Below, piece by piece: positions 1 through 64,000 of a stretch of 64,000 bases of DNA. The DNA comes from a virus. Every line of letters begins with the position of its first letter. The stretch's first letter is position 1. A program made the translations under genes and the position numbers. The stretch spans positions 44,664 to 108,663 of the IMG/VR virus record IMGVR_UViG_3300031963_013791; one strand, 5' to 3'. A model generated the notes under the pieces. That model was not told the DNA's origin. It saw only the letters and a program-made list of their open reading frames with translations, and searched no databases.

Positions 1-75
1 ATAACTTGTTCCAATGTCATTTAATTTCCAATCAACCAATTGATATTTTGGTTTATTAATTATTTCATCTATCAT
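1..75 (-). CDS. Partial CDS, N-terminus only
   Basis: The first 25 codons of a gene that leaves the window at the left edge. Its ATG lies 13 bases after the stop of the preceding gene, and the frame stays open to the edge. The visible peptide starts MIDEIINKPKYQ and shows no signal or membrane segment. Too short to identify. Confidence 0.6.
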   Translation of the reverse strand, partial: MIDEIINKPKYQLVDWKLNDIGTSY

Positions 76-88
76 TTTTTTAAAACTA

Positions 89-850
89 TTAATAATTATT
101 TTTGTATATGTGTATAGAGTTAAAGATATTAAAAATAGTAAATTCTATTTTGAATGATGGTGTATGTTCTGAAACAAATCTATCCCAGTTTATATCGAAA
201 TTAAAAAATGTAATTCCATCCTTGAAGCTTCTTACTATTGCGAATAATTGAATTTCCCAAAAAATTCTTTTTTTATTAGAAATTGCACCATTTCTGCAAA
301 GTCCCAATCTTAAATTTAATTCATTTCCACCTGTCTCTTCAAAATCAAATTCTGGCATTGAAAGGTTCTCTATATTTTCATAATCATAGAGGTCTGTAAA
401 ATAAACAAAAACAACTTGTTCTTCGACACCTTGGTCTTCTACTACCTCAGAATAAACTATTTTACCGATCAATTGACTTCCGTCATCTTGATCTGATTCT
501 TCCCAAGAAATTCTCTTGGAGGAATTGTTGTATTTATCACAGGCTCCAAAATAATTATCTGTAGCTTTTAATAAATTTGTAATATTAGAAGCAGATACAA
601 TTGGATTGTTTTCCCATACTGAAACATAAACTACCTTATTTTTATTCATTTTTATTTTTTTTATTTCTTTAAAATTATTATCATTATAAATGTTGTAAAG
701 TTTCTCTGTAATTTTTGACATTTGTTCAAGAAAAAACTTTTGCTGTTCCTTCTCATCAAAAATTTCTATAATAAGTCCCTTGTCTGAATTTTTTTTGTGC
801 TTTTCAAACAAAGAATCTATTTTATAATAATTATCTCTTATTGTGCTCAT
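89..850 (-). CDS. Hypothetical protein, 253 aa
   Basis: I do not recognise this protein. Two in-frame ATGs lie seven codons apart; I chose the second (MSTIRDN) because the longer form overlaps the small upstream gene more deeply. It has an acidic middle part, several aromatic residues near the C-terminus, and no signal peptide or membrane segment, so a soluble protein is likely. It is the fourth gene of a leftward run that begins with ppsA and has almost no spacing. Confidence 0.75.
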   Translation of the reverse strand: MSTIRDNYYKIDSLFEKHKKNSDKGLIIEIFDEKEQQKFFLEQMSKITEKLYNIYNDNNFKEIKKIKMNKNKVVYVSVWENNPIVSASNITNLLKATDNYFGACDKYNNSSKRISWEESDQDDGSQLIGKIVYSEVVEDQGVEEQVVFVYFTDLYDYENIENLSMPEFDFEETGGNELNLRLGLCRNGAISNKKRIFWEIQLFAIVRSFKDGITFFNFDINWDRFVSEHTPSFKIEFTIFNIFNSIHIYKNNY

Positions 851-983
851 TCCTTTTAAATAAAAACACAATAAAATCTACAGTGAAAAGAAATATATAT
901 ATAAAAACAGAGGACACAAGAGCACATATTACAAATATTACAATAAACAAAAAATATAGAGATGATTTTATTTTTTCTAACAT
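831..983 (-). CDS. Small membrane protein, 50 aa
   Basis: Starts MLEKIKSSLYFLF, then a long hydrophobic stretch that could span the membrane once or twice, and ends in the charged tail FKRNEHNKR. The ATG follows the stop of the upstream gene after 3 bases, and the 3' end overlaps the next start by 20 bases, as expected for this compact operon. Function unknown. The main doubt is its small size. Confidence 0.5.
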   Translation of the reverse strand: MLEKIKSSLYFLFIVIFVICALVSSVFIYIFLFTVDFIVFLFKRNEHNKR

Positions 984-986
984 ATT

Positions 987-1193
987 CTATTGCCATTTAA
1001 AAGGATTTCTTTTTCCTCTGATATCCATTTCATCTGATAATCCACGTATCCCGTAATACAAAAGACCTGAAATAAATGCTAATAACAAATATAGATAACT
1101 TAATGGATTATACGGATTTATCCTATGTCTTAAAAATCCGTTTTCATTTTTCTTTTCTTGAAGTATGTAAATTTTTGTCAGAATTTTTCTCAT
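987..1193 (-). CDS. Small membrane protein, 68 aa
   Basis: Basic, Asn-rich N-terminal half, one clear hydrophobic segment (about residues 31-50, SYLYLLLAFISGLLYYG) and a charged C-terminus. Begins 3 bases after the ppsA stop, so it is probably co-transcribed with ppsA. No family recognised. Confidence 0.65.
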   Translation of the reverse strand: MRKILTKIYILQEKKNENGFLRHRINPYNPLSYLYLLLAFISGLLYYGIRGLSDEMDIRGKRNPFKWQ

Positions 1194-1196
1194 ATT

Positions 1197-3596
1197 TTAT
1201 TTACTTAATATTTTTAAAACTTTTAATATTGAATCTGGTGTCACAGAAATACTATCTATACCCTCTTCAACCAGAAACTTTGCAAATTCAGGAAAATCAG
1301 ATGGTGCTTGACCGCAAATTCCAACTTTAGTGCCGGTTTTTTTACCAACTTTTATAAGATGAGATATAGCTCTTTTTACTGCAATATTCCTTTCATCATA
1401 AATGTGAGCGACTAATGCAGAATCCCTATCCAACCCTAAAATTAATTGAGTTAAATCATTAGACCCTATTGAAAAACCATCTATATGTTCGGCAAATTCC
1501 TCAGCCATAAATATATTAGATGGAAGTTCAGCCATTAAATAAATCTCTAGACCCCTTTCACCTCTTTTAAGCCCATACGATTCCATTACCTTATAAACTT
1601 TTAGTAATTCCTCTACTGTTCTACAAAATGGGATCATAATTACAACATTGGTTAAACCCATTTTTTCCCTTACTCTTTTTAGGGCTTTTAATTCCATACC
1701 AAATGCCTCTTTGTATTCAGTGGAATAGTATCTTGAAGCACCTCTCCAACCTATCATAGGGTTTTCTTCTTTCGGCTCAAAATAAGTACCTCCTAATAAG
1801 TTTTCATATTCATTGGATTTAAAATCTGATAATCTTACAATTACTTTATTCGGATAAAATGCTGTAGCAATTTTTGCTATACCATAAGATAATCTTTTAA
1901 CAAAAAAAGTTTCTTCATCATCATACCCCCTTATTGTTTTTTCAATTTCATTTGTAAGATTTTCATCACCAATTTGCTTATGTTTTAGAAGAGCAAGTGG
2001 ATGTACCTTTATATAATTATTAATTATAAATTCTTCTCTGGCAAGTCCTACACCTGAATTTGGTAGATGTGAAAATTTAAAAGCTATATCCGGAGATGCA
2101 ACATTTAGCATTATGGGTGTCTTAACCTTGGGCAGATCATCAAGGTTTGTTTCTATTTTTTCATAATCTAAAAACCCTTCGTAAACAAATCCAGTATCAC
2201 CCTCACTACATGATACAGTGACCTTTTGATTATTTTTAATTATATCTGTGGCATTTCTACACCCTACTATTGCAGGTAAACCTAACTCTCTGGCAACTAT
2301 TGCAGCATGACAAGTTCTACCACCTTTGTTAGTAATGATTGCAGAAGCTTTTTTCATAATTGGCTCCCAATCAGGATCTGTCATATCTGTTACCAAAACT
2401 GAACCCTCAACAAATTCAGAAGCATCAAAAGAACCATCTCTACCATCTAATGAGAACATAATTGTTGCTTCTCCAGAGGCAACCCCGTCTCCAACTGCTA
2501 TGCCTTTTATTAATGGATTTTGACCTTCTGAATTAATATTATATTCTACTAAAGTTCTATTTCTTTTTTGAGAATGAATTGTCTCTGGTCTTGCCTGAAC
2601 TATATAAAGTTCCCCCGTTAATCCATCTATAGCCCATTCAACATCAACAGGACACCATTTATTTTTCAATTTTGAATAGTATCTTTCTATTGAACTAACC
2701 CACTTTGCTATCTCTAATACTTGTTTATCAGTTATGCAAAAATTGTTTTTTTGATCATCGCTTACTTGTATTGTTTTTGTAAGTTTACCATGATCTTCAC
2801 CATAAATCATTTTTTTATCCTTAAATCCAAGTTTCTTTTCTATGATTGAAGAATATCCCTTTTCCAACAAAGGTTTAAAAACAATAAATTCATCAGGTGA
2901 TATTGCACCTTGAACAACCATTTCACCTAGACCATATGAACCATTAATTAGTATCACATCTTTAAAACCACTTTCTGTATCTAATGAAAATGCAACACCA
3001 GATGAAGCTAAATCTGAACGAACCATTTTTTGTACACAAACAGAAAGACCTACATTAAAATGATCATATCCAAAAGTGTTTCTGTAAGATATTGCTCTAT
3101 CTGTGAATAAAGATGCAAAACAATTTCTTACAGCCTCTATTATTGATTCTATTCCTCTAACATTTAAAAATGTTTCTTGTTGACCCGCAAAAGAAGCATC
3201 GGGTAAATCCTCAGCTGTTGCGGATGATCTGACTGCAACATCTGTCATTTCTTGATCATATTGCTTTGACAACTCTAAATATTTTTCTTTTATTTCATTT
3301 TTTAATTCCTCCGGAAATTCTCCATTTCTTATTATTTGTCTAACCTGAGATCCAACTTTTCTTAACTCTATTATATCTGAGTCATTTAAATTTGAAACTA
3401 AATCTTTTATCTTTTTATCCAGTTTATTATGTGTAATATAATCAAAATAACCTTTAACATTAATTGCAAAACCATTAGGTACTTTTATATTCATAGAATT
3501 AAGGTTTTGCAACATCTCTCCTAAAGAAGCATTTTTGCCACCAACTAAATTAATGTCGCCTAATGAAACTTTGTTCAAATCAATAGTGTATTTCAT
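1197..3596 (-). CDS. ppsA: Phosphoenolpyruvate synthase (pyruvate, water dikinase)
   Basis: Makes phosphoenolpyruvate from pyruvate, ATP and water, releasing AMP and phosphate; a cytoplasmic gluconeogenic enzyme. At 799 aa it is full length (the E. coli enzyme is 792 aa). In order: an N-terminal ATP-binding PPDK domain (about 1-340, with GGKNASLGEM at the start and AVRSSATAEDLPDASFAGQQ near residue 120), the phosphohistidine domain with GGRTCHAAI (His about 430), and the C-terminal PEP/pyruvate barrel with GLAREEF, GSNDLTQL and GICGQAPS (catalytic Cys about 761). All key motifs are intact, so it is probably active. It has its own upstream gap, and three small genes follow closely. A complete central-metabolism enzyme is unusual among these phage-like genes; acquisition from a bacterial host is the simplest explanation. 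Confidence 0.96.
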   Translation of the reverse strand: MKYTIDLNKVSLGDINLVGGKNASLGEMLQNLNSMNIKVPNGFAINVKGYFDYITHNKLDKKIKDLVSNLNDSDIIELRKVGSQVRQIIRNGEFPEELKNEIKEKYLELSKQYDQEMTDVAVRSSATAEDLPDASFAGQQETFLNVRGIESIIEAVRNCFASLFTDRAISYRNTFGYDHFNVGLSVCVQKMVRSDLASSGVAFSLDTESGFKDVILINGSYGLGEMVVQGAISPDEFIVFKPLLEKGYSSIIEKKLGFKDKKMIYGEDHGKLTKTIQVSDDQKNNFCITDKQVLEIAKWVSSIERYYSKLKNKWCPVDVEWAIDGLTGELYIVQARPETIHSQKRNRTLVEYNINSEGQNPLIKGIAVGDGVASGEATIMFSLDGRDGSFDASEFVEGSVLVTDMTDPDWEPIMKKASAIITNKGGRTCHAAIVARELGLPAIVGCRNATDIIKNNQKVTVSCSEGDTGFVYEGFLDYEKIETNLDDLPKVKTPIMLNVASPDIAFKFSHLPNSGVGLAREEFIINNYIKVHPLALLKHKQIGDENLTNEIEKTIRGYDDEETFFVKRLSYGIAKIATAFYPNKVIVRLSDFKSNEYENLLGGTYFEPKEENPMIGWRGASRYYSTEYKEAFGMELKALKRVREKMGLTNVVIMIPFCRTVEELLKVYKVMESYGLKRGERGLEIYLMAELPSNIFMAEEFAEHIDGFSIGSNDLTQLILGLDRDSALVAHIYDERNIAVKRAISHLIKVGKKTGTKVGICGQAPSDFPEFAKFLVEEGIDSISVTPDSILKVLKILSK

Positions 3597-3645
3597 TTTA
3601 TAAAATTTTATGGAATAAAAATAAACTTAAAAATTATAGAAAACA

Positions 3646-3677
3646 AAAATCCCGACCATTTATTTGATCGGGATTTT
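3646..3677 (-). terminator. Rho-independent terminator
   Basis: A hairpin with AATCCCGA/TCGGGATT arms flanked by A and T runs, just after the stop of the 186-aa gene at 3697. It separates that operon from ppsA, so ppsA needs a promoter in the short gap that follows. The hairpin could work on either strand. Confidence 0.75.
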
Positions 3678-3696
3678 ATGAAATGATTTAAATTTA

Positions 3697-4257
3697 TTAA
3701 TTATCTATTTGAACTTTGATATTACTGTTTTTTGAATTAATGTGAACAGATGAATCAACTGTAATGGAAGACCTGTTAGGGTTTGCCTTCCAGAATTCAT
3801 GCCTGATAACTTGAACTAAATCGTAAGCATCTCTAGCACTTTGATCAACTTTTGGATTATAAATTCCCATGTTTCCATGTGTTCCAAAATTTTCACCAGA
3901 AACTATTTTCTTTAATTCATTACATTTTTTTCTGAATTCATCTCTATCAAAATGTACAGAATTCCAATCTGGAGACAATTTGACATTTTCAACATCAGTC
4001 CAAGTTTTAATTTCTTCTCCTTTGCCCCAAGATCCTTTTGTTTTAATTTTTTTCTTGGTCATTTCAACTATTTCACCCCTCATAGTTTTGTCTCCAATTT
4101 CTAAATCTTTCTTAGTTGTATTACGATTAATTATAAGATCTTCAATTGTTGGATGTTCTAATATCATATCAAATTGAAGTATTCCTATTCTAGAATAAAG
4201 ATCTAAAGCTTTCTGAATTAATCTTAACTGTTCATTATTAAGTTCTAGTGTTGCCAT
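3697..4257 (-). CDS. Hypothetical protein, 186 aa
   Basis: Starts MATLELNNEQLRLIQKALD, a helical opening that I have seen in phage and Bacteroidota proteins of unknown function. The middle is Lys-rich and the C-terminal third has the motif DQSARDAYDLVQVIRHEFW. No signal peptide or membrane segment. It is 4 bases from the DUF2452 gene and ends at a terminator, so it is the last gene of that unit. Confidence 0.75.
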   Translation of the reverse strand: MATLELNNEQLRLIQKALDLYSRIGILQFDMILEHPTIEDLIINRNTTKKDLEIGDKTMRGEIVEMTKKKIKTKGSWGKGEEIKTWTDVENVKLSPDWNSVHFDRDEFRKKCNELKKIVSGENFGTHGNMGIYNPKVDQSARDAYDLVQVIRHEFWKANPNRSSITVDSSVHINSKNSNIKVQIDN

Positions 4258-4261
4258 GTTT

Positions 4262-4666
4262 TTAATTTATTTTAACCCATTTATTAGATGAATTCAACCT
4301 TACAGTAAAAATAAATTCTTTTTTCCATTGACTTGGTTCGATTAAAGATAAAAAATAATTTTCATCTTCTTTTTTATATAAATGATAAGTGTGACCAACA
4401 ACTGGTATAAAATTATACTCTACTTTAGAATAAATGAATTGATTTAAATCATATTCTAAAATTAATTTTTCGTACTCAGCCTTTATCTCATTAAACTTGG
4501 ATTCGAAAACGTGATTTGCGTTAACTACCTCTCTTTGTCTCCAACCCTTAACATCATCAACTTTTATTGCTGGTGCTCCAAGGTCTGATGCATAAGGAAG
4601 ATTTTTTGCGTAATATCCCTTTTCCTCATCCCAAACTACGATGTCAGGTTTTTTTTCTTTCTCCAT
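4262..4666 (-). CDS. DUF2452 family protein
   Basis: The opening KPDIVVWDEEKGYYAKNLPY, the APAIKVDD motif, the HTYHLYKK segment and the LNSSNKWVKI ending fit the DUF2452 family of Bacteroidota, which has no known function. A slightly longer frame would need a TTG start, so I placed the start at the ATG four codons later. 134 aa, soluble. It sits between the DnaA-like gene and the 186-aa gene. Confidence 0.82.
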   Translation of the reverse strand: MEKEKKPDIVVWDEEKGYYAKNLPYASDLGAPAIKVDDVKGWRQREVVNANHVFESKFNEIKAEYEKLILEYDLNQFIYSKVEYNFIPVVGHTYHLYKKEDENYFLSLIEPSQWKKEFIFTVRLNSSNKWVKIN

Positions 4667-4681
4667 TTTGTTTATCAAGTT

Positions 4682-5167
4682 TTAACAGAAAATCATTTCA
4701 CTAGCTTTTAAATTCGCCATAATCTGATCAAACTTAATTTTAAATTTTTTATCTACTTCGAGCCAATTATTTACAGTTTTGCAATGATAAATTACTGTAG
4801 CATGATTTTTAGACATCAATCTTCCTATAAAAGAAACAGAAAAATTTAATTTTTTACACATAATATAAGAAGTCACTCTTCTCATTTGACAATATCTTCC
4901 ATTTCTGCTTTGGATAAAAATTTCATCAGAAAGATCTTCTCCATTATAAACTAAAGAAACAACCCGAGCAATGTCTTTCATTAGTTTTAAAACATCTTTA
5001 TTTTGACCTACCATTATATCACTAATCTCATCAAAAGTAATTTCGGGCTTGTGATTAAAATTAATAATATAAGCTTTTATAAACCACTTCTTAAAAAGAA
5101 CAGGATCATTTATAATTTCTTTGCTTAAATCTTCGAAAGAAACTATTTTTTTTTCTGAATTTATCAT
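4682..5167 (-). CDS. DnaA domain IV-like DNA-binding protein
   Basis: 161 aa. The last 70 residues match the DnaA C-terminal DNA-binding domain: an RxxTSYIMCKKL helix, SFIGRLM, then KNHATVIYH, which fits the DnaA signature around KxHxTVI. There is no AAA+ ATPase domain; the N-terminal 90 residues are not recognised. It should therefore be able to bind DnaA-box-like DNA without acting as a full initiator. It could target the phage origin, compete with host DnaA, or regulate transcription. A perfect DnaA box lies about 17 kb to the right in the large non-coding region. The start is the only ATG at the frame's 5' end. Confidence 0.8.
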   Translation of the reverse strand: MINSEKKIVSFEDLSKEIINDPVLFKKWFIKAYIINFNHKPEITFDEISDIMVGQNKDVLKLMKDIARVVSLVYNGEDLSDEIFIQSRNGRYCQMRRVTSYIMCKKLNFSVSFIGRLMSKNHATVIYHCKTVNNWLEVDKKFKIKFDQIMANLKASEMIFC

Positions 5168-5170
5168 TTG

Positions 5171-5287
5171 CTATGAATTACCAAACAGTGAATATATTAA
5201 CAAACAAGTTCCAATCCAAACAAGAATAAAAAAATAACCTGCCAAATTTTGTTTATTTGATTTTAATTTTAAAAATATTTGTTTCAT
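5171..5287 (-). CDS. Small single-pass membrane protein, 38 aa
   Basis: Starts MKQIFLKLKSNKQN and has one strongly hydrophobic segment (GYFFILVWIGTCLLIY) followed by a short tail. It fits exactly between neighbours, with gaps of 3 bases on each side, which supports a real gene despite its size. Function unknown. Confidence 0.55.
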   Translation of the reverse strand: MKQIFLKLKSNKQNLAGYFFILVWIGTCLLIYSLFGNS

Positions 5288-5290
5288 ATT

Positions 5291-5605
5291 TTAATTCTCT
5301 AAAAAAAATTTTAAATCTTTTTCTAATGCAACTATTTTTCTTGTTGGTATCTTGAGTTTATTAAGTAAAATTTTCATGTTTCTTGTACCCATGAAAATGA
5401 GAGTAGCTATCCTCTCTTCTTTGTCTGGATAGGCAATCTGAAGTCTCTCGTCTAATCCCAAAGGTTTAGTCAATTTTTTTCCATATGATCTATTAAAATT
5501 AGAATCAATTCTTAATTTATTGAGAAACTCTTCCCTGCTTATTGGTATTTCATTTTCAGATAAATCAGTAAGATATTCTCTGTATCTTGATTCTAATCTA
5601 GCCAT
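5291..5605 (-). CDS. Hypothetical basic protein, 104 aa
   Basis: Lys/Arg-rich and helical, starting MARLESRYREYL. The basic segment SYGKKLTKPLG and the C-terminal KLKIPTRKIVALEKDLKFF are the most distinctive parts. No recognised domain. It is separated by one base from the coiled-coil membrane gene upstream and is probably translated from the same message. Confidence 0.72.
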   Translation of the reverse strand: MARLESRYREYLTDLSENEIPISREEFLNKLRIDSNFNRSYGKKLTKPLGLDERLQIAYPDKEERIATLIFMGTRNMKILLNKLKIPTRKIVALEKDLKFFLEN

Positions 5606-5606
5606 T

Positions 5607-5861
5607 TTATTTTTTTCTTAAAGATGCTTTTATAGAGTCGTATTTCATTCCCCAGTAAGAAACCTCGTCTTCCCTGAGCTGAAGTTCATTTTCTAGAATA
5701 TTAACTTGATCATCCAAGTTTTTTACCTGTTCAACCAGTTCCGCTTTTTCTGCCTTTAAGGATTTATTTTTTTTAATAAAATTATAATTGATAAATCCTG
5801 AGAAAATAACGTAAAATAATAATGTTATTATTACCAGTTTATAAATCGTTTCATTTTTCAT
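5607..5861 (-). CDS. Membrane-anchored coiled-coil protein (i-spanin-like)
   Basis: 84 aa with one N-terminal transmembrane segment (about residues 8-27), then a heptad-like coiled coil rich in Leu, Glu and Lys (AELVEQVKNLDDQVNILENEL), ending in a basic tail. This architecture is typical of inner-membrane spanins, but many small phage membrane proteins look alike and there is no neighbouring lysis cassette. Treat the spanin idea as inference. Confidence 0.68.
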   Translation of the reverse strand: MKNETIYKLVIITLLFYVIFSGFINYNFIKKNKSLKAEKAELVEQVKNLDDQVNILENELQLREDEVSYWGMKYDSIKASLRKK

Positions 5862-5961
5862 ATGATAAAATTATTTCACAAAAATATACAAAATAAATCT
5901 AATAAATTAAAAATTTAATGCAATTATTTTAACAATAAAATGTTTAAATCTTTTTTTAAAT

Positions 5962-6189
5962 TTAAACTATATTCCCAAACAACTCAACCTGTATCTTTTC
6001 GCCTCTTTTTAAGGGAGTTTCTATGTTTAAAACCTTGAGAATCAAATCGCAAAAATTTCTCATTCCTACGGGTTCTCCGGGTACAATATAAGCATCTTCA
6101 AAATCACGACCATCAACCTTTGTGAAGATTGGTTCTTTGACGGTGAGCATATATAACCCATTCCGTTGCCTTGTTAACCATAATTTCAT
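5962..6189 (-). CDS. Hypothetical protein, 75 aa
   Basis: Starts MKLWLTRQRNGLYMLT and reads like a small beta-rich protein ending in IQVELFGNIV. No domain recognised. It has AT-rich gaps of about 100 and 120 bases on its two sides, so it may be a separate transcription unit. Confidence 0.72.
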   Translation of the reverse strand: MKLWLTRQRNGLYMLTVKEPIFTKVDGRDFEDAYIVPGEPVGMRNFCDLILKVLNIETPLKRGEKIQVELFGNIV

Positions 6190-6309
6190 TTATTTATGTT
6201 TTTATAAGTGATAAATACTTTTCTTTATTATTATCTAAAATAATTTATTTTTTTATAAAAACCAAAAAAAATTCATATTTCAAACAATTATTCATTTAGT
6301 ATCCATTTT

Positions 6310-6555
6310 TTATTGATTGTTTTCGTAAATTGGATTAAATGTATCTGGATCGTAACCTATTATCTTATTGCTGATTATCAATCCATCAAAAGGTTCTGGC
6401 TTTTTTTCTTCTTCTCTTTTACTTCTAATATATTCTTTAATACTTTCAGGTGTGTTGGGATCAACCAACAAAGAAGAATCAAACTCCTCAGCTTTTCTTA
6501 ACAACTCATCACCTTTTTCTTTTAATTCTCTTAACTTTTGTTCTAAATTTTCCAT
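6310..6555 (-). CDS. Hypothetical protein, 81 aa
   Basis: Highly charged helical N-terminus (MENLEQKLRELKEKGDELL), then a less charged C-terminal part with PFDGLIISNK. Probably soluble with a short coiled coil. Lies 5 bases after the upstream gene. Not recognised. Confidence 0.68.
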   Translation of the reverse strand: MENLEQKLRELKEKGDELLRKAEEFDSSLLVDPNTPESIKEYIRSKREEEKKPEPFDGLIISNKIIGYDPDTFNPIYENNQ

Positions 6556-6560
6556 TATGT

Positions 6561-6881
6561 TTAATAAATATATTTTTTTAAAAAAACCTCAATTGAATTT
6601 ATTACTTTCTTTTTTCTTTTTAGAATTGCCTCTGGACTTGTTCCTTCACCTTTCAAACATTTGAAACAATGCCAAGGTAAATATAAAAAATTACCATTTT
6701 TTTTTATGGCGAACTTATACATATTTACATAATAAACCTTATAACAACCTTCCCGACTATGAAGATGAATATAATCTCCGGGTAAACAAGGTTTTTTCTT
6801 CTTGATTAACTCATAATAATAATAATAGTACCAAGGATTGTATCCAAGTTTATTATGCTCATCAGGATAAAATGTTTCCAT
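6561..6881 (-). CDS. Hypothetical protein, 106 aa
   Basis: The frame extends further upstream but there it only translates the T arm of the adjacent tRNA-like RNA, so I placed the start at METFYPDEHNKLG. Tyr-rich N-terminus (PWYYYYYYELIKKKKP), a CLPGDYIHLHS segment, and a Lys-rich end. Several Cys and His residues could bind a metal. Function unknown. Confidence 0.7.
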   Translation of the reverse strand: METFYPDEHNKLGYNPWYYYYYYELIKKKKPCLPGDYIHLHSREGCYKVYYVNMYKFAIKKNGNFLYLPWHCFKCLKGEGTSPEAILKRKKKVINSIEVFLKKYIY

Positions 6882-6895
6882 AATAATTTGTTTTG

Positions 6896-7003
6896 TAGTC
6901 AGGACAGGATTCGAACCTGTATGATATCCGCAGATATCTTTCACTTGCGTTCACTACCTCATCAGGTTTCCGTGATTAGCGTCTACCATTCCGCCACCTG
7001 ACC
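6896..7003 (-). tRNA. tRNA-like RNA A (class II, atypical anticodon region)
   Basis: The ends are clearly those of a tRNA: a 7-bp acceptor stem (GGTCAGG/CCTGACT, one G-U pair), a Leu/Ser-like D arm (TGGCGGAATGGTAGACGC) and a perfect T arm (ACAGG TTCGAAT CCTGT). The middle does not fold as a normal anticodon arm: the best small hairpin is ATCA/TGAT around an 8-base loop without U33, followed by a long variable region with a GATATC-TGCG-GATATC hairpin. At 108 nt it is longer than ordinary class II tRNAs. I cannot assign an anticodon. RNAs B and C share its ends and parts of its interior. Confidence 0.6.
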
Positions 7004-7013
7004 GTTATTAATT

Positions 7014-7742
7014 TTATTTTATATCATAGTAATTCCAAATCTCTTCCAACTGTTTAGGATCAACAATAAAAGATTCCCAATCATCTTTGGCAACCTCCAC
7101 GTCCCTAACGTCAACATAAAAAGTCTTAGGTGTAAATGGAAATGATTTTATATATCCTTTTTTGCCGACCATTTTACTTCTATCTCCATTCTTATAATCT
7201 TCTTCGCTTAACCAAGCAAATCCACTCCAACATACATTATTTTGATCCCTTTTAATTATTGCATCTATATAATAAGGTTTACCATCTTTTCCATCTTTAA
7301 ATAACGCTGAACACCTTTTGTTTTGATACCATGAATTACCATCACCAAATTCTCTTACATCACCCCATTCATCATCCATACCAGTTATAGGTGCAATAGG
7401 ATGAAACAATAGTAGATTATTAATCGACTCAATCAAATGATCAAAATCATTAATTGATTTTGTCTTAATCACTTCAACTATTGAATTGATTTCCTCTGTG
7501 AATTCATAAGTTAAAGAATCCGGATCTTTAGCTATTTCTAAAACTATATTACTAGAAATTTTATTTTTTATTTCATGAATTATGGAACCAGCAGTATATG
7601 GTGCTGAACCACCACTTTGTCCTGAATCTCTAAATTTTTTGCAGAGATTTAATATTTCATTTTTGATTGATAAAATATCAAAATCTGGATTTATTTTAGA
7701 TATAATATCTAATTCTATTTCAGCAAAAGTCCTATTATTCAT
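7014..7742 (-). CDS. Phage-conserved hypothetical protein, 242 aa
   Basis: I recognise the pattern as a widespread phage family without a known function: FRDSGQSGGSAPYTAG near residue 38, PIAPITGMDDEW in the middle, YQNKRCSALFKD, and a C-terminal KSFPFTPKTFYVDV. The motifs imply a folded, probably metal- or nucleotide-handling domain, but this is unproven. No membrane segment. It overlaps the upstream gene by 8 bases. Confidence 0.82.
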   Translation of the reverse strand: MNNRTFAEIELDIISKINPDFDILSIKNEILNLCKKFRDSGQSGGSAPYTAGSIIHEIKNKISSNIVLEIAKDPDSLTYEFTEEINSIVEVIKTKSINDFDHLIESINNLLLFHPIAPITGMDDEWGDVREFGDGNSWYQNKRCSALFKDGKDGKPYYIDAIIKRDQNNVCWSGFAWLSEEDYKNGDRSKMVGKKGYIKSFPFTPKTFYVDVRDVEVAKDDWESFIVDPKQLEEIWNYYDIK

Positions 7743-8007
7743 AATTGTTAATATTAATTTTAAATATTTCCTCTTTAACCTGATTCCAATAAGTCAAATA
7801 CATAGGGTGTGGTGTATAATATACCGATGAAGTTGAATTCAAAGTATCATCAAATCGACTATCATCTTTCCTACTTTCTATAATCTGATCACAAACATAT
7901 TCAGCAGCATTTTTTGCAGTTGCTACATTTTTATGATGAGACAGCTCATAGCACCAACGCATCATTGCATCCCTGTATAGTTGTTCTGCTTTTTCCTTGG
8001 GTGTCAT
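7735..8007 (-). CDS. MTPKEKAE-family small protein, 90 aa
   Basis: One of three paralogues in this block. They share the opening MTPKEKAExL, a middle helix, and an ending YWxxVKxEI. Such proteins are common in flavobacterial phages and prophages and have no known role. This copy is the most diverged, with an insertion rich in Ser, Thr and Tyr. Confidence 0.8.
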   Translation of the reverse strand: MTPKEKAEQLYRDAMMRWCYELSHHKNVATAKNAAEYVCDQIIESRKDDSRFDDTLNSTSSVYYTPHPMYLTYWNQVKEEIFKININNYE

Positions 8008-8020
8008 TTCATGAATTATT

Positions 8021-8293
8021 TTATTTTTTATTTATGAATTCAATACTATCGTCAAATGATTGTGACATACCTTCTTTTAGTTTTTTTAAATCATCAATTG
8101 CATCAGATTGTACACGAATGATAAAAAAGGGATTTGACATCAGAATTTCAACGTTCATATTATAGAAGTTTCCAAAAACATTTTGCTCTGGATAATCTTC
8201 TTTTAATTTGTACCAAAGCTGTTTATATATTTCTAAGCGTTCAGATTCTGTGTTGCTATATCTCCTTAAAAGGAACATAAATAATTTTTTCAT
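8021..8293 (-). CDS. Hypothetical protein, 90 aa
   Basis: Starts MKKLFMFLLRRYSNTESERL and ends DDSIEFINKK. The first residues are hydrophobic but too short for a clear membrane anchor; the rest is charged and mostly helical. No domain recognised. Lies 13 bases upstream of the MTPKEKAE gene. Confidence 0.7.
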   Translation of the reverse strand: MKKLFMFLLRRYSNTESERLEIYKQLWYKLKEDYPEQNVFGNFYNMNVEILMSNPFFIIRVQSDAIDDLKKLKEGMSQSFDDSIEFINKK

Positions 8294-8330
8294 ATCTGTT
8301 ATTCAAATAATAATTTTTTTAGATTAAAAT

Positions 8331-8549
8331 TTAAGAAACATCTCCATAAATTTCGTTATAATATTTTTTACAACTGTTTCCATGTACAGGAACATCTTGA
8401 CCCCCATCCCAATAAGCTTCCTCAACTTGCTCTTGGAACAATTCTTTTGCCTTGATTAAAGTATCACTATATCCGTTGTTAATAGAATTTCTTAATCTCT
8501 CCGGCAAATTTTCCATAAACCAATCAATTGCAGTTTTTTTATTTTCCAT
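8331..8549 (-). CDS. MExKxTAxxW-family small protein, 72 aa
   Basis: Shares the opening MENKKTAIDWFMENL and the ending YYNEIYG with two other genes near 11.7 and 12.4 kb, so it belongs to a small paralogous family typical of flavobacterial phages. The central part differs between copies. Function unknown. Confidence 0.78.
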   Translation of the reverse strand: MENKKTAIDWFMENLPERLRNSINNGYSDTLIKAKELFQEQVEEAYWDGGQDVPVHGNSCKKYYNEIYGDVS

Positions 8550-8584
8550 ATTAGATATTTACAATATTAATCACAACAAAAATT

Positions 8585-9025
8585 TTAACCTCTCATGTCA
8601 ACACAATTATCCCTGCCCCATGAAAGTATTTTTTCGTATGCTTTTTTCATATCAGGTGTTGCCTCATCATAAACTTCTGCATTCTCGTAGCAACTACGAC
8701 TCAATCCGCAGAGTATACGATAAAGACCCTCTGCAGTCTCTTTATCAAATTTCAATTTTTCATTCCTGTCACTTGAAAGTAAATCAGAATCCGGTTGATT
8801 AGGTAAAGGAAAATTGATAATTGCATCAATTCTTTGATTTACGATTTTTATTCTTTCATGATCTGAATCTTTTTGAAATTCATTAAATCTTTGATTGAAT
8901 TTATTTATATCATCCCAACCACGCATTCCATTGACCCATTGTTCTTTCTGAAGTAATTTTCCCTCTAATTTGGATTTGAGTAAAATCAAATCTGATAAGG
9001 ACATTTTATCTAAAATTGAGTTCAT
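8585..9025 (-). CDS. Hypothetical helical protein, 146 aa
   Basis: Starts MNSILDKMSLSDLILLKSKLE and is rich in Lys, Asp and Glu, with predicted long helices. A C-terminal segment has CGLSRSCYENAEVYDEATPDM. No domain or membrane segment recognised. Its ATG overlaps the stop of the upstream gene in an ATGA, so translation is probably coupled. Confidence 0.72.
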   Translation of the reverse strand: MNSILDKMSLSDLILLKSKLEGKLLQKEQWVNGMRGWDDINKFNQRFNEFQKDSDHERIKIVNQRIDAIINFPLPNQPDSDLLSSDRNEKLKFDKETAEGLYRILCGLSRSCYENAEVYDEATPDMKKAYEKILSWGRDNCVDMRG

Positions 9026-9267
9026 ATGTTATTTTTTTTAAAATTAAAACTCTCTAATAACTCTTGTTTGAGTTGCTCGAATTCAGTTTCATCATGAGGT
9101 GAATTTAAACACTGAAATTCTAATTCATCTCTTCTGTTATCCATAAGATACAATACATGATAATCAGTTAATTGTTCAGAAATTCTATCGCCAGATTCTT
9201 TCATTTCTAATATCTGCGATTGAGATTCGGTGTGTGGAAATTTTATTATTAATATTGGCTTGCTCAT
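9022..9267 (-). CDS. Hypothetical protein, 81 aa
   Basis: Starts MSKPILIIKFPHTESQSQ, a beta-strand-like opening, then charged helices (EFEQLKQELLESF). It lies 3 bases after the HNH gene and is coupled by ATGA to the next gene. Family not recognised. Confidence 0.72.
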   Translation of the reverse strand: MSKPILIIKFPHTESQSQILEMKESGDRISEQLTDYHVLYLMDNRRDELEFQCLNSPHDETEFEQLKQELLESFNFKKNNI

Positions 9268-9270
9268 TTT

Positions 9271-9684
9271 TTATTTTATTAATTCTCTCAAAAAACCAAC
9301 TCGGTCTTTTTTGAATTCTTTATACTGAGATTCACTGAAAACATCACTCTTATCATTATTGCAGAAATAACAAGTCAATTCACAGTTTTCTCTTGAATAA
9401 ATTCCTTTAGGATTCTTCTTGTCCACTTCTAGCCAATATCCACGATTAACTCCGGCTCTAGTTTCTCCATGAATGGGAAATCTATTAGAAGTTAATAATC
9501 CCCTATGAACAATCATTTGACTTTCCTTCTCCGTCAAACCACAGTAGTGACAAAACTTGGGTTTGTTATCATACCAATCACGGAAATCCTCATAACTCAA
9601 GAATCCGGATTTCTTTTCTCTGACCTTTGACTTGTACCAATCAGATAATTGTTTATCCGTTTTTGGTTTATAGATCCATTCCAT
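9271..9684 (-). CDS. HNH-type endonuclease-like protein
   Basis: 137 aa. A zinc-binding pair CHYCG (about residue 48) and CYFCN (about 106) brackets a core with LEVDKKNPKGIYSRENCELT, the arrangement of HNH nucleases of the CxxC...NL..CxxCN type. The N-terminal 45 residues (KTDKQLSDWYKSKV) are charged and may help DNA binding. The usual central His is not obvious, so activity is uncertain. Phages use such proteins as homing nucleases or in packaging; there is no packaging context here. Confidence 0.8.
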   Translation of the reverse strand: MEWIYKPKTDKQLSDWYKSKVREKKSGFLSYEDFRDWYDNKPKFCHYCGLTEKESQMIVHRGLLTSNRFPIHGETRAGVNRGYWLEVDKKNPKGIYSRENCELTCYFCNNDKSDVFSESQYKEFKKDRVGFLRELIK

Positions 9685-9689
9685 GGTTT

Positions 9690-9983
9690 TTATTTTTTTG
9701 TTTTATCAACACCTAATTCAAGAGTTGGTCCACTGATATCAACCCACATTTTACAAACAATTAAATTTAAACCCAACATATATCCCCTTACGTGGTTATC
9801 ATCGCTAAAAATAAATTTTAAAGTGCCTTTGGCATTACCAACAGCCTTATATGTTTTTAACCACAAACCGAGTTCGTAGTTGTTTCTCATTCTGAATGAT
9901 TCATAATGCTCAAGTTTTTTCTCCCAGCGGTGCCGGAAAACAAATCTTAACTTGAACCATTTTGTTCTAAAGTTTAATATCAT
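9690..9983 (-). CDS. Hypothetical basic protein, 97 aa
   Basis: Starts MILNFRTKWFKLRFVFRHRW, strongly basic and aromatic, then a more mixed C-terminal half with GYMLGLNLIVCKMW. Could associate with membranes or nucleic acid. Gap of 5 bases to the HNH gene downstream. Not recognised. Confidence 0.7.
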   Translation of the reverse strand: MILNFRTKWFKLRFVFRHRWEKKLEHYESFRMRNNYELGLWLKTYKAVGNAKGTLKFIFSDDNHVRGYMLGLNLIVCKMWVDISGPTLELGVDKTKK

Positions 9984-9991
9984 TATTTTAT

Positions 9992-10237
9992 TTATTTTAA
10001 TTTTGCGTAAGCCTGAACTTGGTTTGTGTGAGAATCAATATATTCTTTTATAATTTCAAACTCAACATCTTTACCTTCCCAATCAACGGAATAATCACCG
10101 TAATCATTACAGGTTTTAACATCTGTTGGATGTAATGGTAAAGATAATTTTTCTTCTTTATAATTCAAAGGGGGAAAATTATAGTGAATGTAATTCACAA
10201 ACCAACCACGATCTGTTTTATTTAAAGTTCCTTTCAT
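9992..10237 (-). CDS. MKGTL-family small protein, 81 aa
   Basis: Opens MKGTLNKTDRGWFVNY, continues LPLHPTDVK, then EGKDVEFEIIKE and ends YAKLK. The same plan recurs in the genes at 13967 and 14598, so this is a third small paralogous family of the left block. I know relatives from flavobacterial phages; function unknown. Confidence 0.78.
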   Translation of the reverse strand: MKGTLNKTDRGWFVNYIHYNFPPLNYKEEKLSLPLHPTDVKTCNDYGDYSVDWEGKDVEFEIIKEYIDSHTNQVQAYAKLK

Positions 10238-10240
10238 AAA

Positions 10241-10492
10241 TTAACAAAAATTATAAGAGTATTTTTTGTAAATATACAAATTTCCCAACACTTGCATCTC
10301 GCCATGTCCTGTGTATTTATTTATTAAATATTTTTCTGCTTCTTCTTGGGTTGCAAAAGATATTCTCTCTGAAGATATTTCTTTTCTCCGTATTTCTTCC
10401 CATTTTAAAAATATTTTTTTTTCAATTATAAATTCTGTTTTGCAATTTTTACCTGCAACATCGTGAATTATTTTTTTTATTCTAAATTTCAT
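10241..10492 (-). CDS. Hypothetical protein, 83 aa
   Basis: Lys-rich with alternating strand-like and helical stretches; distinctive parts are KNCKTEFIIEKKIFL and SFATQEEAEKYLI, the latter typical of small beta-alpha phage proteins that take sequence side-chain labels such as EEAxKxL. No known domain. Confidence 0.7.
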   Translation of the reverse strand: MKFRIKKIIHDVAGKNCKTEFIIEKKIFLKWEEIRRKEISSERISFATQEEAEKYLINKYTGHGEMQVLGNLYIYKKYSYNFC

Positions 10493-10503
10493 TTGATCTT
10501 TTT

Positions 10504-10851
10504 TTAATATAAATCTTCACTGAATAAACCTATCATGGGATTTGACAAGAAATTTCTATAAACCTGCCCAGCTTTTATTGCTATTTCCATCGCTTCTAAT
10601 CTATTAACAAATCTGTTCTGTGATGTCATAAACCCCTGCTCAGTTTCTCCAACACCATCTGGTGAAAATCTAACAGTTCTTAATTCAGAAAGGGATTTGA
10701 CTATATCTATGCAATTTGCATGTCTATGACCACAAACCACAATACCCTTATCAATATTTTTCGGTGGATAAACTTGATTGGGTAAATCCTTATACCATAT
10801 TGCAGCACAGGTTATGTACTCCTCAGGCTTAAATGGTTTGTTGGGATTCAT
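10504..10851 (-). CDS. Phage-conserved hypothetical protein, 115 aa
   Basis: Contains GIVVCGHRHANCIDIV, then EQGFMTSQNRFVNRLEAMEIAIKAGQ, a combination I associate with a small phage protein family. The CGHRHxNC motif could bind a metal ion. The start overlaps the tiny gene upstream in an ATGA. Confidence 0.78.
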   Translation of the reverse strand: MNPNKPFKPEEYITCAAIWYKDLPNQVYPPKNIDKGIVVCGHRHANCIDIVKSLSELRTVRFSPDGVGETEQGFMTSQNRFVNRLEAMEIAIKAGQVYRNFLSNPMIGLFSEDLY

Positions 10852-10937
10852 TGACAGTGGTGAAATAATTTAAATATTAAATATAAAAATAATACACCTA
10901 CTACAAATCCTTTAAAAAAATCTCCGGGCCTTTTCAT
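10848..10937 (-). CDS. Tiny membrane protein, 29 aa
   Basis: MKRPGDFFKGFVVGVLFLYLIF followed by KLFHHCQ minus the overlap: one transmembrane helix with a positive N-terminus. Both ends overlap their neighbours in ATGA sequences (start with the stop of the upstream gene, stop with the start of the downstream gene). That precise double coupling argues strongly that this very short frame is translated. Confidence 0.62.
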   Translation of the reverse strand: MKRPGDFFKGFVVGVLFLYLIFKLFHHCQ

Positions 10938-11170
10938 AACTTTTCTATTTCTTGTTTGACTTGTTTCCAATATTCTCTTGTATCACAATCTTCATAAGAC
11001 CATTCATCATTACAATCAAACACATCTAATTTGATTATCTCATCCACAGCTATCAATGCACATTCTTCAGCTAGTTCTTCAATTACAAATCCATCAATGC
11101 GATACTTTCCCCTTAGTATTTCTCTTTTATATCTGCTTACTAACTCTTCAGCTTTTTCTTTTGGTGTCAT
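10934..11170 (-). CDS. MTPKEKAE-family small protein, 78 aa
   Basis: Second of the three MTPKEKAE paralogues; has the full pattern MTPKEKAEEL, ECALIAVDEI and a C-terminal EYWKQVKQEIEKL. The middle is acidic with FDCNDEWSYEDCD. First gene of a chain of three coupled by ATGA overlaps, and directly follows tRNA-like RNA B. Confidence 0.82.
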   Translation of the reverse strand: MTPKEKAEELVSRYKREILRGKYRIDGFVIEELAEECALIAVDEIIKLDVFDCNDEWSYEDCDTREYWKQVKQEIEKL

Positions 11171-11192
11171 AGTGTGTCTGATTTAATGTTTG

Positions 11193-11293
11193 TAGTCAGG
11201 ACAGGATTCGAACCTGTACGCCTTTCATCCTGAATACCGCGACAATACGCTGAAAGACCTCGGATAGTGCGTCTACCATTCCGCCACCTGACT
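11193..11293 (-). tRNA. tRNA-like RNA B (class II, atypical anticodon region)
   Basis: Acceptor AGTCAGG/CCTGACT (7 perfect pairs), the same D arm as RNA A and the identical T arm, 101 nt. After the D arm the sequence CTATCCGAGGTC does not form a standard anticodon stem. The remaining region can form CTTTCA/TGAAAG or ATCC/GGAT pairings. Anticodon not assignable. Two leftward frames that appear to run through it are artefacts of the tRNA sequence. Confidence 0.6.
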
Positions 11294-11296
11294 ATT

Positions 11297-11440
11297 TTAT
11301 TTATAATTTTTATTACACCGGGAACATTTTGCTTTAGAAGATATTCTGCCGTTTTCAGGAACAGCTCCGAATTCATCTATGTAATCTTGTAATGAAGCAA
11401 CCCATTTATGCCAGCCAAAAAAACATAATATCTTTTTCAT
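11297..11440 (-). CDS. DUF1660-like small zinc protein, 47 aa
   Basis: MKKILCFFGWHKW opening with Cys and His, and a C-terminal KCSRCNK pair: the layout of the small phage DUF1660 proteins, with two half zinc sites. A longer frame upstream overlaps the next gene entirely and has no membrane or domain logic, so I used this start. Role unknown. Confidence 0.68.
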   Translation of the reverse strand: MKKILCFFGWHKWVASLQDYIDEFGAVPENGRISSKAKCSRCNKNYK

Positions 11441-11445
11441 TTTTC

Positions 11446-11667
11446 TTATTTGGTAGAGTTGAAATAATAAAATAGTCCCCAAAGAATCGCAGCGATCAAA
11501 ACATGCCAAGTCGTTTTGTTGAGCTGTAATTGATTGCGGTTCATTATTCCAGTGATGGTGTTCGTCACTGCTATAAACGAGATATATAAAGCAAAAATTA
11601 ACAAAATGCTTGTAAATATTGGCAAGACAAAATGCATCATGTTGAATGTTGAGCAATTATTTTCCAT
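11446..11667 (-). CDS. Small two-pass membrane protein, 73 aa
   Basis: Two hydrophobic segments (about residues 10-33 with VLPIFTSILLIFALYI, and near the end HVLIAAILWGLFYYF) separated by a polar Asn/Gln loop. I chose the ATG encoding MENNCST, which overlaps the upstream gene by 11 bases, over one 8 codons earlier. Function unknown. Confidence 0.7.
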   Translation of the reverse strand: MENNCSTFNMMHFVLPIFTSILLIFALYISFIAVTNTITGIMNRNQLQLNKTTWHVLIAAILWGLFYYFNSTK

Positions 11668-11899
11668 AGATTTCGTTATAATATTCTTCATCTGTTAAAT
11701 ATGTAGTAACTCTACCCCTGCAATCTCCAAATGATACTGCTTCCATTATCTGCTCCTTCTCCATTTCTTTGGCTTTATATTTATATTCAGTAGCTCTAAT
11801 ACCATAGAGTGCTGCCGATATATTGCCTTCAGTAAAATCAATTAATAAGTCATTTGTCTTTTCAAATAGCCATTCAACTGCGGTCTGTTTTTTTTCCAT
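11657..11899 (-). CDS. MExKxTAxxW-family small protein, 80 aa
   Basis: Second copy of the family: MEKKQTAVEWLFEK at the start, KEMEKEQIMEAV in the middle and EEYYNEIYGK at the end. It differs from the other copies mainly in the central linker. Followed within 3 bases by another small gene upstream. Confidence 0.8.
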   Translation of the reverse strand: MEKKQTAVEWLFEKTNDLLIDFTEGNISAALYGIRATEYKYKAKEMEKEQIMEAVSFGDCRGRVTTYLTDEEYYNEIYGK

Positions 11900-11902
11900 A
11901 GG

Positions 11903-12148
11903 TTATTTTTTTAGTTGTTTTTGCATCCATTTAGCACCTCTGAAGTAAGCATCTATTTCTGCATCACAGCCACTACCATACATTTCTTCCATTGCTAAGA
12001 TAGATTGGTTGAATAGTTCCTCATCAGTTGGTAGTTCAATGGCGGTTACATATTCATCAATATAATTGATAATATGTTTAGCATCTATCATTGATACTTC
12101 GCATTTTTCTGCTGCAATTAAAAACATTTCTTTAGTATATAGTTTCAT
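11903..12148 (-). CDS. Hypothetical protein, 81 aa
   Basis: Begins MKLYTKEMFLIAAEKCEVS; I chose this ATG because it overlaps the upstream stop as ATGA, whereas the longer frame would overlap by 37 bases. Mostly acidic helices, ending GAKWMQKQLKK. Resembles small flavobacterial phage proteins with an LPTDEEL segment. Function unknown. Confidence 0.75.
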   Translation of the reverse strand: MKLYTKEMFLIAAEKCEVSMIDAKHIINYIDEYVTAIELPTDEELFNQSILAMEEMYGSGCDAEIDAYFRGAKWMQKQLKK

Positions 12149-12366
12149 AACTTTTCTATTTCTTCTTTTACTTTTATCCAATAGTCATGTTTAGATTCAT
12201 CAGTATTATTCCTGAATATCTCATCTACTGCTATTAAGGCACATTTTTTACCTCCTTCATATCCTATTTCACAAGTTTTATAATTTGCACCCGCATACTC
12301 TTGATATTTATAAGTCTGTATGCTCATTTTATCAAGCAACTCTTCAGCTTTTTCTTTTGGTGTCAT
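12145..12366 (-). CDS. MTPKEKAE-family small protein, 73 aa
   Basis: Third MTPKEKAE paralogue, with CALIAVDEI and a C-terminal DYWIKVKEEIEKL. Directly upstream and in frame the DNA encodes MEKKQTA, the opening of the other small family, so the frame could be read as MEKKQTAMTPKEK. This looks like a recombination scar between the two families, or an alternative start. Confidence 0.8.
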   Translation of the reverse strand: MTPKEKAEELLDKMSIQTYKYQEYAGANYKTCEIGYEGGKKCALIAVDEIFRNNTDESKHDYWIKVKEEIEKL

Positions 12367-12607
12367 AGCGGTCTGTTTCTTTTCCATACGTTTCGTTGTA
12401 GTATTGTTCAAATTCTTCTTTGTGGAACTTCAGTGAATGTTCTCCATTAACATAATTCTTTTTAATGTAGTCAAACATCTGCTCCTTCTCCATCTGCTTG
12501 GCTTGGTCAATTACTTGCATCCATTCACTTGCGGATAATGCTTTTTGTTTTTGGTCACTTTTAATTTGCTCTGTGAGCCAATTAACTGCGGTTTGTTTGG
12601 TTTCCAT
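12344..12607 (-). CDS. MExKxTAxxW-family small protein, 87 aa
   Basis: Third copy: METKQTAVNWLTEQI, KQMEKEQMFDYI and EQYYNETYGKE. Its C-terminus runs 14 residues further than the other copies because the usual stop after YYNETYGK is missing, so its end overlaps the MTPKEKAE gene by 23 bases. Confidence 0.78.
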   Translation of the reverse strand: METKQTAVNWLTEQIKSDQKQKALSASEWMQVIDQAKQMEKEQMFDYIKKNYVNGEHSLKFHKEEFEQYYNETYGKETDRYDTKRKS

Positions 12608-12645
12608 AGGTTATTTAAATGTTACGTTAATAATGTTTTTAGTCA

Positions 12646-12825
12646 CTATACTATTACCATCTTTGTAAATGGTATCACCTTTTCCAGTTCTATTGTTCTC
12701 TTTCGAAGTTCAATAATTTCGTCTTTTTCCTTTAATTCCGCTTCCTGTATTTTGACAATATTATTGAGCAAGTCGATAACTTCTTTCTGTAAGTCAAATA
12801 ACTTTTGGAATTCCTCTTGTTCCAT
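12646..12825 (-). CDS. Small coiled-coil protein, 59 aa
   Basis: Almost entirely charged helix: MEQEEFQKLFDLQKEV, then LKEKDEIIELRKR, with Leu/Ile at heptad spacing. Fits the gap between two genes without overlap. Function unknown; it could be an oligomeric regulator or scaffold. Confidence 0.58.
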   Translation of the reverse strand: MEQEEFQKLFDLQKEVIDLLNNIVKIQEAELKEKDEIIELRKRTIELEKVIPFTKMVIV

Positions 12826-12833
12826 TTAAAATC

Positions 12834-13046
12834 CTATTTTGTATGATTTTTACAATTTCCCTTATGTGTCAATACCGTTGCATTTCCCCAAGGACCATAC
12901 AAGTACTCACAACTATCTATGATCACTATCTCGACATGATTACCACCTTCTAAAATATATTTTGTTTTTTGAACCGGAACATTAGGTTCACTACACGAAA
13001 TGAAACAGATCAATAGTAGACTTATTGCAATAAATATTTTTTTCAT
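12834..13046 (-). CDS. Small lipoprotein, 70 aa
   Basis: Signal peptide MKKIFIAISLLLICFISC with a lipobox-like FISC, then a short outer domain with DSCEYLYG and THKGNC. The longer frame upstream would run through the neighbouring membrane gene; the chosen ATG overlaps that gene's stop by 4 bases. Related small Cys-containing proteins with an HKGNC ending occur in flavobacterial phages. Confidence 0.74.
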   Translation of the reverse strand: MKKIFIAISLLLICFISCSEPNVPVQKTKYILEGGNHVEIVIIDSCEYLYGPWGNATVLTHKGNCKNHTK

Positions 13047-13258
13047 ATTTCTTCTTTTTTGAATATTAATATTGCCAACGAAATAAAAATATGTAAAATC
13101 AAAGAAAAAGCTCCGGAAATAATTAAAAGCCACCAAGTTTTGTAAGGTGTACTTCCGAAGTTTGATAATAAAAAATAAAATAGCCACGCTAAAACAATAC
13201 TTCTTTTGTGTGAAAGTAAAATTTCCTTGAATAATTTGAATGTTATTTTCTTTTTCAT
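13043..13258 (-). CDS. Two-pass membrane protein, 71 aa
   Basis: Basic N-terminus (MKKKITFKLFKEILL), then two hydrophobic segments: SIVLAWLFYFLL and WWLLIISGAFSLILHIFISL. Ends with charged FKKEEI. Coupled to the lipoprotein gene by a 4-base overlap, so both may act at the envelope. Confidence 0.7.
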   Translation of the reverse strand: MKKKITFKLFKEILLSHKRSIVLAWLFYFLLSNFGSTPYKTWWLLIISGAFSLILHIFISLAILIFKKEEI

Positions 13259-13282
13259 GATTATAATAATTTATTTTTTATT

Positions 13283-13963
13283 TTATATTTCTAAAATATT
13301 TCCATGAGATGTAATACCCTTATCAAATTTTCCATCCTCCACACAAGTTCCATTGGAAAATATTGTCCTGCATCCGTACACTTGTTTTGTACCAGCATTC
13401 GTAATTACTCCACAATTATGAATGTGACCGAACAAACATAATTTAGGTTGTAATTCCAACATCTTCTTCTTCATGTTTGAACAACCACACAAATCATAAT
13501 TATTATTCCTATCAATTGTCAAATCCAAAATTCCTTTTGGTGGTCCGTGAGAAATTACAATATCAGTATCGTCCGGAATTGAATCCCAAACCTTGAACAT
13601 CTTTTCACGTTTCCTATTCCATGCCCAACCTACACCAAATTCAGGTGTGCATGGTGTGCCCCAAATGTTTATTCCCCCAATCTGTGTTGAAGAGTTTTCT
13701 AAATAGATAATTCCTTTAGCGTGTATTTGGCCCGGAGTTACCAACCTCTTTTCGATGCTGGTATCGTGATTTCCGGCAACAAATATTTTATATTTGATAT
13801 CTAAACTAGAAAACCATTCCAAAAAATTTAATACCTCCGGTTCATTCAAATAGGGACTTGATGGATTTGAAACATCACCGGAATGAATAATCATATCAAT
13901 ACCATCAGGAATTTTGAGAAACCCATGTAAAGTGTGGGTATCACTGATATGCCATATTTTCAT
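13283..13963 (-). CDS. Metallophosphoesterase (MPPED-like)
   Basis: A calcineurin-like phosphoesterase, 226 aa, hydrolysing phosphomonoesters or phosphodiesters with two metal ions. All motifs are present in order: HISDTHTLH (residues 4-12), IIHSGDVSNP, FVAGNHDTS, ISHGPP and LFGHIHNCG. The spacing and the HISDTHxxH opening fit the MPPED1/2-like branch, which acts on nucleotide-type substrates. Cytoplasmic, no signal peptide. Its substrate here is unknown; removal of a host signalling nucleotide or RNA end processing are possibilities only. Confidence 0.92.
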   Translation of the reverse strand: MKIWHISDTHTLHGFLKIPDGIDMIIHSGDVSNPSSPYLNEPEVLNFLEWFSSLDIKYKIFVAGNHDTSIEKRLVTPGQIHAKGIIYLENSSTQIGGINIWGTPCTPEFGVGWAWNRKREKMFKVWDSIPDDTDIVISHGPPKGILDLTIDRNNNYDLCGCSNMKKKMLELQPKLCLFGHIHNCGVITNAGTKQVYGCRTIFSNGTCVEDGKFDKGITSHGNILEI

Positions 13964-13966
13964 AAA

Positions 13967-14239
13967 TTAAAAGTTATGTACTTTTGCACATAATGTTTTT
14001 GTTGTTTCAGATTTATCATTATTCTCATCAGAAATCTCTACTAAGTCGAATTTGACTTTGGGGTTTGACATTATCCTGCTTTCAATGTGGTCGAACACCC
14101 TATCGTATATTTTTAGCTGTTCTAGATTATCCGGATGCAAGGGTATTTCACGGTTCACAATCTCCGTTAAACCCCAACCTCCGTAATCTTCATATTGGAC
14201 GAACCAAACATCGCCCCTTTTGATCATTTCTCCTTCCAT
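13967..14239 (-). CDS. MKGTL-like family protein, 90 aa
   Basis: Same plan as the 81-aa gene at 9992: a short basic start followed by GDVWFVQYEDYG, IPLHPDNLEQL, and a VKFDLVEI strand. A second ATG four codons in (MIKRGD) aligns better with the family's MKG start and could be the real one. Confidence 0.75.
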   Translation of the reverse strand: MEGEMIKRGDVWFVQYEDYGGWGLTEIVNREIPLHPDNLEQLKIYDRVFDHIESRIMSNPKVKFDLVEISDENNDKSETTKTLCAKVHNF

Positions 14240-14287
14240 GATAAATTTATTTTATCTACCATTGATAAGTTATCAATAACAACTACT

Positions 14288-14530
14288 TTATTTGTTTTTT
14301 TCATTATATGATTTATTATGAATTTTTTTTTCAGTCTTAATTGATTTGTAATTTAGATAATCTATTATGTCAAATATTATCCCGCCATTTGGTTCACAAT
14401 CAAAATTTTCAAAAACCATCTGGATGCCTAATGCAACTTTAGCACTATCCTCCGGACTTATTTTTTCTAATTCTGAAGATAGTTTTCCCAAACCATTATA
14501 GGTTAATTTCTTTTTCAAAAATCTGTTCAT
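14288..14530 (-). CDS. Hypothetical protein, 80 aa
   Basis: Starts MNRFLKKKLTYNGLGKL and contains SPEDSAKVALGIQMVF and a Lys/Asn-rich tail. Probably helical and soluble. AT-rich gaps of 48 and 67 bases flank it. Family not recognised. Confidence 0.68.
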   Translation of the reverse strand: MNRFLKKKLTYNGLGKLSSELEKISPEDSAKVALGIQMVFENFDCEPNGGIIFDIIDYLNYKSIKTEKKIHNKSYNEKNK

Positions 14531-14597
14531 GAATTTTTTTTTTAATTATCAACTATTCATATGGTTTTCAAAGTGTTCGATTATTTTATTTCTCCTT

Positions 14598-15173
14598 TCA
14601 TGACATATTCACTTTTTCAATTATATTATCAACTTCGTTCAGGTTAAATTCGCAATCTCTCTTATATTTTTCCAATTTATCCAATATGTAAACCTGAGTC
14701 GCCTTATCTTTTACCATATTTTCATCTGTTGTCGGATAATCGTTATGCAGCGTCCAATTGTCCTTGTGGATGTAGAACGGTTTCTGTTTCATACCACGGT
14801 TGAACAACATCATCGTTCCACCATCACGTATTGTTGAAATTTCATCTATTGAAAATAAAATATTTCCTTTAATAACGTATTCTTTGATCCATTCTTCTTT
14901 TTGGAATTCGTAAACATCCGGAAATATTAGTTTAGCATACCTAAATGGCGTAAAATTTTTTTCATCATACCCACTCGTTACCATTTCAAATTCAACTTTT
15001 TCACCTTCCTCTAAAGTTTTATATCTTATTTCACCATCTTTGATAAAATGTATTGAATTAGAATCAGGTGATAATTCCGTAAACATCCAATGCGTTCCGT
15101 GTCCAAAAGAATGCAGGTCGGACCACTTTACCATCCAGACACCTTCACTATTTCTTGTCAATGCTCCTTTCAT
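14598..15173 (-). CDS. MKGTL-family protein with C-terminal extension, 191 aa
   Basis: The first 85 residues follow the small-family plan (MKGALTRNSEGVWMVKW, LSPDSNSIHF, EGEKVEFEMV, YAKLIFP). A second domain of about 100 residues follows, containing FSIDEISTIRDGGTMM and ending with an alpha-helical tail rich in Asp and Glu. It overlaps the next gene by 26 bases. Confidence 0.75.
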   Translation of the reverse strand: MKGALTRNSEGVWMVKWSDLHSFGHGTHWMFTELSPDSNSIHFIKDGEIRYKTLEEGEKVEFEMVTSGYDEKNFTPFRYAKLIFPDVYEFQKEEWIKEYVIKGNILFSIDEISTIRDGGTMMLFNRGMKQKPFYIHKDNWTLHNDYPTTDENMVKDKATQVYILDKLEKYKRDCEFNLNEVDNIIEKVNMS

Positions 15174-15450
15174 AACTTTCTATTGTTTTGTTGTTGTAAT
15201 TAACCCCTATTTTAATATTTCCATCTTCAACTACAGTGTATATAGTAACACCCCATTGTTTGGCAAAGTCTGGATTGGTTTTTATTTTGTTGATGAATTC
15301 TTCTTTCTTTTCAAAAAATGGTGTTAAACATAATGTTAACCAACCACCCTTTGCAATCATTTCGCGTTCTTGTTTTTTTGTTTCTCTAATACAAGAATAA
15401 TAATAATTCAAATACGCTTCATCCAATAATTCTTGTTGTTCTTTATTCAT
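15148..15450 (-). CDS. MNKEQ-family protein, copy 1 (100 aa)
   Basis: Most diverged of three tandem paralogues. Shares MNKEQxELLDEAY, KEEFINKIKTNPDFAKQWG and the C-terminal YNNKTIESYE. It lacks the charged IEERELSLEER segment of the other two. Overlaps the next copy upstream by 8 bases. Function unknown. Confidence 0.8.
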   Translation of the reverse strand: MNKEQQELLDEAYLNYYYSCIRETKKQEREMIAKGGWLTLCLTPFFEKKEEFINKIKTNPDFAKQWGVTIYTVVEDGNIKIGVNYNNKTIESYERSIDKK

Positions 15451-15790
15451 AACTTTCCACTGTTTCGTTGTTGTATGTTATTTTGATTAGTTTGGTTGGG
15501 ATGTTGGAACCATCTAATATTTGATGGGTATATGGTGCAAAAGTTCGAGCAATACCATCTCTTTTCTTTTTATAATCTACTCTTTCTTCCAAACTCAACT
15601 CTCTTTCCTCAATCTTCAATCCCCATTTTTCAGAGAACCAATCAAGATTTTTAATTTTTTCAACAAACATAACTTTAGTCATTGGATTTGTATCAAAAGA
15701 ATATCTTTCTATTTCAGATTGGTTCTCAAATGATTTACAATAAAAATCATATACTTCATCAATAATCTGGTTATATTTTTCTTTATTCAT
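15443..15790 (-). CDS. MNKEQ-family protein, copy 2 (115 aa)
   Basis: MNKEKYNQIIDEVYDFY, FSEKWGLKIEERELSLEER, IPTKLIKITYNNETVESYE. Nearly identical in plan to copy 3, so the pair arose by recent tandem duplication. Such proteins are common in flavobacterial phages; role unknown. Confidence 0.83.
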   Translation of the reverse strand: MNKEKYNQIIDEVYDFYCKSFENQSEIERYSFDTNPMTKVMFVEKIKNLDWFSEKWGLKIEERELSLEERVDYKKKRDGIARTFAPYTHQILDGSNIPTKLIKITYNNETVESYE

Positions 15791-16130
15791 AAATTTCTAT
15801 TTTTTCATCTTTGTATGTTAGTGTGATTAGTTTTGTTGGGATATTCCATTCATTCGTCAAATGCCATTCCATTTCTTCAAAGCTCCAATATGGCCAATTC
15901 CAGTAGGTACGCCGTTTTTCTCGGGATAAGTCCATTCTTTCTTCCAAACTCAACTCTCGTTCTTCAATCTTTAGTCCCCATTTTTCAGAGAATTCGGAAT
16001 CGGTTTTACATTTATCGATGAATTCTTCTTTTGATAATATTAAACCACTAATTCCAAATGACCCTCTTTCAACACTTTTTTTAATGAAGTAATTATTATA
16101 AACCTCATCAATAATCTGTTCTTTATTCAT
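15783..16130 (-). CDS. MNKEQ-family protein, copy 3 (115 aa)
   Basis: MNKEQIIDEVYNNYF, KTDSEFSEKWGLKIEERE, and IPTKLITLTYKDEKIEIYE. Carries a Trp-rich insert (YWNWPYWSFEEMEW) instead of the basic insert of copy 2. Coupled by ATGA to a 39-aa gene upstream. Confidence 0.83.
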   Translation of the reverse strand: MNKEQIIDEVYNNYFIKKSVERGSFGISGLILSKEEFIDKCKTDSEFSEKWGLKIEERELSLEERMDLSREKRRTYWNWPYWSFEEMEWHLTNEWNIPTKLITLTYKDEKIEIYE

Positions 16131-16246
16131 AACTTTTCTACTGTAATTTTAACTTTACCTGATGACACTAATTCAATTACCTTCATACACTCATTCCAGT
16201 TTTTACAACCGCTTAAATCAACTTTAATTATGTTTTTCTTTTTCAT
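16127..16246 (-). CDS. Small protein, 39 aa
   Basis: MKKKNIIKVDLSGCKNWNEC followed by a short helix and strand. Its stop overlaps the next ATG in an ATGA, which supports translation. Two Cys residues. Function unknown. Confidence 0.58.
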   Translation of the reverse strand: MKKKNIIKVDLSGCKNWNECMKVIELVSSGKVKITVEKL

Positions 16247-16280
16247 GATGTGTTTTATTTATTTTAAATAAATTATACTT

Positions 16281-16589
16281 TTAATTTCCCCCAGTTCTTT
16301 GACGACGAATTTCGCTTTTTTTAATTTTTCGTGTTTCTTTTGTTACTGCTGGATGATACAATTCACCTCTTTTGCCCGGACGAACATATTTTGGACCATT
16401 TTTACCCTTATTCGGACGATAATTCTTTTTCTTAGAGAATTTTACCACATTCTTGGATTGATATGTAGATAACCCAGATTGCGGAGTAAAACAGGAGGTA
16501 ATTAATAAAAACCCCAATAACAATAAACAAAAACATTTAATGTTATACCATAAAAAAGATTCTTCTTTTTGTTTAAATAAAATTTTCAT
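16281..16589 (-). CDS. Basic secreted or lipid-anchored protein, 102 aa
   Basis: An N-terminal hydrophobic segment ends in LLITSCF, a plausible lipobox, preceded by 14 polar residues. The mature part is strongly basic (KFSKKKNYRPNKGKNGPKY, RKIKKSEIRRQRTGGN) and probably disordered. It may bind nucleic acid or a negatively charged surface. A start further inside would give a more usual signal peptide. Confidence 0.66.
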   Translation of the reverse strand: MKILFKQKEESFLWYNIKCFCLLLLGFLLITSCFTPQSGLSTYQSKNVVKFSKKKNYRPNKGKNGPKYVRPGKRGELYHPAVTKETRKIKKSEIRRQRTGGN

Positions 16590-16615
16590 GCAATTAAAAT
16601 TTAATTTGATTTTCT

Positions 16616-17218
16616 TTAATTTATTACATTATCCGAACGATTTATAATTTTTTTTATAATTTTTGTTGGAGCATTTTCCGGATTTAACTTATCAATTATT
16701 TCAAAATGGTCAATTAAGGAACCTACGAATGGTTTTAATGTTCCTTTTGACATTTTTTCTTCCAGTTGTGAATTTCTGTATCCACCTTCATGTGTAGGTG
16801 TTAATATCCCCTTTTTGAAATGCTCTTCTAATTGAACGGACACCACCTCCACCACCCCCACTTCCATCACAGGTGGTGTCAATACCCCCTTTTTGAAATG
16901 CTCTTCTATTCCGTGCAGTGGCTTGAAACTGAAATGAAAAGGTGTCAATACCTCATTTTTTAAATGCTCTTCTAGTAAATCTGAGATCATATCGTTGATT
17001 TGCATGTTGTTATATCCAAACTCTAATTCAAATAAAGACCATACCTTTGTATATTTACAATATAAATAATTGTTTTTCCAATCCTGCTCGAATAAAACCT
17101 CTCCTTCTGAAACCATAAATATAGATTCAGGATAACGATCCCATGTCATCCATTCACACGAGTTCCATAATTTTAAAAACTCGTATTCAGCATCAGTTCT
17201 TATTTCAGTTAACAACAT
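16616..17218 (-). CDS. Protein with four LEEHxKKGxLTP repeats, 200 aa
   Basis: The N-terminal 85 residues look globular (WNSCEWMTWDRYPESIFM). Then comes a short motif four times: LEEHLKNEVLTPF, IEEHFKKGVLTPP, LEEHFKKGILTPT and LEEKMSKGTLKPF, spaced 20-35 residues apart. A related ending (KGNFKPL) is seen in the gene at 19035. The repeats also show in the DNA. Function unknown; a peptide-recognition or interaction role is possible. It shares one base with the next gene. Confidence 0.76.
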   Translation of the reverse strand: MLLTEIRTDAEYEFLKLWNSCEWMTWDRYPESIFMVSEGEVLFEQDWKNNYLYCKYTKVWSLFELEFGYNNMQINDMISDLLEEHLKNEVLTPFHFSFKPLHGIEEHFKKGVLTPPVMEVGVVEVVSVQLEEHFKKGILTPTHEGGYRNSQLEEKMSKGTLKPFVGSLIDHFEIIDKLNPENAPTKIIKKIINRSDNVIN

Positions 17219-17526
17219 TATTGTTTTAAATGATTAACAACACCATCAGAATCAGGTTTACCCCAATTCCTCTGATAATTTATTTTCATCTTTTCATCTA
17301 TGCAATCACAAATATCTTCGTAACTCATTCCGTCAGCAGCTGCTGCACCAAATAACAATAAAAAACAATCAGCGAACTCCAAACTCCTGTTTTCAGACCT
17401 ATCCTTTAAATCAGAAATTAATTCCTCTAATTCCTGCTTTAAATGTGAGATCTTTGACAAAGAAGTCGATTTACTGAAAGTTTTTTTCTGCCATTCAGTT
17501 ATTTCTATAAACTGATCTTTCCTCAT
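17218..17526 (-). CDS. dATP/dGTP pyrophosphohydrolase-like protein (DUF550/MazG-like)
   Basis: 102 aa with the all-alpha NTP pyrophosphohydrolase pattern: LKQELEELISDL followed by EFADCFLLLFGAA (the ExxE...ExxD metal site), and the ending NYQRNWGKPDSDGVVNHL that I know from the phage DUF550 family. It would hydrolyse dNTPs to dNMP and pyrophosphate, altering nucleotide pools during infection. Related enzymes in phages with 2-aminoadenine DNA remove dATP and dGTP, but no PurZ or partner polymerase is visible here. Confidence 0.85.
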   Translation of the reverse strand: MRKDQFIEITEWQKKTFSKSTSLSKISHLKQELEELISDLKDRSENRSLEFADCFLLLFGAAAADGMSYEDICDCIDEKMKINYQRNWGKPDSDGVVNHLKQ

Positions 17527-17532
17527 ATTGTA

Positions 17533-17850
17533 TCATAAACCATCTAATTTTGTTTTGAATTTCTTGTCCCCGAATGTTACAGATTTGAAACCTCCTCGTG
17601 GACCTCTTTCTATTTCTGTAATTGGACCATATAAGTGTATCGCCTCTTCAGCAGTTAAGTTTCTGGTTATTAAAAACCAATTTGGATAAACACATTTTAA
17701 ACCACCAAATTTTGATAATGAAGAAAATCGCTCCTCTCCAATATGGCTTGTGATTCTAAATCCCCAACTTATAGTTTCTCCACTATAAGAATCATAAATC
17801 ATTGGTCCAAATGAAGATAAACAATCTTCAAATCCTTCAGGTTTGTTCAT
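17533..17850 (-). CDS. Hypothetical protein, 105 aa
   Basis: MNKPEGFEDCLSSFGPMIY, then GFRITSHIGEERFSS, NLTAEEAIHLYGPI and RGGFKSVTFG. The AEEAIxLYG and PRGGFKSVTFG elements suggest a conserved phage family, but I cannot name it. Soluble. Confidence 0.75.
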   Translation of the reverse strand: MNKPEGFEDCLSSFGPMIYDSYSGETISWGFRITSHIGEERFSSLSKFGGLKCVYPNWFLITRNLTAEEAIHLYGPITEIERGPRGGFKSVTFGDKKFKTKLDGL

Positions 17851-17861
17851 GGTTTTTTCTT

Positions 17862-18452
17862 TTATTTTATGAATATATCCGTTTCAGAAGATTTTCCTCT
17901 AGTATCAGTATAGTCGAAATTCTTCTCTAATTTTTCTCCTTTGAAATATATTTCCTCAAGAATATCTATTTCTCCTTCCGGAGTATTTATGTAATTGTCT
18001 AGATAATCAAAATCCTCGATTTTGGGAACTTCATCTGATTCAAATTCACAACCATATATTTGACCCTTGTTACTGTCAGAGGCAAACAAAATATAATCGT
18101 GACCACAAGTTTCAGGATCAGCATCATACTCTTCCCTTTCAACTTCCTCAAATTTCTCAGAATCGTGATTTATATCACACAATTTAAATGATAAGACTTC
18201 AACATCATTCTCATCCAAAACACTGAAATAAGTGTCGTTTTCATATAAAAACGCACAGGAAATAGTAAAATGGTTAGTATCCCATCGGAAATAATCCTCT
18301 AAGATATATTCAAGCTCATCCATCATATCATGGAAACTTTCAAAATCATTTTCTTCTTTGGAAGAAATTATTTCGTCATACTCATCCTGAGTTAAAGAAT
18401 GTGCAGAAGCCTCAAGTTCCCAACCAGATAAAATCAATTTATATTTTGCCAT
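17862..18452 (-). CDS. Acidic hypothetical protein, 196 aa
   Basis: Very acidic, with Asp/Glu-rich stretches (EVEREEYDADPETCGHDY). Begins MAKYKLILSGWELEA and ends in a Lys/Asp tail. Soluble. An acidic charge pattern of this kind occurs in DNA mimics, but the fold is unknown and I make no such claim. Confidence 0.72.
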   Translation of the reverse strand: MAKYKLILSGWELEASAHSLTQDEYDEIISSKEENDFESFHDMMDELEYILEDYFRWDTNHFTISCAFLYENDTYFSVLDENDVEVLSFKLCDINHDSEKFEEVEREEYDADPETCGHDYILFASDSNKGQIYGCEFESDEVPKIEDFDYLDNYINTPEGEIDILEEIYFKGEKLEKNFDYTDTRGKSSETDIFIK

Positions 18453-18483
18453 TTTTTTGTAGTTTTTTTATTTATAAATTATT

Positions 18484-18819
18484 TTAATCTTCATCTTCTT
18501 CATCATCCTCATCTTCCTCTCTGTTATTTTGCACCAAATCCTCTTCAGTCAATTCCTCAATAACAGTTTGACTGGATTCGTTGTAATATCTATTCCATTC
18601 TTCCTCCGCATACATCACCTCATCCTCTAAATTAGCAGAGTATTCTGAATTAACCGCTTTCATTTTAGAAATATTCTCTTCTACATATTTTTTCATCTCC
18701 TCTATATTCATACCTTTTAATTCTGGATGCGTATCCTCATTAACAATTACCGCATATTTTTGCGTAAAATGAGTTTCTGTTTCCGTAAAATAAACTTTTA
18801 ATGAAGGTTTCTTTTCCAT
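18484..18819 (-). CDS. Acidic protein with Asp/Glu tail, 111 aa
   Basis: N-terminal half resembles a beta-rich domain (VYFTETETHFTQKYAVIV); the C-terminal 12 residues are only Asp and Glu apart from one Asn and Arg. Probably soluble; acidic tails are common in histone-like or DNA-protein partners. Function unknown. Confidence 0.68.
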   Translation of the reverse strand: MEKKPSLKVYFTETETHFTQKYAVIVNEDTHPELKGMNIEEMKKYVEENISKMKAVNSEYSANLEDEVMYAEEEWNRYYNESSQTVIEELTEEDLVQNNREEDEDDEEDED

Positions 18820-18840
18820 GTATTTGACTTTTTGTTTGTT

Positions 18841-19017
18841 TTATTTTTTAATTTCATAAGTAGGGCCACCACCAACATCTCTGGTCCAATGATCATCATT
18901 GTCGTCTATTTCACCATCCATAACGATTTGTAAAGCCTCTTCCTCAGATTCTGCCTCTACTGTGTAAGTAACATACTCAATTAATTGAGTTTTTCCGATA
19001 ATAGTGTAAGTTTTCAT
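18841..19017 (-). CDS. Small acidic protein, 58 aa
   Basis: MKTYTIIGKTQLIEYVTYTV is followed by AESEEEALQIV and DDNDDHW. The VEAxSEEEAL pattern is typical of a small phage family with one strand-helix unit. Gaps of 17 and 21 bases separate it from neighbours. Confidence 0.62.
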   Translation of the reverse strand: MKTYTIIGKTQLIEYVTYTVEAESEEEALQIVMDGEIDDNDDHWTRDVGGGPTYEIKK

Positions 19018-19034
19018 TTTATAAAATTATTTTT

Positions 19035-19391
19035 TTATAATGGTTTAAAATTTCCTTTAGCATATTCAATTTTTAACATAGAGGAATTCAATTCCCCCCA
19101 ACACATAATTTCTAACCTCTCCTTGTCTTTATTGTCTTCATAATTATTAATTATCATATCTATCGCTTCCATAACTTCATATTCACTTAAATCATTGTTT
19201 TTTACCATTTCGTCAAAATCAAAATGAGAAAGCCAAAAAATCTTCTTTTCGTTATCAATCTGAAAATAACAATGCTCACCCCAAAATAGAAAAACACTAT
19301 CTGGGTAATATTCATTTGCCATCTTCTTGCATCCAGATAATAATTCTTTAAATGCAAACTCAAATGGACAACCCATCTCTTCAAGAATCAT
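19035..19391 (-). CDS. Hypothetical protein, 118 aa
   Basis: Acidic, starting MILEEMGCPFEFAFKEL. The motif SDYEVMEAIDMIINNYEDN is helical, and the C-terminus LKIEYAKGNFKPL resembles the repeat unit of the gene at 16616. Soluble; not recognised. An overlapping smaller frame is a shadow. Confidence 0.72.
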   Translation of the reverse strand: MILEEMGCPFEFAFKELLSGCKKMANEYYPDSVFLFWGEHCYFQIDNEKKIFWLSHFDFDEMVKNNDLSEYEVMEAIDMIINNYEDNKDKERLEIMCWGELNSSMLKIEYAKGNFKPL

Positions 19392-19401
19392 ATCGTTATT
19401 T

Positions 19402-19707
19402 TTAATCTAATTTTTCCGTCCCAATAAGAAAACTCCTGATTTTCATGTTCATCGTGTCACCATCTACCGTATCAATATATAAAACATAATCGTCCTTTAT
19501 ATCTATTACCTTGTAATACCTGATATAAGGTTTCTCAAAAGGATTATCCTCATTATAAGAATATTTGTACAGATCATCTATCTTTAAATCGTTTCGTTCT
19601 TTGACTGGCTTAAATATGAAAAACCATGATCCGATTATAAAAATACATGAAAATACCATTAAGAATATTTTCGCATTCAAACTAAGATTATTATTATTTT
19701 TTTCCAT
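19402..19707 (-). CDS. Single-pass membrane protein, 101 aa
   Basis: Signal-anchor near the N-terminus (AKIFLMVFSCIFIIGSWFF), then a soluble domain with YKVIDIKDDYVLYIDTVDGDT. Topology with the C-terminal domain outside is likely. Follows a secreted protein gene; a small envelope cluster is suggested. Confidence 0.72.
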   Translation of the reverse strand: MEKNNNNLSLNAKIFLMVFSCIFIIGSWFFIFKPVKERNDLKIDDLYKYSYNEDNPFEKPYIRYYKVIDIKDDYVLYIDTVDGDTMNMKIRSFLIGTEKLD

Positions 19708-19731
19708 TTTTTAAAAATTTAATTTTTTTTG

Positions 19732-20106
19732 TTATTCTATTTCTTCTTTACTCATTATCCTTTTACCTACAATTATCAATTTCCACCTCTCTTTGTTTTT
19801 GTCAATGATGTTCCCAGATACATTTCCCCCATCATCCCCAAATACCCTAAACCAAGATGTTACCTCCTGATTGATCTTGATTGATTCATAATACTGTTGA
19901 GTCGTTGGAACCTCGAATATTATCGTGTTGTTTTTTGGATAATTACAGTCATTTTTTTTGACAAATGGAATTACCTCGTAAGTAACCAAGTATTCAGGAG
20001 TGTCAAATCCAATTACCCCAGTAGCAACTTTTTTGGCTTTTTGACCATATAGAAATCCAGAATTCAATAAAAAAATAGCAAAAATTAAATTGATTAACCT
20101 TTTCAT
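19732..20106 (-). CDS. Secreted protein, 124 aa
   Basis: N-terminal signal peptide (LINLIFAIFLLNSGFLYGQ) with likely cleavage after YGQ, as is common in Bacteroidota. The mature part is beta-rich with YLVTYEVIPFVKKND and FGDDGGNVSGNI. No domain recognised. Confidence 0.74.
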   Translation of the reverse strand: MKRLINLIFAIFLLNSGFLYGQKAKKVATGVIGFDTPEYLVTYEVIPFVKKNDCNYPKNNTIIFEVPTTQQYYESIKINQEVTSWFRVFGDDGGNVSGNIIDKNKERWKLIIVGKRIMSKEEIE

Positions 20107-20129
20107 TTCTTAATTTATTTTATTTTAAT

Positions 20130-20402
20130 TTATTTTTTTTTACCCCTAAAATAATTCCAAGCATCCTCAGTACCCCATAGATAAATCTTGTCCTCTATGT
20201 ATTTTAACCTTTTCCTAAACCAAAGCGATAAAAATAACGCTAAAAATGCAATTGCTAAGAAAATAAAGGATTCACCCCCCTTAATATAAAATAGTGACAT
20301 CCCTAATGACCCTAAAATAAAAAACAAGCATAGGTTAATACCTATCTTGTATGGTCTTTTTAGCCTTTTAGCTAAATCATTTAAATCTACTACATTTTTC
20401 AT
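20130..20402 (-). CDS. Two-pass membrane protein, 90 aa
   Basis: Two hydrophobic segments (GINLCLFFILGSLGMSLFYI and FIFLAIAFLALFLSLWF) between basic ends. The linker contains KGGES. Function unknown; lies within the envelope-type gene cluster of 19.4-21.2 kb. Confidence 0.7.
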   Translation of the reverse strand: MKNVVDLNDLAKRLKRPYKIGINLCLFFILGSLGMSLFYIKGGESFIFLAIAFLALFLSLWFRKRLKYIEDKIYLWGTEDAWNYFRGKKK

Positions 20403-20439
20403 TTCTATATAAAAACTTTAAATTATTTGTCTACCCCCC

Positions 20440-21249
20440 CTAATAACAATACTGATCGTATAAATCCATATACTCAGATTTAACATCAATGTAATTACTC
20501 TTCTCTAAAAATGCCTTTGGCATCCTCATCCATACATTCTTTTCAATATAAGGAGCCTTTACATACCACTTCCTTTTCTTTAAAATCGCCCCATAAAACA
20601 TTATATAGGAATTTGCCTTCTGAATATATTCAACCCTATCTATATTCAATAATTCATAATTACGAATCTTCTCCACAGTCCTTTTCTCACAATCCAATTC
20701 TATATCTATACAGGATTTGATTATCTTATGGATTTCCCAACCCTGTAACTCCTTACCATTTATCCACTCTTCCAGTAAATCATATACATCCTTTCCCGCT
20801 AATTGACCATTTGACCATATAGAAGATTTTCCTAACCACTGATCCATATGACAAGACTCATGTAATAAAATCAATAACCAATCCTGTTTTGAACCACCAA
20901 CAGCTAATCCCAATTCCGGTTGATTCCCATTCTCGTCACCCATGAAATATCCAGATACCATCATTTTACCATCAGGTGGATATCCTATCTTTTCCTCGTT
21001 GGAAATATTGAATTTGACCCCATGTGACTTTGCCGTGAAATAAATGTTCTTGATGACTTCTTTTTCACCCATCTCAAGTCTGTCCCAATTCCTGTTATCT
21101 ATCTTTAATTCCAAACGTAATCGCTCCTCCCAAGAAAATAATTTCGAGAATACCCCACCTATTCCATGAACAGTGTATATATCCCATGATAGATAAATTA
21201 AACTACCAACTATTAATATTACCAGTAATATAAAGAAATTCATATCCAT
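20440..21249 (-). CDS. Membrane-anchored zinc metallopeptidase-like protein
   Basis: 269 aa. An N-terminal anchor (MNFFILLVILIVGSLIYLSW) is followed by a domain with LLHESCHMDQW (about residues 128-138), a clear HExxH zinc site of the gluzincin or SprT-like type. A third ligand may be the Glu of EWINGKELQGWE some 30 residues on. The catalytic domain would face the periplasm if the anchor is a signal-anchor. A second ATG (two codons in) is also possible. Such proteins are known in phages as structural or lysis-linked peptidases, but nothing here fixes the substrate. Confidence 0.78.
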   Translation of the reverse strand: MDMNFFILLVILIVGSLIYLSWDIYTVHGIGGVFSKLFSWEERLRLELKIDNRNWDRLEMGEKEVIKNIYFTAKSHGVKFNISNEEKIGYPPDGKMMVSGYFMGDENGNQPELGLAVGGSKQDWLLILLHESCHMDQWLGKSSIWSNGQLAGKDVYDLLEEWINGKELQGWEIHKIIKSCIDIELDCEKRTVEKIRNYELLNIDRVEYIQKANSYIMFYGAILKKRKWYVKAPYIEKNVWMRMPKAFLEKSNYIDVKSEYMDLYDQYCY

Positions 21250-21318
21250 AACCCCTTTTTTATTTTTTTAATAATTTATAATTTCTTTTATTAAGGACAA
21301 ATATAATAATTATTTTAA

Positions 21319-22125
21319 TTATTTCGCAACTTGGTCAAAAACCAATTCATAATTGTGAAAGAAAAATTCCATGTTCCTCCCACTTACCACATCGAATATC
21401 CTTTTAATATCCCCATCGAATTCCCCCTCAATTACCGCAGACTCCAATCCAATCTCCGCTTGGTTTAATACAACCCTTAGAAATTCATCGAACTTGTCGC
21501 AAAATGAGTCAAAGTCATTGATGTCCTCCATACCCATTTTTACTTGGAATAACATAGAACTCCCAAATACCATCAGACCAAACGGATCAGTCAAAATGTG
21601 GTTCTTGTAACAATTGTACTTTGACCCCTTGTGAATTACCGGATTGTACTTCATAAGATCCTTTAAAGGACTTTGAAACGATTCTATGTTGTAAATATTC
21701 GTACCCAACTTATATAGAAACTCGTTTATTAAACCACCCAATACCTCGTCCCTCATGGCGTAAACCGCTTCCTCAGTATTGTAAACTCCACCCTTCTGAT
21801 ATAATTCCGTGTCCTTGAAAATATAACTGAAAAGGTTCTCATCCCCCTTATTTACCCGGTTCTCGAAATTCCTTAAGAAACCCTCGTGTGCTGCCAAAAT
21901 TGATGTATTGATTATTTCCTTACTGATTCCCTCAAAGTGAACCTTCTTGGTGATCTCTGCCCTTTTGTAATATGACAAAGCATGAATGTAATTACTCATC
22001 TCCAGATCGTTCTGAGCAGCATACAGAAAACTACCCGAACTAAAACTTCTGTAAAAAGCTAGTAACTCCTCGCCAGTCCATTTTTTTGATTCCTGCTCCA
22101 TTTGGTAATTTGTCTCCTTCTTCAT
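21319..22125 (-). CDS. Hypothetical protein, 268 aa
   Basis: All-alpha in appearance. Distinctive segments are SGSFLYAAQNDLEMSNYIHALSY and FGSSMLFQVKMGMEDINDFD. No signal or membrane segment. The frame can be extended by 16 codons to a GTG start, which would begin within a few bases of the DnaA box; I preferred the ATG. It is the first gene of the left block and borders the large non-coding region. Confidence 0.78.
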   Translation of the reverse strand: MKKETNYQMEQESKKWTGEELLAFYRSFSSGSFLYAAQNDLEMSNYIHALSYYKRAEITKKVHFEGISKEIINTSILAAHEGFLRNFENRVNKGDENLFSYIFKDTELYQKGGVYNTEEAVYAMRDEVLGGLINEFLYKLGTNIYNIESFQSPLKDLMKYNPVIHKGSKYNCYKNHILTDPFGLMVFGSSMLFQVKMGMEDINDFDSFCDKFDEFLRVVLNQAEIGLESAVIEGEFDGDIKRIFDVVSGRNMEFFFHNYELVFDQVAK

Positions 22126-22185
22126 AATTTGTTTTAAATATTTGTTTCGTATTTGAACGTATTTTTTATTCACAAAGTTACAAAC

Positions 22186-22194
22186 TTATCCACA
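22186..22194 (+). promoter_or_regulatory. Perfect DnaA box
   Basis: TTATCCACA matches the 9-base DnaA consensus exactly. It lies at the left edge of the candidate origin, 61 bases upstream of the ATG of the 268-aa gene. Only this perfect copy was noticed. Confidence 0.6.
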
Positions 22195-22196
22195 CC

Positions 22197-22637
22197 TCAG
22201 GGAGAGATAGATATACACAGGGAGAAGTTGATATCCATAGGGAGAACTATACTTTTTAATTTAAAAGTTATTTGACCATCTATTTATCCGAATTTATTCC
22301 TGATCTATTTTTTTTAATTAATTTATTTTTTTTGAATTAATTCGTATTGGTATTTGACTTTGAATTAATTTATTTATTAATTCTTTTTTGTGGGGAGAGC
22401 TAAGCTTTGTTTTTTTTATTTAATTAATTTATTTAATTATTTTTTTACCGATGATTTTAATTAAAGAATTAATTTTATTATTGTTTGTTTTGGTATTTTA
22501 CTATGGGGAGAACTTATAATTTATTTATTATTTTATTTAATTTATTTGACCAATTTTTTTTGACCAAAAAATGCAGGTTTGAATTCCGTCTACATTCTTC
22601 TCAACCATCGATTTTTTGCTGTTTTGGATAGGGAGAA
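22197..22637 (+). repeat. Cluster of GGGAGA motifs
   Basis: Six rightward copies of GGGAGA within about 440 bases (CAGGGAGAGA, CAGGGAGAAG, TAGGGAGAAC, GGGGAGAGC, GGGGAGAAC, TAGGGAGAAG). In a sequence this AT-rich a cluster is not expected. The same motif continues on this strand at lower density to the right end of the window. Confidence 0.6.
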
Positions 22638-23285
22638 GTATAGACATGCTGGAATTTAACCTAATGATCGATTTTTTGTGGGATACAGTGGTAAAATGTG
22701 GGATAAAGTACTCAAAAAAATGTAGATATAGTTCACTTAATTTTTTAAATACATTTTTTTCAACTCTGTACATTTTTTTTTCTAATTTTTTTCCCAGAAA
22801 ATTCTCAACCAATTATGTGAAAGTCAAATACTTAAGTCAAATACCAAATTAATTTTTAATTTAATTTGTTGATAATCAGTCAAATACCTCAAAAAACAAT
22901 AGAAACTTTTAAATTTAAAAGAAACTTTTAGATTTAAAATTGGAATTTAACGATGGTCTTTGACTGTGGTAATAATTTTAAATTAAAAATTTTAAATTAA
23001 AAGTGGGGGAATGTGGGAATTTTAAATTAAAAAAAACTTTTAATTTGGACTTTGACTGTAGGTAATTTTAAATTTAAAAAGCTGATATATTTTTAATTAA
23101 AAAAATAATTAAATTAAAATAAATTTTAAATTTAAAAAGGGGCTGTTGTTTAACCTGAGGGTTTTAAAATTAAACAAAAGATAAGGGGTTAAAAAACAAC
23201 TGTTTGTGGTATTAGATAAATCCAAAAAAAGGGTGTCTTATAATTTACATTATGTTAAATGAATTAGAAAAATCCAACCAATAAA

Positions 23286-23322
23286 AAATCCCCAGTGGGT
23301 CAAAGACCAAACACCGGGGATT
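23286..23322 (-). terminator. Rho-independent terminator
   Basis: AATCCCC and GGGGATT arms around a loop with an inner GGTC/GACC pairing, followed on the minus strand by a T run. It ends the two-gene unit at 23343-23992 and insulates the non-coding region. Confidence 0.7.
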
Positions 23323-23342
23323 AAGGAAGGGGGGCTTATTAA

Positions 23343-23777
23343 TTAATCTTGTGATTTAAATTCTTCTGACTCTTTTAAATCTATTCGGATCTTTTGAGTT
23401 TTGTTTACGGTTTCCAGAAAAAGATTCCAAGTTTTGGTTCCGGAGTTCCGGGTATTCATAAAATGCTTTTCAGTGATCTGATCCACGAAATAAAAATCAG
23501 ATGAAATTTTACGAAGGATGTTCTTTAACCTAGAGAACATAATTTGTTTTTGTCTGGAATCTGGGTTGGATAGAAAATCTTCTATATAATTTAAAAGTTC
23601 TTCTACTGTCAAATTCCCTTCAGTAAAGGTTGGGATTTTTTCCCCGTTAAGCCAAGCGACTCTTTTTGCAGCTTCTAGTTTTGAGTGGAAATTTGACTCT
23701 TCGATCCATTTTCCTACCGGGGTATAAAAACCTACAGTCCAAGTCCCATGAGCTTTTTCATAATAGATATATTTCAT
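23343..23777 (-). CDS. Hypothetical protein, 144 aa
   Basis: Starts MKYIYYEKAHGTWTVGFYTP, with a Trp-containing beta segment, then a helical middle (NLTVEELLNYIEDFL) and a Lys/Glu-rich end. Shares a base with its upstream partner (23777), so both are translated from one message under a class-2 promoter. Not recognised. Confidence 0.72.
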   Translation of the reverse strand: MKYIYYEKAHGTWTVGFYTPVGKWIEESNFHSKLEAAKRVAWLNGEKIPTFTEGNLTVEELLNYIEDFLSNPDSRQKQIMFSRLKNILRKISSDFYFVDQITEKHFMNTRNSGTKTWNLFLETVNKTQKIRIDLKESEEFKSQD

Positions 23778-23992
23778 TAGTTATAATTAGGGATGGTAAA
23801 ATACCTCTGAAAGAATTCCGGGGTTACGAGGTCTTTGACAGTACTGAGGTCTTTGACGGTACCTACGAGCATGCCATTTTTTTTGGTGAATATTGATCCC
23901 GCATCAGGAAAACAGTAAACACCATTTTCGTTAAGGGTTGCTATTATTCTTATGAAGAATAGTTCATTTTGTTTTTTTTGTTCCAGTGTCAT
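23777..23992 (-). CDS. Hypothetical protein, 71 aa
   Basis: MTLEQKKQNELFFIRIIATL is helical, followed by GVYCFPDAGSIFTKKNG and a strand-rich end. First gene of a two-gene unit with a 54-base leader from the class-2 promoter. Function unknown. Confidence 0.7.
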   Translation of the reverse strand: MTLEQKKQNELFFIRIIATLNENGVYCFPDAGSIFTKKNGMLVGTVKDLSTVKDLVTPEFFQRYFTIPNYN

Positions 23993-24002
23993 CTTGAATT
24001 TA

Positions 24003-24076
24003 AACGTAAGGGACCTGCGGGAAGTTACAGGTCGATTTAATATTTCAGATATACGATTATTAAAAAATAATTTACA
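24003..24076 (-). promoter_or_regulatory. Class-2 promoter with hairpin leader
   Basis: On the minus strand TGTAA, 16 bases, then CGTATATCT at 24047-24076. The leader that follows forms GACCTG/CAGGTC with a 10-base loop before the start codon of the 71-aa gene. The hairpin could stabilise the message or control translation. Confidence 0.65.
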
Positions 24077-24121
24077 TTTTTGGGTAAAATTTCAGTTGAA
24101 GAAAAAAAATATAATTTTCTT

Positions 24122-24152
24122 AAACCTTTTTTAGTTATATTAGTATTGATTG
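24122..24152 (+). promoter_or_regulatory. Class-1 promoter, rightward copy
   Basis: AAACC, 15 bases, then GTATTGATT (A instead of C before GTATT), 25 bases ahead of the 283-aa gene. This is the only rightward class-1 copy I found and opens the block with the sigma gene. Confidence 0.6.
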
Positions 24153-24175
24153 TAAAGGAAGTAAAAAAACAATAA

Positions 24176-25027
24176 ATGAGCAAGATTTTAATTATACTGG
24201 TTCTTTTACTCAGGATCCCAACCTGCAGGAACGTTGATCACGAATTTGTGGACGGGGAAGACATGAGCAAAAAGGAGCCTTATAAATATTATGAGCTTTG
24301 TCTTAGGTCCATGTTAACGAATCCGGATTCCATGAATTTTGGACTGGGACCGGTGGTTCCTCCTATTAACAGTTTAAATTCAAAAGTTTTCCATGATACA
24401 TTAGTTGATCAGACTATTGAATTAAGGTTAATGACGGATGACGGAATGAATATAGTATTTAGGAATTTGACCAATCCTGAGATTTATAATGATATTGAAT
24501 CTTATGAATTCAAGGCTTATGATTCAAAAAATAATATTGTTTACCTATCACATAAAAAACAATATGGATACTTCAGGTTCTTTGGAGTCAGTTTAAATAC
24601 CGGGAACCAGTTTACCGTATATGTTAATGATACTCGGTCATCCAATGAAAAAATGTATTCTTGGAAATATTCCCCGGATATGGATTATTTGTTGAAGTCT
24701 GGTGATCTAGATAATGATATTTACGGTTGGGGTCTGGTTACGCTAAAAAATGGACAGGAGGGTCAAGCGATGTTTGAAAGATATACTGAATTTGTGACTA
24801 ATATTAAATGGGTGACTTTTGACCAATTCAGTTATGTTCTTACCAAGATTCCTTTCCGGGATGGATATAAGTATGATAAGGATTATGAATTTTATTATTC
24901 GTTGATGGAGGGGAATGCTCTTCCCGGGATTAGATTAAACGGAGATTACCTGTATCCAGTTACATATATTTTGGATGTCAAAGGCCATTTAATATCAGAA
25001 AAGATGACTGAAGTTAGGATAAAATGA
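24176..25027 (+). CDS. Secreted or membrane-associated protein, 283 aa
   Basis: N-terminal hydrophobic segment (MSKILIILVLLLRIPTC), possibly a signal peptide ending at Cys, then a large beta-rich domain with FRFFGVSLNTGNQFTVYV and an ending YLYPVTYILDVKGHL. No family recognised. It starts about 25 bases after the rightward class-1 promoter, so it may be driven by the sigma factor encoded next. Confidence 0.74.
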   Translation: MSKILIILVLLLRIPTCRNVDHEFVDGEDMSKKEPYKYYELCLRSMLTNPDSMNFGLGPVVPPINSLNSKVFHDTLVDQTIELRLMTDDGMNIVFRNLTNPEIYNDIESYEFKAYDSKNNIVYLSHKKQYGYFRFFGVSLNTGNQFTVYVNDTRSSNEKMYSWKYSPDMDYLLKSGDLDNDIYGWGLVTLKNGQEGQAMFERYTEFVTNIKWVTFDQFSYVLTKIPFRDGYKYDKDYEFYYSLMEGNALPGIRLNGDYLYPVTYILDVKGHLISEKMTEVRIK

Positions 25028-25218
25028 CGGCATTTGACTCAATATGACAAGGTTTTTAACATTATGGTTAAAAAAGTTAGAAATATAACAATATAAAAAT
25101 CAACAAGTTAGGAAAGACAAAGATTATTTATTCACATTGCTTGTCTATGTCATAAAAATAACAGATATTTGTCTTCTAAGTTATTAATTAAGTTAAACAA
25201 TATAAATCAACGAGGAAC

Positions 25219-25896
25219 ATGAAAAATTCAAGGAAGGAAAAAAAGGCCAAGTTTGCAGATAAGGATCTACAAGATCTTAAGATGCTAGAAGAAATCAAAT
25301 CTGGAAATGTGAATGCATATGAGGTGATATACAACAGGTATTACCGTTATATTCAGTATCACTGTTTTATGTCTGTCAAAGACCAGCAATTGGCCAATGA
25401 TTTGACTGTAGAGATTTTGACAAAAATTTATTTAAATATTGACAAATACTCGGTCAAGTATACTTTTAATTCTTGGGTGTGGAGTATTGTCAAGAATTAC
25501 GTCGTAGATTATATAAGGAAGAATAAGAACGAACCAGTTAACAGCAATCGAAATGCATCGATCGCTATTCAGGAAACCAGAGATGAGGGATCTGAATTCA
25601 GCACAGTGTATTCGAACCAGTTGGATTCTGGAGATATTAATCCGGAGGAATTGATGCAAGCCAAGTCTACAGAGAGGATACGTAGAGAATTTGTATTGAA
25701 CTTGTTGAATGGTTTGAATGAGCGAGAGAGGATGATCATCATTCATTATTACTTTGACGAGATGAGTTATGATGAGATTGCTGCTAAGCTTAACATTGGA
25801 CTAAGCCTTATGAAGGTAACCTTGTTAAGGACCAAGGAGAAGCTCAAGAATAAGATCGGAAGTTTTGACAAGATTTCTCACCTGCTTGCAGCCTAA
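25219..25896 (+). CDS. ECF-type RNA polymerase sigma factor
   Basis: 225 aa with region 2 (residues 30-110: YEVIYNRYYRYIQYHCF, DLTVEILTKIYLNIDKY, FNSWVWSIVKNYVVDYIRK) and region 4 (about 160-210: LNERERMIIIHYYFDEMSYDEIAAKLNI), without regions 1 and 3, as in extracytoplasmic-function sigma factors. It would direct host RNA polymerase to specific promoters. No anti-sigma gene is visible. The upstream gap has TTG then, 20 bases on, GATATTTG, close to the Bacteroidota -33/-7 pattern, so the host sigma may transcribe it first. The 38 class-1 elements in the window match ECF promoters (AAC-like -35, CGTA -10), making this protein the prime candidate regulator. Confidence 0.9.
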   Translation: MKNSRKEKKAKFADKDLQDLKMLEEIKSGNVNAYEVIYNRYYRYIQYHCFMSVKDQQLANDLTVEILTKIYLNIDKYSVKYTFNSWVWSIVKNYVVDYIRKNKNEPVNSNRNASIAIQETRDEGSEFSTVYSNQLDSGDINPEELMQAKSTERIRREFVLNLLNGLNERERMIIIHYYFDEMSYDEIAAKLNIGLSLMKVTLLRTKEKLKNKIGSFDKISHLLAA

Positions 25897-25910
25897 GCAA
25901 CGGGTGATAT

Positions 25911-26378
25911 ATGAAAGAACTAAAAAGAATATTTAAAAGATTAAAAAGATTTTTTGAAACGGATAGGTGGTTATTTCTGGATGATACCAGAGAGCCACCT
26001 ATTCATTTAAAAAGAATATTCTATATTGTCCGTGATTATGATGATTTTGTGGAGTACATTGAAACATATGGTATTCCGGAGATTATTTCCTTTGACCATG
26101 ATTTAAATTTAGAGCATACTAATTTCTTTTTTGAGAATGGGGGTTTTAGGAATCCGCCAGATCCGAGATATGAGATTTTTAAATTTAAAACTGGATATGA
26201 TTGTGCTTTATGGTTAATTGACTATTGTAAAAGGAACAATAAAGAGTTAAAAAAGGTATTTGTACATAGTCATAATCCAATGGGTCAAAGAAACATTTAC
26301 AACCTTATATGTAACTTTCAGAAAAAAGAATACGGTAAAATAAACTGCAAAATAGTAAGATGGAAATACCAAAAATAG
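25911..26378 (+). CDS. Cyclic-phosphate receiver (cREC) domain protein
   Basis: 155 aa with DRWLFLDDTREPP (about residue 18), IISFDHDLN (about 60) and VFVHSHNPMGQRN (about 123), the pattern of the cREC family, a receiver-like fold predicted to handle cyclic phosphates. Its biochemical activity has been predicted rather than shown, as far as I know. It begins 14 bases after the sigma gene and is probably co-transcribed. RNA end processing or nucleotide signalling are the natural hypotheses. Confidence 0.84.
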   Translation: MKELKRIFKRLKRFFETDRWLFLDDTREPPIHLKRIFYIVRDYDDFVEYIETYGIPEIISFDHDLNLEHTNFFFENGGFRNPPDPRYEIFKFKTGYDCALWLIDYCKRNNKELKKVFVHSHNPMGQRNIYNLICNFQKKEYGKINCKIVRWKYQK

Positions 26379-26506
26379 ATCCGAACTTAGACAATCAGAT
26401 CAAGTTCGTAGAATTCATGATCGAGACACAGAATATTGAAATACTTGTGGCGATAAAAAACAGTCTTTTAGAACTAAAAAAGATAAAAGAAGAAAAAAAG
26501 ATGTAA
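26360..26506 (+). CDS. Small helical protein, 48 aa
   Basis: MEIPKIDPNLDNQIKFVEF, then a helical, Lys-rich tail (LLELKKIKEEKKM). It overlaps the end of the cREC gene by 19 bases in another frame. Function unknown; the close spacing supports it as a gene. Confidence 0.55.
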   Translation: MEIPKIDPNLDNQIKFVEFMIETQNIEILVAIKNSLLELKKIKEEKKM

Positions 26507-26556
26507 CTTTGTGATAAGACATTACGTTTAAATTGAAAAATCTAAAACTAAAAACT

Positions 26557-26997
26557 ATGTTTGAAATCATTAAAAACCTACCGGTACCTGAAAAAACAGT
26601 TGCATCTAAGATGCCAAAACGTGCTCCTAAATATCCATTTGCGGATATGGAGATTGGTGATTGTTTGGCCTTTAACGCAGAAAGTATTAAAGACCCAGTT
26701 TACAAAAATGTATATGGTTCAGCAATGGCATATGCTCGTCGTGTAAGAGAAGGTTACACATTCCGTTTCGGTAAAATCGAGGAAGGCAAGTTTGGTTGCT
26801 GGAAGATTGTCTCGACAAAAAATGTCAAAGTTGAAGAGCCAGAGAATAAGCGTAAACGCAATTCAACGATTAACATTACAAAAGACATGTTGATTTCAGC
26901 TTTAGAAAGTGAAGGTACATTGAATGGTGCTTCTCGTATTTTGAATATTTCGAGTAGGACATTTAGTCGGTTGAAACAAAAATTTGAACTCGTATAA
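26557..26997 (+). CDS. HTH (Fis-type) DNA-binding protein
   Basis: 146 aa. The C-terminal 40 residues (MLISALESEGTLNGASRILN, then ISSRTFSRLKQKF) are a Fis-type helix-turn-helix. The N-terminal part has KYPFADMEIGDCLAF and GSAMAYARRV, a domain common in phage proteins. I used the ATG (MFEIIKN) instead of a TTG eight codons upstream. It may regulate transcription of this rightward block. Confidence 0.8.
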   Translation: MFEIIKNLPVPEKTVASKMPKRAPKYPFADMEIGDCLAFNAESIKDPVYKNVYGSAMAYARRVREGYTFRFGKIEEGKFGCWKIVSTKNVKVEEPENKRKRNSTINITKDMLISALESEGTLNGASRILNISSRTFSRLKQKFELV

Positions 26998-27030
26998 GTA
27001 TTTAACAACAATTTAAAAACAACTTCTAAA

Positions 27031-27702
27031 ATGAAAAACACTATTTTCTACGTTATTGCTTTTTTTGGTGTAGTAAGCTTGAGTAGCTGCTATACTACAC
27101 AAAGTGTTCCTTACAATGATTACAAGTTCAGCTTGGTAGATCAGCAAGGAAATGTCAAAGACACTGGTGATGCTTTGACTTACACTGATTCCACCATCAT
27201 TGCCTCTTTCGCTGTTGGCAAGAAAGATATTTCTATGGTTATGAGAAATCAATCTTCCAGTACGATCAAGGTTCTATGGGACGAATCATTGTTTATTAAG
27301 AATGGTAATCCCGGAAAGGTGATGCATGCTGGAGTCAAATTCACTGACCGCAATCAAGCACAGCCTCCAAGTGTGATTCCTGCGGGTACGACATTTGACG
27401 ATGTAATTGTACCTACGGATAATGTTTATTGGAGAGAGGGTTATTACAGTAAGTACGGTTCATCTCCGGGTGGATGGGAAAAGAAAGATCTATTACCATC
27501 TTATACTTCTAAAGGTGATCAGTTCGGAGTGTTCATGCCAATGACTGTTGGTGGTACCACAAAGGAATATAATTTTAATTTCCGTGTGGAGGATACGAAA
27601 ACTGTATACAAGCAGGAGAGAACCATGGATGTTGCTAAAACAACTTGGTTGACAATTGGTCTGACAGTGGTGCCTCTAATTATTCTGTTGGGTTCATATT
27701 AA
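27031..27702 (+). CDS. Lipoprotein, 223 aa
   Basis: Signal peptide ending VVSLSSCYT, a clear Bacteroidota lipobox (SLSSC). The mature protein has a beta-rich domain with DNVYWREGYYSKYGSS, then a C-terminal hydrophobic segment (LTIGLTVVPLIILLG) that could be a second membrane anchor. Function unknown; an outer-membrane or host-surface protein is possible. Confidence 0.84.
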   Translation: MKNTIFYVIAFFGVVSLSSCYTTQSVPYNDYKFSLVDQQGNVKDTGDALTYTDSTIIASFAVGKKDISMVMRNQSSSTIKVLWDESLFIKNGNPGKVMHAGVKFTDRNQAQPPSVIPAGTTFDDVIVPTDNVYWREGYYSKYGSSPGGWEKKDLLPSYTSKGDQFGVFMPMTVGGTTKEYNFNFRVEDTKTVYKQERTMDVAKTTWLTIGLTVVPLIILLGSY

Positions 27703-27726
27703 TAATTTAAATTAAAAAATATAGTT

Positions 27727-28392
27727 ATGGGAATTCTTTGTAAAATGTTGGATCACAAGAATGAAGCTATAAACTTCTGGGGTGAAAACTGCGAATATCT
27801 TTTGTTCAAATGCAAACGTTGTAATCATGAGGAGATCTTTTGTTCTTACGAAGGCAAAATTCTCAACAATGATGAGTTTGGAAAAAAGGTTTTAGACAAG
27901 ATGATGAAAGACAAGGAATTCTCAAAAGCTTGTCATATCCACAGTCAGTTTGTAAAAGCTGAGCATAGCAATCCTTTTAATTTCAAAAAGCAAGAGGAGG
28001 AATATGAAAGGATCAGGAAGGAATTTAATTTGACGGGTTTAAAAAGACCAGCATGTCCAATTGAATTATTCCGTGCGGGATTGTGGAAGGACATAAAGAA
28101 TGATTCTGGTACGGCAAAGAAAAAGTCAAATACCAAAATCAAGACCAAACCTATTGTAAATGATCCGGAGCCGGATAATGAGCAGGGAGAGATTTACAAT
28201 GTTTTCGAACCAGAAGACAATTCTTTTACCAACAAGGTCAAACCTATAAAATATAGTTTTGAATCTATCAGCAAGGGAGAGACTCTGGAAGAGCTTGAGA
28301 GATTAGAAAAGATCTATGCAGCTAGGGAGAATTATGAAAAGGCTGCTGATATTTACAAAAAGATTCAAAAGCTCAAAATGAACAAAAAGTAA
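27727..28392 (+). CDS. Zinc-ribbon protein with UVR-like C-terminus, 221 aa
   Basis: N-terminal CKRCNHEEIFC zinc-binding pair and other Cys near the start. The last 40 residues (LEELERLEKIYAARENYEKAAD, then IYKKIQKLK) resemble the UvrB/UvrC-interacting UVR motif, a helical hairpin. A Lys/Asp linker joins them. It may be an adaptor protein. It is the last gene of its unit before a strong terminator. Confidence 0.74.
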   Translation: MGILCKMLDHKNEAINFWGENCEYLLFKCKRCNHEEIFCSYEGKILNNDEFGKKVLDKMMKDKEFSKACHIHSQFVKAEHSNPFNFKKQEEEYERIRKEFNLTGLKRPACPIELFRAGLWKDIKNDSGTAKKKSNTKIKTKPIVNDPEPDNEQGEIYNVFEPEDNSFTNKVKPIKYSFESISKGETLEELERLEKIYAARENYEKAADIYKKIQKLKMNKK

Positions 28393-28418
28393 CCCTTAAC
28401 CCAAACCACACCACGAAG

Positions 28419-28448
28419 ACCCGCAGGATTTATCTGCGGGTTTTTTTT
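28419..28448 (+). terminator. Rho-independent terminator
   Basis: ACCCGCAG and CTGCGGGT arms, 7-base loop, then eight T. Ends the rightward block after the zinc-ribbon gene. Confidence 0.8.
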
Positions 28449-28480
28449 GTTTATTATAATATTATAATTAATTTTATTAA

Positions 28481-28876
28481 ATGGAATTCATAGAAAATAA
28501 CTTTGAGATAGAGCATATTAATTTGACTGATGCAAATTATATAAACTTAAATATAAATGATAAGCTGAAAGGTGTTCGTAGGAATCAATACGGTTTGGTC
28601 TTGTCAAAGATCAAATTAAAAAATAATGATGTTTACGAGATAGTTTTAAATTCTAACTCTAACGATAGAGCTACTGTAAGGTCGTATGTTGATGGGGATG
28701 AAAAATTAGATTCCTATTCTATACAGGAATACTTTATTAACGGAAAAAATAATTATTTAGAATTTAGTAATGAATCTTACTGTATGGTAATCAATTCAAA
28801 TGAACCGATGAAAAACAAATATGTTTTTTCTGATTACCGGGATGCGATTGGATATTTAGAATCGCTTGAAAAATAA
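28481..28876 (+). CDS. Hypothetical protein, 131 aa
   Basis: Asn-rich and acidic, with alternating strands (KGVRRNQYGLVLSKIKLK) and no signal or membrane segment. Starts 33 bases after the terminator and therefore needs a promoter in that gap. Not recognised. Confidence 0.7.
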   Translation: MEFIENNFEIEHINLTDANYINLNINDKLKGVRRNQYGLVLSKIKLKNNDVYEIVLNSNSNDRATVRSYVDGDEKLDSYSIQEYFINGKNNYLEFSNESYCMVINSNEPMKNKYVFSDYRDAIGYLESLEK

Positions 28877-28886
28877 GTTGTGGTAA

Positions 28887-29360
28887 TTAAATAAAATTTA
28901 AAAATAATTCATCATCATACTTTGTGTGTTTTTCTGCATGACAATTAGAACAAAGCATGATACATTTATCTAATTCTTTTTTGATAAATTCCCATGATTT
29001 GTGATTCATTTCAGCAATTGAAAAATCTTTTTCATCTGGATTCAGATGATGAAATTCTAAAGCAGCTAAACTTTTAGAATAACCACAATCTAAACACTTC
29101 CCCCCTTTATATTCTACTGCTCTTTTTTTTAATCTAAAACGTCTAATTCTCGTTATACATGTTGCACAACATTTTCTATTATGAGAATTTTCCTTCAATT
29201 TTTTATTACACAAAGCACAATTTATATTTTTAATTTTTACTCTAAAAATTTTATGCTTTTTTAACCACTTAGCTATTGTTGTTCTATGAACATTGTATAA
29301 TTTCCCAATTTCAATGTTAGTTTTACCTTCATTAATTAATTTTTCCAAATCTTTTTTCAA
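28887..29360 (-). CDS. HNH homing endonuclease-like protein with HTH
   Basis: About 157 aa: an N-terminal helix-turn-helix (EIGKLYNVHRTTIAKWLKKH), a zinc-binding CALCNKK...CCATC region, and an HNH core (KCLDCGYSKSLAALEFHHLNP... CIMLCSNCHAEKH), with the two Cys pairs and EFHH of the family. No ATG opens the frame; the start would be TTG. This fits a free-standing homing endonuclease or one that moved with an intron. A tRNA 5' fragment lies 50 bases upstream. Confidence 0.84.
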   Translation of the reverse strand: MKKDLEKLINEGKTNIEIGKLYNVHRTTIAKWLKKHKIFRVKIKNINCALCNKKLKENSHNRKCCATCITRIRRFRLKKRAVEYKGGKCLDCGYSKSLAALEFHHLNPDEKDFSIAEMNHKSWEFIKKELDKCIMLCSNCHAEKHTKYDDELFLNFI

Positions 29361-29409
29361 AATATTTTTTAAAATAAATATTAAGAAAAAAAGAAAAATT
29401 ACTTTTGGT

Positions 29410-29445
29410 ATTCAAAAATTGCTCTACCAACTGAGCTATATTACC
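29410..29445 (-). pseudogene. tRNA 5' fragment
   Basis: Reads GGTAATATAGCTCAGTTGGT and continues into AGAGCA, i.e. the 5' acceptor strand and a complete D arm of an ordinary tRNA; the anticodon region that follows is degenerate and no T arm or 3' acceptor strand is found nearby. It overlaps the last codons of the 58-aa gene. Probably a remnant, possibly of homing or recombination. Confidence 0.5.
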
Positions 29446-29617
29446 TTTTACCTTCTATTATTACTTTTGGTTCTACTACTCCTTTTGATTCTAAGTATTT
29501 GACAGCGTTATAAATATTGTTATGAACTCTGTACGGTGTTCTAGGTATAAGGCCACATTTTGGTGGATACACATGAACGGAATCACTACAGGAAAAAGTA
29601 ATAATTTTAGTTTCCAT
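29441..29617 (-). CDS. Small protein, 58 aa
   Basis: METKIITFSCSDSVHVYPPK, then CGLIPRTPYRVHNNIYNAV and a basic tail. Ends inside the tRNA fragment. Two Cys residues and a strand-helix pattern; function unknown. Confidence 0.55.
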   Translation of the reverse strand: METKIITFSCSDSVHVYPPKCGLIPRTPYRVHNNIYNAVKYLESKGVVEPKVIIEGKR

Positions 29618-29625
29618 TTTTTTTG

Positions 29626-29725
29626 TAGTCAGGACAGGATTCGAACCTGTATGTGGTAATCCTTTCAGATATTTCTCACTTACGTTTTTGCCGTATTAGC
29701 GTCTGCTCTATTCCGCCACCTGACT
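29626..29725 (-). tRNA. tRNA-like RNA C (class II, atypical anticodon region)
   Basis: Acceptor AGTCAGG/CCTGACT, the same D arm and T arm as RNAs A and B, 100 nt. The anticodon position holds TACG-GCAAAAA-CGTA: a 4-bp hairpin with a 7-base loop but C where U33 should be. Downstream it shares a block with RNA A (CG, C or T, AAGTGA, purine-A-purine, ATATCTG), so both come from one ancestor. Confidence 0.6.
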
Positions 29726-29801
29726 ATTTGTTTTTAAAATATCTTGTAACGGCAATTATGCCTAATATACAGATACTTGAATAAAATATTATCCAAGCCA
29801 T
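29724..29801 (-). CDS. Tiny membrane peptide, 25 aa
   Basis: MAWIIFYSSICILGIIAV followed by TRYFKNK: a single membrane helix with a positive C-terminus. Its stop codon is the first triplet of tRNA-like RNA C. Fits the gap exactly, but the frame is too short to be sure. Confidence 0.4.
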   Translation of the reverse strand: MAWIIFYSSICILGIIAVTRYFKNK

Positions 29802-29817
29802 AATTTTAATTTTTGTT

Positions 29818-29969
29818 GTCAGGACAGGATTCGAACCTGTATTGTGTAGAGGATAAGGCTTCAACGTCGGTCGTGCTACACCACCCGACAGTATTTTGAC
29901 AACTCAAGGTTGTCCAAGTATGCTTAAGCACCATCACCTTATCGCTTGCGTTTCCGGTACGCACCTGAC
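29818..29969 (-). ncRNA. 152-nt structured RNA with tRNA acceptor and T arm (RNA D)
   Basis: The ends are the same as in RNAs A-C (GTCAGG/CCTGAC acceptor and an ACAGG-TTCGAAT-CCTGT T arm), but there is no D arm. The interior can form TGCGT/ACGCA (7-base loop), GATAAGG/CCTTATC as a long-range stem, a TGCTTAAGCA palindrome, GACAAC/GTTGTC and GTCGG/CCGAC. An inner 74-base part also begins TGTCGGG and ends CCTGACA, but it cannot fold as a tRNA. It is far shorter than tmRNA and has no tag-like reading frame that I can see. Function unknown. Confidence 0.55.
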
Positions 29970-29982
29970 CATTTAATTTATG

Positions 29983-30055
29983 TAGTCCATACGGGAATCG
30001 AACCCGTGTTTCCTCCGTGAAAGGGAGATGTCCTAGACCCCTAGACGAATGGACC
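29983..30055 (-). tRNA. trnE: tRNA-Glu (anticodon TTC)
   Basis: A complete, normal cloverleaf of 73 nt: acceptor GGTCCAT/ATGGACT, D arm, anticodon stem TCTCC/GGAGG with loop CTTTCAC (anticodon TTC, U33 present), and T arm ACGGG-TTCGATT-CCCGT. CCA is not encoded. Serves as the internal control against the atypical RNAs beside it. Confidence 0.93.
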
Positions 30056-30061
30056 AGTATT

Positions 30062-30274
30062 TTAATTTAAATATATAGTTCTGATATACTGAGGATCTCC
30101 ATCGATGTATATAAACATGAGTTGAATATGTTTTGCTTGATCTAGCGTTTCTTTGAACTCGTCTGAATTCATGTAAATATCAACTCGTTGTTTAAGCCAA
30201 GTTTTTTTTGCCTCCTTGATGATCTCACTAATATGTTTAGGACTCTTGTTCCTATTGTTTTTACCGTCAGTCAT
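30062..30274 (-). CDS. Hypothetical protein, 70 aa
   Basis: Basic N-terminus (MTDGKNNRNKSPKHISEII) and a helical middle (KKTWLKQRVDIYM), ending in a strand. Coupled by ATGA to the upstream gene. Possibly DNA- or RNA-binding because of the charge, otherwise unknown. Confidence 0.68.
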   Translation of the reverse strand: MTDGKNNRNKSPKHISEIIKEAKKTWLKQRVDIYMNSDEFKETLDQAKHIQLMFIYIDGDPQYIRTIYLN

Positions 30275-30480
30275 AGATCTAAATTTTTGTTTACGTCGTC
30301 CATCATGATATTTGAATTCCTGTATGGTCTTTCACCCGGTTGATATCTGGTACCGGCCAGATAACCACTATAAAAGAATTCAAACAATCTTTCTTTATTT
30401 TGAATTTCATTTTTTTCTGCAAACAATTCGAACCATGAGTCAAATACCTTTCTTGACTTATCTCTAATTTCATTTATCAT
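30271..30480 (-). CDS. Hypothetical protein, 69 aa
   Basis: Helical and charged (KSRKVFDSWFELFAEKNEI), with a conserved-looking FFYSGYLAGTRYQPGE. The SGxxAGxxY part resembles small phage proteins. First gene of a two-gene unit after a terminator. Confidence 0.7.
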   Translation of the reverse strand: MINEIRDKSRKVFDSWFELFAEKNEIQNKERLFEFFYSGYLAGTRYQPGERPYRNSNIMMDDVNKNLDL

Positions 30481-30483
30481 ATT

Positions 30484-30510
30484 TATAGAGAGCTTTGAGG
30501 GCTCTCTATA
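30484..30510 (-). terminator. Hairpin terminator
   Basis: TATAGAGAGC/GCTCTCTATA arms with a 7-base loop, downstream of the 116-aa gene on the minus strand, followed by A/T-rich sequence. Confidence 0.6.
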
Positions 30511-30528
30511 AAAATAATAATTTTAAAA

Positions 30529-30879
30529 TTAAAAAACCAATTCAGCATTCTTTTTTTTCAGTACAACAATTTTTTCACCGAAATCATCTTCGAACACATC
30601 TACCAGATTCATAATTTCTAATTCATAAACTGACTGTTCAACACTTACTTGAATCACCAGCTTCTCGAATTCACTTTCTTGCCAGATCAATTCATCACCG
30701 TCGATAAACTTTTGGATTAATGATCCAGCGAACTTGTCAAAGAACAGTGTTCTTGCTTGTTCAGGGAAGTCAAATTGCTCAGAGAAATAATTTTCTTCCT
30801 CGAGGATTTTGACTGTTTCCGACGATACCTCACTCACTTCAAGAGGATACGGTACCACACTCATGTAGGTCTCAACCAT
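30529..30879 (-). CDS. Hypothetical protein, 116 aa
   Basis: Acidic, beta/alpha; starts MVETYMSVVPYPLEVSE, with a second ATG five codons in. Contains FSEQFDFPEQARTLFFDKFAG and a C-terminal KIVVLKKKNAELVF. Not recognised. No class-1 promoter was found here, consistent with the change of regime near 31 kb. Confidence 0.72.
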   Translation of the reverse strand: MVETYMSVVPYPLEVSEVSSETVKILEEENYFSEQFDFPEQARTLFFDKFAGSLIQKFIDGDELIWQESEFEKLVIQVSVEQSVYELEIMNLVDVFEDDFGEKIVVLKKKNAELVF

Positions 30880-30968
30880 GGCCGTTAAAATTTTTGGATT
30901 GCTAAAGACCGAAAGTATATTGTCAGATGAATGTAAACAAGTAATTATCCTTTTTTAATTATCAACAC

Positions 30969-31712
30969 TCATTTATTAATAACTTTCTCTCTTCCCTTTT
31001 TCTTTTGATAACCAGTCCAACCTTGCTTAGCTAACAGTGATTTAGCAGCTGCAGCCTTAGACCCTTTAGGTTGAGTTCCATGAATTAATAGAGCGAAAGA
31101 ATGATTATAATCATATGCATGAGAATCGTCATGATCTATTTCCAATCCTTTTTCTATAGCTTCCTGTTCACTGTATACAACCTCTGCATACTTAAGATTG
31201 TATTGATCGATCAATTTATCAAGCTTACCACCTTTTGAAGCGTTCAGTTTAAGGTTAACTGGGATATCATTAATACGATTGATCCAGTATTGAAGACTTT
31301 TTGTGTAAGCATAAAAGATACGATCAGGATTGTTTTTTGCAACAACAACCCAAGCGTCAAAGTAATTTTGATTAAAAAAGTCACCAGCTACATGAAGACG
31401 AACGATTTTGCCTTCACCGCTTTTTTTAATTTTAGGTAGACTTTGTTGAATCTTTTGCGACATTTCTTCAACAGTTTTAATATTCTTTAATTCGTTGAAG
31501 TTGTGATTTCTTTGTTCACGTACTGCAGGATAAAGACTTTCTTGTGAAGCTGAAAAGCATCGAAATTGAGTGTTTGCCCCGTCAGTAATTTTACCCGTCA
31601 CCGGATCAGCTTTAGAATAGCATTCGTTAGCGAAGGGGCAGCTCCAACCACTGGCCAGAGAGAAAGAAATAATGTTTTTGAGTTTAGCGTTACCCGCAGA
31701 GAATTTTAACAT
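30969..31712 (-). CDS. GP88-family phage protein
   Basis: 247 aa. Recognised from the Cys pattern CPFANECYSK with the later FRCFSASQE, the central RLHVAGDFFNQNYFDAW and the FYAYTKSL element, the hallmarks of the GP88 phage family (named from a mycobacteriophage gene product). The Cys residues could bind a metal or iron-sulfur cluster; the function has not been settled as far as I know. It is the first gene here with a class-1 promoter. Confidence 0.85.
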   Translation of the reverse strand: MLKFSAGNAKLKNIISFSLASGWSCPFANECYSKADPVTGKITDGANTQFRCFSASQESLYPAVREQRNHNFNELKNIKTVEEMSQKIQQSLPKIKKSGEGKIVRLHVAGDFFNQNYFDAWVVVAKNNPDRIFYAYTKSLQYWINRINDIPVNLKLNASKGGKLDKLIDQYNLKYAEVVYSEQEAIEKGLEIDHDDSHAYDYNHSFALLIHGTQPKGSKAAAAKSLLAKQGWTGYQKKKGREKVINK

Positions 31713-31730
31713 AGTTTTCTGTTTTTTTAA

Positions 31731-31758
31731 TCAATACGGATTTAAATTAAAAACGTTT
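31731..31758 (-). promoter_or_regulatory. Class-1 promoter
   Basis: AAACG instead of AAACC, 15-base spacer, CGTATTGATT; about 20 bases before the GP88 start. Leftmost copy of the leftward series. Confidence 0.65.
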
Positions 31759-31766
31759 AAGAAAAA

Positions 31767-32147
31767 TTAAACTATTTTATATTTTTTTGAAATATAATTT
31801 GAAATTAGGTCTTTGACAAATAACTCAGCTATTTCAGAATCCATAAGAGGTTTCATTCTAACTACTTCTTTTGAAGGAAGTTGAATAGTATCATTAATAT
31901 AGTATTCGATCCTAAATATTTGTTCTGGTTCTTTCATTAGGCAGTATACCAGAATAAATTTAAGATTATTTGAACGGTCACGGATTAGGAAATTGATTTC
32001 TCCTAGTTCGGTTTCAAAATATCTTTTTTTAATCTGGAGCTTATAAGCTTCATAATTTGAACCTTCATAAATTTTACCGGGAATATCGTCCTCAATAATA
32101 TTTACAGAATAATCAATTTTTCTGGGCTTTGACATAGAAGTAATCAT
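31767..32147 (-). CDS. Hypothetical protein, 126 aa
   Basis: I placed the start at MITSMSKPRK because the region before it is a terminator hairpin. Beta-rich: KIYEGSNYEAYKLQIKKRY, then LKFILVYCLMKEPEQI. Soluble, unrecognised. A second ATG four codons on (MSKPRK) is also possible. Confidence 0.68.
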   Translation of the reverse strand: MITSMSKPRKIDYSVNIIEDDIPGKIYEGSNYEAYKLQIKKRYFETELGEINFLIRDRSNNLKFILVYCLMKEPEQIFRIEYYINDTIQLPSKEVVRMKPLMDSEIAELFVKDLISNYISKKYKIV

Positions 32148-32160
32148 TATTTTAAATTTA

Positions 32161-32196
32161 AAAAAGCAAACCCGATTTTCACCGGGCTTGCTTTTA
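32161..32196 (-). terminator. Rho-independent terminator
   Basis: AAGCAAACCCG and CGGGCTTGCTT arms with a T run; lies between the DUF932 gene and the 126-aa gene and ends the DUF932 transcript. Confidence 0.75.
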
Positions 32197-32211
32197 TTGC
32201 TGATTTGCGGA

Positions 32212-33072
32212 TTAAGCGAGTACCTCAGCCAGTACAAGTTGGTCACGTTTGAGCTTAGCCTCAGGAAGCTCTTTCGTATTACAGTTATAGATAGCGTAGT
32301 TCAAAGCATTATAAACAGTATACAATGTTTGAGGACTACCTTCATGATTCACCAGTTCACCGTTCTCGTTTACATAGGTCAAAGAACCTTTTATTGAAGT
32401 TTCCATATTAAAACGTTCAACAGCAGTTTCCAGAATGTTTTTCGAGAATTTTAGTTTCTCTGAGACTTGAAGAATCTTACTTACATCAGCTTTAATCTGA
32501 TTCATTTGTTCATAAACCTCCATATCTTGTTTAACTTCAGAAAGGAAAAGTTGAACAGAATTAATAATTTCAGAATTAGAAGCAATACTCAAGTCCATAC
32601 CATCTTCAGCAGCAGCAGCTTTACGGTGCTTTTTTGAGATGTTTACAGTGTTTCCTACTGGACGAGTAAGTCCGTTAGAGCAAACTACTCGATAAAAACC
32701 AAACTTCAGGGTTGTTTTAAGGGTTCCATCATAAGAATTCCAGACAGAGAATTTTGGTAGAATATCATTAACAGTCAAAGATTTAACTCGATCCCGTATA
32801 ATATAATCTACATAGAACTTTGTCCCGTCAACAATTGAAATTTTACGGTCAAAGGGAATTTTCTGGTCCTTCATCATTTTCTCCAGTGGTTTGTAAAGTG
32901 TTTCATTTTCACGGAGGTTGTAGGTGGAGGAGCAAAAACTTAGGATGTTACCATGTTCATCCAGAATAGCATGGTCATTTGCACGAGGAAATTTTTTACC
33001 GGGAAGGATTGAACCTAGTTCAACTTTGGATACCGGTGCGAACAGTTTTTTTAAGGTCTCAGAGTTTTGCAT
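32212..33072 (-). CDS. DUF932 phage/plasmid-like protein
   Basis: 286 aa with a pattern I recognise from the DUF932 (phage/plasmid-like) family: a VPxxK-type start region with FPRANDHAILDEHGNIL, STYNLRENETLYKPL, then FGFYRVVCSNGLTRPVG and a C-terminal LYTVYNALNYAIYN. Found in phages and conjugative elements, function unknown. Has its own class-1 promoter 65 bases upstream and a terminator. Confidence 0.86.
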   Translation of the reverse strand: MQNSETLKKLFAPVSKVELGSILPGKKFPRANDHAILDEHGNILSFCSSTYNLRENETLYKPLEKMMKDQKIPFDRKISIVDGTKFYVDYIIRDRVKSLTVNDILPKFSVWNSYDGTLKTTLKFGFYRVVCSNGLTRPVGNTVNISKKHRKAAAAEDGMDLSIASNSEIINSVQLFLSEVKQDMEVYEQMNQIKADVSKILQVSEKLKFSKNILETAVERFNMETSIKGSLTYVNENGELVNHEGSPQTLYTVYNALNYAIYNCNTKELPEAKLKRDQLVLAEVLA

Positions 33073-33140
33073 GTTTTTTTAATTTAGAATTTAAACGTAG
33101 TTTTTTAATTTAAGTTACAGTGATTTATTTCTTTTGTTAT

Positions 33141-33167
33141 CAATACGGAACAAAAAGAAAAAGGTTT
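33141..33167 (-). promoter_or_regulatory. Class-1 promoter
   Basis: AAACC, 15 bases, CGTATTGAT; unusually far (about 70 bases) upstream of the DUF932 start, giving it the longest leader of the class-1 series. Confidence 0.7.
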
Positions 33168-33240
33168 GACTAAATTAAAAAATTTTTTTAATTCAAAACA
33201 CCGGAAAAAATGTAAATTAAAAATTTAGATTCGTATATCT

Positions 33241-33340
33241 GTATGAAAATAGCCTCCAGTTTCCGGGCTGCTCGAGCTGGTCCGGACTGTAAAATAACTG
33301 GACAAAAAAAAACCGCCTCCATTTCTGGAAGCGGCTTTTT
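33241..33340 (+). ncRNA. Candidate small RNA 1 (class-2 promoter)
   Basis: The class-2 promoter is at 33211-33240 (TGTAA, 16 bases, CGTATATCT). The following 70 bases are GC-richer than the surroundings and begin GTATGAAAATAGCCTCCAGT; the unit ends in CCGCCTCC/GGAAGCGG with a T run. The terminator is shared with the ParB-like gene, which ends from the other side. No start codon with a meaningful frame follows. Confidence 0.55.
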
Positions 33341-33357
33341 GGGTTGAGACCTTAAAA

Positions 33358-33978
33358 TTAGTTAGCAATCAGGGTTTCAACAAGCGTATTAAGAGAATTG
33401 TTTTGGGACTTGCTGATTTTCTTACCTAAGAAATTCATAATTAGTTCCTTGATTTTCTCTTTACGAGCGTTGTTCTCTGGCTGGGTATTGTTTACCACAG
33501 ATACCGTAGGTTCTGTTTTTTCTTTGCGGGGACGACCACGACCACGCTTAGGTTCGGATACCACTGGTTCTTTTTTCTTTGACGGAGCCGTATCTTCCTT
33601 GTTTTCTTTCAAGCGACGGTCAATCTTTGAATTGATCAATTGCTCAGCCATTTTAACGAATTCCTTTTCGTCTTTAGCTTTACGTAAGATGTTCAAAGCA
33701 TCTGTTCCACGGATTTTTCCAGCTTTAACATAAGACTTCATGCGTGGAGTCATAGAGGCCAGATTGATCAAGTTGTAAACATGAGGCATGGACAACTTGG
33801 TTTCTTTCTGGATGATGGTAGGCTTTATATTATGTTTGGAGGAAAGCTGCTTTACAAGTGTAGCCTCCTTCAACATAGAAAGTTTAACACCATCATTTTT
33901 CTTTTTCAGTTGAGAGAAAATCTCTGCAACATCTGCCGAAAATTTCGGCTTCACGGATTTCGCTTTTGTTCGTGCCAT
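33358..33978 (-). CDS. ParB/KorB-type DNA-binding protein with AT hook
   Basis: 206 aa. Residues 20-110 follow the ParB/KorB helix-turn-helix domain (KPTIIQKETKLSMPHVYNLI, then YVKAGKIRGTDALNIL). The N-terminal nuclease-like domain of ParB is missing. The linker has a classical AT hook, KRGRGRPRK, suited to AT-rich DNA, and a basic tail. It is probably a DNA-binding regulator or partition-type protein. Upstream lies a longer AT-rich gap without a class-1 promoter. Confidence 0.85.
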   Translation of the reverse strand: MARTKAKSVKPKFSADVAEIFSQLKKKNDGVKLSMLKEATLVKQLSSKHNIKPTIIQKETKLSMPHVYNLINLASMTPRMKSYVKAGKIRGTDALNILRKAKDEKEFVKMAEQLINSKIDRRLKENKEDTAPSKKKEPVVSEPKRGRGRPRKEKTEPTVSVVNNTQPENNARKEKIKELIMNFLGKKISKSQNNSLNTLVETLIAN

Positions 33979-34198
33979 TGTAATTGAGTTTTGGGGATTT
34001 AATTTAATTTGTTTTGAATTTTACTGATTAATTAACAATTGACTGTTTGAAACTATATTTGCTTAATCCGATACAAATGTAGATATATTTTATTATCCGT
34101 GTCAAATTTCTTATAAAAGAAATGTTGTAAGTTGCTGATAATCAATCAAATAATTTTTTATTATTTTTTATTATTTTTTTAAATTATTTAATTTTTGA

Positions 34199-34372
34199 TT
34201 ATTTTTTATTAATTCCGAGTTCATTTTCAAGATGCTGGAGCAGGTATTTTGCGTAGCTGGTGAGTATAATATTTTTCTCAAATACGAACTGTTCTCTATG
34301 TTCTGAAACGGCTTTTTCGTAAGAAAGTTTCAGTTCCTTATATTTTTCTAGGTCAAAAACTAATTTATTCAT
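34199..34372 (-). CDS. Small helical protein, 57 aa
   Basis: MNKLVFDLEKYKELKLSYEK, then EHREQFVFEK and a C-terminal LLQHLENELG: a helical hairpin of coiled-coil character. Overlaps the upstream stop in an ATGA. Function unknown. Confidence 0.6.
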   Translation of the reverse strand: MNKLVFDLEKYKELKLSYEKAVSEHREQFVFEKNIILTSYAKYLLQHLENELGINKK

Positions 34373-34791
34373 TTGCTTGAGAATGTTTTTTCAAGTTTAT
34401 CAACGTTAGGTTTACCGATTTCAAATGAATAATCAGGAGCCTTAAAAGTATATTCTCCCTTTTCATCGATCAATAGGGAGAATCTGTACTTTTCAAGACT
34501 TCTAATTTCACGATTAATTTTAACTCGATATCCGGGAGAGCATGGACACATGGAGCATCCACAAAATCTATCCCAGACGACTTTTATTTCATCTTCATTA
34601 AATACTGTTTTAAGATCATTTACAATTTTGTTTAAATGAATTTGACCTTCTGCCGTAAGCCTACCTTTAGCATTACGACGATTTTCAAGTACTTCGAGGG
34701 CATTTTCTCCAATAATGGGTTGCCCTATTGTTTTCGATGCTTCATCATTAAAGAATGATGGATCAAAATAAATTTCTCCAATTGACTTCAT
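34369..34791 (-). CDS. Cys-cluster hypothetical protein, 140 aa
   Basis: Notable Cys-rich motif FCGCSMCPCSPGYRVKI near residue 78, likely a metal site. N-terminal SIGEIYFDPSFFN, C-terminal APDYSFEIGKPNVDK. I recall relatives in flavobacterial phages. Followed 3 bases later by the 57-aa gene through ATGA. Confidence 0.74.
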   Translation of the reverse strand: MKSIGEIYFDPSFFNDEASKTIGQPIIGENALEVLENRRNAKGRLTAEGQIHLNKIVNDLKTVFNEDEIKVVWDRFCGCSMCPCSPGYRVKINREIRSLEKYRFSLLIDEKGEYTFKAPDYSFEIGKPNVDKLEKTFSSK

Positions 34792-34795
34792 AAAA

Positions 34796-35029
34796 TTAAT
34801 TTTCTTGATTTAAATTATATACTTCTTCCTCATCAAGTCCGTGTTGAACTACGGCTTGGTCTTGGATGTGATCAATCAATGCGATGATACCTTCAAGAGC
34901 TTCATACTCTTTAGTTTTTGTAATAGGATTACTATTTGAATCTGTTCTGTATTGAAGTTCCAAAAGAGCTTGTTTTTGGTCTTTTAGAAGTTTCAAATCA
35001 ACATTTTGTATTTTGATATCGTATTGCAT
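34796..35029 (-). CDS. Hypothetical protein, 77 aa
   Basis: MQYDIKIQNVDLKLLKDQKQ followed by a helical segment and an acidic tail (HGLDEEEVYNLNQEN). The opening strand plus helix resembles small phage accessory proteins. First gene after a class-1 promoter. Confidence 0.7.
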   Translation of the reverse strand: MQYDIKIQNVDLKLLKDQKQALLELQYRTDSNSNPITKTKEYEALEGIIALIDHIQDQAVVQHGLDEEEVYNLNQEN

Positions 35030-35046
35030 GATTTAGTTTTTTTGTT

Positions 35047-35073
35047 CAGTACGTTTTTAATTAAAAAAGGTTT
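35047..35073 (-). promoter_or_regulatory. Class-1 promoter
   Basis: AAACC, 15 bases, CGTAC (C in place of the last T) 18 bases before the 77-aa gene. It is placed in the gap after the 99-aa gene's stop. Confidence 0.65.
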
Positions 35074-35075
35074 GA

Positions 35076-35375
35076 CTAAATTACAGAATAGTCGCTTACT
35101 TTTTTAATAATCTTTTTGGATGGCCAGTTTAAATACCTTTCATTTATCTTAAGTGCTAGAAAATAAAGGGTTTGACCACCATTACAAGTCATTATCATTT
35201 GCACATATTCTTCTGCTACGGTACCATCTTTCATTTTATAACGCAGCAATTTTATTGAATTTGTGCTGCCTACATTTCCGATAACCACTGGATTTACTTC
35301 AGAATCCTTTTTTGTTTTTATATAAGCTTTAGCTGTTGAATCTAATCCGACATTAATATTCACAATATTTTTCAT
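35076..35375 (-). CDS. Hypothetical protein, 99 aa
   Basis: MKNIVNINVGLDSTAKAYIK, a beta-rich start, then EEYVQMIMTCNGGQTLYFLA and a basic C-terminal part. Probably soluble. No promoter of either class directly before it. Confidence 0.72.
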   Translation of the reverse strand: MKNIVNINVGLDSTAKAYIKTKKDSEVNPVVIGNVGSTNSIKLLRYKMKDGTVAEEYVQMIMTCNGGQTLYFLALKINERYLNWPSKKIIKKVSDYSVI

Positions 35376-35409
35376 TTTTAACTTCCCTCCACTATCCTTG
35401 ATTTAAAAT

Positions 35410-35649
35410 TTAAATTGTCTCACCCATAAATTCATAGATGATTGTTTTTTGATCTTGTTCAGATAAAATATCCCAAACATCATCATCGACGCAAGTTATC
35501 TTATCCATGAAGTCATCTACATTACGTAGTTCTTGTAATCGTCCATCTACAAAGTAAGAAGTTTGTAGACCTGTATTTGGGTTTTGTAATTTGACTGTAG
35601 GGAGAATACCCGCTACAAATTCATTTCTATTTTCTGGATTACGTGGCAT
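35410..35649 (-). CDS. Hypothetical protein, 79 aa
   Basis: MPRNPENRNEFVAGILPT, PNTGLQTSYFVDGRL, and an acidic C-terminal helix (CVDDDVWDILSEQD). Preceded by AT-rich sequence with TTTAAACGTAAA, a different motif. Function unknown. Confidence 0.7.
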   Translation of the reverse strand: MPRNPENRNEFVAGILPTVKLQNPNTGLQTSYFVDGRLQELRNVDDFMDKITCVDDDVWDILSEQDQKTIIYEFMGETI

Positions 35650-35695
35650 ATCTTTTTTTAATTTAAACGTAAATTTTTATTTTTTGTTACTTATT

Positions 35696-35884
35696 TTATT
35701 TTTCTTCTGTTTCACCGGTTTCAGTGTCCACCTCAAAAGACCTTTCACTATCTATTTCTTTGACATGTACATACCAGTTAGGATTCATTGCTACATTGGC
35801 CAGCAGCATTTCAGCTGCTTCAGCTGGAGATGATGCTTTATAACTCATTGAGAGTTTGCATTCGTACCATTTTTCTTGTTCCAT
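35696..35884 (-). CDS. Hypothetical protein, 62 aa
   Basis: MEQEKWYECKLSMSYKASSP, then AEAAEMLLANVAMNPNWYVHV, and an acidic end. The pattern of one strand, one helix and a strand resembles a small phage domain that is often found duplicated. Confidence 0.7.
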   Translation of the reverse strand: MEQEKWYECKLSMSYKASSPAEAAEMLLANVAMNPNWYVHVKEIDSERSFEVDTETGETEEK

Positions 35885-35887
35885 ATC

Positions 35888-36187
35888 TTATAGATCGTTT
35901 AAAATTTCTCTTGAAGCTATTTTGCGGGACCCAACCCCGGTCGCAAGCACTGCTTGAATTTCTTTATCTAGATCATCTACTGTTTTAAAATTTCTTGGAC
36001 TCATCGGTAAGGATCTCTGAAGTTGCATATTAGATATCGAGAATGGAGTCCCGCTATCTTGCCACCCTCCATAATAAACATAACTCAACACATTATCTTG
36101 ATCTAATATCACACTGAGTGTTTTTGCATTGCCTTGAGGCCCATATGTTGGATCAAACAAGCGGTAAATTATAAGTCTCTTTTTCAT
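35888..36187 (-). CDS. Hypothetical protein, 99 aa
   Basis: Starts MKKRLIIYRLFDPTYGPQGN, followed by YVYYGGWQDSGTPFSIS. Aromatic and beta-rich. The ending is a helix with GSRKIASREILNDL. Gap of 3 bases to the next gene; not recognised. Confidence 0.73.
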   Translation of the reverse strand: MKKRLIIYRLFDPTYGPQGNAKTLSVILDQDNVLSYVYYGGWQDSGTPFSISNMQLQRSLPMSPRNFKTVDDLDKEIQAVLATGVGSRKIASREILNDL

Positions 36188-36190
36188 ATG

Positions 36191-36574
36191 TTATGCTGTT
36201 ATTGATTTTTGAATGTACAGACCGTAGTCCACTGATATAACACTGTCAAATTTCTTTCCGTCCACTATTTCACCGTTATAAACCCAATTAGGTTGAACCC
36301 TTGGATTATAACGAATTCTCTGCTCGTTATCTTTTTCGAAGTTTTCAGTTCGAATCTCAATTTCCTTACAAAGGACCCAAGCACACACTGTTTTATTAGC
36401 ACCGTCAAATATCTTCTGAGCGGTCGTTTTGTAATTCTTCAGTATACAATCATGCATGTTTAATTGAACATCTGTAGGATGATGGTATTCTATTTTACCA
36501 TCCGGATACTCGATTTTCCACTTCATGTAGTTCTTACCGGTACCTAAATTGAATCTTACTTTTATACTTTTCAT
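36191..36574 (-). CDS. Phage-conserved hypothetical protein, 127 aa
   Basis: Sequence pattern familiar from phages and large mobile elements: MKSIKVRFNLGTGKNYMKW, YHHPTDVQLNM, KTVCAWVLCKEIEI, and YNPRVQPNWVYNG. These parts recur together in a family of unknown function. Starts with an ATGA overlap. Confidence 0.82.
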   Translation of the reverse strand: MKSIKVRFNLGTGKNYMKWKIEYPDGKIEYHHPTDVQLNMHDCILKNYKTTAQKIFDGANKTVCAWVLCKEIEIRTENFEKDNEQRIRYNPRVQPNWVYNGEIVDGKKFDSVISVDYGLYIQKSITA

Positions 36575-36792
36575 GCGTCTATTAGGTCTAATTCAGTTAA
36601 AATATTTTTTTCTTCTTCAGTCAGTTCGTCGAAACATTCTACATCACAATACCATAATGAGAATGGTACTTCTGAAAAGAATTCCTCAACTTCAGATTCA
36701 AGGTTTTCTTTTGTTCTACCGTCGATCCGGAATGTGCGGGAAACGTTTGTAGAACTGTTTTTGTCAAAGACATGGATGGTTACCGTTTTCAT
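36571..36792 (-). CDS. Hypothetical protein, 73 aa
   Basis: MKTVTIHVFDKNSSTNVSRT and a later FFSEVPFSLWYCDVECFDELT. A compact beta-alpha protein with two Cys near the C-terminus. Coupled by ATGA to the following gene. Confidence 0.7.
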   Translation of the reverse strand: MKTVTIHVFDKNSSTNVSRTFRIDGRTKENLESEVEEFFSEVPFSLWYCDVECFDELTEEEKNILTELDLIDA

Positions 36793-36793
36793 A

Positions 36794-36961
36794 TTAATCT
36801 TCTTGTAGATATTGTTCTTCTAAGTATAGTGCTATTGTTTCTGGACTTTCACCTTCATTCACCTCCACAACATCGATGTGTTTATGAATTAGTTCTATTG
36901 CTTTTTCTTTTCCGAAACCGTGGTTTTTCATTAGAGCATCTACAACTTGTTTATGTTCCAT
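36794..36961 (-). CDS. Small protein, 55 aa
   Basis: MEHKQVVDALMKNHGFGKEK, then an acidic helix and a basic C-terminal part. A further ATG three codons upstream (36970) is in frame. It is 2 bases before the next gene, with the class-1 promoter just ahead. Confidence 0.6.
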   Translation of the reverse strand: MEHKQVVDALMKNHGFGKEKAIELIHKHIDVVEVNEGESPETIALYLEEQYLQED

Positions 36962-36978
36962 AACTATCATTTTTTAAT

Positions 36979-37005
36979 CAATACGATTTTAAATTAAAAA
37001 GGTTT
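36979..37005 (-). promoter_or_regulatory. Class-1 promoter
   Basis: AAACC, 15 bases, CGTATTGATT, 20 bases from the 55-aa gene start. The rightward gene at 37050 begins beyond it, so the element points away from that gene. Confidence 0.72.
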
Positions 37006-37049
37006 AAAATTTATAAAAAAAAATATATTTATAAGTAAATAAGCTTTTA

Positions 37050-37709
37050 ATGGGAAATATTGAAAAATTAAGGTTTTTGATTAGGTCATTGATTCAAGAA
37101 ACGATCATGACCAAACATTTTATGGATAGAAGGTTTTTAAGACTGGATAGTAGTGATACTGATTTTCCGGGAACTTATCCTAAATTTAGAGAAACAGTAG
37201 ATGACGCTATTAATTTTTTATGGAAAAAAGTGGATTTTGACAAAGACCTAAGACTGGCAATTGAATTAAAATCCCCACAGACATTCACAGCATTTGATAA
37301 GGAAAAAAAAGAATTTTCTAAGGGTGATAGAATTTACTTCTTAGTTCAGCATGGTAATGAACTAGAGACCTTAGTTTTTGATAGAAAGGATAAAGTTGAT
37401 TTAAGGGTTGACTACTATGTTCCTTTTGTAGAATTAAAGAATTTTGTTGTAAACAACAATATTTCTTATTTGACCAGTAAAGAGATTAAACAAATATTAA
37501 AAAAACCAGTACCTGTATCTACTCAACCAAAAGAATTAATTTATTTGGTAAACGGTAAAAAATGGGTTTTTGACAAAGAAGGTTCTAAGTTTTTCGAAAG
37601 AAATAAAAAAGAAAATTCTTATGATGTTTACGACATACTGGATGATAAAATTGAAAATGTCAAATTAACTCAACAACAAAAAGATGAAATATTATCTTAC
37701 TTGCTATAG
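37050..37709 (+). CDS. Hypothetical protein, 219 aa (rightward)
   Basis: One of two rightward genes inside the leftward block. Charged and Lys-rich: MGNIEKLRFLIRSLIQETI, LVQHGNELETLVFDRKDKV, and a C-terminal LTQQQKDEILSYL. No domain or membrane segment; I do not recognise it. Ends overlap the converging gene by 13 bases. No class-1 promoter faces it. Confidence 0.75.
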   Translation: MGNIEKLRFLIRSLIQETIMTKHFMDRRFLRLDSSDTDFPGTYPKFRETVDDAINFLWKKVDFDKDLRLAIELKSPQTFTAFDKEKKEFSKGDRIYFLVQHGNELETLVFDRKDKVDLRVDYYVPFVELKNFVVNNNISYLTSKEIKQILKKPVPVSTQPKELIYLVNGKKWVFDKEGSKFFERNKKENSYDVYDILDDKIENVKLTQQQKDEILSYLL

Positions 37710-38068
37710 TAATATTTAACATTTTCAAGAAAACTCCACTCTCTTAAACTTAAGTTTTTACTACCAATATCATTAACTTTTTCTAGAACATCATTAAGAT
37801 ATAATACTTCTTTTTCTGGTACTAGTGCTTTTACATTTTTCTCGTACCCGTTTTCTTTAATGTATATTTTAAGTTTTTCTATTGAGTCGTCATACACATC
37901 GCAGTATGCTACCTGTTTACCTTCCTCGTGATTAGTTCTTTCAAAAAAATGCCATGCCTCCTTCAAGAAGGCAAGTAAAATATCCTCTGACCTTGCGATT
38001 ATCAAGATATTAGTCCAATCACACCATCCTATTTTAACCAAATCTACTGAAGAAGGATTATCGTTCAT
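37697..38068 (-). CDS. Hypothetical protein, 123 aa
   Basis: I chose the ATG of MNDNPSSVDLVKIG, directly after the upstream stop, over one 16 codons earlier. Contains WCDWTNILIIARSEDILLAF and a Lys-rich tail ending in SFLENVKYYYSK. Its 3' end overlaps the rightward gene by 13 bases. Confidence 0.7.
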   Translation of the reverse strand: MNDNPSSVDLVKIGWCDWTNILIIARSEDILLAFLKEAWHFFERTNHEEGKQVAYCDVYDDSIEKLKIYIKENGYEKNVKALVPEKEVLYLNDVLEKVNDIGSKNLSLREWSFLENVKYYYSK

Positions 38069-38069
38069 T

Positions 38070-38447
38070 TTAACTCTTTTCAATTTTTTGGATGATATAT
38101 TCATCCACATTACCACCTACAATACAACCATTACTTGAAATCAAATCAGATGATGCTATGTTATTTGACATTTCCTCAATAGCATCCTCCAAAGTAGATT
38201 CTGAATCCATTTCAATTTCAACAACCATCTTTACCTCTACAAATGCTTTCTTTGTTTTTGGTGTATAATCACAAATGTTATCATCACATTCAGTCCAAAT
38301 CCTGAAATCATTTGTTGCTACACCAACATACACTCCAAGTTTATCTTGACAATAATCTTTGAAAACAATAGGAATATTCACATCTGAGATATTTAATTCT
38401 CTGCATAGGTCAATAATACCTTGTGGAATTTCAAGTTCTATTTTCAT
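38070..38447 (-). CDS. Hypothetical protein, 125 aa
   Basis: MKIELEIPQGIIDLCREL is the likely start (a class-1 promoter lies just ahead). DDNICDYTPKTKKAFVEVKM and the final helix (GCIVGGNVDEYIIQKIEKS) are distinctive. Soluble, no known family. Confidence 0.72.
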   Translation of the reverse strand: MKIELEIPQGIIDLCRELNISDVNIPIVFKDYCQDKLGVYVGVATNDFRIWTECDDNICDYTPKTKKAFVEVKMVVEIEMDSESTLEDAIEEMSNNIASSDLISSNGCIVGGNVDEYIIQKIEKS

Positions 38448-38465
38448 AATATTTTGTTTTTTAGT

Positions 38466-38492
38466 CAATACGGATTTAAAATAAAAAGGTTT
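38466..38492 (-). promoter_or_regulatory. Class-1 promoter
   Basis: AAACC, 15 bases, CGTATTGAC; 20 bases before the 125-aa gene start. Confidence 0.72.
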
Positions 38493-38495
38493 AAA

Positions 38496-38906
38496 TTATT
38501 CCATAATTTCATTAACTATTTTTGCCGAAGAAACAACCATAGTTTTTATAACCTTACCATCAACATATCTAGATAGGGAGAACTCATCAACTGAATCCAG
38601 ATGTTCTTGAACTTTGTCAAATATCTCATTATATTCTTTTTCTGACAAAAGCGTTCCACAAGTCCATCCAACATTGCCAATCTCTTTTATTCGATAACAG
38701 CCCCAAGGGTTTTCTACTGAGTTAACTTCCCAATCATCCTCCGTCAATTCAGCCAAACTCTTTTCACGATTTTTAATGGTCACACTCTTTGTATAACCAC
38801 AATCTGAACAGTGAACATATTCTTCACCGGTTTTGTAATAAAAATCATCGTAGCAATCAGGAGACTTGCAATTAGGACATTCGATGTAATCAATAACTGA
38901 ACCCAT
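38496..38906 (-). CDS. Zinc-ribbon protein, 136 aa
   Basis: An N-terminal zinc ribbon (ECPNCKSPDCYDDFY followed by HCSDCGYTK) similar to Lar-type or restriction-alleviation-like phage proteins, then a C-terminal domain with WEVNSVENPWGCYRI. Likely a nucleic-acid or protein adaptor; activity unknown. Confidence 0.76.
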   Translation of the reverse strand: MGSVIDYIECPNCKSPDCYDDFYYKTGEEYVHCSDCGYTKSVTIKNREKSLAELTEDDWEVNSVENPWGCYRIKEIGNVGWTCGTLLSEKEYNEIFDKVQEHLDSVDEFSLSRYVDGKVIKTMVVSSAKIVNEIME

Positions 38907-38931
38907 ATTTTTAAGTTTTAAAGTTTAATAT

Positions 38932-38958
38932 CAATACGGATTTAAAAAAAAAAGGTTT
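38932..38958 (-). promoter_or_regulatory. Class-1 promoter
   Basis: AAACC, 15 bases of which most are T, CGTATTGAT; 29 bases before the zinc-ribbon gene. Confidence 0.7.
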
Positions 38959-38964
38959 AAAAAA

Positions 38965-38990
38965 AAGGTGAACTTTTTTTAGTTCACCTT
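38965..38990 (-). terminator. Rho-independent terminator
   Basis: AAGGTGAAC/GTTCACCTT arms around a T-rich loop, downstream of the small lipoprotein gene. Confidence 0.7.
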
Positions 38991-39014
38991 AATTTAGTCG
39001 GGGGAGAGATATTA

Positions 39015-39209
39015 TTAGTTTGCACTAACTGTATCTACCACAGTTGCAGAATCAGCAACAGTTGCAGTTGAATCTACGGTTTCTACAACCGTTGAATCAA
39101 CAGCCGTAGAATCTACAGTGGCCGTTTCTTCAGTAGCAGATCCACCGCCACATGAAGTAAGTGCAAAAGTTGTTGCAACAAGACTTAGGATAACAAATAC
39201 TTTTTTCAT
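39015..39209 (-). CDS. Small lipoprotein with VDST repeats, 64 aa
   Basis: Signal peptide with lipobox (VATTFALTSCGGG), then a mature part built of Val, Asp, Ser, Thr and Ala: DSTAVDSTVVETVDST. Such low-complexity tails are seen in flavobacterial lipoproteins. I used the ATG of MKKVFVI; a longer frame upstream has no signal peptide pattern. Confidence 0.75.
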   Translation of the reverse strand: MKKVFVILSLVATTFALTSCGGGSATEETATVDSTAVDSTVVETVDSTATVADSATVVDTVSAN

Positions 39210-39331
39210 TTTATTTTTATATAAATTTAGTTTGTGAGTACATAAATAGCATATAATTTTCACAGAATAAAGAATTAAAATGAATTTAATTTAATTTGTT
39301 AATAACTTTTTGATTATTAACAAGTTATGTT

Positions 39332-39721
39332 TTATTTAAGTACGAACAGGGTGGTTAATACTACTATTATTCCAGTGTAAAGCATATTCTTTTTCTTTGC
39401 CCGATTTATTTGACCATGATAATTTATAATCAAGGAATTTTTCATTTCCAATGAATCACGACAAGTAGAACACTCGTCTAATTGATTCCGGATTTGTTGA
39501 CGCAGGGAGATATTTTCACTTTTCTGAACATTTACATTTTCAGAAAGTTCCTCAACCTTTTTCTCGTTCAAATCACCACGAATCAAATCTTGTTTGATAA
39601 AGGATAAATATCTCATTGGAAAACAAACCAAGCTATCATCAGCGATGATCATATCGTTCTGTGAAAAACTCTTTGAGTTCGACAGCATCACGACCACGAG
39701 CAATAGGAAGATTTTTTTCAT
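39332..39721 (-). CDS. Signal-peptide and C-terminal membrane protein, 129 aa
   Basis: N-terminal signal peptide (IFLLLVVVMLSNSKSFSQ), a coiled-coil-like middle (KKVEELSENVNVQKSENI) with CSTC, and a C-terminal transmembrane segment (LYTGIIVVLTTLFVL). It overlaps the upstream gene by 83 bases, as spanin genes often do. Topology sugg­ests an envelope-spanning role, but it has no lipobox, so the assignment is tentative. Confidence 0.68.
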   Translation of the reverse strand: MKKIFLLLVVVMLSNSKSFSQNDMIIADDSLVCFPMRYLSFIKQDLIRGDLNEKKVEELSENVNVQKSENISLRQQIRNQLDECSTCRDSLEMKNSLIINYHGQINRAKKKNMLYTGIIVVLTTLFVLK

Positions 39722-40139
39722 TTTTCAAAGTTTTAATTTTTTTAGTATTTGTGTTTTTTGCTTCAGTTTTGACTGGGATTGGTGTTGGGTTCTCGAAGGG
39801 ATGAGATTGTATTTTCAATTTTGGTTTTGAAGCAATCACATTGTTTAGAGAATCAATGATAACATGTAGAGAATAAATCGAATCTACATTAGTATTATTC
39901 ATTTCCTCCATCTTCTTGTTTAAATCATTCAGTTGCTTAACTGTAACGATTAGGTCTTTGACTTGGTCACTTGTATCAGCAGTACTCGATGAAGGAATAA
40001 CAACTTTGTCGTCGAATATTACTCTATCAGAAGTATTTCTGTACTTGTATTTATTATAGAGTCTATTTTTATTCTTATAAACATAGTACATACCGAATAT
40101 CAGAAGTAACCCGGTAATAGTCAAGACGAATTTTTTCAT
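39639..40139 (-). CDS. Membrane-anchored coiled-coil protein (i-spanin-like), 166 aa
   Basis: N-terminal membrane anchor (FVLTITGLLLIFGMYYVY), then a polar region with a coiled coil (VKDLIVTVKQLNDLNKKME) and a basic, disordered tail. Its 3' end overlaps the next gene by 83 bases in another frame. The pair has the arrangement of overlapping spanins; this is inference. Confidence 0.66.
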   Translation of the reverse strand: MKKFVLTITGLLLIFGMYYVYKNKNRLYNKYKYRNTSDRVIFDDKVVIPSSSTADTSDQVKDLIVTVKQLNDLNKKMEEMNNTNVDSIYSLHVIIDSLNNVIASKPKLKIQSHPFENPTPIPVKTEAKNTNTKKIKTLKNEKNLPIARGRDAVELKEFFTERYDHR

Positions 40140-40180
40140 GTATGAAAGTTTTAAAATTCAAATGCAAAAATAATAATATT

Positions 40181-40756
40181 TTATTTTTTAAGACCCAAAT
40201 CTTCAAAATTTGTATTTAATATTTCTTGACCTTCCTGAAGTTTTGTTTTGATTTGATTATCAATGAATTGCTGCATCTTTTGAACACCATATACCCTAAC
40301 CATTTGTTCTAATGACAAACCTCCTTTAAATCCTGAACGTGTATAATTGTCCCACAAACCCCACAAAATTTCTTTTTCAGACTGTTTTGCAATCTTTTTA
40401 TATACTTTTTCTTTTTGTTTTTCGTCGGTGAGATGCTCGATCAGAGACTCGATAACTGAGTGGTCAGAAATTTTGCTTTCATTTTCGTAAAAGTTCCATC
40501 CTAATTCATTATACATTCGACTCCTCCAATTATGTGCTTGCAGAAGTTGCAACAGTTTTTGTTCACTTTCCTTGGAGATATGAATATCAGCTTCACCACC
40601 CCATCCATCATTGTTGTAATAGCCAATATTCTTTTTGTCTAGCCAAATGTCACAAAACATTCCGGCCAAATCGTGTCCAATTCCAAGCTTAATGTTTTTA
40701 AGGACTACACGGTCCTTAATTTCTTGAGGAAGTTCAAGTCTATTAATATTTCCCAT
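40181..40756 (-). CDS. Hypothetical protein, 191 aa
   Basis: I chose MGNINRLELPQEI, since the longer frame begins upstream of the promoter spacing. Contains IWLDKKNIGYYNNDGWGGEAD and SGFKGGLSLEQMVRVYGVQ. Soluble, helical C-terminus. Driven by both a class-1 and a class-2 promoter. Confidence 0.73.
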   Translation of the reverse strand: MGNINRLELPQEIKDRVVLKNIKLGIGHDLAGMFCDIWLDKKNIGYYNNDGWGGEADIHISKESEQKLLQLLQAHNWRSRMYNELGWNFYENESKISDHSVIESLIEHLTDEKQKEKVYKKIAKQSEKEILWGLWDNYTRSGFKGGLSLEQMVRVYGVQKMQQFIDNQIKTKLQEGQEILNTNFEDLGLKK

Positions 40757-40774
40757 TTTCTTGTGTTTTTTAAT

Positions 40775-40801
40775 CAATACTGATTTTTTTAAAAAAGGTT
40801 T
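40775..40801 (-). promoter_or_regulatory. Class-1 promoter
   Basis: AAACC, 15 bases, then AGTATTGATT (first base of the -10 changed); about 20 bases before the 191-aa gene. It lies downstream of a class-2 promoter for the same gene. Confidence 0.65.
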
Positions 40802-40845
40802 ATAATTTTTAATTTTTTTTTGGATTAGATATTTGACAAGATTTT

Positions 40846-40875
40846 AGATATACGACTTTAAAAAACTAATTTACA
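40846..40875 (-). promoter_or_regulatory. Class-2 promoter, leftward
   Basis: TGTAA, 16 bases, then CGTATATCT on the minus strand, 95 bases upstream of the same gene. Shows that class-2 elements can drive protein genes as well as small RNAs. Confidence 0.68.
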
Positions 40876-40895
40876 TTTTTAATTTAAATTAAAAA

Positions 40896-40926
40896 CCCAC
40901 CCCCTGAAATAATCACAGGAGGTGGG
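40896..40926 (-). terminator. Terminator after tRNA
   Basis: CCCACCCCCTG/CAGGAGGTGGG arms followed by a T run on the minus strand, 16 bases after the tRNA 3' end. Ends the tRNA transcript. Confidence 0.75.
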
Positions 40927-40941
40927 AAAACATGATTTTTT

Positions 40942-41220
40942 TGGTGGGCCCAGTAGGACTTGAACCTACGACCTGCGGATTATGCTTACCACTATAGCTT
41001 TCACCACCCTCACGGTTTGTGGTCTGGACTTTGTCTTCATCCTCATCATTACATGTTCGGATGGTTGCCGTTAAGCCTCTACACCTTCCCGATAATCTGG
41101 GCTTGGCTCGGCGTTGGGATTTTACACCGTTCACCGAATTTGACAACATACTACCATAAAATTACTTCTATGGCGACCCTAATTTAAGTCCGATGCTCTA
41201 ACCAACTGAGCTATGGGCCC
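40942..41220 (-). tRNA. tRNA(CAU) with a group I intron
   Basis: Joining the exons gives a normal tRNA: acceptor GGGCCCA/TGGGCCC, D arm GCTC/GAGC, anticodon stem CGGA/TCCG with loop CTCATAA (anticodon CAT), T arm GTAGG-TTCAAGT-CCTAC, encoded CCA. Paired position 1-72 rules out initiator tRNA, so it is elongator Met or the Ile isoacceptor that is modified at C34. One pair of the anticodon stem (27-43) is a mismatch. The intron lies between U33 and C34. Confidence 0.88.
40985..41186 (-). ncRNA. Self-splicing group I intron, 202 nt, no ORF
   Basis: The RNA shows group I features: the exon end GACU can pair with GGUC (P1, with the U-G pair at the 5' splice site), an AACGCCGAGCCAAGCCC (P4-like) segment, AAGGTGTAGAGGCTTAACGG, then GATGAAGACAAAGTCCAGAC and GAAAGCTATAGTGGTAAG, which match in order the conserved core of bacterial tRNA introns, and a terminal G. 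It resembles the IC3 class known from cyanobacterial tRNA-Leu. It is very small and has no homing endonuclease. The exact splice sites are ambiguous by one base. Confidence 0.82.
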
Positions 41221-41293
41221 TTTTCCCGGTCAACGCATTTAATCAGGAAAGAGATGCAAATGTAGTTATTATTTGATAAAATCCAAAATCAAT

Positions 41294-41509
41294 TTATCGG
41301 TACAGAATTACAAAATCACCGAAATAAGAGTCAAATACTTTGACCAAATTCTCATAATCACCAGACATCATTTCTTCTCTGATTTTATTTGAGTCCAAAT
41401 CCAATTGTTTGGAAAGTCGATTTGCTACCCCAATCAAATGAAAAGCATTTCCTTCAGGACCGGTCAAATCAATTTCTATTTTATCTTTTTTTGGTTTTTC
41501 CTTAATCAT
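41294..41509 (-). CDS. Hypothetical protein, 71 aa
   Basis: MIKEKPKKDKIEIDLTGPEGN is basic; then AFHLIGVANRLSKQLDL, a small helical domain, and an acidic ending. Resembles a family I have seen in phages with the opening KIEIDLTGPEGNAF. Coupled to the upstream gene by ATGA. Confidence 0.74.
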   Translation of the reverse strand: MIKEKPKKDKIEIDLTGPEGNAFHLIGVANRLSKQLDLDSNKIREEMMSGDYENLVKVFDSYFGDFVILYR

Positions 41510-41859
41510 ACAATATCTATTGTTTCAGGGTTCTTAATCATATCTTCTAATTCCTCAACCAAATAAATTAATCCATAGGTTGAAACATCACGGAACTCTA
41601 TGTTACGAGTATCATAACCCGTATCTAATAAACATAATTCACCATCCGTTGAAATTGCACCAATTACTTCGTTAGATTGGTCATCAATATAACTATGTAT
41701 AAAACCCTGAGTTAATTGAATGTTTCCTTCAGGATTTTCTTCACTATCTGTTAGTTTCACATAAAGTTCTTTTACTTCCTCCCGACGAGCAAGTAGGGTT
41801 TTTACAACTTCATCTCTCAAGGAGGCTGCTTCCTTTCTAAATTCGATTGCTGATTTCAT
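41506..41859 (-). CDS. Hypothetical protein, 117 aa
   Basis: MKSAIEFRKEAASLRDEV and later TQGFIHSYIDDQSNEVIGA and a C-terminal YLVEELEDMIKNPE. Mixed alpha/beta, soluble. Class-1 promoter 17 bases upstream. Confidence 0.72.
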   Translation of the reverse strand: MKSAIEFRKEAASLRDEVVKTLLARREEVKELYVKLTDSEENPEGNIQLTQGFIHSYIDDQSNEVIGAISTDGELCLLDTGYDTRNIEFRDVSTYGLIYLVEELEDMIKNPETIDIV

Positions 41860-41875
41860 ATTATTGTTTTTTAAT

Positions 41876-41902
41876 CAATACGAATCGAATTAAAAAAGGT
41901 TT
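41876..41902 (-). promoter_or_regulatory. Class-1 promoter
   Basis: AAACC, 15 bases, CGTATTGATT; precedes the 117-aa gene and its ATGA-coupled partner. Confidence 0.75.
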
Positions 41903-41904
41903 AA

Positions 41905-42249
41905 TTAATTAAAACTAATTTCTGATTGATAACCGATTTTTGTAATTACTGCTAATTGCCTTTCCAAACAATTAGAAATATATTCATCATAATAAGAAGG
42001 CATCATATAATCATAAAGACCATCTTCTTTATCTTCCCATACCTTATTGTCAAAGTCCTGTTTAAGTATACGTGCAAGACCTTTGACTTCTTTCTCTTTT
42101 GAAGTTAAACTATCAACAAATTGAACCGACTTCGATCCGAAGTTATCTAACCAACCATTCCATTGAAAATGTTCTTCTGTGTCATTTGACAATCTCTCCA
42201 GTTCCAATTCAAACAAGTGTTCAGCAAGTTCTACATATTTATTTTTCAT
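41905..42249 (-). CDS. Hypothetical protein, 114 aa
   Basis: Acidic, all-helical: MKNKYVELAEHLFELELERL and LTSKEKEVKGLARILKQDFD. Not recognised. It follows a 71-aa gene with a gap of one base and may share its promoter. Confidence 0.7.
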   Translation of the reverse strand: MKNKYVELAEHLFELELERLSNDTEEHFQWNGWLDNFGSKSVQFVDSLTSKEKEVKGLARILKQDFDNKVWEDKEDGLYDYMMPSYYDEYISNCLERQLAVITKIGYQSEISFN

Positions 42250-42250
42250 A

Positions 42251-42466
42251 TCAGTACAATTTTTTAATTGTGTCCAAATAAATTATTTCATAATTAATAC
42301 AGATGTATTCACGACCATCCATTTCGGAATCTTTCCACACTTTTATGTCACCTTCAAATTCTTTGTTTACGTACAGAGCAATCATATCTTCGCCAAAATC
42401 TATATAGGATAGGTCATCCAAGTTTTGGTATTTGACTTCCGTTTCTTCTGCTATGATTTTGTTCAT
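42251..42466 (-). CDS. Hypothetical protein, 71 aa
   Basis: MNKIIAEETEVKYQNLDDLS, then acidic, beta-rich sequence (KEFEGDIKVWKDSEMDGREY). The ATG overlaps the stop of the upstream gene in an ATGA. Confidence 0.7.
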   Translation of the reverse strand: MNKIIAEETEVKYQNLDDLSYIDFGEDMIALYVNKEFEGDIKVWKDSEMDGREYICINYEIIYLDTIKKLY

Positions 42467-42834
42467 GCGTTATGTTTTGAAAATAATTTTTCCATGTTTA
42501 TTCTCCATTGGATATTTGATTGAACATAATCAGAATCAACCCAACGACTTTCTCCGATATAACCATCAGACCATTCGTCTAAACAAATGCCTTTACAACG
42601 AATACATAGATACTTATCTTTCTTTTTGTCGTATTCTATTGTTTGGTAATAAGCATAACCATCAGCAACATTTAGACGAAAGTAATTACCCAAATAAGGA
42701 TGCTTTGCAAATGCTTGAAGGGAGAGATTGTTTAATTTGACCAGATTATCTTCTGACATTTTTATTGCTTCATCTATGCCAATTTCAAAATTTACTTCTG
42801 GTTCGTTATAAACTAATTTTGAATCAAGTTTCAT
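42463..42834 (-). CDS. Hypothetical protein, 123 aa
   Basis: MKLDSKLVYNEPEVNFEIGI and GNYFRLNVADGYAYYQTIEYD. Beta-rich, with CIRCKGICLD, a possible metal site. Class-1 promoter just upstream; first of a unit that includes the 71-aa and perhaps the 114-aa gene. Confidence 0.73.
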   Translation of the reverse strand: MKLDSKLVYNEPEVNFEIGIDEAIKMSEDNLVKLNNLSLQAFAKHPYLGNYFRLNVADGYAYYQTIEYDKKKDKYLCIRCKGICLDEWSDGYIGESRWVDSDYVQSNIQWRINMEKLFSKHNA

Positions 42835-42850
42835 ATTTCCTTTTTTTAAT

Positions 42851-42877
42851 CAATACGAATCAGGGAGAAAAAGGTTT
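42851..42877 (-). promoter_or_regulatory. Class-1 promoter
   Basis: AAACC, 15 bases (this spacer includes a TCTCCC), CGTATTGATT. Drives the unit starting at 42834. Confidence 0.75.
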
Positions 42878-42880
42878 AAA

Positions 42881-43291
42881 TTATTTTTTAATTTTATTGA
42901 AGTGTTTTATATAATCCTCAATCTGAGCCTTTTTCTTTTTTCTTTGTTCTTCATAATAAAAGGAAATATCTCGTAGAATACACATCCTTTCATAATCCTC
43001 AATGTCATTTAAATAACCATTGACTTGTTTGGATATATTATAGAAAGAATCTTCTGTTAAATAAATGACCGTATTCATATCAGTCAAAACCCTGAATAGT
43101 TTTTCTGGAGCCGAACGATAAGGTTTTGCCTGCGAAACGCTGACAATTTCCTTATAAGTTTCAACTTCATCTGGATGCATTGAAATATAAGAGATTTTTA
43201 TATCAGGATTTTTTACTGAAACAAAATTCAAATTCTTTTTATCCTCATAATAAACATCACCATCTTTTAAGTAAAATACCCTGTTCTTCAT
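42881..43291 (-). CDS. Hypothetical protein, 136 aa
   Basis: MKNRVFYLKDGDVYYEDKKN, beta-rich, then a helical C-terminus with YEEQRKKKKAQIEDYIKH. Function unknown. The gap of 6 bases to the upstream gene suggests one operon. Confidence 0.72.
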   Translation of the reverse strand: MKNRVFYLKDGDVYYEDKKNLNFVSVKNPDIKISYISMHPDEVETYKEIVSVSQAKPYRSAPEKLFRVLTDMNTVIYLTEDSFYNISKQVNGYLNDIEDYERMCILRDISFYYEEQRKKKKAQIEDYIKHFNKIKK

Positions 43292-43297
43292 AATTAA

Positions 43298-43633
43298 TTA
43301 TTTAATTCCATTCCACGAATTCTCATCATCAATATCTTTCAACCGTTTGAGTTCTGATATTTCTTCCTGTTCAAGTTTATATGATTCTTCCTCATAAGAA
43401 TCACGAATTGCATCTTCTAACTCTGAAACGAAACTATCAGGAGTTCCTTCTACCCAAGTAACTTCAAATTCTGTATTACCAATATTGTCATTGTACATTT
43501 CTACCAAAGTAAATGGATACTGTTCATCCAGAAACTCCATTTGTCCATAGTGAAATAATTCATAAGTACCTCGTGAAGGTCTTGGGGTAATATCTTCCCA
43601 GTAGATTTCGTAATTAAGTTCTTTATTTGACAT
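43298..43633 (-). CDS. Hypothetical protein, 111 aa
   Basis: MSNKELNYEIYWEDITPRP, GTYELFHYGQMEFLDEQYP and an acidic helix (SELEDAIRDSYEEESYKLE). The Trp/Tyr-rich start is like other small phage proteins of this window. Class-1 promoter upstream. Confidence 0.72.
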   Translation of the reverse strand: MSNKELNYEIYWEDITPRPSRGTYELFHYGQMEFLDEQYPFTLVEMYNDNIGNTEFEVTWVEGTPDSFVSELEDAIRDSYEEESYKLEQEEISELKRLKDIDDENSWNGIK

Positions 43634-43646
43634 AATTTTTTTGAAT

Positions 43647-43673
43647 CAGTACGAATTATTTTAGAGAAAGTTT
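43647..43673 (-). promoter_or_regulatory. Class-1 promoter (AAACT variant)
   Basis: AAACT, 15 bases, CGTACTGATT; weaker match at the -35. Directs the gene starting at 43633. Confidence 0.6.
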
Positions 43674-44022
43674 AAGAAATATAAGAGTAAAACACCACAA
43701 ATTCATTTTCCTTATGACTCTCTACTACTTCTAAAGTCCAATCTCCATAAAAGGAAGAGTCAAACACCATACCTAACAAATCTGAGCAACATTCAAACAA
43801 TTCTTTCTTATTTGTTATTTTATTTTCCAAAAGATATTCTTTGACCAACCGGTCTGCTTCATCCATATAACCAAGGGAGAGAGTATCTTCCCGGAAATAT
43901 TCCTCATTTTCTGTGAAGTCTAAATCAAAGTTAATTAATTCATAAAGACCTTGTTCAATTTTATCCGAATCAAGGGAGATCCTAACTTTTCCGCTTGTAA
44001 TTTGATTTGATAAATTTCCCAT
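43672..44022 (-). CDS. Hypothetical protein, 116 aa
   Basis: MGNLSNQITSGKVRISLDSD, FREDTLSLGYMDEADRLVKEY and a beta-rich end (FYGDWTLEVVESHKE). Soluble, not recognised. Begins 28 bases after the next gene's stop. Confidence 0.72.
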   Translation of the reverse strand: MGNLSNQITSGKVRISLDSDKIEQGLYELINFDLDFTENEEYFREDTLSLGYMDEADRLVKEYLLENKITNKKELFECCSDLLGMVFDSSFYGDWTLEVVESHKENEFVVFYSYIS

Positions 44023-44049
44023 GTTTTAAAGTTTTAATAAAGTTTTAAA

Positions 44050-44277
44050 TTAATTGTCTTTATACCATCCCTCAAGGTCTGTAATTTCTTGAAGGTTTTT
44101 AATTATTAAATCAAATGCTTGCTTATTTTCCTCATCAGGAAATAATTCATACATATCAAATTTCACTTCATTGATTGCATTCTCATAAGGTATTGGGATT
44201 ATTTTCTTCACCAACATTCTGTCCAAGAACAGTTCAACAACTTTTAAATAAGATGAAGGGTCAACTTTGTTTTCCAT
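44050..44277 (-). CDS. Hypothetical protein, 75 aa
   Basis: MENKVDPSSYLKVVELFLDR is the more likely start (5 bases after the upstream stop), the longer frame would overlap the upstream gene. Helical, with an acidic middle (LFPDEENKQAFDLIIK). Confidence 0.7.
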   Translation of the reverse strand: MENKVDPSSYLKVVELFLDRMLVKKIIPIPYENAINEVKFDMYELFPDEENKQAFDLIIKNLQEITDLEGWYKDN

Positions 44278-44282
44278 ATATT

Positions 44283-44624
44283 TTATATTAAGGGTAACCA
44301 TCTTGAAGGTTTATACACATCCCAATTCTTTAGAACTTCCTCCTCTGAAATATTTTGTTCTTCAGCAATGACACGAGCATAACCTTTCATCAATCTCTTT
44401 GCTACTTTTTTTGACTCTTCATTCCTGCCATCAGTCCTGTAATCATCAGTTGTTGCGAATTCTATAAACTCAAGAAAAGCTTTCATAGTGCTTTGCTGGA
44501 GAGTCCTGTGTTCGCAGGCAAGTGCGACAGCAAGGTCATTGCCTTTGCTACGACCGTAACTATTTACATAGTCTGTGATTTGACAAGCAAGTTCTTTTGC
44601 TTTGGGGTTGATTTCGTTATCCAT
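44283..44624 (-). CDS. Phage-conserved hypothetical protein, 113 aa
   Basis: MDNEINPKAKELACQITDYV, then HRTLQQSTMKAFLEFIEF and DGRNEESKKVAKRLMKGY. The pattern HRTLQQ...FLxFIE is familiar from phages and bacterial accessory genes, without a known role. Class-1 promoter upstream. Confidence 0.76.
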   Translation of the reverse strand: MDNEINPKAKELACQITDYVNSYGRSKGNDLAVALACEHRTLQQSTMKAFLEFIEFATTDDYRTDGRNEESKKVAKRLMKGYARVIAEEQNISEEEVLKNWDVYKPSRWLPLI

Positions 44625-44640
44625 TTTTTGTTTTTTTAAT

Positions 44641-44667
44641 CAGTACGAATTAGAGAGAAGAAGGTTT
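44641..44667 (-). promoter_or_regulatory. Class-1 promoter
   Basis: AAACC, 15 bases, CGTACTGATT; 16 bases before the 113-aa gene. Confidence 0.72.
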
Positions 44668-44673
44668 AAGATT

Positions 44674-45150
44674 TTACCAAGAAGATTGATAATAAATTTC
44701 ACCTCTCAAAAATTTCTTACCATTTATTTCAACTGTATCAGCCAAAATTTCATTGATAATATTTATAGTCAAATCAATATCATCCCAATAGTATTCTTCA
44801 TAATCAGTATTGCCAAAAAAGAAACCTTCTTGTGAAGGGAGAAGTTCAGGAGCAAGTATAGGATTTGCTTTTATTTGCAAACAAATATTTAGCAATTTCT
44901 CTAATTTACTTTGAGAAACATAATACTCTTTACAATCATCCTCTCCCTCTTGAACATTTTGAACGAACCAAGCGTGTATTCCATTTGCTTTTCTCCAGTA
45001 ACCACAATCTTCAATGATGTAGGTTACTTTGTTTAGATTTATTTTCAATGGTACACTATCTTGGGTCAAATAAATTACACCAGCAATTTTATTATGTTCA
45101 AAATTTGCTCCGATATAAATTCTCTTACGGAGATACATATCAAGTCCCAT
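44674..45150 (-). CDS. MGLDMYL-family phage-associated protein, 158 aa
   Basis: The opening MGLDMYLRKR, GYWRKANGIHAWFVQNV and later FFFGNTDYEEYYWDDI belong to a family found in phages and bacteria (often annotated only as hypothetical). Mixed alpha/beta, soluble. The conserved core suggests an enzyme or binding fold, not known. Confidence 0.82.
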   Translation of the reverse strand: MGLDMYLRKRIYIGANFEHNKIAGVIYLTQDSVPLKINLNKVTYIIEDCGYWRKANGIHAWFVQNVQEGEDDCKEYYVSQSKLEKLLNICLQIKANPILAPELLPSQEGFFFGNTDYEEYYWDDIDLTINIINEILADTVEINGKKFLRGEIYYQSSW

Positions 45151-45177
45151 GTCTATATATTTTTTGGTTTATGGTAT

Positions 45178-45204
45178 CAATACTAATTTTAATTAAAAAG
45201 GTTT
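45178..45204 (-). promoter_or_regulatory. Class-1 promoter
   Basis: AAACC, 15 bases, AGTATTGATA (A instead of C). 30 bases before the 158-aa gene. Confidence 0.65.
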
Positions 45205-45208
45205 AAGA

Positions 45209-45529
45209 CTAAATTGATTTTGTTATCAATTTTCCGCATTTACCACAAAAATTTAGTCCTTTATAATATTGGTCCTTGTAATCAGACTTGTAATTATAAT
45301 CTTCTTCCTCATCATCTTCGTCTTCATCCTCATCATATTTCTCTAATATTTTAGATAAATCTCTATGAATATCTACCACATCTCCTGACATCAACTCTAT
45401 AAGACTTGATTCCTCACTATCATCTCCAAACTTCTGTTCAATTTTTATTTGAAGATCGTAGCGATCAATCATCTTATCAGTCAAGGATGAAATATATTTC
45501 TTCAATTCTTCCCGAAGACCTGTGCTCAT
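45209..45529 (-). CDS. Acidic protein with zinc-knuckle end, 106 aa
   Basis: N-terminal helices (MSTGLREELKKYISSLTDKM), a strongly acidic stretch (DEDEDEDDEEEDY), and a C-terminal CGKCGKL, a half zinc knuckle. The gene overlaps nothing and lies one base after a 48-aa gene. Confidence 0.7.
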   Translation of the reverse strand: MSTGLREELKKYISSLTDKMIDRYDLQIKIEQKFGDDSEESSLIELMSGDVVDIHRDLSKILEKYDEDEDEDDEEEDYNYKSDYKDQYYKGLNFCGKCGKLITKSI

Positions 45530-45530
45530 T

Positions 45531-45677
45531 TTATTTGTCTTTAGATTTATTTTTAATCATTTCAGCAAGATTAATGAGTATATTTTTATCATTATCCGAC
45601 AAAGGTTTATTTACTTGATACAATAACCCGTATTTATCATACGCATATAAGGGTATTGTTTTTTTCGATTTTCCCAT
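45531..45677 (-). CDS. Small protein, 48 aa
   Basis: MGKSKKTIPLYAYDKYGLLY, then a Lys-rich helix (EMIKNKSKDK). One base from the acidic gene downstream and 4 bases from the upstream gene, so translation is likely. Function unknown. Confidence 0.6.
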   Translation of the reverse strand: MGKSKKTIPLYAYDKYGLLYQVNKPLSDNDKNILINLAEMIKNKSKDK

Positions 45678-45681
45678 AACA

Positions 45682-46029
45682 TTATTCAATTATAAAGTTT
45701 CTTACTGCTTCATCATTATTAAAATCAAGTTCACACTTCACAAATACAACATCTACTGTTGAAATATACAACCATTCCAACATATCTTGTACCACTTCTT
45801 CATCCCAAGTTTGCTTATTTTCCCAATCTTTCAAATACATTTTACCTTCTCCGAGAATATCCCAAAACTCTTCTGAGCCAACATTTTCTTTTTCTATTCT
45901 GTCTTGATAATATTCTGTTAAGATATATTCTCCATTGTGATGACAAGTTGCAATTCCACCATCCTGAACGATAACCATCATTTCAGTATTATCAGTAGGT
46001 ATAACAGCATATTTTACGACAAAGGGCAT
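45682..46029 (-). CDS. Hypothetical protein, 115 aa
   Basis: MPFVVKYAVIPTDNTEMMV, beta-rich, then GEGKMYLKDWENKQTWDE and a C-terminal helix. Aromatic, soluble. First of a unit of three small genes behind one class-1 promoter. Confidence 0.74.
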   Translation of the reverse strand: MPFVVKYAVIPTDNTEMMVIVQDGGIATCHHNGEYILTEYYQDRIEKENVGSEEFWDILGEGKMYLKDWENKQTWDEEVVQDMLEWLYISTVDVVFVKCELDFNNDEAVRNFIIE

Positions 46030-46047
46030 AATGTTTGTTTTTTATAT

Positions 46048-46074
46048 CAATACGAATTTTAATTAAAAAGGTTT
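46048..46074 (-). promoter_or_regulatory. Class-1 promoter
   Basis: AAACC, 15 bases, CGTATTGATA; 21 bases from the 115-aa gene start. Confidence 0.75.
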
Positions 46075-46082
46075 GAGAATAA

Positions 46083-46349
46083 TTAATTTTTTTCTAAAAT
46101 TAAATATCCAATTTTGAATGGATTGTTTGCAAGGTTAAATTCCTTCTCTACACAATCATCTTCACCATCTTTTGAAGGTTCATATACTGTACAAACCTCA
46201 TAACCTTTTAATTCATATTCTTTAGCCAATTCATCCTCCTCTGGAGCCATTATCATAAAATCTCCAGTTTCTACATCATCTTCCCAGACTTTTACAAGTC
46301 GGTGTCCGTTCTTTTCGAAGAACTCTGTTTTAGTCATTCTCGTTGTCAT
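46083..46349 (-). CDS. Hypothetical protein, 88 aa
   Basis: MTTRMTKTEFFEKNGHRLV, then EDDVETGDFMIMAPEEDELAK. A second ATG four codons in (MTKTEFF) would give a smaller overlap with the upstream gene. The acidic MAPEEDELA portion and the GYEVCTVYEP segment are distinctive. Related proteins occur in phages. Confidence 0.74.
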   Translation of the reverse strand: MTTRMTKTEFFEKNGHRLVKVWEDDVETGDFMIMAPEEDELAKEYELKGYEVCTVYEPSKDGEDDCVEKEFNLANNPFKIGYLILEKN

Positions 46350-46533
46350 TATAATAAGGTTTCAAGTTAATATCAAGTAATTTTGCAATCTTCTCACAGT
46401 CATCTGACATATATAGGAAACCTTCTTTACCCTCATCAGTAGAGCAATCCCAAGTACCATCCTCACCCTCTCTACAAGAATCACGAAGTGTGGTTAATAT
46501 ATCTTTTATTTTTTCTTTAATTGTGTTATCCAT
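46330..46533 (-). CDS. Hypothetical protein, 67 aa
   Basis: MDNTIKEKIKDILTTLRDSC, DGTWDCSTDEGKEGFLYM, then a short acidic tail. Two Cys near the middle. Overlaps the next gene by 20 bases at its 3' end. Class-1 promoter upstream. Confidence 0.72.
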   Translation of the reverse strand: MDNTIKEKIKDILTTLRDSCREGEDGTWDCSTDEGKEGFLYMSDDCEKIAKLLDINLKPYYNDNEND

Positions 46534-46549
46534 TTTTTCTTTTTTTATT

Positions 46550-46576
46550 CAATACTAATTAAAATAAAAAAGGTTT
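46550..46576 (-). promoter_or_regulatory. Class-1 promoter
   Basis: AAACC, 15 bases, AGTATTGAA. Precedes the 67-aa gene. Back to back with the class-2 promoter of the small RNA to its right. Confidence 0.65.
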
Positions 46577-46629
46577 AAGGTTAAAATTAAAAACAAAAAT
46601 GTAAATTAATTTTTAATTATCGTATATCT

Positions 46630-46749
46630 TATTTGGGATTTGACCCCTGTTTTCCCCGGATCTGGACCAGTCGATCTGGTTTATCCACCAGAGAATAACA
46701 GTTTGAAAAAGTATAGAAACAAAAAAAGGAGGTCGATTTGACCTCCTTT
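46630..46749 (+). ncRNA. Candidate small RNA 2 (class-2 promoter)
   Basis: The class-2 promoter is at 46600-46629. The transcript would start near TATTTGGGATTTGACCCCTG, contain several GC-rich segments (GGATCTGG, CCAGTCGATCTGG) and end at an AGGAGGT/ACCTCCT hairpin with a T run, shared with the converging 99-aa gene. It belongs to the sub-type with the TTTGGGATTTGACCCC leader. Confidence 0.6.
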
Positions 46750-46770
46750 GTAAAATACCAATTTTTGGTA

Positions 46771-47070
46771 CTATGTTTTGCCGTTAGATGATTTATCGAA
46801 ATCGGGCATCTCTAAATCATCATTATTACTATTTTGTTTTTTACTTGTAAACCTTGATAGGAAACTCTCTTGCGTTTGAATTGATTCTCCTTCTTTGAGT
46901 CGCCTTTTCGCTAACAATCCAATAAGCAAACCAACAAAAGGAGTTAAGAACAAACTCGTAACAAATAGTGTCCAAAACCCGACATCCTTTTCCTTTGACA
47001 TTTGTGCTACGATATAAGCACAGCCAATCAAAAACCCAAGTAGAAATAGTGTATCCAAGAAATCTTCCAT
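46771..47070 (-). CDS. Two-pass membrane protein, 99 aa
   Basis: Two hydrophobic helices (FLLGFLIGCAYIVAQM and FWTLFVTSLFLTPFVGLLIGLL), then a basic and polar tail with QNSNNDDLEMPDFD. Function unknown; the C-terminal tail may be intracellular. Class-1 promoter 25 bases upstream. Confidence 0.76.
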   Translation of the reverse strand: MEDFLDTLFLLGFLIGCAYIVAQMSKEKDVGFWTLFVTSLFLTPFVGLLIGLLAKRRLKEGESIQTQESFLSRFTSKKQNSNNDDLEMPDFDKSSNGKT

Positions 47071-47096
47071 TTTTTATATTTTTTTGTTTTTTTAAT

Positions 47097-47123
47097 CAAT
47101 ACGAATAAGAAAGAAAAAGGTTT
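47097..47123 (-). promoter_or_regulatory. Class-1 promoter
   Basis: AAACC, 15 bases, CGTATTGATT; ahead of the 99-aa membrane gene. Confidence 0.74.
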
Positions 47124-47125
47124 AA

Positions 47126-47605
47126 TTATTCTTCATCACCATCTTCTTCTTCTGAGATAAAATGAATAGTCAAACTTGCAATTCGACCATCTTCTGTCCT
47201 TTTTGCATACACTGGATATGAACCATCGCCCCGACCCGATTGACTTGCTACACAGCTTGAACCTCCTATTGCAATTTCTCCTGCACCTTCATCATCACAA
47301 GTTACACCACAAACCCCTGAATAGCTAAAATCACCCGCATCAGGATATATGTCAAATTTCTCCCAATTCTCTTTGTCTTCTGCAAGTGCATTCATATCCT
47401 TACCATCGAATTCAGGTAAAGGAGTTGCCCAATTTATTTTACCAATCCCTTCCACTACATCCCAACAAGCAATTTCACGACCTGTTTTTTTGTTGCGAAT
47501 ACCTGTCCGATATTCAAATTCATTATCCTTCCATTGTGAAAGATAGGAAGGGTCAACAATCATTACTTGACCACTATCTACACCAACATATCCAATTAGT
47601 TCCAT
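47126..47605 (-). CDS. Phage-conserved hypothetical protein, 159 aa
   Basis: Contains GVDSGQVMIVDPSYL near the N-terminus, a motif of a phage family (annotated hypothetical or DUF4241-like), plus PDAGDFSYSGVCGVT and a Cys near the middle. Beta-rich and soluble, ending in an acidic SEEEDGDEE. Function unknown. Confidence 0.82.
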   Translation of the reverse strand: MELIGYVGVDSGQVMIVDPSYLSQWKDNEFEYRTGIRNKKTGREIACWDVVEGIGKINWATPLPEFDGKDMNALAEDKENWEKFDIYPDAGDFSYSGVCGVTCDDEGAGEIAIGGSSCVASQSGRGDGSYPVYAKRTEDGRIASLTIHFISEEEDGDEE

Positions 47606-47624
47606 AATTATTTCTTTTTTTAAT

Positions 47625-47651
47625 CAGTACGAATTTAAAATAAAAAGGTTT
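47625..47651 (-). promoter_or_regulatory. Class-1 promoter
   Basis: AAACC, 15 bases, CGTACTGATT; 21 bases before the 159-aa gene. Confidence 0.73.
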
Positions 47652-47654
47652 AAA

Positions 47655-48137
47655 TTATTTGTATTCTATTAAACCGAATTTTGTTGTTACTTTATTATTC
47701 TCTACTTCAATCTTTCCCAAATCATCTTTATCTTCTCCATACCAATATACTTCTCCATTCAATTCTATACCCCACTTAACAAAGAAATTATTGATAAGAT
47801 ATTCTAACCACTCAACATAATTATAGAATTTTTCTCCTCCATTCCATTGAAGATATTTTCCATCTTCTGTCAAAACCCAATCACACCAAAGTCCGGGTTG
47901 TGTTGAAGGTGGTCTATTAATATCAATAATTGATTTTTCACATTCACCTACAAAAAACTCGCCTTCTGCACCATACTCATCGTTAAAACCATAAGCACCA
48001 CCTTGTGTTTCTTTAAGTATAGAAACATCTCTCTTAACTCTACGAGTGTCAGAAAACCTATTTAGATAAGCAATCTGCTGGTCTATTGCTGGTTTGCTCA
48101 ATTCAAACGAACCTTCAAAATCTGTATGATAACCCAT
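47655..48137 (-). CDS. Phage-conserved hypothetical protein, 160 aa
   Basis: The pattern MGYHTDFEGSFELSKP, RRVKRDVSI, YGAEGEFFVG, RPPSTQPGLWCDWV and GEKFYNYVEWLEYLI is highly characteristic of a broadly distributed phage and bacterial protein family with unknown role. Full length. Soluble, with an acidic C-terminus. Has only a weak start region and no class-1 promoter directly ahead. Confidence 0.86.
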   Translation of the reverse strand: MGYHTDFEGSFELSKPAIDQQIAYLNRFSDTRRVKRDVSILKETQGGAYGFNDEYGAEGEFFVGECEKSIIDINRPPSTQPGLWCDWVLTEDGKYLQWNGGEKFYNYVEWLEYLINNFFVKWGIELNGEVYWYGEDKDDLGKIEVENNKVTTKFGLIEYK

Positions 48138-48177
48138 GTTTGTTTTTTAAAGTTTGTATTAGGGAGAGAGAGATTTT

Positions 48178-48552
48178 TTATTCTTCGAGTGTATATCCTT
48201 TAAGGTATTTAATAGGGAGAAACATAAGCAACTCATCAATAGCAGTTACATCTCCACTTTCAACATCACCCTTAATTTGCTCTAAGCACTTATCAATTAA
48301 CTCTTGTTTATGTTCTTTTTGTTTTTCCCTTGCTTCCTCTATCGCCTCAAAAACATTACTATGAATAGTTTCTTTGTTTACTTCCCAACCAATACTGAAA
48401 CCTTTTAACCACTCTACTACACCATCTTCATCAACAGTTGCAAGTGTCATTCCTTCTGCATCATCATCGTCACTTTCCCAACCATCAATATAGTATTTGT
48501 TGGTTTCAGGTTCACGATAATCACAACGAACTTCGACGAATTTCTTTATCAT
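48178..48552 (-). CDS. Hypothetical protein, 124 aa
   Basis: MIKKFVEVRCDYREPETNK followed by an acidic stretch (ESDDDDAEGMTLATVDED), and a helical middle. Ends YLKGYTLEE. Soluble, not recognised. Class-1 promoter upstream. Confidence 0.73.
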   Translation of the reverse strand: MIKKFVEVRCDYREPETNKYYIDGWESDDDDAEGMTLATVDEDGVVEWLKGFSIGWEVNKETIHSNVFEAIEEAREKQKEHKQELIDKCLEQIKGDVESGDVTAIDELLMFLPIKYLKGYTLEE

Positions 48553-48569
48553 AGTTTTGATTTTTTAAT

Positions 48570-48596
48570 CAGTACGAATTTAAAAGAAAAAGGTTT
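48570..48596 (-). promoter_or_regulatory. Class-1 promoter
   Basis: AAACC, 15 bases, CGTACTGATT; ahead of the 124-aa gene. Confidence 0.73.
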
Positions 48597-48604
48597 AAAG
48601 TTTA

Positions 48605-48799
48605 TTAAACTTCTGTTGCTTCTTCTTCTTCCCAACGAACATTGTTTTCCCAATCAGTAATAATATAATACTTCTTGCCTTGGTACTCTACAATGTTTTC
48701 AATAGAGCCATTAGATTCAATTTCTTTGTTTTGATTTACATCACAAGGATAATGTTCTATAACTTCTCCTTTGTCAAATACTTCTTTGTTAGTCATCAT
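48605..48799 (-). CDS. Hypothetical protein, 64 aa
   Basis: MMTNKEVFDKGEVIEHYPCD, then KKYYIITDWENNVRWEEEE. Acidic, with a strand-rich core. Two adjacent ATGs at the start. Overlaps the upstream gene by up to 11 bases. Confidence 0.68.
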   Translation of the reverse strand: MMTNKEVFDKGEVIEHYPCDVNQNKEIESNGSIENIVEYQGKKYYIITDWENNVRWEEEEATEV

Positions 48800-48944
48800 T
48801 GCTAAAATTTTTTGTGATTTTTTTTAACTTCCACTCAAATTCTCTTTGCATTTCTTCCACATCGAAGACGATTTTACCATCTTCATCTTCATACCAATAA
48901 ACACCTACTTCGATTGTTTCTGGTGGTAAATTATTATTATCCAT
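48789..48944 (-). CDS. Small acidic protein, 51 aa
   Basis: MDNNNLPPETIEVGVYWYED at the start, then an acidic-basic helix (EMQREFEWKLKKITKN). I used the ATG closest to the promoter; a longer frame would begin inside the promoter. Function unknown. Confidence 0.65.
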   Translation of the reverse strand: MDNNNLPPETIEVGVYWYEDEDGKIVFDVEEMQREFEWKLKKITKNFSNDD

Positions 48945-48959
48945 CTTGTTTTTTTTAAT

Positions 48960-48986
48960 CAATACGGACAAAAAAGAAAAAAGTTT
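48960..48986 (-). promoter_or_regulatory. Class-1 promoter (AAACT variant)
   Basis: AAACT, 15 bases, CGTATTGATT; 20 bases before the 51-aa gene. It is the second copy with AAACT. Confidence 0.65.
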
Positions 48987-48990
48987 AAAA

Positions 48991-49308
48991 TTAATTTAAA
49001 ATATTTTCAGAAATAATTTTATTTTTCTCAAAAATATCCAATTCATTTTTAATAAAAAGAAGTCCCTCTAAAGATAATTTTCCAAGGTCAAATGTTGTGA
49101 TTCCTTGATAAAACGTATCATGTAAAATAATACCGTTCTCAATACCGTAGATCGAATAAACTAAATCTGGGTTATTTGACTCCACATAAAAGAAATTGTT
49201 AGAAAAAATAATAGTGTAAGAATTTATCCTTTTGATATGCTCCTTGATGTCATTTACGAGATTGAATTTCAGTTGACTAAATTGACTATTTACTATATGA
49301 TATTCCAT
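48991..49308 (-). CDS. Hypothetical protein, 105 aa
   Basis: MEYHIVNSQFSQLKFNLV, then beta-rich sequence with IFSNNFFYVESNNPDLVYSI, and a helical end. The longer frame would overlap the next gene by 20 bases and has no supporting signal. Soluble. Confidence 0.68.
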   Translation of the reverse strand: MEYHIVNSQFSQLKFNLVNDIKEHIKRINSYTIIFSNNFFYVESNNPDLVYSIYGIENGIILHDTFYQGITTFDLGKLSLEGLLFIKNELDIFEKNKIISENILN

Positions 49309-49327
49309 TTTTACACAAAATATAATA

Positions 49328-49606
49328 CTATTTTCCAGAAAAGTCAATCATATCTGTTTTTCTTTCACCGGTTTTTCCACCTTCAGAAACATAGTACCTG
49401 TCAACCAAATTAATATCCCCGTATTTTAACCTTGTGCCTTCAGTCAAACAATCATCCTCACCTTCAGGAGCGAAACCATTGCCATGAGCATATTCATGAT
49501 ATAAAGCATCAGTGATCTTGTGCATGAGTTCTTTGACCCTTTCCTCAGGAAACTCTCCAGTAAAATACATGGAGAGTTTAAAATCAATTTTAGTTGTATT
49601 TTCCAT
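49328..49606 (-). CDS. Hypothetical protein, 92 aa
   Basis: MENTTKIDFKLSMYFTGEFP, then HEYAHGNGFAPEGEDDCLTE, which looks like a divergent HExxH (HEYAH) but lacks neighbours of a metalloprotease. Beta-rich end. Follows 4 bases after the next gene. Confidence 0.72.
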   Translation of the reverse strand: MENTTKIDFKLSMYFTGEFPEERVKELMHKITDALYHEYAHGNGFAPEGEDDCLTEGTRLKYGDINLVDRYYVSEGGKTGERKTDMIDFSGK

Positions 49607-49610
49607 AAGT

Positions 49611-50060
49611 TTATTTCGTTGAAAGAATACTTACCATTGCTTTAATCAGTACAGCGAAATCTTCGTGCTTTTCGATAAGAGTGTCAATTTGACTTTCTGA
49701 TAAATGCTTCTTGCAGATTTCAAGAATCTTCGCATCCTTTTCAGAAACTTCTGAACTACCATTAAGAATTTCTTCGTGACCAGCGTTCTCAAGCAAATCT
49801 TTTACTTCGCTTTCAGAGAGATTCGAAATATGATTCTCAATAAAATTGTCATCAAGAAGGTTGCAACTATCAACTATTGATTCTTTTTCATCGCTATCAA
49901 GATTATCAATATAATCCACTACCATTTGTTCATTGAGTAGTTCGCAATCTTGCACCAAAGACCTTTTCTCTTGTTTACAAAGGTCTGATACTGCTTCGCA
50001 AATTTCATTATACTCAAGTTCAATTTCTACTTCGATTTCTTTTGTGATTGTCGTTGACAT
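49611..50060 (-). CDS. Hypothetical helical acidic protein, 149 aa
   Basis: Repeated LSESExxxLL-type helices (NLSESEVKDLLENAG, HLSESQIDTLIEKHE) and a Glu-rich start (ITKEIEVEIELEYNEICEAV). Strongly acidic, soluble. Class-1 promoter 30 bases upstream. Not recognised. Confidence 0.74.
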   Translation of the reverse strand: MSTTITKEIEVEIELEYNEICEAVSDLCKQEKRSLVQDCELLNEQMVVDYIDNLDSDEKESIVDSCNLLDDNFIENHISNLSESEVKDLLENAGHEEILNGSSEVSEKDAKILEICKKHLSESQIDTLIEKHEDFAVLIKAMVSILSTK

Positions 50061-50089
50061 AGTTTTAAGTTTTTTATTGTTTATACTAT

Positions 50090-50116
50090 CAATACGAATC
50101 TAAATTAAAAAGGTTT
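50090..50116 (-). promoter_or_regulatory. Class-1 promoter
   Basis: AAACC, 15 bases, CGTATTGATA; controls the 149-aa gene. Confidence 0.75.
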
Positions 50117-50456
50117 AATAAAGTTTAAATTCTATTAATAATTCTTTTAGTTTTTCAAAGCTATTTGCTCCTTTAACAAGGTTCATAATAATTGCTACTT
50201 CATCAGGAGTACAGTAAGGTTTAACTTGGTCATACTCGAATTCAAACCAAGTACCCAATTCATCCCATATAGCGATTTCTGCATCCTCAGAATGAATTCT
50301 TCTTTCACTCAATTCAGGATTAAAAGATGTGGTGTCTAAACTTCTGCGTGAACAATAATTGCCTACACCCCATTGAACAGACATAGTCATTCCATTATCG
50401 AAGGTTATTTGAAAACCTTTATTTTCACAAGAGAGGAATCCTTTTTTATTGGTCAT
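50115..50456 (-). CDS. Phage-conserved hypothetical protein, 113 aa
   Basis: CENKGFQITFDNGMTMSVQWGV, GNYCSRRSL, DAEIAIWDELGTWFEF and VKPYCTPDEVAIIM: a pattern known from many phages and mobile elements, no known role. Cys residues in conserved places hint at a metal site. Soluble. Confidence 0.83.
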   Translation of the reverse strand: MTNKKGFLSCENKGFQITFDNGMTMSVQWGVGNYCSRRSLDTTSFNPELSERRIHSEDAEIAIWDELGTWFEFEYDQVKPYCTPDEVAIIMNLVKGANSFEKLKELLIEFKLY

Positions 50457-50473
50457 GGTTTATCTTTTTTTAT

Positions 50474-50500
50474 CAATACGAATCTAAATTAAAAAGGTTT
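50474..50500 (-). promoter_or_regulatory. Class-1 promoter
   Basis: AAACC, 15 bases, CGTATTGATA; 20 bases before the 113-aa gene. Confidence 0.76.
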
Positions 50501-50543
50501 AAAAAAATAAAAATGTAATTTAACTTTTTCAAATCGTATATCT

Positions 50544-50644
50544 GATCGAAAATTACCCCCCGGAAAACGCCGTCGCTGCCAGAAAATTCTGGGCGTTGGG
50601 GAGAGAAATAAAAAAAAGGGCTCGGAATTATCCGAACCCTTTCG
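50544..50644 (+). ncRNA. Candidate small RNA 3 (class-2 promoter)
   Basis: The class-2 promoter is at 50514-50543 (TGTAA, 16, CGTATATCT). The leader starts GATCGAAAATTACCCCCC; an internal GCCAGAA/TTCTGGC hairpin and then GGGCTCGGA/TCCGAACCC with a T run follow. A GGGAGA motif is in the 3' part. Confidence 0.6.
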
Positions 50645-50664
50645 TTATTGTTTTAATTTCTTGT

Positions 50665-51357
50665 TTAACTTTCTGCTTTGAGTAATTTGCGATACTCTTT
50701 TTCAGTCAAGTGTCTTGCTTCTTTGAGTAAAGGTTTGCTACTATCTATTGGTTTCACAAACACGCAATCACCTTGTCGCAAAATCTCTTTAATGTTACCC
50801 TCTGCAACATTGGTTTGAATTGTCCACGCAATACATTGAATTGCGTTTATCTCTTTTTTTGTTTCTGAATTGAAATACCAATATGAACCACCTTTTGTTC
50901 TATTTGTTTCAAACACACTTTTCAAATCAACCCAAATCATATACCTTCTATCAGTTGAGGTATCTTTGAACCTTACAAAATGACTATCTTCCATTGTTCT
51001 CCCCCACTTACTTGAACCAAATACTTCACCTTTAACTTCACACAACTCATAGGTATCATTGTATTTTTCTTTAACAAGATTACCATTACTATCAATAAAG
51101 TTTGAAACCTTTTCAATAGTTTCTTTACTCAAAACTTTTGGTTTAACTTGCTCTGAAAGTCGTTCAAGTCCTAAACACAAAATAGCAACTCTCCTCTCCT
51201 CTATATTTTCAATTTGAGCAATCTCACCAAAACTCATTGGTTGAATATCATTCCAAATCTCATTTAATTGCTCATAGGGAGAGTGTTCGTGTTTTAGTTT
51301 GAGCAAACGACAACCCACATTAAAATCAAACTTTGTATTTTCAATTACTATTTTCAT
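50665..51357 (-). CDS. Hypothetical protein, 230 aa
   Basis: Two-part: a helical N-terminal domain (PMSFGEIAQIENIEERRVAI) and a C-terminal region with CEVKGEVFGSSKWGRTMEDSH and GSYWYFNSETKKE. I recall related proteins in flavobacterial phages. Soluble; function unknown. Class-1 promoter 30 bases ahead. Confidence 0.78.
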   Translation of the reverse strand: MKIVIENTKFDFNVGCRLLKLKHEHSPYEQLNEIWNDIQPMSFGEIAQIENIEERRVAILCLGLERLSEQVKPKVLSKETIEKVSNFIDSNGNLVKEKYNDTYELCEVKGEVFGSSKWGRTMEDSHFVRFKDTSTDRRYMIWVDLKSVFETNRTKGGSYWYFNSETKKEINAIQCIAWTIQTNVAEGNIKEILRQGDCVFVKPIDSSKPLLKEARHLTEKEYRKLLKAES

Positions 51358-51383
51358 AGGTTTTTGTTTTTTTTGTTTTTAAT

Positions 51384-51410
51384 CAATACGAATTTTTTAC
51401 AAAAAGGTTT
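51384..51410 (-). promoter_or_regulatory. Class-1 promoter
   Basis: AAACC, 15 bases, CGTATTGATT; before the 230-aa gene. Confidence 0.75.
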
Positions 51411-51415
51411 AACTA

Positions 51416-52045
51416 TTATTCATCTCTATATTCATAGTATTCATTATCAATATGAACAATCAAAGCATTACCATTGAACTTCATTTCATCACCTTGTTCA
51501 TTTGTAGTGAAAGCATACCAATCAGTACAATCGTTCAAAGTATCGGGTGAAAATTGCCCACAAGCACTATCAATTTTTTGTTCAATACTTTCTATCAATT
51601 CTTCTTCTTCATCACTCAAAATACAATCAACCTTGTAATTGATATTGTAATCACCTTCACCACCATTTATGTTCAGAACTTTATCCTTGATAAACTGAAC
51701 TTCTTTTTCATCAAGCAACACTTCCATATCGCTTGAAACTCTTTCGCACCATTCACTTTCTGAACTCTTTGAAAATTCTAATTCTTCTTCATCATCACTC
51801 AAACGAATTTCCACATTACCTGCTTCACCCATATAGTGTCCGTCAGACGCTTCGTAAAAATCCACCTTGCGATAAATAACATCATCAATGTAATCTCTAA
51901 TCTCAACACAATCAATCTCTGAACCTTTATCATCATAAATCTGAATAGAGGTATCATTCATACTATCTCCACCACAACTGAACTCAAAGTTTGCGTAATC
52001 AACCCCTAACTCTTTCCATATTTTAATAATTTCCTTTTCTTCCAT
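51416..52045 (-). CDS. Acidic hypothetical protein, 209 aa
   Basis: Very acidic throughout (DDEEELEFSKSSESEWCE, DEEEELIESIEQK), starting MEEKEIIKIWKELGVDYANF. The GGEGDYNINYKV middle and the C-terminal CTDWYAFTTNEQGDEM are notable. Probably soluble. An acidic, phage-encoded protein may mimic DNA but no fold evidence exists here. No class-1 promoter directly ahead; it lies 16 bases after the next gene. Confidence 0.74.
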   Translation of the reverse strand: MEEKEIIKIWKELGVDYANFEFSCGGDSMNDTSIQIYDDKGSEIDCVEIRDYIDDVIYRKVDFYEASDGHYMGEAGNVEIRLSDDEEELEFSKSSESEWCERVSSDMEVLLDEKEVQFIKDKVLNINGGEGDYNINYKVDCILSDEEEELIESIEQKIDSACGQFSPDTLNDCTDWYAFTTNEQGDEMKFNGNALIVHIDNEYYEYRDE

Positions 52046-52061
52046 AGTGTTTATTTTTTTT

Positions 52062-52472
52062 TTATTGTTCTTGTGTAGTTAGTTTAAGTTTATTCATCAA
52101 TTCCTTTGCGTTTTCAGTCGCTTCGGGGTTCTCTACATCTTTCACTCCGTTACACATCCACGCTTGAACTTCCAAGTGTTTAAGGTAATCTTGTGCCGTA
52201 GGAACAAACTTCATTCTAAAATCCTCTGCTATATGAAGCATAGCAATATCAATCGTATCAACACTCTTTCCATCAGAGTTCACAATGTTATATCCAAAGA
52301 CCTTTGGAATGATTGTGTAAGCGAACCAAGTGTTGTGGGTTAAGCATCGTGAAGAATTATTATTCATACTTGCTTTTGGACTATCAATCAGTTCGTGAAT
52401 AGCAATGTAATCTTCTACTTTACCACCCCAGCGTTTTACGCTGGATTTTGAATGAATTAAGGGGTTAGCCAT
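52062..52472 (-). CDS. DUF6915 family protein, 136 aa
   Basis: MANPLIHSKSSVKRWGGKVEDY, then HELIDSPKASMNNNSSRCLTHNTW: the pattern (Y/H)HxxSSxxxWGG...IHxxxDxxK...RxxxHxxxG is that of DUF6915, seen in phages and bacteria, role unknown. Full length. Confidence 0.82.
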   Translation of the reverse strand: MANPLIHSKSSVKRWGGKVEDYIAIHELIDSPKASMNNNSSRCLTHNTWFAYTIIPKVFGYNIVNSDGKSVDTIDIAMLHIAEDFRMKFVPTAQDYLKHLEVQAWMCNGVKDVENPEATENAKELMNKLKLTTQEQ

Positions 52473-52493
52473 ATTTGTTTTTTGTTTTTTTTA

Positions 52494-52766
52494 TTAGTCC
52501 CATATTTGAGAAATCTCTCTGCGAAAAGGATTGTATTCAACTTGCTTTCCTAACACCCAATCACCTTTATTAACCTTCAATGTATTGTGTTCAGCAAATT
52601 GTCCATTAGGTTGTTCGTGTCGCAAATCACTATCTTCCAACACTTCCACTTCTGCAAAGTGTGTATGATTTTCTTCAATTTTGAACTTACCATACAAAGT
52701 GTGTTGGTTTGCACCCTCACCTTTGAGGATAATCGTTTTCTTTTGGGTTTTTTTCTTTGCTTTCAT
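52494..52766 (-). CDS. Hypothetical basic protein, 90 aa
   Basis: Start at MKAKKKTQKKTIILKGEG rather than seven codons upstream, which would lie at the promoter. Ends with GKQVEYNPFRREISQIWD, a motif known from phage proteins (QVEYNPF). Possibly nucleic-acid binding by charge. Confidence 0.76.
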   Translation of the reverse strand: MKAKKKTQKKTIILKGEGANQHTLYGKFKIEENHTHFAEVEVLEDSDLRHEQPNGQFAEHNTLKVNKGDWVLGKQVEYNPFRREISQIWD

Positions 52767-52784
52767 TTTATCGTGTTTTTTAAT

Positions 52785-52811
52785 CAATACTTTTTTTAAT
52801 TGAAAAGGTTT
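52785..52811 (-). promoter_or_regulatory. Class-1 promoter (proximal copy)
   Basis: AAACC, 15 bases, AGTATTGATT (A instead of C), 20 bases from the 90-aa gene. Confidence 0.62.
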
Positions 52812-52860
52812 AAGAAAATTATATTTTTTTTAATTTTTTTTCTTCAACCTTTATGTTATT

Positions 52861-52887
52861 CAATACTTTTTTTAATTAAAAAGGTTT
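52861..52887 (-). promoter_or_regulatory. Class-1 promoter (second, distal copy)
   Basis: AAACC, 15 bases, AGTATTGAA; 76 bases upstream of the proximal copy in the same orientation, with no gene in between. Confidence 0.6.
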
Positions 52888-53002
52888 AATAAAAAAGATA
52901 TTTATATGAACCTTTTTTATACATAAATATAAGTTCTAAAATAATAAATAAAGGTGTAACATAAACCAAAAATGTAAATTAGTTTTTGAATATCGTATAT
53001 CT

Positions 53003-53100
53003 CTTTGGGATTTGACCCCAGTTTTCCCCGGGATCGCCTGCGGGAAACATCTTGGATACAGCGGGATAAAAAAAAAGGGCTCGGAAACCCGAACCCTTTT
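53003..53100 (+). ncRNA. Candidate small RNA 4 (class-2 promoter)
   Basis: The class-2 promoter is at 52973-53002. The leader CTTTGGGATTTGACCCCAG shares the TTTGGGATTTGACCCC sub-type with RNAs 2 and 9. GC-rich middle (CGGGATCGCCTGCGGG). Ends in GGGCTCGGAAACCCGAACCC with T run, as in RNA 3. Confidence 0.6.
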
Positions 53101-53118
53101 TCATTTAATTTTCTTAAT

Positions 53119-53340
53119 CTAAACACACATTGTTGTTTTTACAAACTTCCTTGTTTTAAGGAAATTACGAATAATTGTAATTTTAGAGGTAAGTCCATTC
53201 ACCTTTCGATGATTTCTGACACTCTCCATCATTTCTTCGTGTATTCGCAAATTAGCATTGTCATAGTTCGCAGTTTTTAAGTTACTTCCAAACATTGACT
53301 TAATAATAATTTCGTTTTGTTCGTCTATGCTTCTTTTCAT
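53119..53340 (-). CDS. Hypothetical basic protein, 73 aa
   Basis: MKRSIDEQNEIIIKSMFGSN, then HEEMMESVRNHRKVNGLTSK, ends with a strand and basic residues. Start chosen near the promoter. Soluble, unknown. Confidence 0.7.
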   Translation of the reverse strand: MKRSIDEQNEIIIKSMFGSNLKTANYDNANLRIHEEMMESVRNHRKVNGLTSKITIIRNFLKTRKFVKTTMCV

Positions 53341-53361
53341 TTTAATTATTTTAGTTTGTTT

Positions 53362-53388
53362 CAATACGGATTTTATTAGAAAAGGTTG
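53362..53388 (-). promoter_or_regulatory. Class-1 promoter (CAACC variant)
   Basis: CAACC, 15 bases, CGTATTGAA; 24 bases before the 73-aa gene. First base of the -35 differs. Confidence 0.62.
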
Positions 53389-53506
53389 AACGAAAATAAT
53401 AAAATTTTATAATTTATTATAATTTTATTTTAATTAAATCTAAATCATCTCATTATCAAACTATTTAATTAAGAAATGTAAATTACTTTTTTCAATTCGT
53501 ATATCT

Positions 53507-53603
53507 GATCGAAAATAACCCCCTGTTTTCACCAGACACGGGCTTCTGAGTTCCAGAAACGGGTAGAAAACAAAAAACCCCCAACTTTTCAGTTGAGGGT
53601 TTT
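53507..53603 (+). ncRNA. Candidate small RNA 5 (class-2 promoter)
   Basis: The class-2 promoter is at 53477-53506. Leader GATCGAAAATAACCCCCTG of the GATCGAAAAT sub-type, then GTTTTCACC, a GGGCTTCTGAG region and a CCCCCAAC/GTTGAGGG terminator with T run. Shared with the converging Api92-like gene. Confidence 0.6.
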
Positions 53604-53624
53604 GTATTCACCTTTGATAAATTA

Positions 53625-54509
53625 CTAATACTTTATTTTTTCAGTAATAGGTTTAATGTATTCATACAATTCATACTTAACACATAAGTTTACTAATTTG
53701 CCTTTTACCGAATAAAACTTTTCTTCATCTTCACAATTTTCAAATATACTTTCTAAAAAAGTATCCCTTCTTGTTTCATCAGTAATAATATCTGCAACAT
53801 CTTCTTCTAATTCATTATCCCATTCTTCGTTTGAATAATAAGATAAACTCCAACCCAAATGTTCACTCATATCACCATCACTTTTTATACTTAAAGCAAA
53901 TTTAGTTGCTTCGTAACCATTAGGTAAATATTCTTTGACCAAATTACCATTGTCAAATACATAAATCCCACAATTATTTCCAATATCCTCATCAGCAAAC
54001 TTCACTTCAAATAATAAATCAGGATATAATTCTGCAAGTTTATGAATGACTGGAAAAGGAGTTGACCACGCAGTATCGAATGAAATTGAATTTTCGCTTA
54101 TTTGATAGTTGTCATAAGAATTCCATTTAGTTCCCCAATTAGCAATACTCCAACCATACCAATTAGCGTGTCCATATTTTTCAATGTTATCTAATGATAT
54201 TTTTGCTTCCTCAAAATCTTGGGGAGAAAGCCTTTCATTTAAAAGTTGCTTTACACCCTCAACATCAGTAATGCCTTGTTCTTTAATCCAACTCCACTCC
54301 AACATTTCAGTAAATCTTTGAGTGTTATTTATCAAAATACATATAGCATTATCAACATTACTTCCTGATGTAACCCTCAACGAAGGTGGCATAGGGAGAA
54401 TTTTGTCAAAGTCAATTAAATTTTCATCTTCTTTTATGAAATCTAAAACTTCTTTTACCCTTTGCTCACTTCCTTTAATTGTGAGGATATTTGTAATGTG
54501 ATTAGGCAT
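53625..54509 (-). CDS. DUF1281/Api92-like ferredoxin-fold protein
   Basis: 294 aa. MPNHITNILTIKGSEQRVKEVL at the start, then DFDKILPMPPSL, AWSTPFPVIHKLAELYPDL, and GNLVKEYLPNGYEATKFAL. These are the marks of the phage Api92/DUF1281 family, with a ferredoxin-like N-terminal domain. Function unproven. Full length; soluble. A GGGAGA motif occurs within its coding DNA. Confidence 0.85.
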   Translation of the reverse strand: MPNHITNILTIKGSEQRVKEVLDFIKEDENLIDFDKILPMPPSLRVTSGSNVDNAICILINNTQRFTEMLEWSWIKEQGITDVEGVKQLLNERLSPQDFEEAKISLDNIEKYGHANWYGWSIANWGTKWNSYDNYQISENSISFDTAWSTPFPVIHKLAELYPDLLFEVKFADEDIGNNCGIYVFDNGNLVKEYLPNGYEATKFALSIKSDGDMSEHLGWSLSYYSNEEWDNELEEDVADIITDETRRDTFLESIFENCEDEEKFYSVKGKLVNLCVKYELYEYIKPITEKIKY

Positions 54510-54537
54510 AATTTATTCTATTTTTTAATTAAAATTA

Positions 54538-54744
54538 TTATTCTTCACTCTCTCCTACACCTACATCAATATAATCTATAACTTCCATACCATCCATTTT
54601 GGGGAGAAACAACTCCTCATCAGTATATTTATCTTCCTTACGGAAACAAACCACAACTGAACCATCAACATCATCCAAATCAAATTTTGTATCATCAAAT
54701 TCAATTAATGCTACAATAGTAACTACTGCTCGTTTAAGTGCCAT
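54538..54744 (-). CDS. Acidic small protein, 68 aa
   Basis: MALKRAVVTIVALIEFDDTK followed by DLDDVDGSVVVCFRKEDKY and an acidic tail with IDVGVGESEE. Beta-rich. Function unknown. Class-1 promoter 20 bases ahead. Confidence 0.72.
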   Translation of the reverse strand: MALKRAVVTIVALIEFDDTKFDLDDVDGSVVVCFRKEDKYTDEELFLPKMDGMEVIDYIDVGVGESEE

Positions 54745-54764
54745 AATTATTATTTTTTTTTAAT

Positions 54765-54791
54765 CAATACGTTTATATTGAAAAAAGGTTT
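54765..54791 (-). promoter_or_regulatory. Class-1 promoter
   Basis: AAACC, 15 bases, CGTATTGATT; for the 68-aa gene. Confidence 0.75.
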
Positions 54792-54796
54792 AAAAT

Positions 54797-55027
54797 CTAA
54801 TGAATAACCTTGAAATGCTCGTCATCAGTTAGGTGAACCCAACGAAATTCCATATTGTTATTTGACGCTATTCTCAATCCCAGCCAAACACCCGTTTTAT
54901 TTTCAAAAAAAACCCGTTCCGTTATTGCTTCAACCACCCATTTCTCTTCTTTATGAATTGTCTTTTCTTTTGCAATTTCTGATATTGGTTCGAGTTTTAC
55001 TTTATCACCTGTTCTTATATCTAACAT
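54797..55027 (-). CDS. Hypothetical protein, 76 aa
   Basis: MLDIRTGDKVKLEPISEIA, then EEKWVVEAITERVFFEN and RWVHLTDDEHFKVIH. SH3-like beta-barrel plan with a basic start, common in phage proteins. Function unknown. Confidence 0.74.
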   Translation of the reverse strand: MLDIRTGDKVKLEPISEIAKEKTIHKEEKWVVEAITERVFFENKTGVWLGLRIASNNNMEFRWVHLTDDEHFKVIH

Positions 55028-55045
55028 AATTATTTATTCTATTAT

Positions 55046-55072
55046 CATTACGGATAAAATATAGAAAGGTCT
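55046..55072 (-). promoter_or_regulatory. Class-1-like promoter (degenerate)
   Basis: AGACC, 15 bases, CGTAATGAT; spacing is kept but both boxes differ by one base from consensus. Confidence 0.5.
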
Positions 55073-55081
55073 AAAATAAAA

Positions 55082-55288
55082 TTAATTATCTTTATTTTCA
55101 ATAATTGAAACCATTTCTTTTAAATGATTTTCCAAATTGATAAGTTCATTTCTTATGTTTTGAATTTCCTCTAATGCTTTATCATATTTTCTGTTTGAGG
55201 TGAAAATGACTATTCTATCGCATTGAACTGGTATTGTCTTATTTGAAAGAACAATGATGTTTTGTTTAAGCTGATTGCTTCTTGTCAT
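55082..55288 (-). CDS. Small helical protein, 68 aa
   Basis: Start at MTRSNQLKQN because it overlaps the upstream stop as ATGA (the longer frame overlaps much more). Contains RIVIFTSNRKYDKALEEIQN and ends ENHLKEMVSIIENKDN, coiled-coil-like. Unknown. Confidence 0.7.
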   Translation of the reverse strand: MTRSNQLKQNIIVLSNKTIPVQCDRIVIFTSNRKYDKALEEIQNIRNELINLENHLKEMVSIIENKDN

Positions 55289-55530
55289 TTTATGTTGAGT
55301 TTGGTTTTTGTTTGTTCGATTATTTTTAAGCAAAAATCCTTCGCACTTTGTGGTGAACCATCAACAAACTCACAAGAGAAAGTATGATAATTAACTTCAC
55401 TCACATAAACCTCATAAACAATAAATGAAAATTTTAACTTCTCTATTTTAAGTGTACCATAATGCAATCTTGAATATCCGTTGAATTTTGACTTATCAAA
55501 ATTGTCAAATTCAATTTTATAATTATCCAT
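55285..55530 (-). CDS. Hypothetical protein, 81 aa
   Basis: MDNYKIEFDNFDKSKFNGYS, YGTLKIEKLKFSFIVYEV, and an SAKDFCLKIIEQTK helix. Similar to the 111-aa gene at 43298 in the WxSFxLE-type opening and the C-terminal motif. Soluble, unknown. Confidence 0.72.
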   Translation of the reverse strand: MDNYKIEFDNFDKSKFNGYSRLHYGTLKIEKLKFSFIVYEVYVSEVNYHTFSCEFVDGSPQSAKDFCLKIIEQTKTKLNIK

Positions 55531-55547
55531 TTTATAGATTTTGTGTT

Positions 55548-55994
55548 TTACAATTTAGCAAGAAGAACATCCTCGTACTTGTAGTGTTTAGTCCCTTGTG
55601 TTTCCAAGAAATCAATCCTGTTCTTGAACCTTTTATTCATTGTATCCACAATAGTATAAACCCCACTCTTATGTCCTGCACCACTAATATACACCTTATC
55701 CCCATAATTGAAAACTCCTCCCCATCTTTTGAGCAAATCCCTTGAAACTGCAATCCATTTATGTTCCGACGCTTTATTTGGATTGATTTTGTACATACCA
55801 GCAGTTACCAAAGGGTCTTCATCACATTGATTTACCACAGCATTATACATAGTTGCAGTTACCTTTACTGAATTTTGACTCTTAATTAAATCCTCTAATT
55901 GGTTAAGACGCTCATCATTTTCTTGTTGAACGACCAACATATAAGTTGTATTTATAGCACTCAATACCATAAGGATATATACGGCTTTTTTCAT
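55548..55994 (-). CDS. Membrane-anchored 3D/RlpA-like domain protein
   Basis: 148 aa: N-terminal anchor (AVYILMVLSAINTTYMLVV), short coiled linker, then a double-psi beta-barrel with KVTATMYNAVVNQCDEDP, AVSRDLLKRWGG, and GVYTIVDTMNKRFKNRIDFL, the pattern of 3D-domain proteins (three conserved Asp). This fold is found in lytic transglycosylase-like cell-wall enzymes and phage lysis or structural proteins. Catalysis is likely on peptidoglycan but not shown. Confidence 0.82.
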   Translation of the reverse strand: MKKAVYILMVLSAINTTYMLVVQQENDERLNQLEDLIKSQNSVKVTATMYNAVVNQCDEDPLVTAGMYKINPNKASEHKWIAVSRDLLKRWGGVFNYGDKVYISGAGHKSGVYTIVDTMNKRFKNRIDFLETQGTKHYKYEDVLLAKL

Positions 55995-56011
55995 AGTGGT
56001 TGGTTTTTAAT

Positions 56012-56038
56012 CAATACTGATAAAAAACAAAAAGGTTT
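56012..56038 (-). promoter_or_regulatory. Class-1 promoter
   Basis: AAACC, 15 bases, AGTATTGATT; 20 bases from the 3D-domain gene. Confidence 0.68.
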
Positions 56039-56081
56039 AAGAAAATAAAAATGTAAATTATCTTTTTAGGATCGTATATCT

Positions 56082-56191
56082 TGTCTGGAATTTGACACCT
56101 AGGGCCAGCAGTCCCGTCCAGTCAATTTCAGGATTCCACCAGAGAAAATCAGGACAAAAAAAAAGAGAGCCAATTTCTTGACTCTCCTTTT
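56082..56191 (+). ncRNA. Candidate small RNA 6 (class-2 promoter)
   Basis: The class-2 promoter is at 56052-56081. The leader is TGTCTGGAATTTGACACCTAG (short conserved part TGGAATTTGACACC matches the TTTGACCCC type). GC-rich middle GGGCCAGCAGTCCCG; ends GAGAGCCAA/TTGACTCTC with T run, shared with the converging gene at 56210. Confidence 0.58.
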
Positions 56192-56209
56192 TGAGATACG
56201 CAATGTTTT

Positions 56210-56416
56210 TCAATTCAAGTAATCAAACCCAAAGTGAATAAATCCTATTTCAATTAAATCATCATCAGACATCTTTTTAGGGTTTCTCCAAAAGTTAGGT
56301 TCTTGTTTATTCTCATCCTCTATAAGTTCACTAATCCTTTTCAAAGCACCTTCATAGGTGAATTTCTTATCACCATCCGTTCTTTCAGTTTCAATAAACT
56401 CATATTTAATTCTCAT
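56210..56416 (-). CDS. Hypothetical protein, 68 aa
   Basis: MRIKYEFIETERTDGDKKFT, then YEGALKRISELIEDENKQEP and GFIHFGFDYLN. Start chosen 1 base after the upstream stop; a longer frame overlaps that gene. The TYExAL motif also occurs in genes at 58850 and 61203. Unknown. Confidence 0.72.
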   Translation of the reverse strand: MRIKYEFIETERTDGDKKFTYEGALKRISELIEDENKQEPNFWRNPKKMSDDDLIEIGFIHFGFDYLN

Positions 56417-56417
56417 A

Positions 56418-56630
56418 TTAATCCATGTTTTGTTTAGCAAATTCAATCAATTTTTTAGCAAGTTCATCATCCAATTCATCCGTTACATCTTCATTATCCT
56501 CATCACGAATTTCAATTTCTTTGACAAAATAACTATCGTAATCATCGTTGATAGTTACATGATAACAAGTATCCTCAACTTCAATTTCAAACTTGTGTGT
56601 TCTATTGATTACCTTGCTTATCAGTTCCAT
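56418..56630 (-). CDS. Acidic hypothetical protein, 70 aa
   Basis: MELISKVINRTHKFEIEVED, an acidic stretch (EIRDEDNEDVTDELDDE) and a helical end. Soluble. Gap of 3 bases to the next gene. Confidence 0.71.
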   Translation of the reverse strand: MELISKVINRTHKFEIEVEDTCYHVTINDDYDSYFVKEIEIRDEDNEDVTDELDDELAKKLIEFAKQNMD

Positions 56631-56633
56631 TGT

Positions 56634-56846
56634 TTATACAATTTTATAGTTTGTAATTTCTTCATCACTTATTTGGTCAAAAACATAATCTTTATCCAAA
56701 CCCCTTACCGAAACCGAATCCACAATTTCTCCTTGTTTGTTAACCCAAATCTGAATATAAAAAGGTTCAGTATACCAAAGGTTGTTTTTTGCAACAGCAC
56801 TCCAAGTTGTTTTGTGATGGTCAAATTCCTTTTTGCTAATGTTCAT
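56634..56846 (-). CDS. Hypothetical protein, 70 aa
   Basis: MNISKKEFDHHKTTWSAVAK, NLWYTEPFYIQIWVNKQGEI and VSVRGLDKDYVFDQISDE. Beta-rich; possible His pair at the start. First gene of a unit with a class-1 promoter. Confidence 0.73.
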   Translation of the reverse strand: MNISKKEFDHHKTTWSAVAKNNLWYTEPFYIQIWVNKQGEIVDSVSVRGLDKDYVFDQISDEEITNYKIV

Positions 56847-56865
56847 AGTGTTTGGTTTTTTTAAT

Positions 56866-56892
56866 CAATACGAATAAAAAATAGAAAGGTTT
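56866..56892 (-). promoter_or_regulatory. Class-1 promoter
   Basis: AAACC, 15 bases, CGTATTGATT; drives the 70-aa gene and its two downstream partners. Confidence 0.76.
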
Positions 56893-57118
56893 AATTTTTT
56901 AGATTATTTTTTAATATATTTGTCATAAAAAATTCCAAATCTGCCCAAAGTAGTTTTTCAGGAATCAAATTTGTATCTACACAACTCTTTTCATGTTTTG
57001 AATACATATATTCTATGAAATCACTCCAACATGATTTGCAAACATTTCCAATAGATTGATAAGTGTTATTACAATTTTTGTTTTCACACCCTATTCTTGA
57101 ACATTTGTTAAAATCCAT
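56891..57118 (-). CDS. Cys-rich hypothetical protein, 75 aa
   Basis: Contains SRIGCENKNCNNTYQSIGNVCKSC, a likely zinc-finger of four or more Cys, then an acidic-helical tail. The metal site may bind nucleic acid or a partner protein. Unknown family. Confidence 0.74.
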   Translation of the reverse strand: MDFNKCSRIGCENKNCNNTYQSIGNVCKSCWSDFIEYMYSKHEKSCVDTNLIPEKLLWADLEFFMTNILKNNLKN

Positions 57119-57120
57119 AT

Positions 57121-57147
57121 TAATACCAATTAGGATAGAAAAGGTTA
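57121..57147 (-). promoter_or_regulatory. Class-1-like promoter (degenerate)
   Basis: TAACC, 15 bases, GGTATTAAT; still N15 but with one base changed in each box. Immediately before the Cys-rich gene start. Confidence 0.48.
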
Positions 57148-57489
57148 CTCCTCTTTTGCTTTTTTAAATTTATATTTTTTAATTGTGGTTCTTCCTAAAC
57201 CAAATTTTTCCATTGTTTTTTTAACAGTGTTAGTTTTTGTGAACTCATAAATTTGTTCTTTGACCTTTTCAGATACGAACTCTACTTTCATTCCAGTATC
57301 AGTCAAATTTTCATTTTGACAATGATAATTAATAGTTGATTTTGAACACTTCAATTTTTTTTGAATATCACGATAAGAATAACCTTCGTTTCTTAATTTT
57401 AAAATATCTTCTTTAATTCCCCTTCTACCATTTTCGTGCAATCGGTCTTTATTGGAATTGTTAATTACAATTACGTGTTTAGTTGCCAT
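57145..57489 (-). CDS. HTH DNA-binding protein, 114 aa
   Basis: Two similar helix-turn-helix segments: KLRNEGYSYRDIQKKLKCSKST and later KTMEKFGLGRTTIKKYKFKK. The first follows the pattern of homeodomain-like/transposase-type HTH. Basic tail. Probably a DNA-binding regulator or a domesticated resolvase/transposase piece; no catalytic domain visible. Confidence 0.8.
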   Translation of the reverse strand: MATKHVIVINNSNKDRLHENGRRGIKEDILKLRNEGYSYRDIQKKLKCSKSTINYHCQNENLTDTGMKVEFVSEKVKEQIYEFTKTNTVKKTMEKFGLGRTTIKKYKFKKAKEE

Positions 57490-57540
57490 ATTTTGTTTTT
57501 TAATTTAAATTAATGTCTAAAATATAAATTAAGGTTACAA

Positions 57541-57756
57541 TTAAGATTGTAAAAATCTTTTGTCCTTAACAAACTTCAAATGTCTTGCTTCATCCTTTGT
57601 CAAACCCACGAACTCACTTGGGGAGAATGAAATCTCATCGGGGTAATAGTCAAAGAGATATTCTTCCACCCCATTTTCCAAAGTAACGTGAACTTGGGGC
57701 ATAGGGTCAAATAAACTTTTAGGCATTGCCGTAATTCGTGCTGAAATTATTTTCAT
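57541..57756 (-). CDS. Hypothetical protein, 71 aa
   Basis: MKIISARITAMPKSLFDPMP, then VTLENGVEEYLFDYYPDEI and FVGLTKDEARHLKFVKDKRF. I recognise this arrangement from Bacteroidota plasmids and phages as a conserved protein of unknown function. Confidence 0.8.
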   Translation of the reverse strand: MKIISARITAMPKSLFDPMPQVHVTLENGVEEYLFDYYPDEISFSPSEFVGLTKDEARHLKFVKDKRFLQS

Positions 57757-57775
57757 AGTTATCTTGTTTTTTAAT

Positions 57776-57802
57776 CAATACGTTTTTAGGGAGAAAAGGT
57801 TT
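57776..57802 (-). promoter_or_regulatory. Class-1 promoter
   Basis: AAACC, 15 bases, CGTATTGATT; includes a GGGAGA on the plus strand within the spacer. Confidence 0.75.
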
Positions 57803-57814
57803 AAGATTTATAAA

Positions 57815-58051
57815 TTATAAATGAGTAAAACTCCCACAACCCATACATTGAATATAAGGTTTACCGCTATCTTTTATGGTAGGACTTTCCTTTGGTAAGA
57901 TTATCCATTCAGTACCTTTGCAATCGTAACACTCGCAATTAGGTAATCTCTCATCAAGGGTAAGCTGGTTAGCTATTCTTTCAGGATATACTGATTTTAA
58001 CACATCAGCTTCAGGAATTTCTACTAATACCGATTGATAGAACTTTGACAT
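57815..58051 (-). CDS. Zinc-ribbon protein, 78 aa
   Basis: Start at MSKFYQSVLVEIPEAD. A Cys-rich core: CECYDCKGTEWIILP, then YIQCMGCGSFTHL, i.e. two CxxC pairs of a zinc ribbon. A longer frame would need TTG. Probably an adaptor or nucleic-acid binding protein. Confidence 0.76.
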   Translation of the reverse strand: MSKFYQSVLVEIPEADVLKSVYPERIANQLTLDERLPNCECYDCKGTEWIILPKESPTIKDSGKPYIQCMGCGSFTHL

Positions 58052-58066
58052 AATTGATTTTTTAAT

Positions 58067-58093
58067 CAATACGAATCAAAGTAAAAAAGGTTT
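58067..58093 (-). promoter_or_regulatory. Class-1 promoter
   Basis: AAACC, 15 bases, CGTATTGATT; for the zinc-ribbon gene, 20 bases downstream. Confidence 0.75.
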
Positions 58094-58098
58094 AATTT

Positions 58099-58362
58099 TT
58101 AATTTAAAATTATTTGAAAAAATTGAAATCTTTCCGACTTAAATGCTTTTATATTATCGGTAGGATTTATTTCATCACCATTTCTATCAACTATGGTAAC
58201 TGCCATTTCGTTGGTATTTAAGGAATCGGTGATATACTTTAACTTATAAACTCTGTTCTTTTGGATCCACCTATCAGGTGTGAATTTTGGTAATGAATCA
58301 TCTATACAAAATGCGAAAACATTAACGAAAGAAGCTGGTGCTATTAAATCTGCCATACCCAT
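58099..58362 (-). CDS. Phage-conserved hypothetical protein, 87 aa
   Basis: MADLIAPASFVNVFAFCIDD, then PDRWIQKNRVYKLKYITDSLNT and VTIVDRNGDEINP. The DRWIxKxxVYKxKY pattern with ALTIVD is a phage family; function unknown. Two starts two codons apart. Confidence 0.8.
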   Translation of the reverse strand: MGMADLIAPASFVNVFAFCIDDSLPKFTPDRWIQKNRVYKLKYITDSLNTNEMAVTIVDRNGDEINPTDNIKAFKSERFQFFQIILN

Positions 58363-58416
58363 ATGTTTATTATAAATAGTTTTTTTTTCGGTCTATTTAT
58401 AATAAAATTAAAAAAA

Positions 58417-58788
58417 ATGCACCACAAAAGCGTAATAAAAATAATGAATTTTCAGCAACAAATGAGAATTCTTCATTGGCAAACCACTTCTTTTGCTCGT
58501 CATAATGCCTATGGTGGCATATATGATAGCATAGATGATTTATTAGATAGATTTGCTGAAATTTGTATGGGTAAATACGGAAGAATTGAGCTTAATGATG
58601 AAATTTCTGAGCTTAAACTTAAAAACATGAAAGACCTTTCCATAAATTCTTATTTAAATGATTTTTGTGAATTTCTTGTTGAATTAACCGGTGAATTTGA
58701 CGATGAAAAAGATACTGATGTGTTAAATATCAGAGATGAAGTTCTTGCTGAAGTAAATAAATTAAAGTATTTACTTACTCTTAAATAA
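58417..58788 (+). CDS. DUF5856 family protein, 123 aa (rightward)
   Basis: MHHKSVIKIMNFQQQMRILHW, then QTTSFARHNAYGGIYDSID and LLDRFAEICMGKYGRIEL: matches the phage DUF5856 family, whose HWQT...H motif resembles a Dps/ferritin-like helical bundle. Second of the two rightward genes in the right block. Start taken as the ATG (MHHK) instead of an upstream one that lies in the divergent gene's start region. Confidence 0.83.
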   Translation: MHHKSVIKIMNFQQQMRILHWQTTSFARHNAYGGIYDSIDDLLDRFAEICMGKYGRIELNDEISELKLKNMKDLSINSYLNDFCEFLVELTGEFDDEKDTDVLNIRDEVLAEVNKLKYLLTLK

Positions 58789-58808
58789 TACACTATGATT
58801 TAAGCTGA

Positions 58809-58833
58809 AAGGGGAGGAAGTTTTTCCTCCCTT
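58809..58833. terminator. Bidirectional terminator
   Basis: AAGGGGAGGAA/TTCCTCCCTT hairpin with T runs on both strands, between the rightward DUF5856 gene and the converging 94-aa gene. Confidence 0.72.
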
Positions 58834-58849
58834 TTTCATTTTTATATTT

Positions 58850-59134
58850 TTAATATGATACTATAACCCTTTCAAGTTTTTCTACAACCATACAATTACC
58901 AACTTTTTCTGCTTTCATTTTTGCAATCCTTAATGCTCTTTCATAAGTCATTTTTGCACCGTCAACTTTAATAGTGTCAATTACATCTCTGCGAGTAGTC
59001 ATTACTGTTTTGACAAGTCGAATTATTTGTATCGCTTCACAAACAACTGAAATGTCATTAATAGTTTCATTTTTTGAAACTGCAATCTCTGTAGTTTCCA
59101 ATTTAGAGCCGAATAAATCAAACGAGTTTTCCAT
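58850..59134 (-). CDS. Hypothetical protein, 94 aa
   Basis: MENSFDLFGSKLETTEIAVS, then MTYERALRIAKMKAEKVGN and a C-terminal LERVIVSY. Mixed alpha/beta. Function unknown. Class-1 promoter 20 bases ahead. Confidence 0.73.
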   Translation of the reverse strand: MENSFDLFGSKLETTEIAVSKNETINDISVVCEAIQIIRLVKTVMTTRRDVIDTIKVDGAKMTYERALRIAKMKAEKVGNCMVVEKLERVIVSY

Positions 59135-59151
59135 TTTTTCCTTTTTTTAAT

Positions 59152-59178
59152 CAATACGCTTTTTAATTAAAAAGGTTT
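59152..59178 (-). promoter_or_regulatory. Class-1 promoter
   Basis: AAACC, 15 bases, CGTATTGATT; for the 94-aa gene. Confidence 0.76.
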
Positions 59179-59222
59179 AAGCTGAATCGAACTGACTAAA
59201 CCTAAACTTTTCAAATTTAGTT

Positions 59223-59248
59223 ATACGAAAGAAAAAAGATATTTTACA
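59223..59248 (-). promoter_or_regulatory. Class-2-like promoter, leftward
   Basis: TGTAA, 16 bases, CGTATAACT (AA instead of TC near the end). Faces left toward the 94-aa gene, divergent from the class-2 promoter of small RNA 7 about 12 bases away. Confidence 0.55.
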
Positions 59249-59289
59249 CTTTATAAAAATGTAAATTAGTTTTTTAAGATCGTATATCT

Positions 59290-59433
59290 GATTATAAATA
59301 TCCACCAGTTTTCACCGTCGACTGCCAGAAATTTCACCGTAAACCAAAATACCGAGTTTGGCACATTTTTACTTCCGAAAATGTCTTGTAAAAGATTAAC
59401 ATAAAAAAGAAAAAGCCGCATCTCTGCGGCTTT
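59290..59433 (+). ncRNA. Candidate small RNA 7 (class-2 promoter)
   Basis: The class-2 promoter is at 59260-59289. Leader GATTATAAATATCCACCAGTTTTCACC, a longer middle region (about 110 nt) and an AAGCCGCA/TGCGGCTT terminator with T run. The longest of the nine. Confidence 0.57.
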
Positions 59434-59455
59434 ATCAATATAATCATTCCTTTGA

Positions 59456-60049
59456 TTACACAATCTTTATTTTACGATTATCAATGTAAATGAATTTTAC
59501 ATTATCAATCCCCACATTGAAAGTTCCAAATGCCTCATCACCTCTAATTCCCAAATTGTAACTTCCTTTTGTAGATTTAATCAAAAATGTTTTTAATTGC
59601 TCTAATTGAAATTCAGTCGCCTTAACTCCATCAACATAATACTCCGTAAAAGTACTCTCGTTTGAATTAGGATTAGTATAAACCCTCAAATACTTAATTG
59701 CAGGATTATCTTTCTTTACAGCAATAACATAGTTATCTCTGCCGTCAGATGATTCCACATAAGTTGATTCAGGTTTATATTCACCCTCAATACCCTTTTG
59801 CTCCCTTTGATTGTTACCTTTAGTAGAAGCACTTGTATTGCAACCAAAACCCCACTTTGAAACTTTACGAACTCTACCAATAAAAGGATTACCCCTTTTA
59901 TTCATTTTAGGTTCAGTGTCCGAAACCATACTTCCATAAGTATGACTACCACCACGAACATTTTCCATAAAGGAAATAAATTCATCTTTACTCATTACTT
60001 CGTGAGAAATCTGATTGCAGATTTGCTCCATTCTTTGTTCTTTGGTCAT
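59456..60049 (-). CDS. Hypothetical protein, 197 aa
   Basis: N-terminal helical part (MTKEQRMEQICNQISHEVM), then RKVSKWGFGCNTSAST, VKATEFQLEQLKTFLIKST and a strand-rich end. I recall a similar family from flavobacterial phages. Soluble; unknown. Confidence 0.77.
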   Translation of the reverse strand: MTKEQRMEQICNQISHEVMSKDEFISFMENVRGGSHTYGSMVSDTEPKMNKRGNPFIGRVRKVSKWGFGCNTSASTKGNNQREQKGIEGEYKPESTYVESSDGRDNYVIAVKKDNPAIKYLRVYTNPNSNESTFTEYYVDGVKATEFQLEQLKTFLIKSTKGSYNLGIRGDEAFGTFNVGIDNVKFIYIDNRKIKIV

Positions 60050-60074
60050 TTTGCGATTTTTTTTAGGTTAATAT

Positions 60075-60101
60075 CAATACGGATTTTTTTGTAAAAGGTT
60101 T
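60075..60101 (-). promoter_or_regulatory. Class-1 promoter
   Basis: AAACC, 15 bases, CGTATTGAT; about 28 bases from the 197-aa gene. Confidence 0.72.
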
Positions 60102-60198
60102 AATAAAACCCCCACATATATAATACGCAGTAACACCACCAAATCTTTAGTGTAAAATTAAAATATTTTTTAACTTATTGAAAATCAGTATAAAAGAA

Positions 60199-60224
60199 AA
60201 AGTCCCGGACTTCGGGACTTTTTT
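60199..60224 (-). terminator. Rho-independent terminator
   Basis: AAAGTCCCG/CGGGACTTT hairpin with a T run, ahead of the class-1 promoter at 60075 and downstream of the 88-aa gene. Confidence 0.75.
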
Positions 60225-60279
60225 CTAACCACTATGAAACACAATAAACAATTATAGAACCGAAACAAATATACACAAA

Positions 60280-60546
60280 TTACTTATTCTTAACACTATA
60301 ACTGTAAGATGAAAAAATAGTCCTATTGACAAATTCTTTTGTGCTTTCGCTAAATTCAAAACATTTCAATCCGTGAAGAATATTTTTTTCTCCAATACAA
60401 TCCACTTCTTTCATAAGAAAGGTAATGAATTTCTCATACACAATATCTTCTCTCATATTATATCTTTTGCTGATGTGAGCAGAAACCTTTTTTAGAGTTG
60501 GATGCTTTGTAACATAATCCTCAATCACTTTTCTTTGGGTAATCAT
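60280..60546 (-). CDS. Hypothetical protein, 88 aa
   Basis: MITQRKVIEDYVTKHPTLKK, then HISKRYNMREDIVYEKFIT and SYSYSVKNK. Basic-helical, may bind nucleic acid. Has both a class-1 and a class-2 promoter. Confidence 0.73.
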   Translation of the reverse strand: MITQRKVIEDYVTKHPTLKKVSAHISKRYNMREDIVYEKFITFLMKEVDCIGEKNILHGLKCFEFSESTKEFVNRTIFSSYSYSVKNK

Positions 60547-60572
60547 ATTGAGTTTAGTTTTAGTTTTACTTA

Positions 60573-60599
60573 CAATACGGATAATTAAAAAAAAGGTTT
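60573..60599 (-). promoter_or_regulatory. Class-1 promoter
   Basis: AAACC, 15 bases, CGTATTGTAA (TT then G, weaker end); 27 bases from the 88-aa gene. Confidence 0.65.
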
Positions 60600-60659
60600 A
60601 AGAAATTATTTTACAGTTAAATCCTGAAGAACAGTAAAAAACTGGATAATTTAATTTTT

Positions 60660-60689
60660 AGATATACGATTGTTAAAAGTTATTTTACA
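60660..60689 (-). promoter_or_regulatory. Class-2 promoter, leftward
   Basis: TGTAA, 16 bases, CGTATATCT on the minus strand, 110 bases upstream of the 88-aa gene and divergent from the promoter of small RNA 8. Confidence 0.66.
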
Positions 60690-60740
60690 TATTAGGAGCA
60701 ATTCATTTTACATATTAGGAGCAATTCATTTTACATATTG
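60682..60740. repeat. Tandem 23-bp repeats with TTTTACATATT
   Basis: Two perfect copies of a 23-bp unit (ATTTTACATATTAGGAGCAA then TTC) and a partial third, placed between two divergent class-2 promoters. The repeated TTACA is the complement of the -35 TGTAA. Confidence 0.72.
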
Positions 60741-60775
60741 TAAAATGTAAATTAGTTTTTTCTTTTCGTATATCT

Positions 60776-60867
60776 GATCGAAAATGTGCCTGCTGTTCGA
60801 GCTGGAGTATCGCCTCAAGTTCAGGAATTACAGCAAAAAAAAATCCCCGCTGATTTGCGGGGATTCT
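60776..60867 (+). ncRNA. Candidate small RNA 8 (class-2 promoter)
   Basis: The class-2 promoter is at 60746-60775. Leader GATCGAAAATGTGCCTGC; internal GCTGTTCGAGCTGG; ends AATCCCCGC/GCGGGGATT with T run. Belongs to the GATCGAAAAT sub-type. Tandem repeats sit just upstream. Confidence 0.6.
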
Positions 60868-60888
60868 CAATTCTATAACAATGATATA

Positions 60889-61182
60889 TTATTCTTCTTC
60901 TTCTTTGTATTCTCCTAATTCACTTTTAGGAGCCACCAAAACATTACCGAGTATTTTAAGATTTTTCAAATTGTTTTTTTCACAATATACCTTACTTGCT
61001 ATTTCATTTAAAGGTAAGTCAAAATACAAACCCTTACTATTCATTACCATAAATTCATCTCCGCAAGGCATTATACTAATCGAACCCGATACAATATCTT
61101 CTAACTCTTCTTTGGAATATTCCAAATCATTTTCGGGTGTACTATCAATTATTTTACTTTCACAAGTTATTATTTTTCCCAT
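60889..61182 (-). CDS. DUF3846 family protein, 97 aa
   Basis: MGKIITCESKIIDSTPENDL, then SKEELEDIVSGSISIMPCGDEFMVMN, SKGLYFDLPLNEIA and a final LVAPKSELGEY. Matches the DUF3846 pattern (short start, ELQxxVGGxIE, N-E-x-G, PLNxxA). An acidic tail. I used the ATG of MGKIIT. A paralogue lies at 62908. Confidence 0.82.
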   Translation of the reverse strand: MGKIITCESKIIDSTPENDLEYSKEELEDIVSGSISIMPCGDEFMVMNSKGLYFDLPLNEIASKVYCEKNNLKNLKILGNVLVAPKSELGEYKEEEE

Positions 61183-61202
61183 AGTTTTCAATTTTACTAT
61201 AT

Positions 61203-61565
61203 TTATTCAGGAATAATTAATTGCATAGCTTGTTCGTAGGTCATATCCATTTTTGTAATCGTTATTTTTGAAACAATTAACATTTCACCATTATCTTTTG
61301 AGGTGGGAAAATATACAAACAAACTATTATTTATTTCTGCATCTGATAAAAAACGAGCATAATATGCACTTACATCACTTGCATCTTCCTTGACATCATA
61401 GAAATCATTATAACGAATAAAACCGATACGAAAGACATTTCCTTGCCCTTGTATCAGTTTAACCATAACTGGATGTTTGAAATCCTTTGGCTTTGAAACG
61501 TTTTTATTTTGCCCATACGTATTGGTAGAGAAAAGCAAAATAAAAATAATAAATAATTTTTTCAT
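61203..61565 (-). CDS. Secreted protein, 120 aa
   Basis: Signal peptide MKKLFIIFILLFSTNTYGQ, then a mature basic-acidic mix with MVKLIQGQGNVFRIGFIRY and MTYEQAMQLI at the C-terminus. Envelope-associated or exported; unknown. Confidence 0.8.
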   Translation of the reverse strand: MKKLFIIFILLFSTNTYGQNKNVSKPKDFKHPVMVKLIQGQGNVFRIGFIRYNDFYDVKEDASDVSAYYARFLSDAEINNSLFVYFPTSKDNGEMLIVSKITITKMDMTYEQAMQLIIPE

Positions 61566-61575
61566 ATTTTTTATT

Positions 61576-61683
61576 TTAACATATAATCCAAATAACTATT
61601 GCTGCAAAAATAACTTGTATAAGGGAGAAAGTTAGGATTGCCTCTAATCCTTCTTTCCAATTTTCTTTGAATGATTCTATCAT
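61576..61683 (-). CDS. Tiny membrane protein, 35 aa
   Basis: MIESFKENWKEGLEAILTFS, then IQVIFAAIVIWIIC: one membrane helix after a charged N-terminal half. Ends 10 bases before the secreted-protein start. GGGAGA is found in its coding DNA (plus strand). Confidence 0.52.
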   Translation of the reverse strand: MIESFKENWKEGLEAILTFSLIQVIFAAIVIWIIC

Positions 61684-61739
61684 TTTTATTTAATTTAATT
61701 AGGTTTATTTATTGATATTTTTTTTAGGGAGAAACCAAT

Positions 61740-61964
61740 CTACATCCTGCTCATAGTATTTTGTAGTTGATAATACTTATCTACAACCTCATTAATCTTG
61801 CTCATATCACCATAGTGAATGTTTTTCAAATTAATAAAATGTGTCTTATTTGAACCTTTCAAACGATAATTGAATTTTACTTCACTCCCATCCTCAAACT
61901 CAATAAACGAAACATCCTTTTTGAAGATTTGCTGAATAATGTGAGCTGCTTGATATAGTTTCAT
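61740..61964 (-). CDS. Hypothetical protein, 74 aa
   Basis: MKLYQAAHIIQQIFKKDVSF, then FNYRLKGSNKTHFINLKNIH. Basic, with helical and strand parts. Twelve bases after the next gene's stop. Unknown. Confidence 0.7.
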   Translation of the reverse strand: MKLYQAAHIIQQIFKKDVSFIEFEDGSEVKFNYRLKGSNKTHFINLKNIHYGDMSKINEVVDKYYQLQNTMSRM

Positions 61965-61975
61965 ATAAGTTTTTT

Positions 61976-62302
61976 TTAGTAAGCTGACAAACTTCTATTT
62001 TGTATTTGTTCAAATGTAGTAGCACTCCACTCGTCGTGCAATTCATTCGTTTTTTTGTGATAATATCTTGCTAAAACCTCTGCTATCTCTTCTAATTTTG
62101 AATTTTCTTGCCAATCTGTTATTGTGCAATCATTTCCAATTCTTGATAACATTCCACCACCTAAATAATTTTGGTATGCCGTCATCTTTTCTCCCTCAAA
62201 ACCAAATGAAGACAAATCAATTTCAACACCACCACCACGATAATCTACTTTTTCACGAAGAATACTGCTTTCTATAATTTCTTTGATTTTATCGTTTTTC
62301 AT
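61976..62302 (-). CDS. Phage-conserved hypothetical protein, 108 aa
   Basis: GGGVEIDLSSFGFEGEKMTAY, then QNYLGGGMLSRIGNDCTITD, and a helical end. The segment EGEKMTAYQNYLGGGML is familiar from flavobacterial phages. Soluble. Class-1 promoter ahead. Confidence 0.8.
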   Translation of the reverse strand: MKNDKIKEIIESSILREKVDYRGGGVEIDLSSFGFEGEKMTAYQNYLGGGMLSRIGNDCTITDWQENSKLEEIAEVLARYYHKKTNELHDEWSATTFEQIQNRSLSAY

Positions 62303-62307
62303 ATTAT

Positions 62308-62334
62308 CAATACGAATTAGGGAGAAAAAGGTTT
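62308..62334 (-). promoter_or_regulatory. Class-1 promoter
   Basis: AAACC, 15 bases (with TCTCCC inside), CGTATTGATA; only 8 bases from the 108-aa gene. Confidence 0.74.
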
Positions 62335-62719
62335 AAATAATATTTCTCTTTTTTGATACGTCGATCAAATCATCACACTTCTCAATCATCTCTACCATAT
62401 TCTCGATTTCAATCCCATCACAAATTGTCAACTTTCTCAATTTATCCAATGATTGTTTTAGGGTATCCTTTGTCTGATTCAGCAAATCCAAATCAACAGC
62501 AAGTTTTGATTCCACATCCCTACGAGTTTCACCATCATTTGAACAACGTAACTGCAAAGTCCTCAAAGATTTCTCAAACCCATCAGGCCTAAATGAAATT
62601 TCACCCACCTTAATCCACGCCTTTGCCTTTATAATTTCCGGACACGGTTTCTTGTTCACCATCTCGTAAGCACTCGTGTACTCCGATTTCAACTGCTCAA
62701 AATTGTCTGTCTTGTTCAT
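62333..62719 (-). CDS. Hypothetical helical protein, 128 aa
   Basis: MNKTDNFEQLKSEYTSAYEM, AKAWIKVGEISFRPDGFEK, then KLAVDLDLLNQTKDTLKQ and a Glu/Lys-rich end. Coiled-coil propensity is strong. Not recognised. Confidence 0.74.
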   Translation of the reverse strand: MNKTDNFEQLKSEYTSAYEMVNKKPCPEIIKAKAWIKVGEISFRPDGFEKSLRTLQLRCSNDGETRRDVESKLAVDLDLLNQTKDTLKQSLDKLRKLTICDGIEIENMVEMIEKCDDLIDVSKKRNII

Positions 62720-62749
62720 TTTAAATTTAGATTTATTTAATTGTTTAGT

Positions 62750-62857
62750 TTACAATGCTTTAGCTAACTCATCAAATACATAATACCATAGGGCAATAAG
62801 TCCACCCCAATAAACTATGCTAATTGTAAAATTATAAATAATTCTTTTATGTTCCAT
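62750..62857 (-). CDS. Tiny membrane protein, 35 aa
   Basis: MEHKRIIYNFTISIVYWGGL, then IALWYYVFDELAKAL: one membrane helix. Between two larger genes. Function unknown. Confidence 0.5.
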   Translation of the reverse strand: MEHKRIIYNFTISIVYWGGLIALWYYVFDELAKAL

Positions 62858-62907
62858 CTTTAAAGAGGTTTTTTATAAGTTTTAAAATAAAATATATAAT
62901 TTTTAAT

Positions 62908-63180
62908 TTAATCTATTTCCCCCTCATCAGCGAGTAACACGTCCCCAACAATCACATCAGTCATCCCATAGTGTTTTTGGAAAATCTCCGTTGCCTTTGA
63001 ATTTATCTCAAAACCATTCAATTTACCCTCCTCGTTCAAAACAAGGAATTTATTTCCCACACCCACAATTTCAATATATCCATCAACGAACCCCTGTAGT
63101 TCCTTCAGTGAAAATCCATGCCCCTTTTTGCTGGGATAAACTTCACTAACATCCCCGTTTGCTTTCATTAATATTCCCAT
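62908..63180 (-). CDS. DUF3846 family protein, 90 aa
   Basis: MGILMKANGDVSEVYPSKKGHG, FSLKELQGFVDGYIEIVGVG, NEEGKLNGFEINSKATEI and VGDVLLADEGE: a full DUF3846 pattern. Paralogue of 60889. Unknown function; found in phages and Bacteroidota elements. Confidence 0.87.
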   Translation of the reverse strand: MGILMKANGDVSEVYPSKKGHGFSLKELQGFVDGYIEIVGVGNKFLVLNEEGKLNGFEINSKATEIFQKHYGMTDVIVGDVLLADEGEID

Positions 63181-63197
63181 AGTTTTATCTTTTTAAT

Positions 63198-63224
63198 CAA
63201 TACGTTTTTTAATTCAAAAGGTTT
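63198..63224 (-). promoter_or_regulatory. Class-1 promoter
   Basis: AAACC, 15 bases, CGTATTGATT; precedes the DUF3846 gene. Confidence 0.75.
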
Positions 63225-63678
63225 AATTCTTAACCCAATTTAATTTATATGTAGGGTTATATCTTCCTTCCGAACAATTTCCACAAGATTGACTTTTGTT
63301 TGTTTTTCTGAACCTTGTAAATACTTTGTTGCAACCACAACAAGTCGCTGAATAATTTCCTTTGACAGTTTCTACTTCATTTGAACTATAACACCTTTCG
63401 CCATCACATCCAATCTGAATTGCTTTCGCTCTCCAAACTTCATTATGTCCTTCCTTCGGACAAAGTGCGTGAGCAATTTCGTGCAAGATTGTATTCTTAA
63501 CCCTACTCATTTCGTTTAATTCAGTCAAATACACTGATAATGTAATTCGCTTTGAACGATACTTGCAACAACCAAACCTTCTTTTTGCATTGTCAAATTC
63601 AAATCTCCAACCCTGCTGAACTATTCCGTGTTTAGTCATAAGTTGAATTGCCAAATCTTTTGCTTCGTTGAGTTTCAT
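63223..63678 (-). CDS. SprT-like zinc metallopeptidase
   Basis: 151 aa. SprT pattern: NTILHEIAHALCPKEGHNEVW (HExxH and a distal His), and a C-terminal zinc ribbon (CCGCNKVFT... CGNC). Members of the family (SPRTN in eukaryotes) degrade DNA-protein crosslinks; the role in phage is unproven. The start was set at MKLNEAKDL because the class-1 -10 element lies at the alternative start 18 bases upstream. Confidence 0.88.
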   Translation of the reverse strand: MKLNEAKDLAIQLMTKHGIVQQGWRFEFDNAKRRFGCCKYRSKRITLSVYLTELNEMSRVKNTILHEIAHALCPKEGHNEVWRAKAIQIGCDGERCYSSNEVETVKGNYSATCCGCNKVFTRFRKTNKSQSCGNCSEGRYNPTYKLNWVKN

Positions 63679-63697
63679 AATAGGTGGTTTATACATT

Positions 63698-63724
63698 CAA
63701 TACGGATAAAATAAAAAAAGGTTT
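63698..63724 (-). promoter_or_regulatory. Class-1 promoter
   Basis: AAACC, 15 bases, CGTATTGAA; ends next to the longer possible start codon, favouring the internal start of the SprT gene. Confidence 0.76.
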
Positions 63725-63755
63725 AAGACCACCACAAAACTATTTTCAAAAATTT

Positions 63756-63785
63756 AGATATACGAATATGAATATTTAAATTACA
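63756..63785 (-). promoter_or_regulatory. Class-2 promoter, leftward
   Basis: TGTAA, 16 bases, CGTATATCT on the minus strand; divergent pair with that of the last small RNA, about 10 bases apart. Confidence 0.68.
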
Positions 63786-63825
63786 TTATCAAAAATGTAA
63801 ATTAGTTTTTTTAATTCGTATATCT

Positions 63826-63947
63826 TGTTTGGGATTTGACCCCTGTAAACGCCAGATCCGGGCTAGGAAACAGGTTCTAGCGGGAGAGATTGGAAATTAT
63901 GCGGGAGAGATAAAAACAAAAAACCCACAACTTCCGTTGCGGGTTTC
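63826..63947 (+). ncRNA. Candidate small RNA 9 (class-2 promoter)
   Basis: The class-2 promoter is at 63796-63825. Leader TGTTTGGGATTTGACCCCTG, two GCGGGAGAGAT repeats in the 3' half (each holding GGGAGA), and a CCCACAAC/GTTGCGGG terminator with T run. Shared with the gene that ends from the right. Confidence 0.6.
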
Positions 63948-63977
63948 AAGCGGGGGAGAATCTCAACCCCTATTATT

Positions 63978-64000
63978 TAAAGTATTTCTCTGTCTTTCAT
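63978..64000 (-). CDS. Possible partial CDS, 3' end at window edge
   Basis: The frame ending MKDREIL and TAA is open to the right edge and its stop lies 30 bases before the terminator of small RNA 9, as expected for the next leftward gene. Too little sequence to confirm. Confidence 0.3.

Follow-up and report, generated by a model that had tools for sequence, protein, structure and literature searches.

A putative paralogous family of short RNA genes behind class-2 promoters in a giant phage

The phage studied here carries about 14 related gene-free units that may constitute a paralogous family of short, apparently non-coding, trans-acting RNA genes—a reading to which we assign roughly an even chance. 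Nine of them lie in the window, the 64,000-nucleotide stretch of IMG/VR record IMGVR_UViG_3300031963_013791 that was analyzed; the phage was extended to ~448 kb by joining near-identical records. The promoter motif, the gene-free core, the homology among cores, and the association with a terminator are established at the level of sequence. The preliminary description had put the family at nine, which proved too small: the phage holds 14 gene-free units plus 9 class-2 sites before protein genes.

The class-2 promoter is defined by the pattern TGTAA-N16-CGTATATCT. The window features 13 exact matches, nine rightward and four leftward. The rightward ones start at 33211, 46600, 50514, 52973, 53477, 56052, 59260, 60746, and 63796—all nine places described previously. 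The leftward ones end at 24076, 40875, 60689, and 63785, and two further leftward sites are inexact: 59248 (1 mismatch) and 24808 (2 mismatches), the latter probably a chance match inside the plus-strand ORF 24176–25027. At up to 2 mismatches, 15 sites stand against 0.67 expected by chance, as estimated from 100 dinucleotide-shuffled sequences (sd 0.83; at most 3 sites), and the pattern read backwards yields 0 matches. The joined 448-kb sequence contains 23 class-2 promoters (at most 1 mismatch), all within 198.8–246.3 kb, i.e., in one 48-kb arc; 14 lead into gene-free units ending in a hairpin, and 9 lie upstream of protein genes. On the minus strand of the window, the exact site 24047–24076 is upstream of a protein gene (ORF 23777–23992, minus strand). 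The sites 40846–40875 (exact), 59219–59248 (1 mismatch), and 63756–63785 (exact) are each upstream of a class-1 promoter and a gene, the first of these a protein gene, and 60660–60689 (exact) is upstream of a gene with a promoter that is class-1-like by eye. Divergent pairs are frequent, a rightward class-2 site lying within 60 bp of 7 of the 10 leftward sites in the joined sequence. This arrangement suits an explanation in which class-2 promoters and their flanks were duplicated within an early-type gene arc, the RNAs being functionless by-products and the terminators serving convergent units. We hold it to be rather improbable, as exact promoter boxes are retained before no gene and GC-rich cores are retained in a phage of 31% GC.

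Each unit is counted from promoter end to hairpin end, which gives 89–141 nt across the nine rightward units, all of them behind exact plus-strand promoters. The promoter at 33211–33240 is followed by a gene-free unit of 94 nt (33241–33334; hairpin 33313–33334) facing a minus-strand gene at 33358–33978. The second promoter (46600–46629) leads into 117 nt (46630–46746; hairpin 46728–46746) opposite the minus-strand gene 46771–47070, and the third (50514–50543) into 96 nt (50544–50639; hairpin 50618–50639) opposite 50665–51357, also on the minus strand. Units four and five lie close together: promoter 52973–53002 with 94 nt (53003–53096; hairpin 53077–53096) and a facing minus-strand gene that stops at 53119, and promoter 53477–53506 with 93 nt (53507–53599; hairpin 53578–53599) and the minus-strand gene 53625–54509. 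The sixth (promoter 56052–56081) measures 105 nt (56082–56186; hairpin 56165–56186), its facing minus-strand gene stopping at 56210. The last three promoters are divergent from leftward sites. That at 59260–59289, paired with 59248, precedes the longest unit with 141 nt (59290–59430; hairpin 59415–59430; facing minus-strand gene 59456–60049). That at 60746–60775, paired with 60689, precedes the shortest with 89 nt (60776–60864; hairpin 60843–60864; facing minus-strand stop at 60889). That at 63796–63825, paired with 63785, precedes 118 nt (63826–63943; hairpin 63924–63943) and faces a 57-aa frame that runs off the window. An A-rich run and a hairpin occur in 9 of 9 rightward units, and the GC content of nt 10–59 is 0.44–0.62, against 31% for the window. 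The earlier picture of a GC-richer stretch of 90–145 bases devoid of a sensible frame agrees with these measurements, as does that of a leftward gene ending from the other side: facing stops were measured for 8 of the 9 units, and unit 63796 faces the 57-aa frame.

Small proteins of 20–45 residues are another conceivable product of such units, which we regard as very unlikely. Just 2 of the 14 units, 33211 and 60746, open an ATG frame of 10 or more codons (34 and 44 codons), and several TTG or GTG frames are present; however, the remaining 12 have no such ATG frame, 10 of the 14 contain no ATG at all, and 63796 and G001:16317 have similar bodies that are separated by frame-breaking indels, as read by eye.

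In 13 of the 14 units, the hairpin is common to the unit and the facing gene, back-to-back. On the other strand, the unit's A run supplies the U tract to the terminator of the opposing gene. The stem is more stable on the opposing-gene strand than on the RNA strand in 11 of 13 hairpins, and the U tract is richer there in 12 of 13. Of the 13 stems, 10 are interrupted midway on the RNA strand by a mismatch, bulge, or internal loop; mostly this is a C opposite A, which on the other strand is a U·G pair. The facing stop codon follows 22–25 bp past the hairpin in all 10 of the 13 hairpins where it was measured, eight of them among the nine rightward units, with stops taken from ATG frames 60 aa or longer; the 57-aa frame at unit 63796 stops ~49 bp from its hairpin. 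Strong terminators end 9 of 10 unit-facing genes versus 6 of 99 other genes (Fisher p 1.1e-8), an association that is partly circular because the hairpin is among the marks used to recognize units. The hairpin does not belong to the RNA alone: It is built for the opposing gene, yet goes closely with the module. Since it is optimized on the opposite strand, it may not terminate the RNA efficiently, and of the earlier claim that every unit owns a terminator, the presence of the hairpin stands while its orientation toward the unit does not. A terminator in the RNA's own direction is seen in G001:19145+, the unit lacking a facing hairpin, which ends in its own stem and then T8, and less clearly in 17829−.

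The cores are homologous outside promoter and hairpin. Their summed pairwise similarity over 14 copies is 1615 versus 1163 (sd 21) in shuffles, a value reached by 0 of 100; because the resemblance exceeds all 100 shuffles, the paralogous family is taken to be real, in line with the relatedness proposed at the outset. The similarity is concentrated in the first ~30 nt (1247 versus 899, sd 17). After nt 30, it amounts to 1170 versus 992 (sd 24), still above all 100 shuffles, which speaks against functionless by-products, while the strong divergence of the cores beyond nt 22–30 speaks for them. In profile searches of the 448 kb, the held-out copy beats every non-member in 6 of 14 cases and whole cores fail in 8 of 14; the core part after nt 22 could not be recovered by these searches. 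Signs of duplication can be seen by eye in segments of the type GGGGAGAGATAAAAA, which recur at the 3′ ends of cores and immediately ahead of some promoters. The head word TTGGRATTTGA occurs also twice at 246.6–246.8 kb.

Some class-2 sites upstream of protein genes carry a leader similar to the units, and the leaders of the 9 class-2 mRNA sites resemble the cores as a set (1416 versus 1246, sd 23). In 11 of the 14 held-out searches, the best non-member falls into one of two class-2 mRNA leader regions. Antiterminator RNAs such as put of HK022 form two conserved stem-loops in the nascent transcript. By analogy, the conserved element—the first ~30 nt of the predicted transcript—could be a cis-acting leader: The nascent 5′ RNA would modify RNA polymerase and make it resistant to terminators or pauses. 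Copies without a gene would then be read-through antisense transcripts. The weakness of the hairpin on the RNA strand is consistent with this, but 8 of the 11 leader-region matches are on the strand opposite to the leader, the hairpin precedes any co-directed gene in 14 of the 23 copies, and own-direction terminators exist in the two units named above. A put-like role is unlikely in our judgment.

Common stem-loops, which such a leader would share, were not found, a point that also fits functionless by-products. Averaged over the 14 units, the fold z is about −0.7 for the RNA strand and about −0.85 for the opposite one; only two units fall below −2.7 on the RNA strand, and in folding energy the 14 do not surpass their reverse strands. 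A conserved three-way junction with a closing helix P1, convincing by eye in several copies, failed the shuffle test: The complement of the nt 11–23 arm is no better than shuffles over 14 cores and 5 mRNA leaders (0.117), and a third helix test gives 0.577. Pairing of the 5′ segment with the first loop reaches 0.017 and is not claimed, this being an uncorrected value from one of three tests chosen after seeing the sequences. The consensus fold of the 14 copies (RNAalifold on MAFFT alignments) has zero pairs, and neither compensatory changes nor put-like conserved helices were found among the units, the alignment being poor and the power weak. Conservation beyond chance outside promoter and terminator was found in sequence similarity and not in covariation.

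Known RNA families and relatives were sought in several ways. At the Rfam gathering threshold, only tRNA is found in the window and no unit matches; permissive scans give 14 matches (window 32900–64000) and 8 (G001 12000–20000), all below gathering. Promoter scans of viral and genome contigs and searches at neighbor-gene loci revealed no homologue outside the phage. Two class-2 scans of viral contigs lead back to the same phage, the looser of the two patterns adding 7 other loci, and genome contigs yield 5. Each of these 12 matches lies within an open frame of 100 codons or more and has no such unit behind it; they were rejected as relatives, as was one extra contig from a class-1 scan, whose match is inside a gene. 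G003, a related phage whose DNA polymerase reaches 86% identity in its best segment and whose pieces over 800 bases show 65–85% DNA identity, aligns only over 312–448 kb of the joined sequence, which leaves out the class-2 arc. The Api92-like neighbor leads to three distant loci (34–45%), and repeat searches in two of these gave nothing comparable to the units.

The phage has three distinct sigma-factor genes. One, at 25219–25896 on the plus strand (PF08281, 3.8e-12; PF04542, 5.6e-9), has tblastn matches in 31 phage records, mostly annotated sigma factors with 24–30% identity among the 20 listed, and is a candidate reader of class-1 or class-2 promoters. A polymerase search covering PF00623 gave no match in the phage. 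For a family of RNA genes, we infer that the units are transcribed, read by a sigma factor, and active in trans. Class-2 promoters would be read by one phage sigma factor with host RNA polymerase. Each unit would comprise the promoter, a 5′ head of ~30 nt that much of the family shares in one of two forms, a GC-rich body of ~30–80 nt that varies between units, and the hairpin. The shared hairpin would keep the facing gene's transcription out of the unit and probably also end the RNA. A common host or phage partner may hold the 5′ head, the body giving each RNA a target or binding face of its own. Weighing against this model are the opposite-strand bias of the hairpin, folding that does not surpass the reverse strand, the absence of covariation in the consensus fold, the 8 failed held-out searches, the lack of complementarity to other phage sequence in excess of shuffles, and the absence of homologues from the other phages searched. 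Protein sponges of the CsrB/RsmZ type combine repeated GGA motifs with a CsrA partner; CAGGA is present in 6 of 14 cores versus 1.6 expected, and neither CsrA nor Hfq was found in three phage records at E up to 0.001. Antisense action on phage mRNAs gained no support, the longest exact core matches or complements in the phage equaling shuffles, apart from a 19-nt match of 60746 to its own locus, which a one-base difference between records had kept from being masked. A wider network—14 paralogous RNAs under one phage sigma, duplicated through the early-gene arc, insulated, and jointly hitting host or phage transcripts during takeover—is possible, if doubtful. The phage sRNAs met in the available parts of the literature searched were isolated finds or sets of the Rfam type. 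If true, a family that is defined by its promoter and has many copies in a single giant phage would allow RNA-based host takeover to be tested, and the combination of a dedicated promoter, a gene-free GC-rich core, and a facing terminator would form a search signature for such families elsewhere.

Several known systems share features with the units. The OOP antisense RNA of phage lambda is a short phage RNA against a neighbor and is ended by a terminator. The units would resemble it as short RNAs directed against the neighbor gene; they differ by their many copies and by a hairpin ending, where measured, 22–25 bp short of the stop codon it faces. The sRNAs controlled by sigma-E in bacteria reportedly include the RybB and MicA type. 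As in the available text on that system, several short RNA genes would stand under one alternative-sigma promoter type (PMC1804206). Unlike there, the genes belong to a phage, the 14 copies are paralogous, no Hfq was found in the phage records, and the sigma link is inferred. HK022 put RNA is, in the available text, likewise an element made early in phage transcripts, here also at the 5′ end (PMC9378689); unlike put, the units show no conserved stem-loops and mostly do not lie upstream of co-directed genes. Cyanophage S-CREM1 is likewise a phage with many predicted ncRNA genes, its ncRNAs being predicted in the available text by Rfam matches, whereas here none reaches gathering level (PMC9964418). 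For the jumbo phage phiKZ, the available text gives two ncRNA candidates, one of which, the first, is presumed to arise by processing of a 3′ UTR (PMC8545117). The present units differ in being many predicted paralogues with promoters of their own, and would share with the phiKZ candidate the setting of a giant phage, an intergenic non-coding RNA of ~100 nt, and a possible terminator hairpin at its end (PMC8545117).

The source virus record comprises 108,663 bases, of which the window covers 44664–108663, and stems from a phage represented by two further records, G001 (222 kb; 99.96% identical over 12.4 kb) and G002 (217 kb; 100% identical in the 9.9 kb aligned). Joined by script, the three records give a whole phage sequence of 448,460 bases. 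Over the overlap, the window record shows only two single-base differences to G001, at 56246 and at 60808—the latter a T to C difference inside RNA unit 8—and three of its bases (60892–60894) are missing in G001. The phage encodes tail-sheath proteins, its own DNA polymerase, a DnaB-like helicase, and three distinct sigma factors: one gene lies at 25219–25896 of the window and is found again in G002, and two adjacent genes, whose open frames measure 312 and 302 aa, lie leftward at 68303–69475 of G002. The RNA polymerase domain PF00623, the sole polymerase family searched, is absent in a domain search of the phage. At 1197–3596, leftward, the window carries a pyruvate phosphate dikinase/PEP synthase-like enzyme of 799 aa (PF01326, 9e-118; PF02896; PF00391), which seems an unusual phage cargo.

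The class-2 promoter, TGTAA-N16-CGTATATCT, occurs 13 times exactly in the 64-kb window, four times leftward and nine times rightward, the latter at all nine places named in the preliminary description. At up to two mismatches, the window holds 15 sites versus 0.67 expected; at up to one mismatch, the joined sequence holds 23, of which 19 are exact, and every one falls within 198.8–246.3 kb, hereafter the arc. Leftward transcription units in the arc mostly start with the class-1 promoter, AAACC-N16-GTATTGAT. Its sites in the whole sequence number 50 at up to one mismatch and a spacer of 16 or 17 bases; 46 fall within 198–246 kb, and 45 point leftward, as counted from the list. The two classes have their spacing and a −10-like GTAT core in common. 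Because this two-box format resembles that of ECF-sigma promoters, a phage sigma factor would be a reasonable reader.

At 14 of the 23 class-2 sites, a hairpin is reached before any reading frame. These gene-free units, named by the position of their promoter, are the nine of the window and G001:14571+, 16317+, 19145+, 19936−, and 19123−. The other nine sites lie upstream of protein genes, with a class-1-like promoter in between in eight as judged by eye. The rightward copies of the window measure 89–141 nt to the hairpin end and, as had been described, are GC-richer (0.44–0.62 at nt 10–59 versus 31% for the window); the preliminary observation is thereby confirmed. A profile built from the 14 cores—the units with promoter and hairpin removed beforehand—finds no further copies in the 448 kb.

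The 14 cores form a family. Their summed pairwise local-alignment score is 1615 versus 1163 (sd 21) in dinucleotide shuffles and is reached by none of 100 shuffles, so that similarity extends beyond promoter and hairpin. The same score amounts to 1247 versus 899 (sd 17) for the first 30 nt and to 1170 versus 992 (sd 24) for the rest. In leave-one-out profiles, the held-out core outranks every non-member in six of 14 runs, ranks under the best non-member in three (one on the wrong strand), and is missed in five. Without the first 22 nt, only two of 14 are detected, both under the best non-member. The recognisable common part is thus a 5′ head of ~30 nt, followed by a variable body. The head occurs in two forms, near GATC-GAAAATNACCCC and TTTGGRATTTGACCCC. 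A strand switch at 246.6–246.8 kb of the joined sequence (G001 ~20.2–20.4 kb) holds two head-word copies, TTGGGATTTGACC and TTTGGAATTTGACG, and repeats of GGATCAACCAAC; this stretch may be an origin or what is left of former units.

The best non-member lies inside one of two class-2 mRNA leaders in 11 of the 14 runs, which would suit a cis-acting leader instead of trans-acting RNAs. However, eight of these 11 matches are on the strand opposite to the leader, so a leader element shared by units and class-2 mRNAs is weakly suggested.

Folding energies of the units are mildly low, to an equal degree on the reverse strand, and helix tests are not convincing. Covariation is not seen: the consensus fold of the 14 copies, based on a poor alignment, contains zero pairs. 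An ATG frame of at least 10 codons is present in two of 14 units (34 and 44 codons), and ten have no ATG at all. The related bodies of the units 63796 and G001:16317 differ by frame-breaking indels as judged by eye. Non-coding is the best description of the units, and any structure in them is putative.

The hairpin is common to unit and oppositely directed facing gene in 13 of 14 units; the remaining unit, G001:19145+, ends in its own stem and T8. In ten of the 13 stems, pairing on the RNA strand is interrupted by a mismatch, a bulge, or an internal loop, in most cases a C facing an A; on the other strand, this turns into U·G, and several loops there read GAAA. Stem stability favors the opposite strand in 11 of 13, is equal in unit 46600, and slightly favors the RNA strand in unit 60746. 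The U tract has 6–8 T of eight on the opposite strand versus 3–6 on the RNA strand (richer in 12 of 13, equal in one). The facing stop codon, expected from a leftward gene ending from the other side, lies 22–25 bp away from the hairpin in the ten cases measured among the 13. By stem stability, U tract, and stop distance, the hairpin is therefore built as the terminator of the facing gene. Of the terminator ascribed to each unit as its own, the hairpin is present in all nine; it is not simply the unit's own, as stem and U tract of the shared hairpins mostly favor the opposite strand.

Such terminators follow nine of ten unit-facing genes versus six of 99 others in the arc (Fisher p 1.1e-8; the calling rule of the script left three units without a facing gene), an association that is partly circular because the hairpin is one mark by which units are recognised. 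Little selection enters since 12 of 13 rightward class-2 sites are units. The sole unit-facing gene scored without a terminator has an internal loop in its stem. Terminators being common facing units and rare elsewhere in the arc, the hairpin goes with the module. Most simply, it would be a two-way stop that bars facing transcription from entering the unit and terminates the RNA itself with lower efficiency.

Taken together, the units of this giant phage are a real multi-copy family, and its members are probably non-coding transcription units. The favored mechanism, about as likely as not as a whole, is a set of RNAs that would act in trans and carry a common 5′ head; a cis-acting leader and functionless by-products are less likely alternatives.

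Rfam at gathering thresholds yields only tRNAs in the window, and permissive scans of the unit-bearing stretches give matches that all stay below gathering. Three leftward tRNA-like genes (6896–7003, 11193–11293, and 29626–29725; Rfam tRNA 33–42 bits) agree almost fully in their acceptor, D, and T arms (GTCAGGTGGCGGAAT...GACGC...ACAGGTTCGAATCCTGTCCTGACTA) and have differing, unusually long middles in place of anticodon and variable arms. None is called by ARAGORN in its standard mode; with introns allowed, 6896–7003 and 11193–11293 are, among the matches listed, intron-containing Ala and Asn. A 45-bp stretch at 40940–40984 matches six Prevotella Lak megaphage records at 93.5%—the only megablast hits of query 33001–58000 in the phage collection.

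Outside the phage, promoter pattern scans find 12 loci, every one inside an open frame, and the class-1 scan finds one, inside a gene; the alignment to one related large contig stops short of the arc. The unit family matches no described family in the searches made (Rfam, promoter scans, and open-licence literature), and the literature part agrees with the preliminary description, which knew of no phage RNA family with this layout. The nearest counterparts are the two ncRNA candidates of phiKZ (PMC8545117), cyanophage ncRNAs predicted through Rfam (PMC9964418), and the phage sRNAs covered in a review (PMC12197685).
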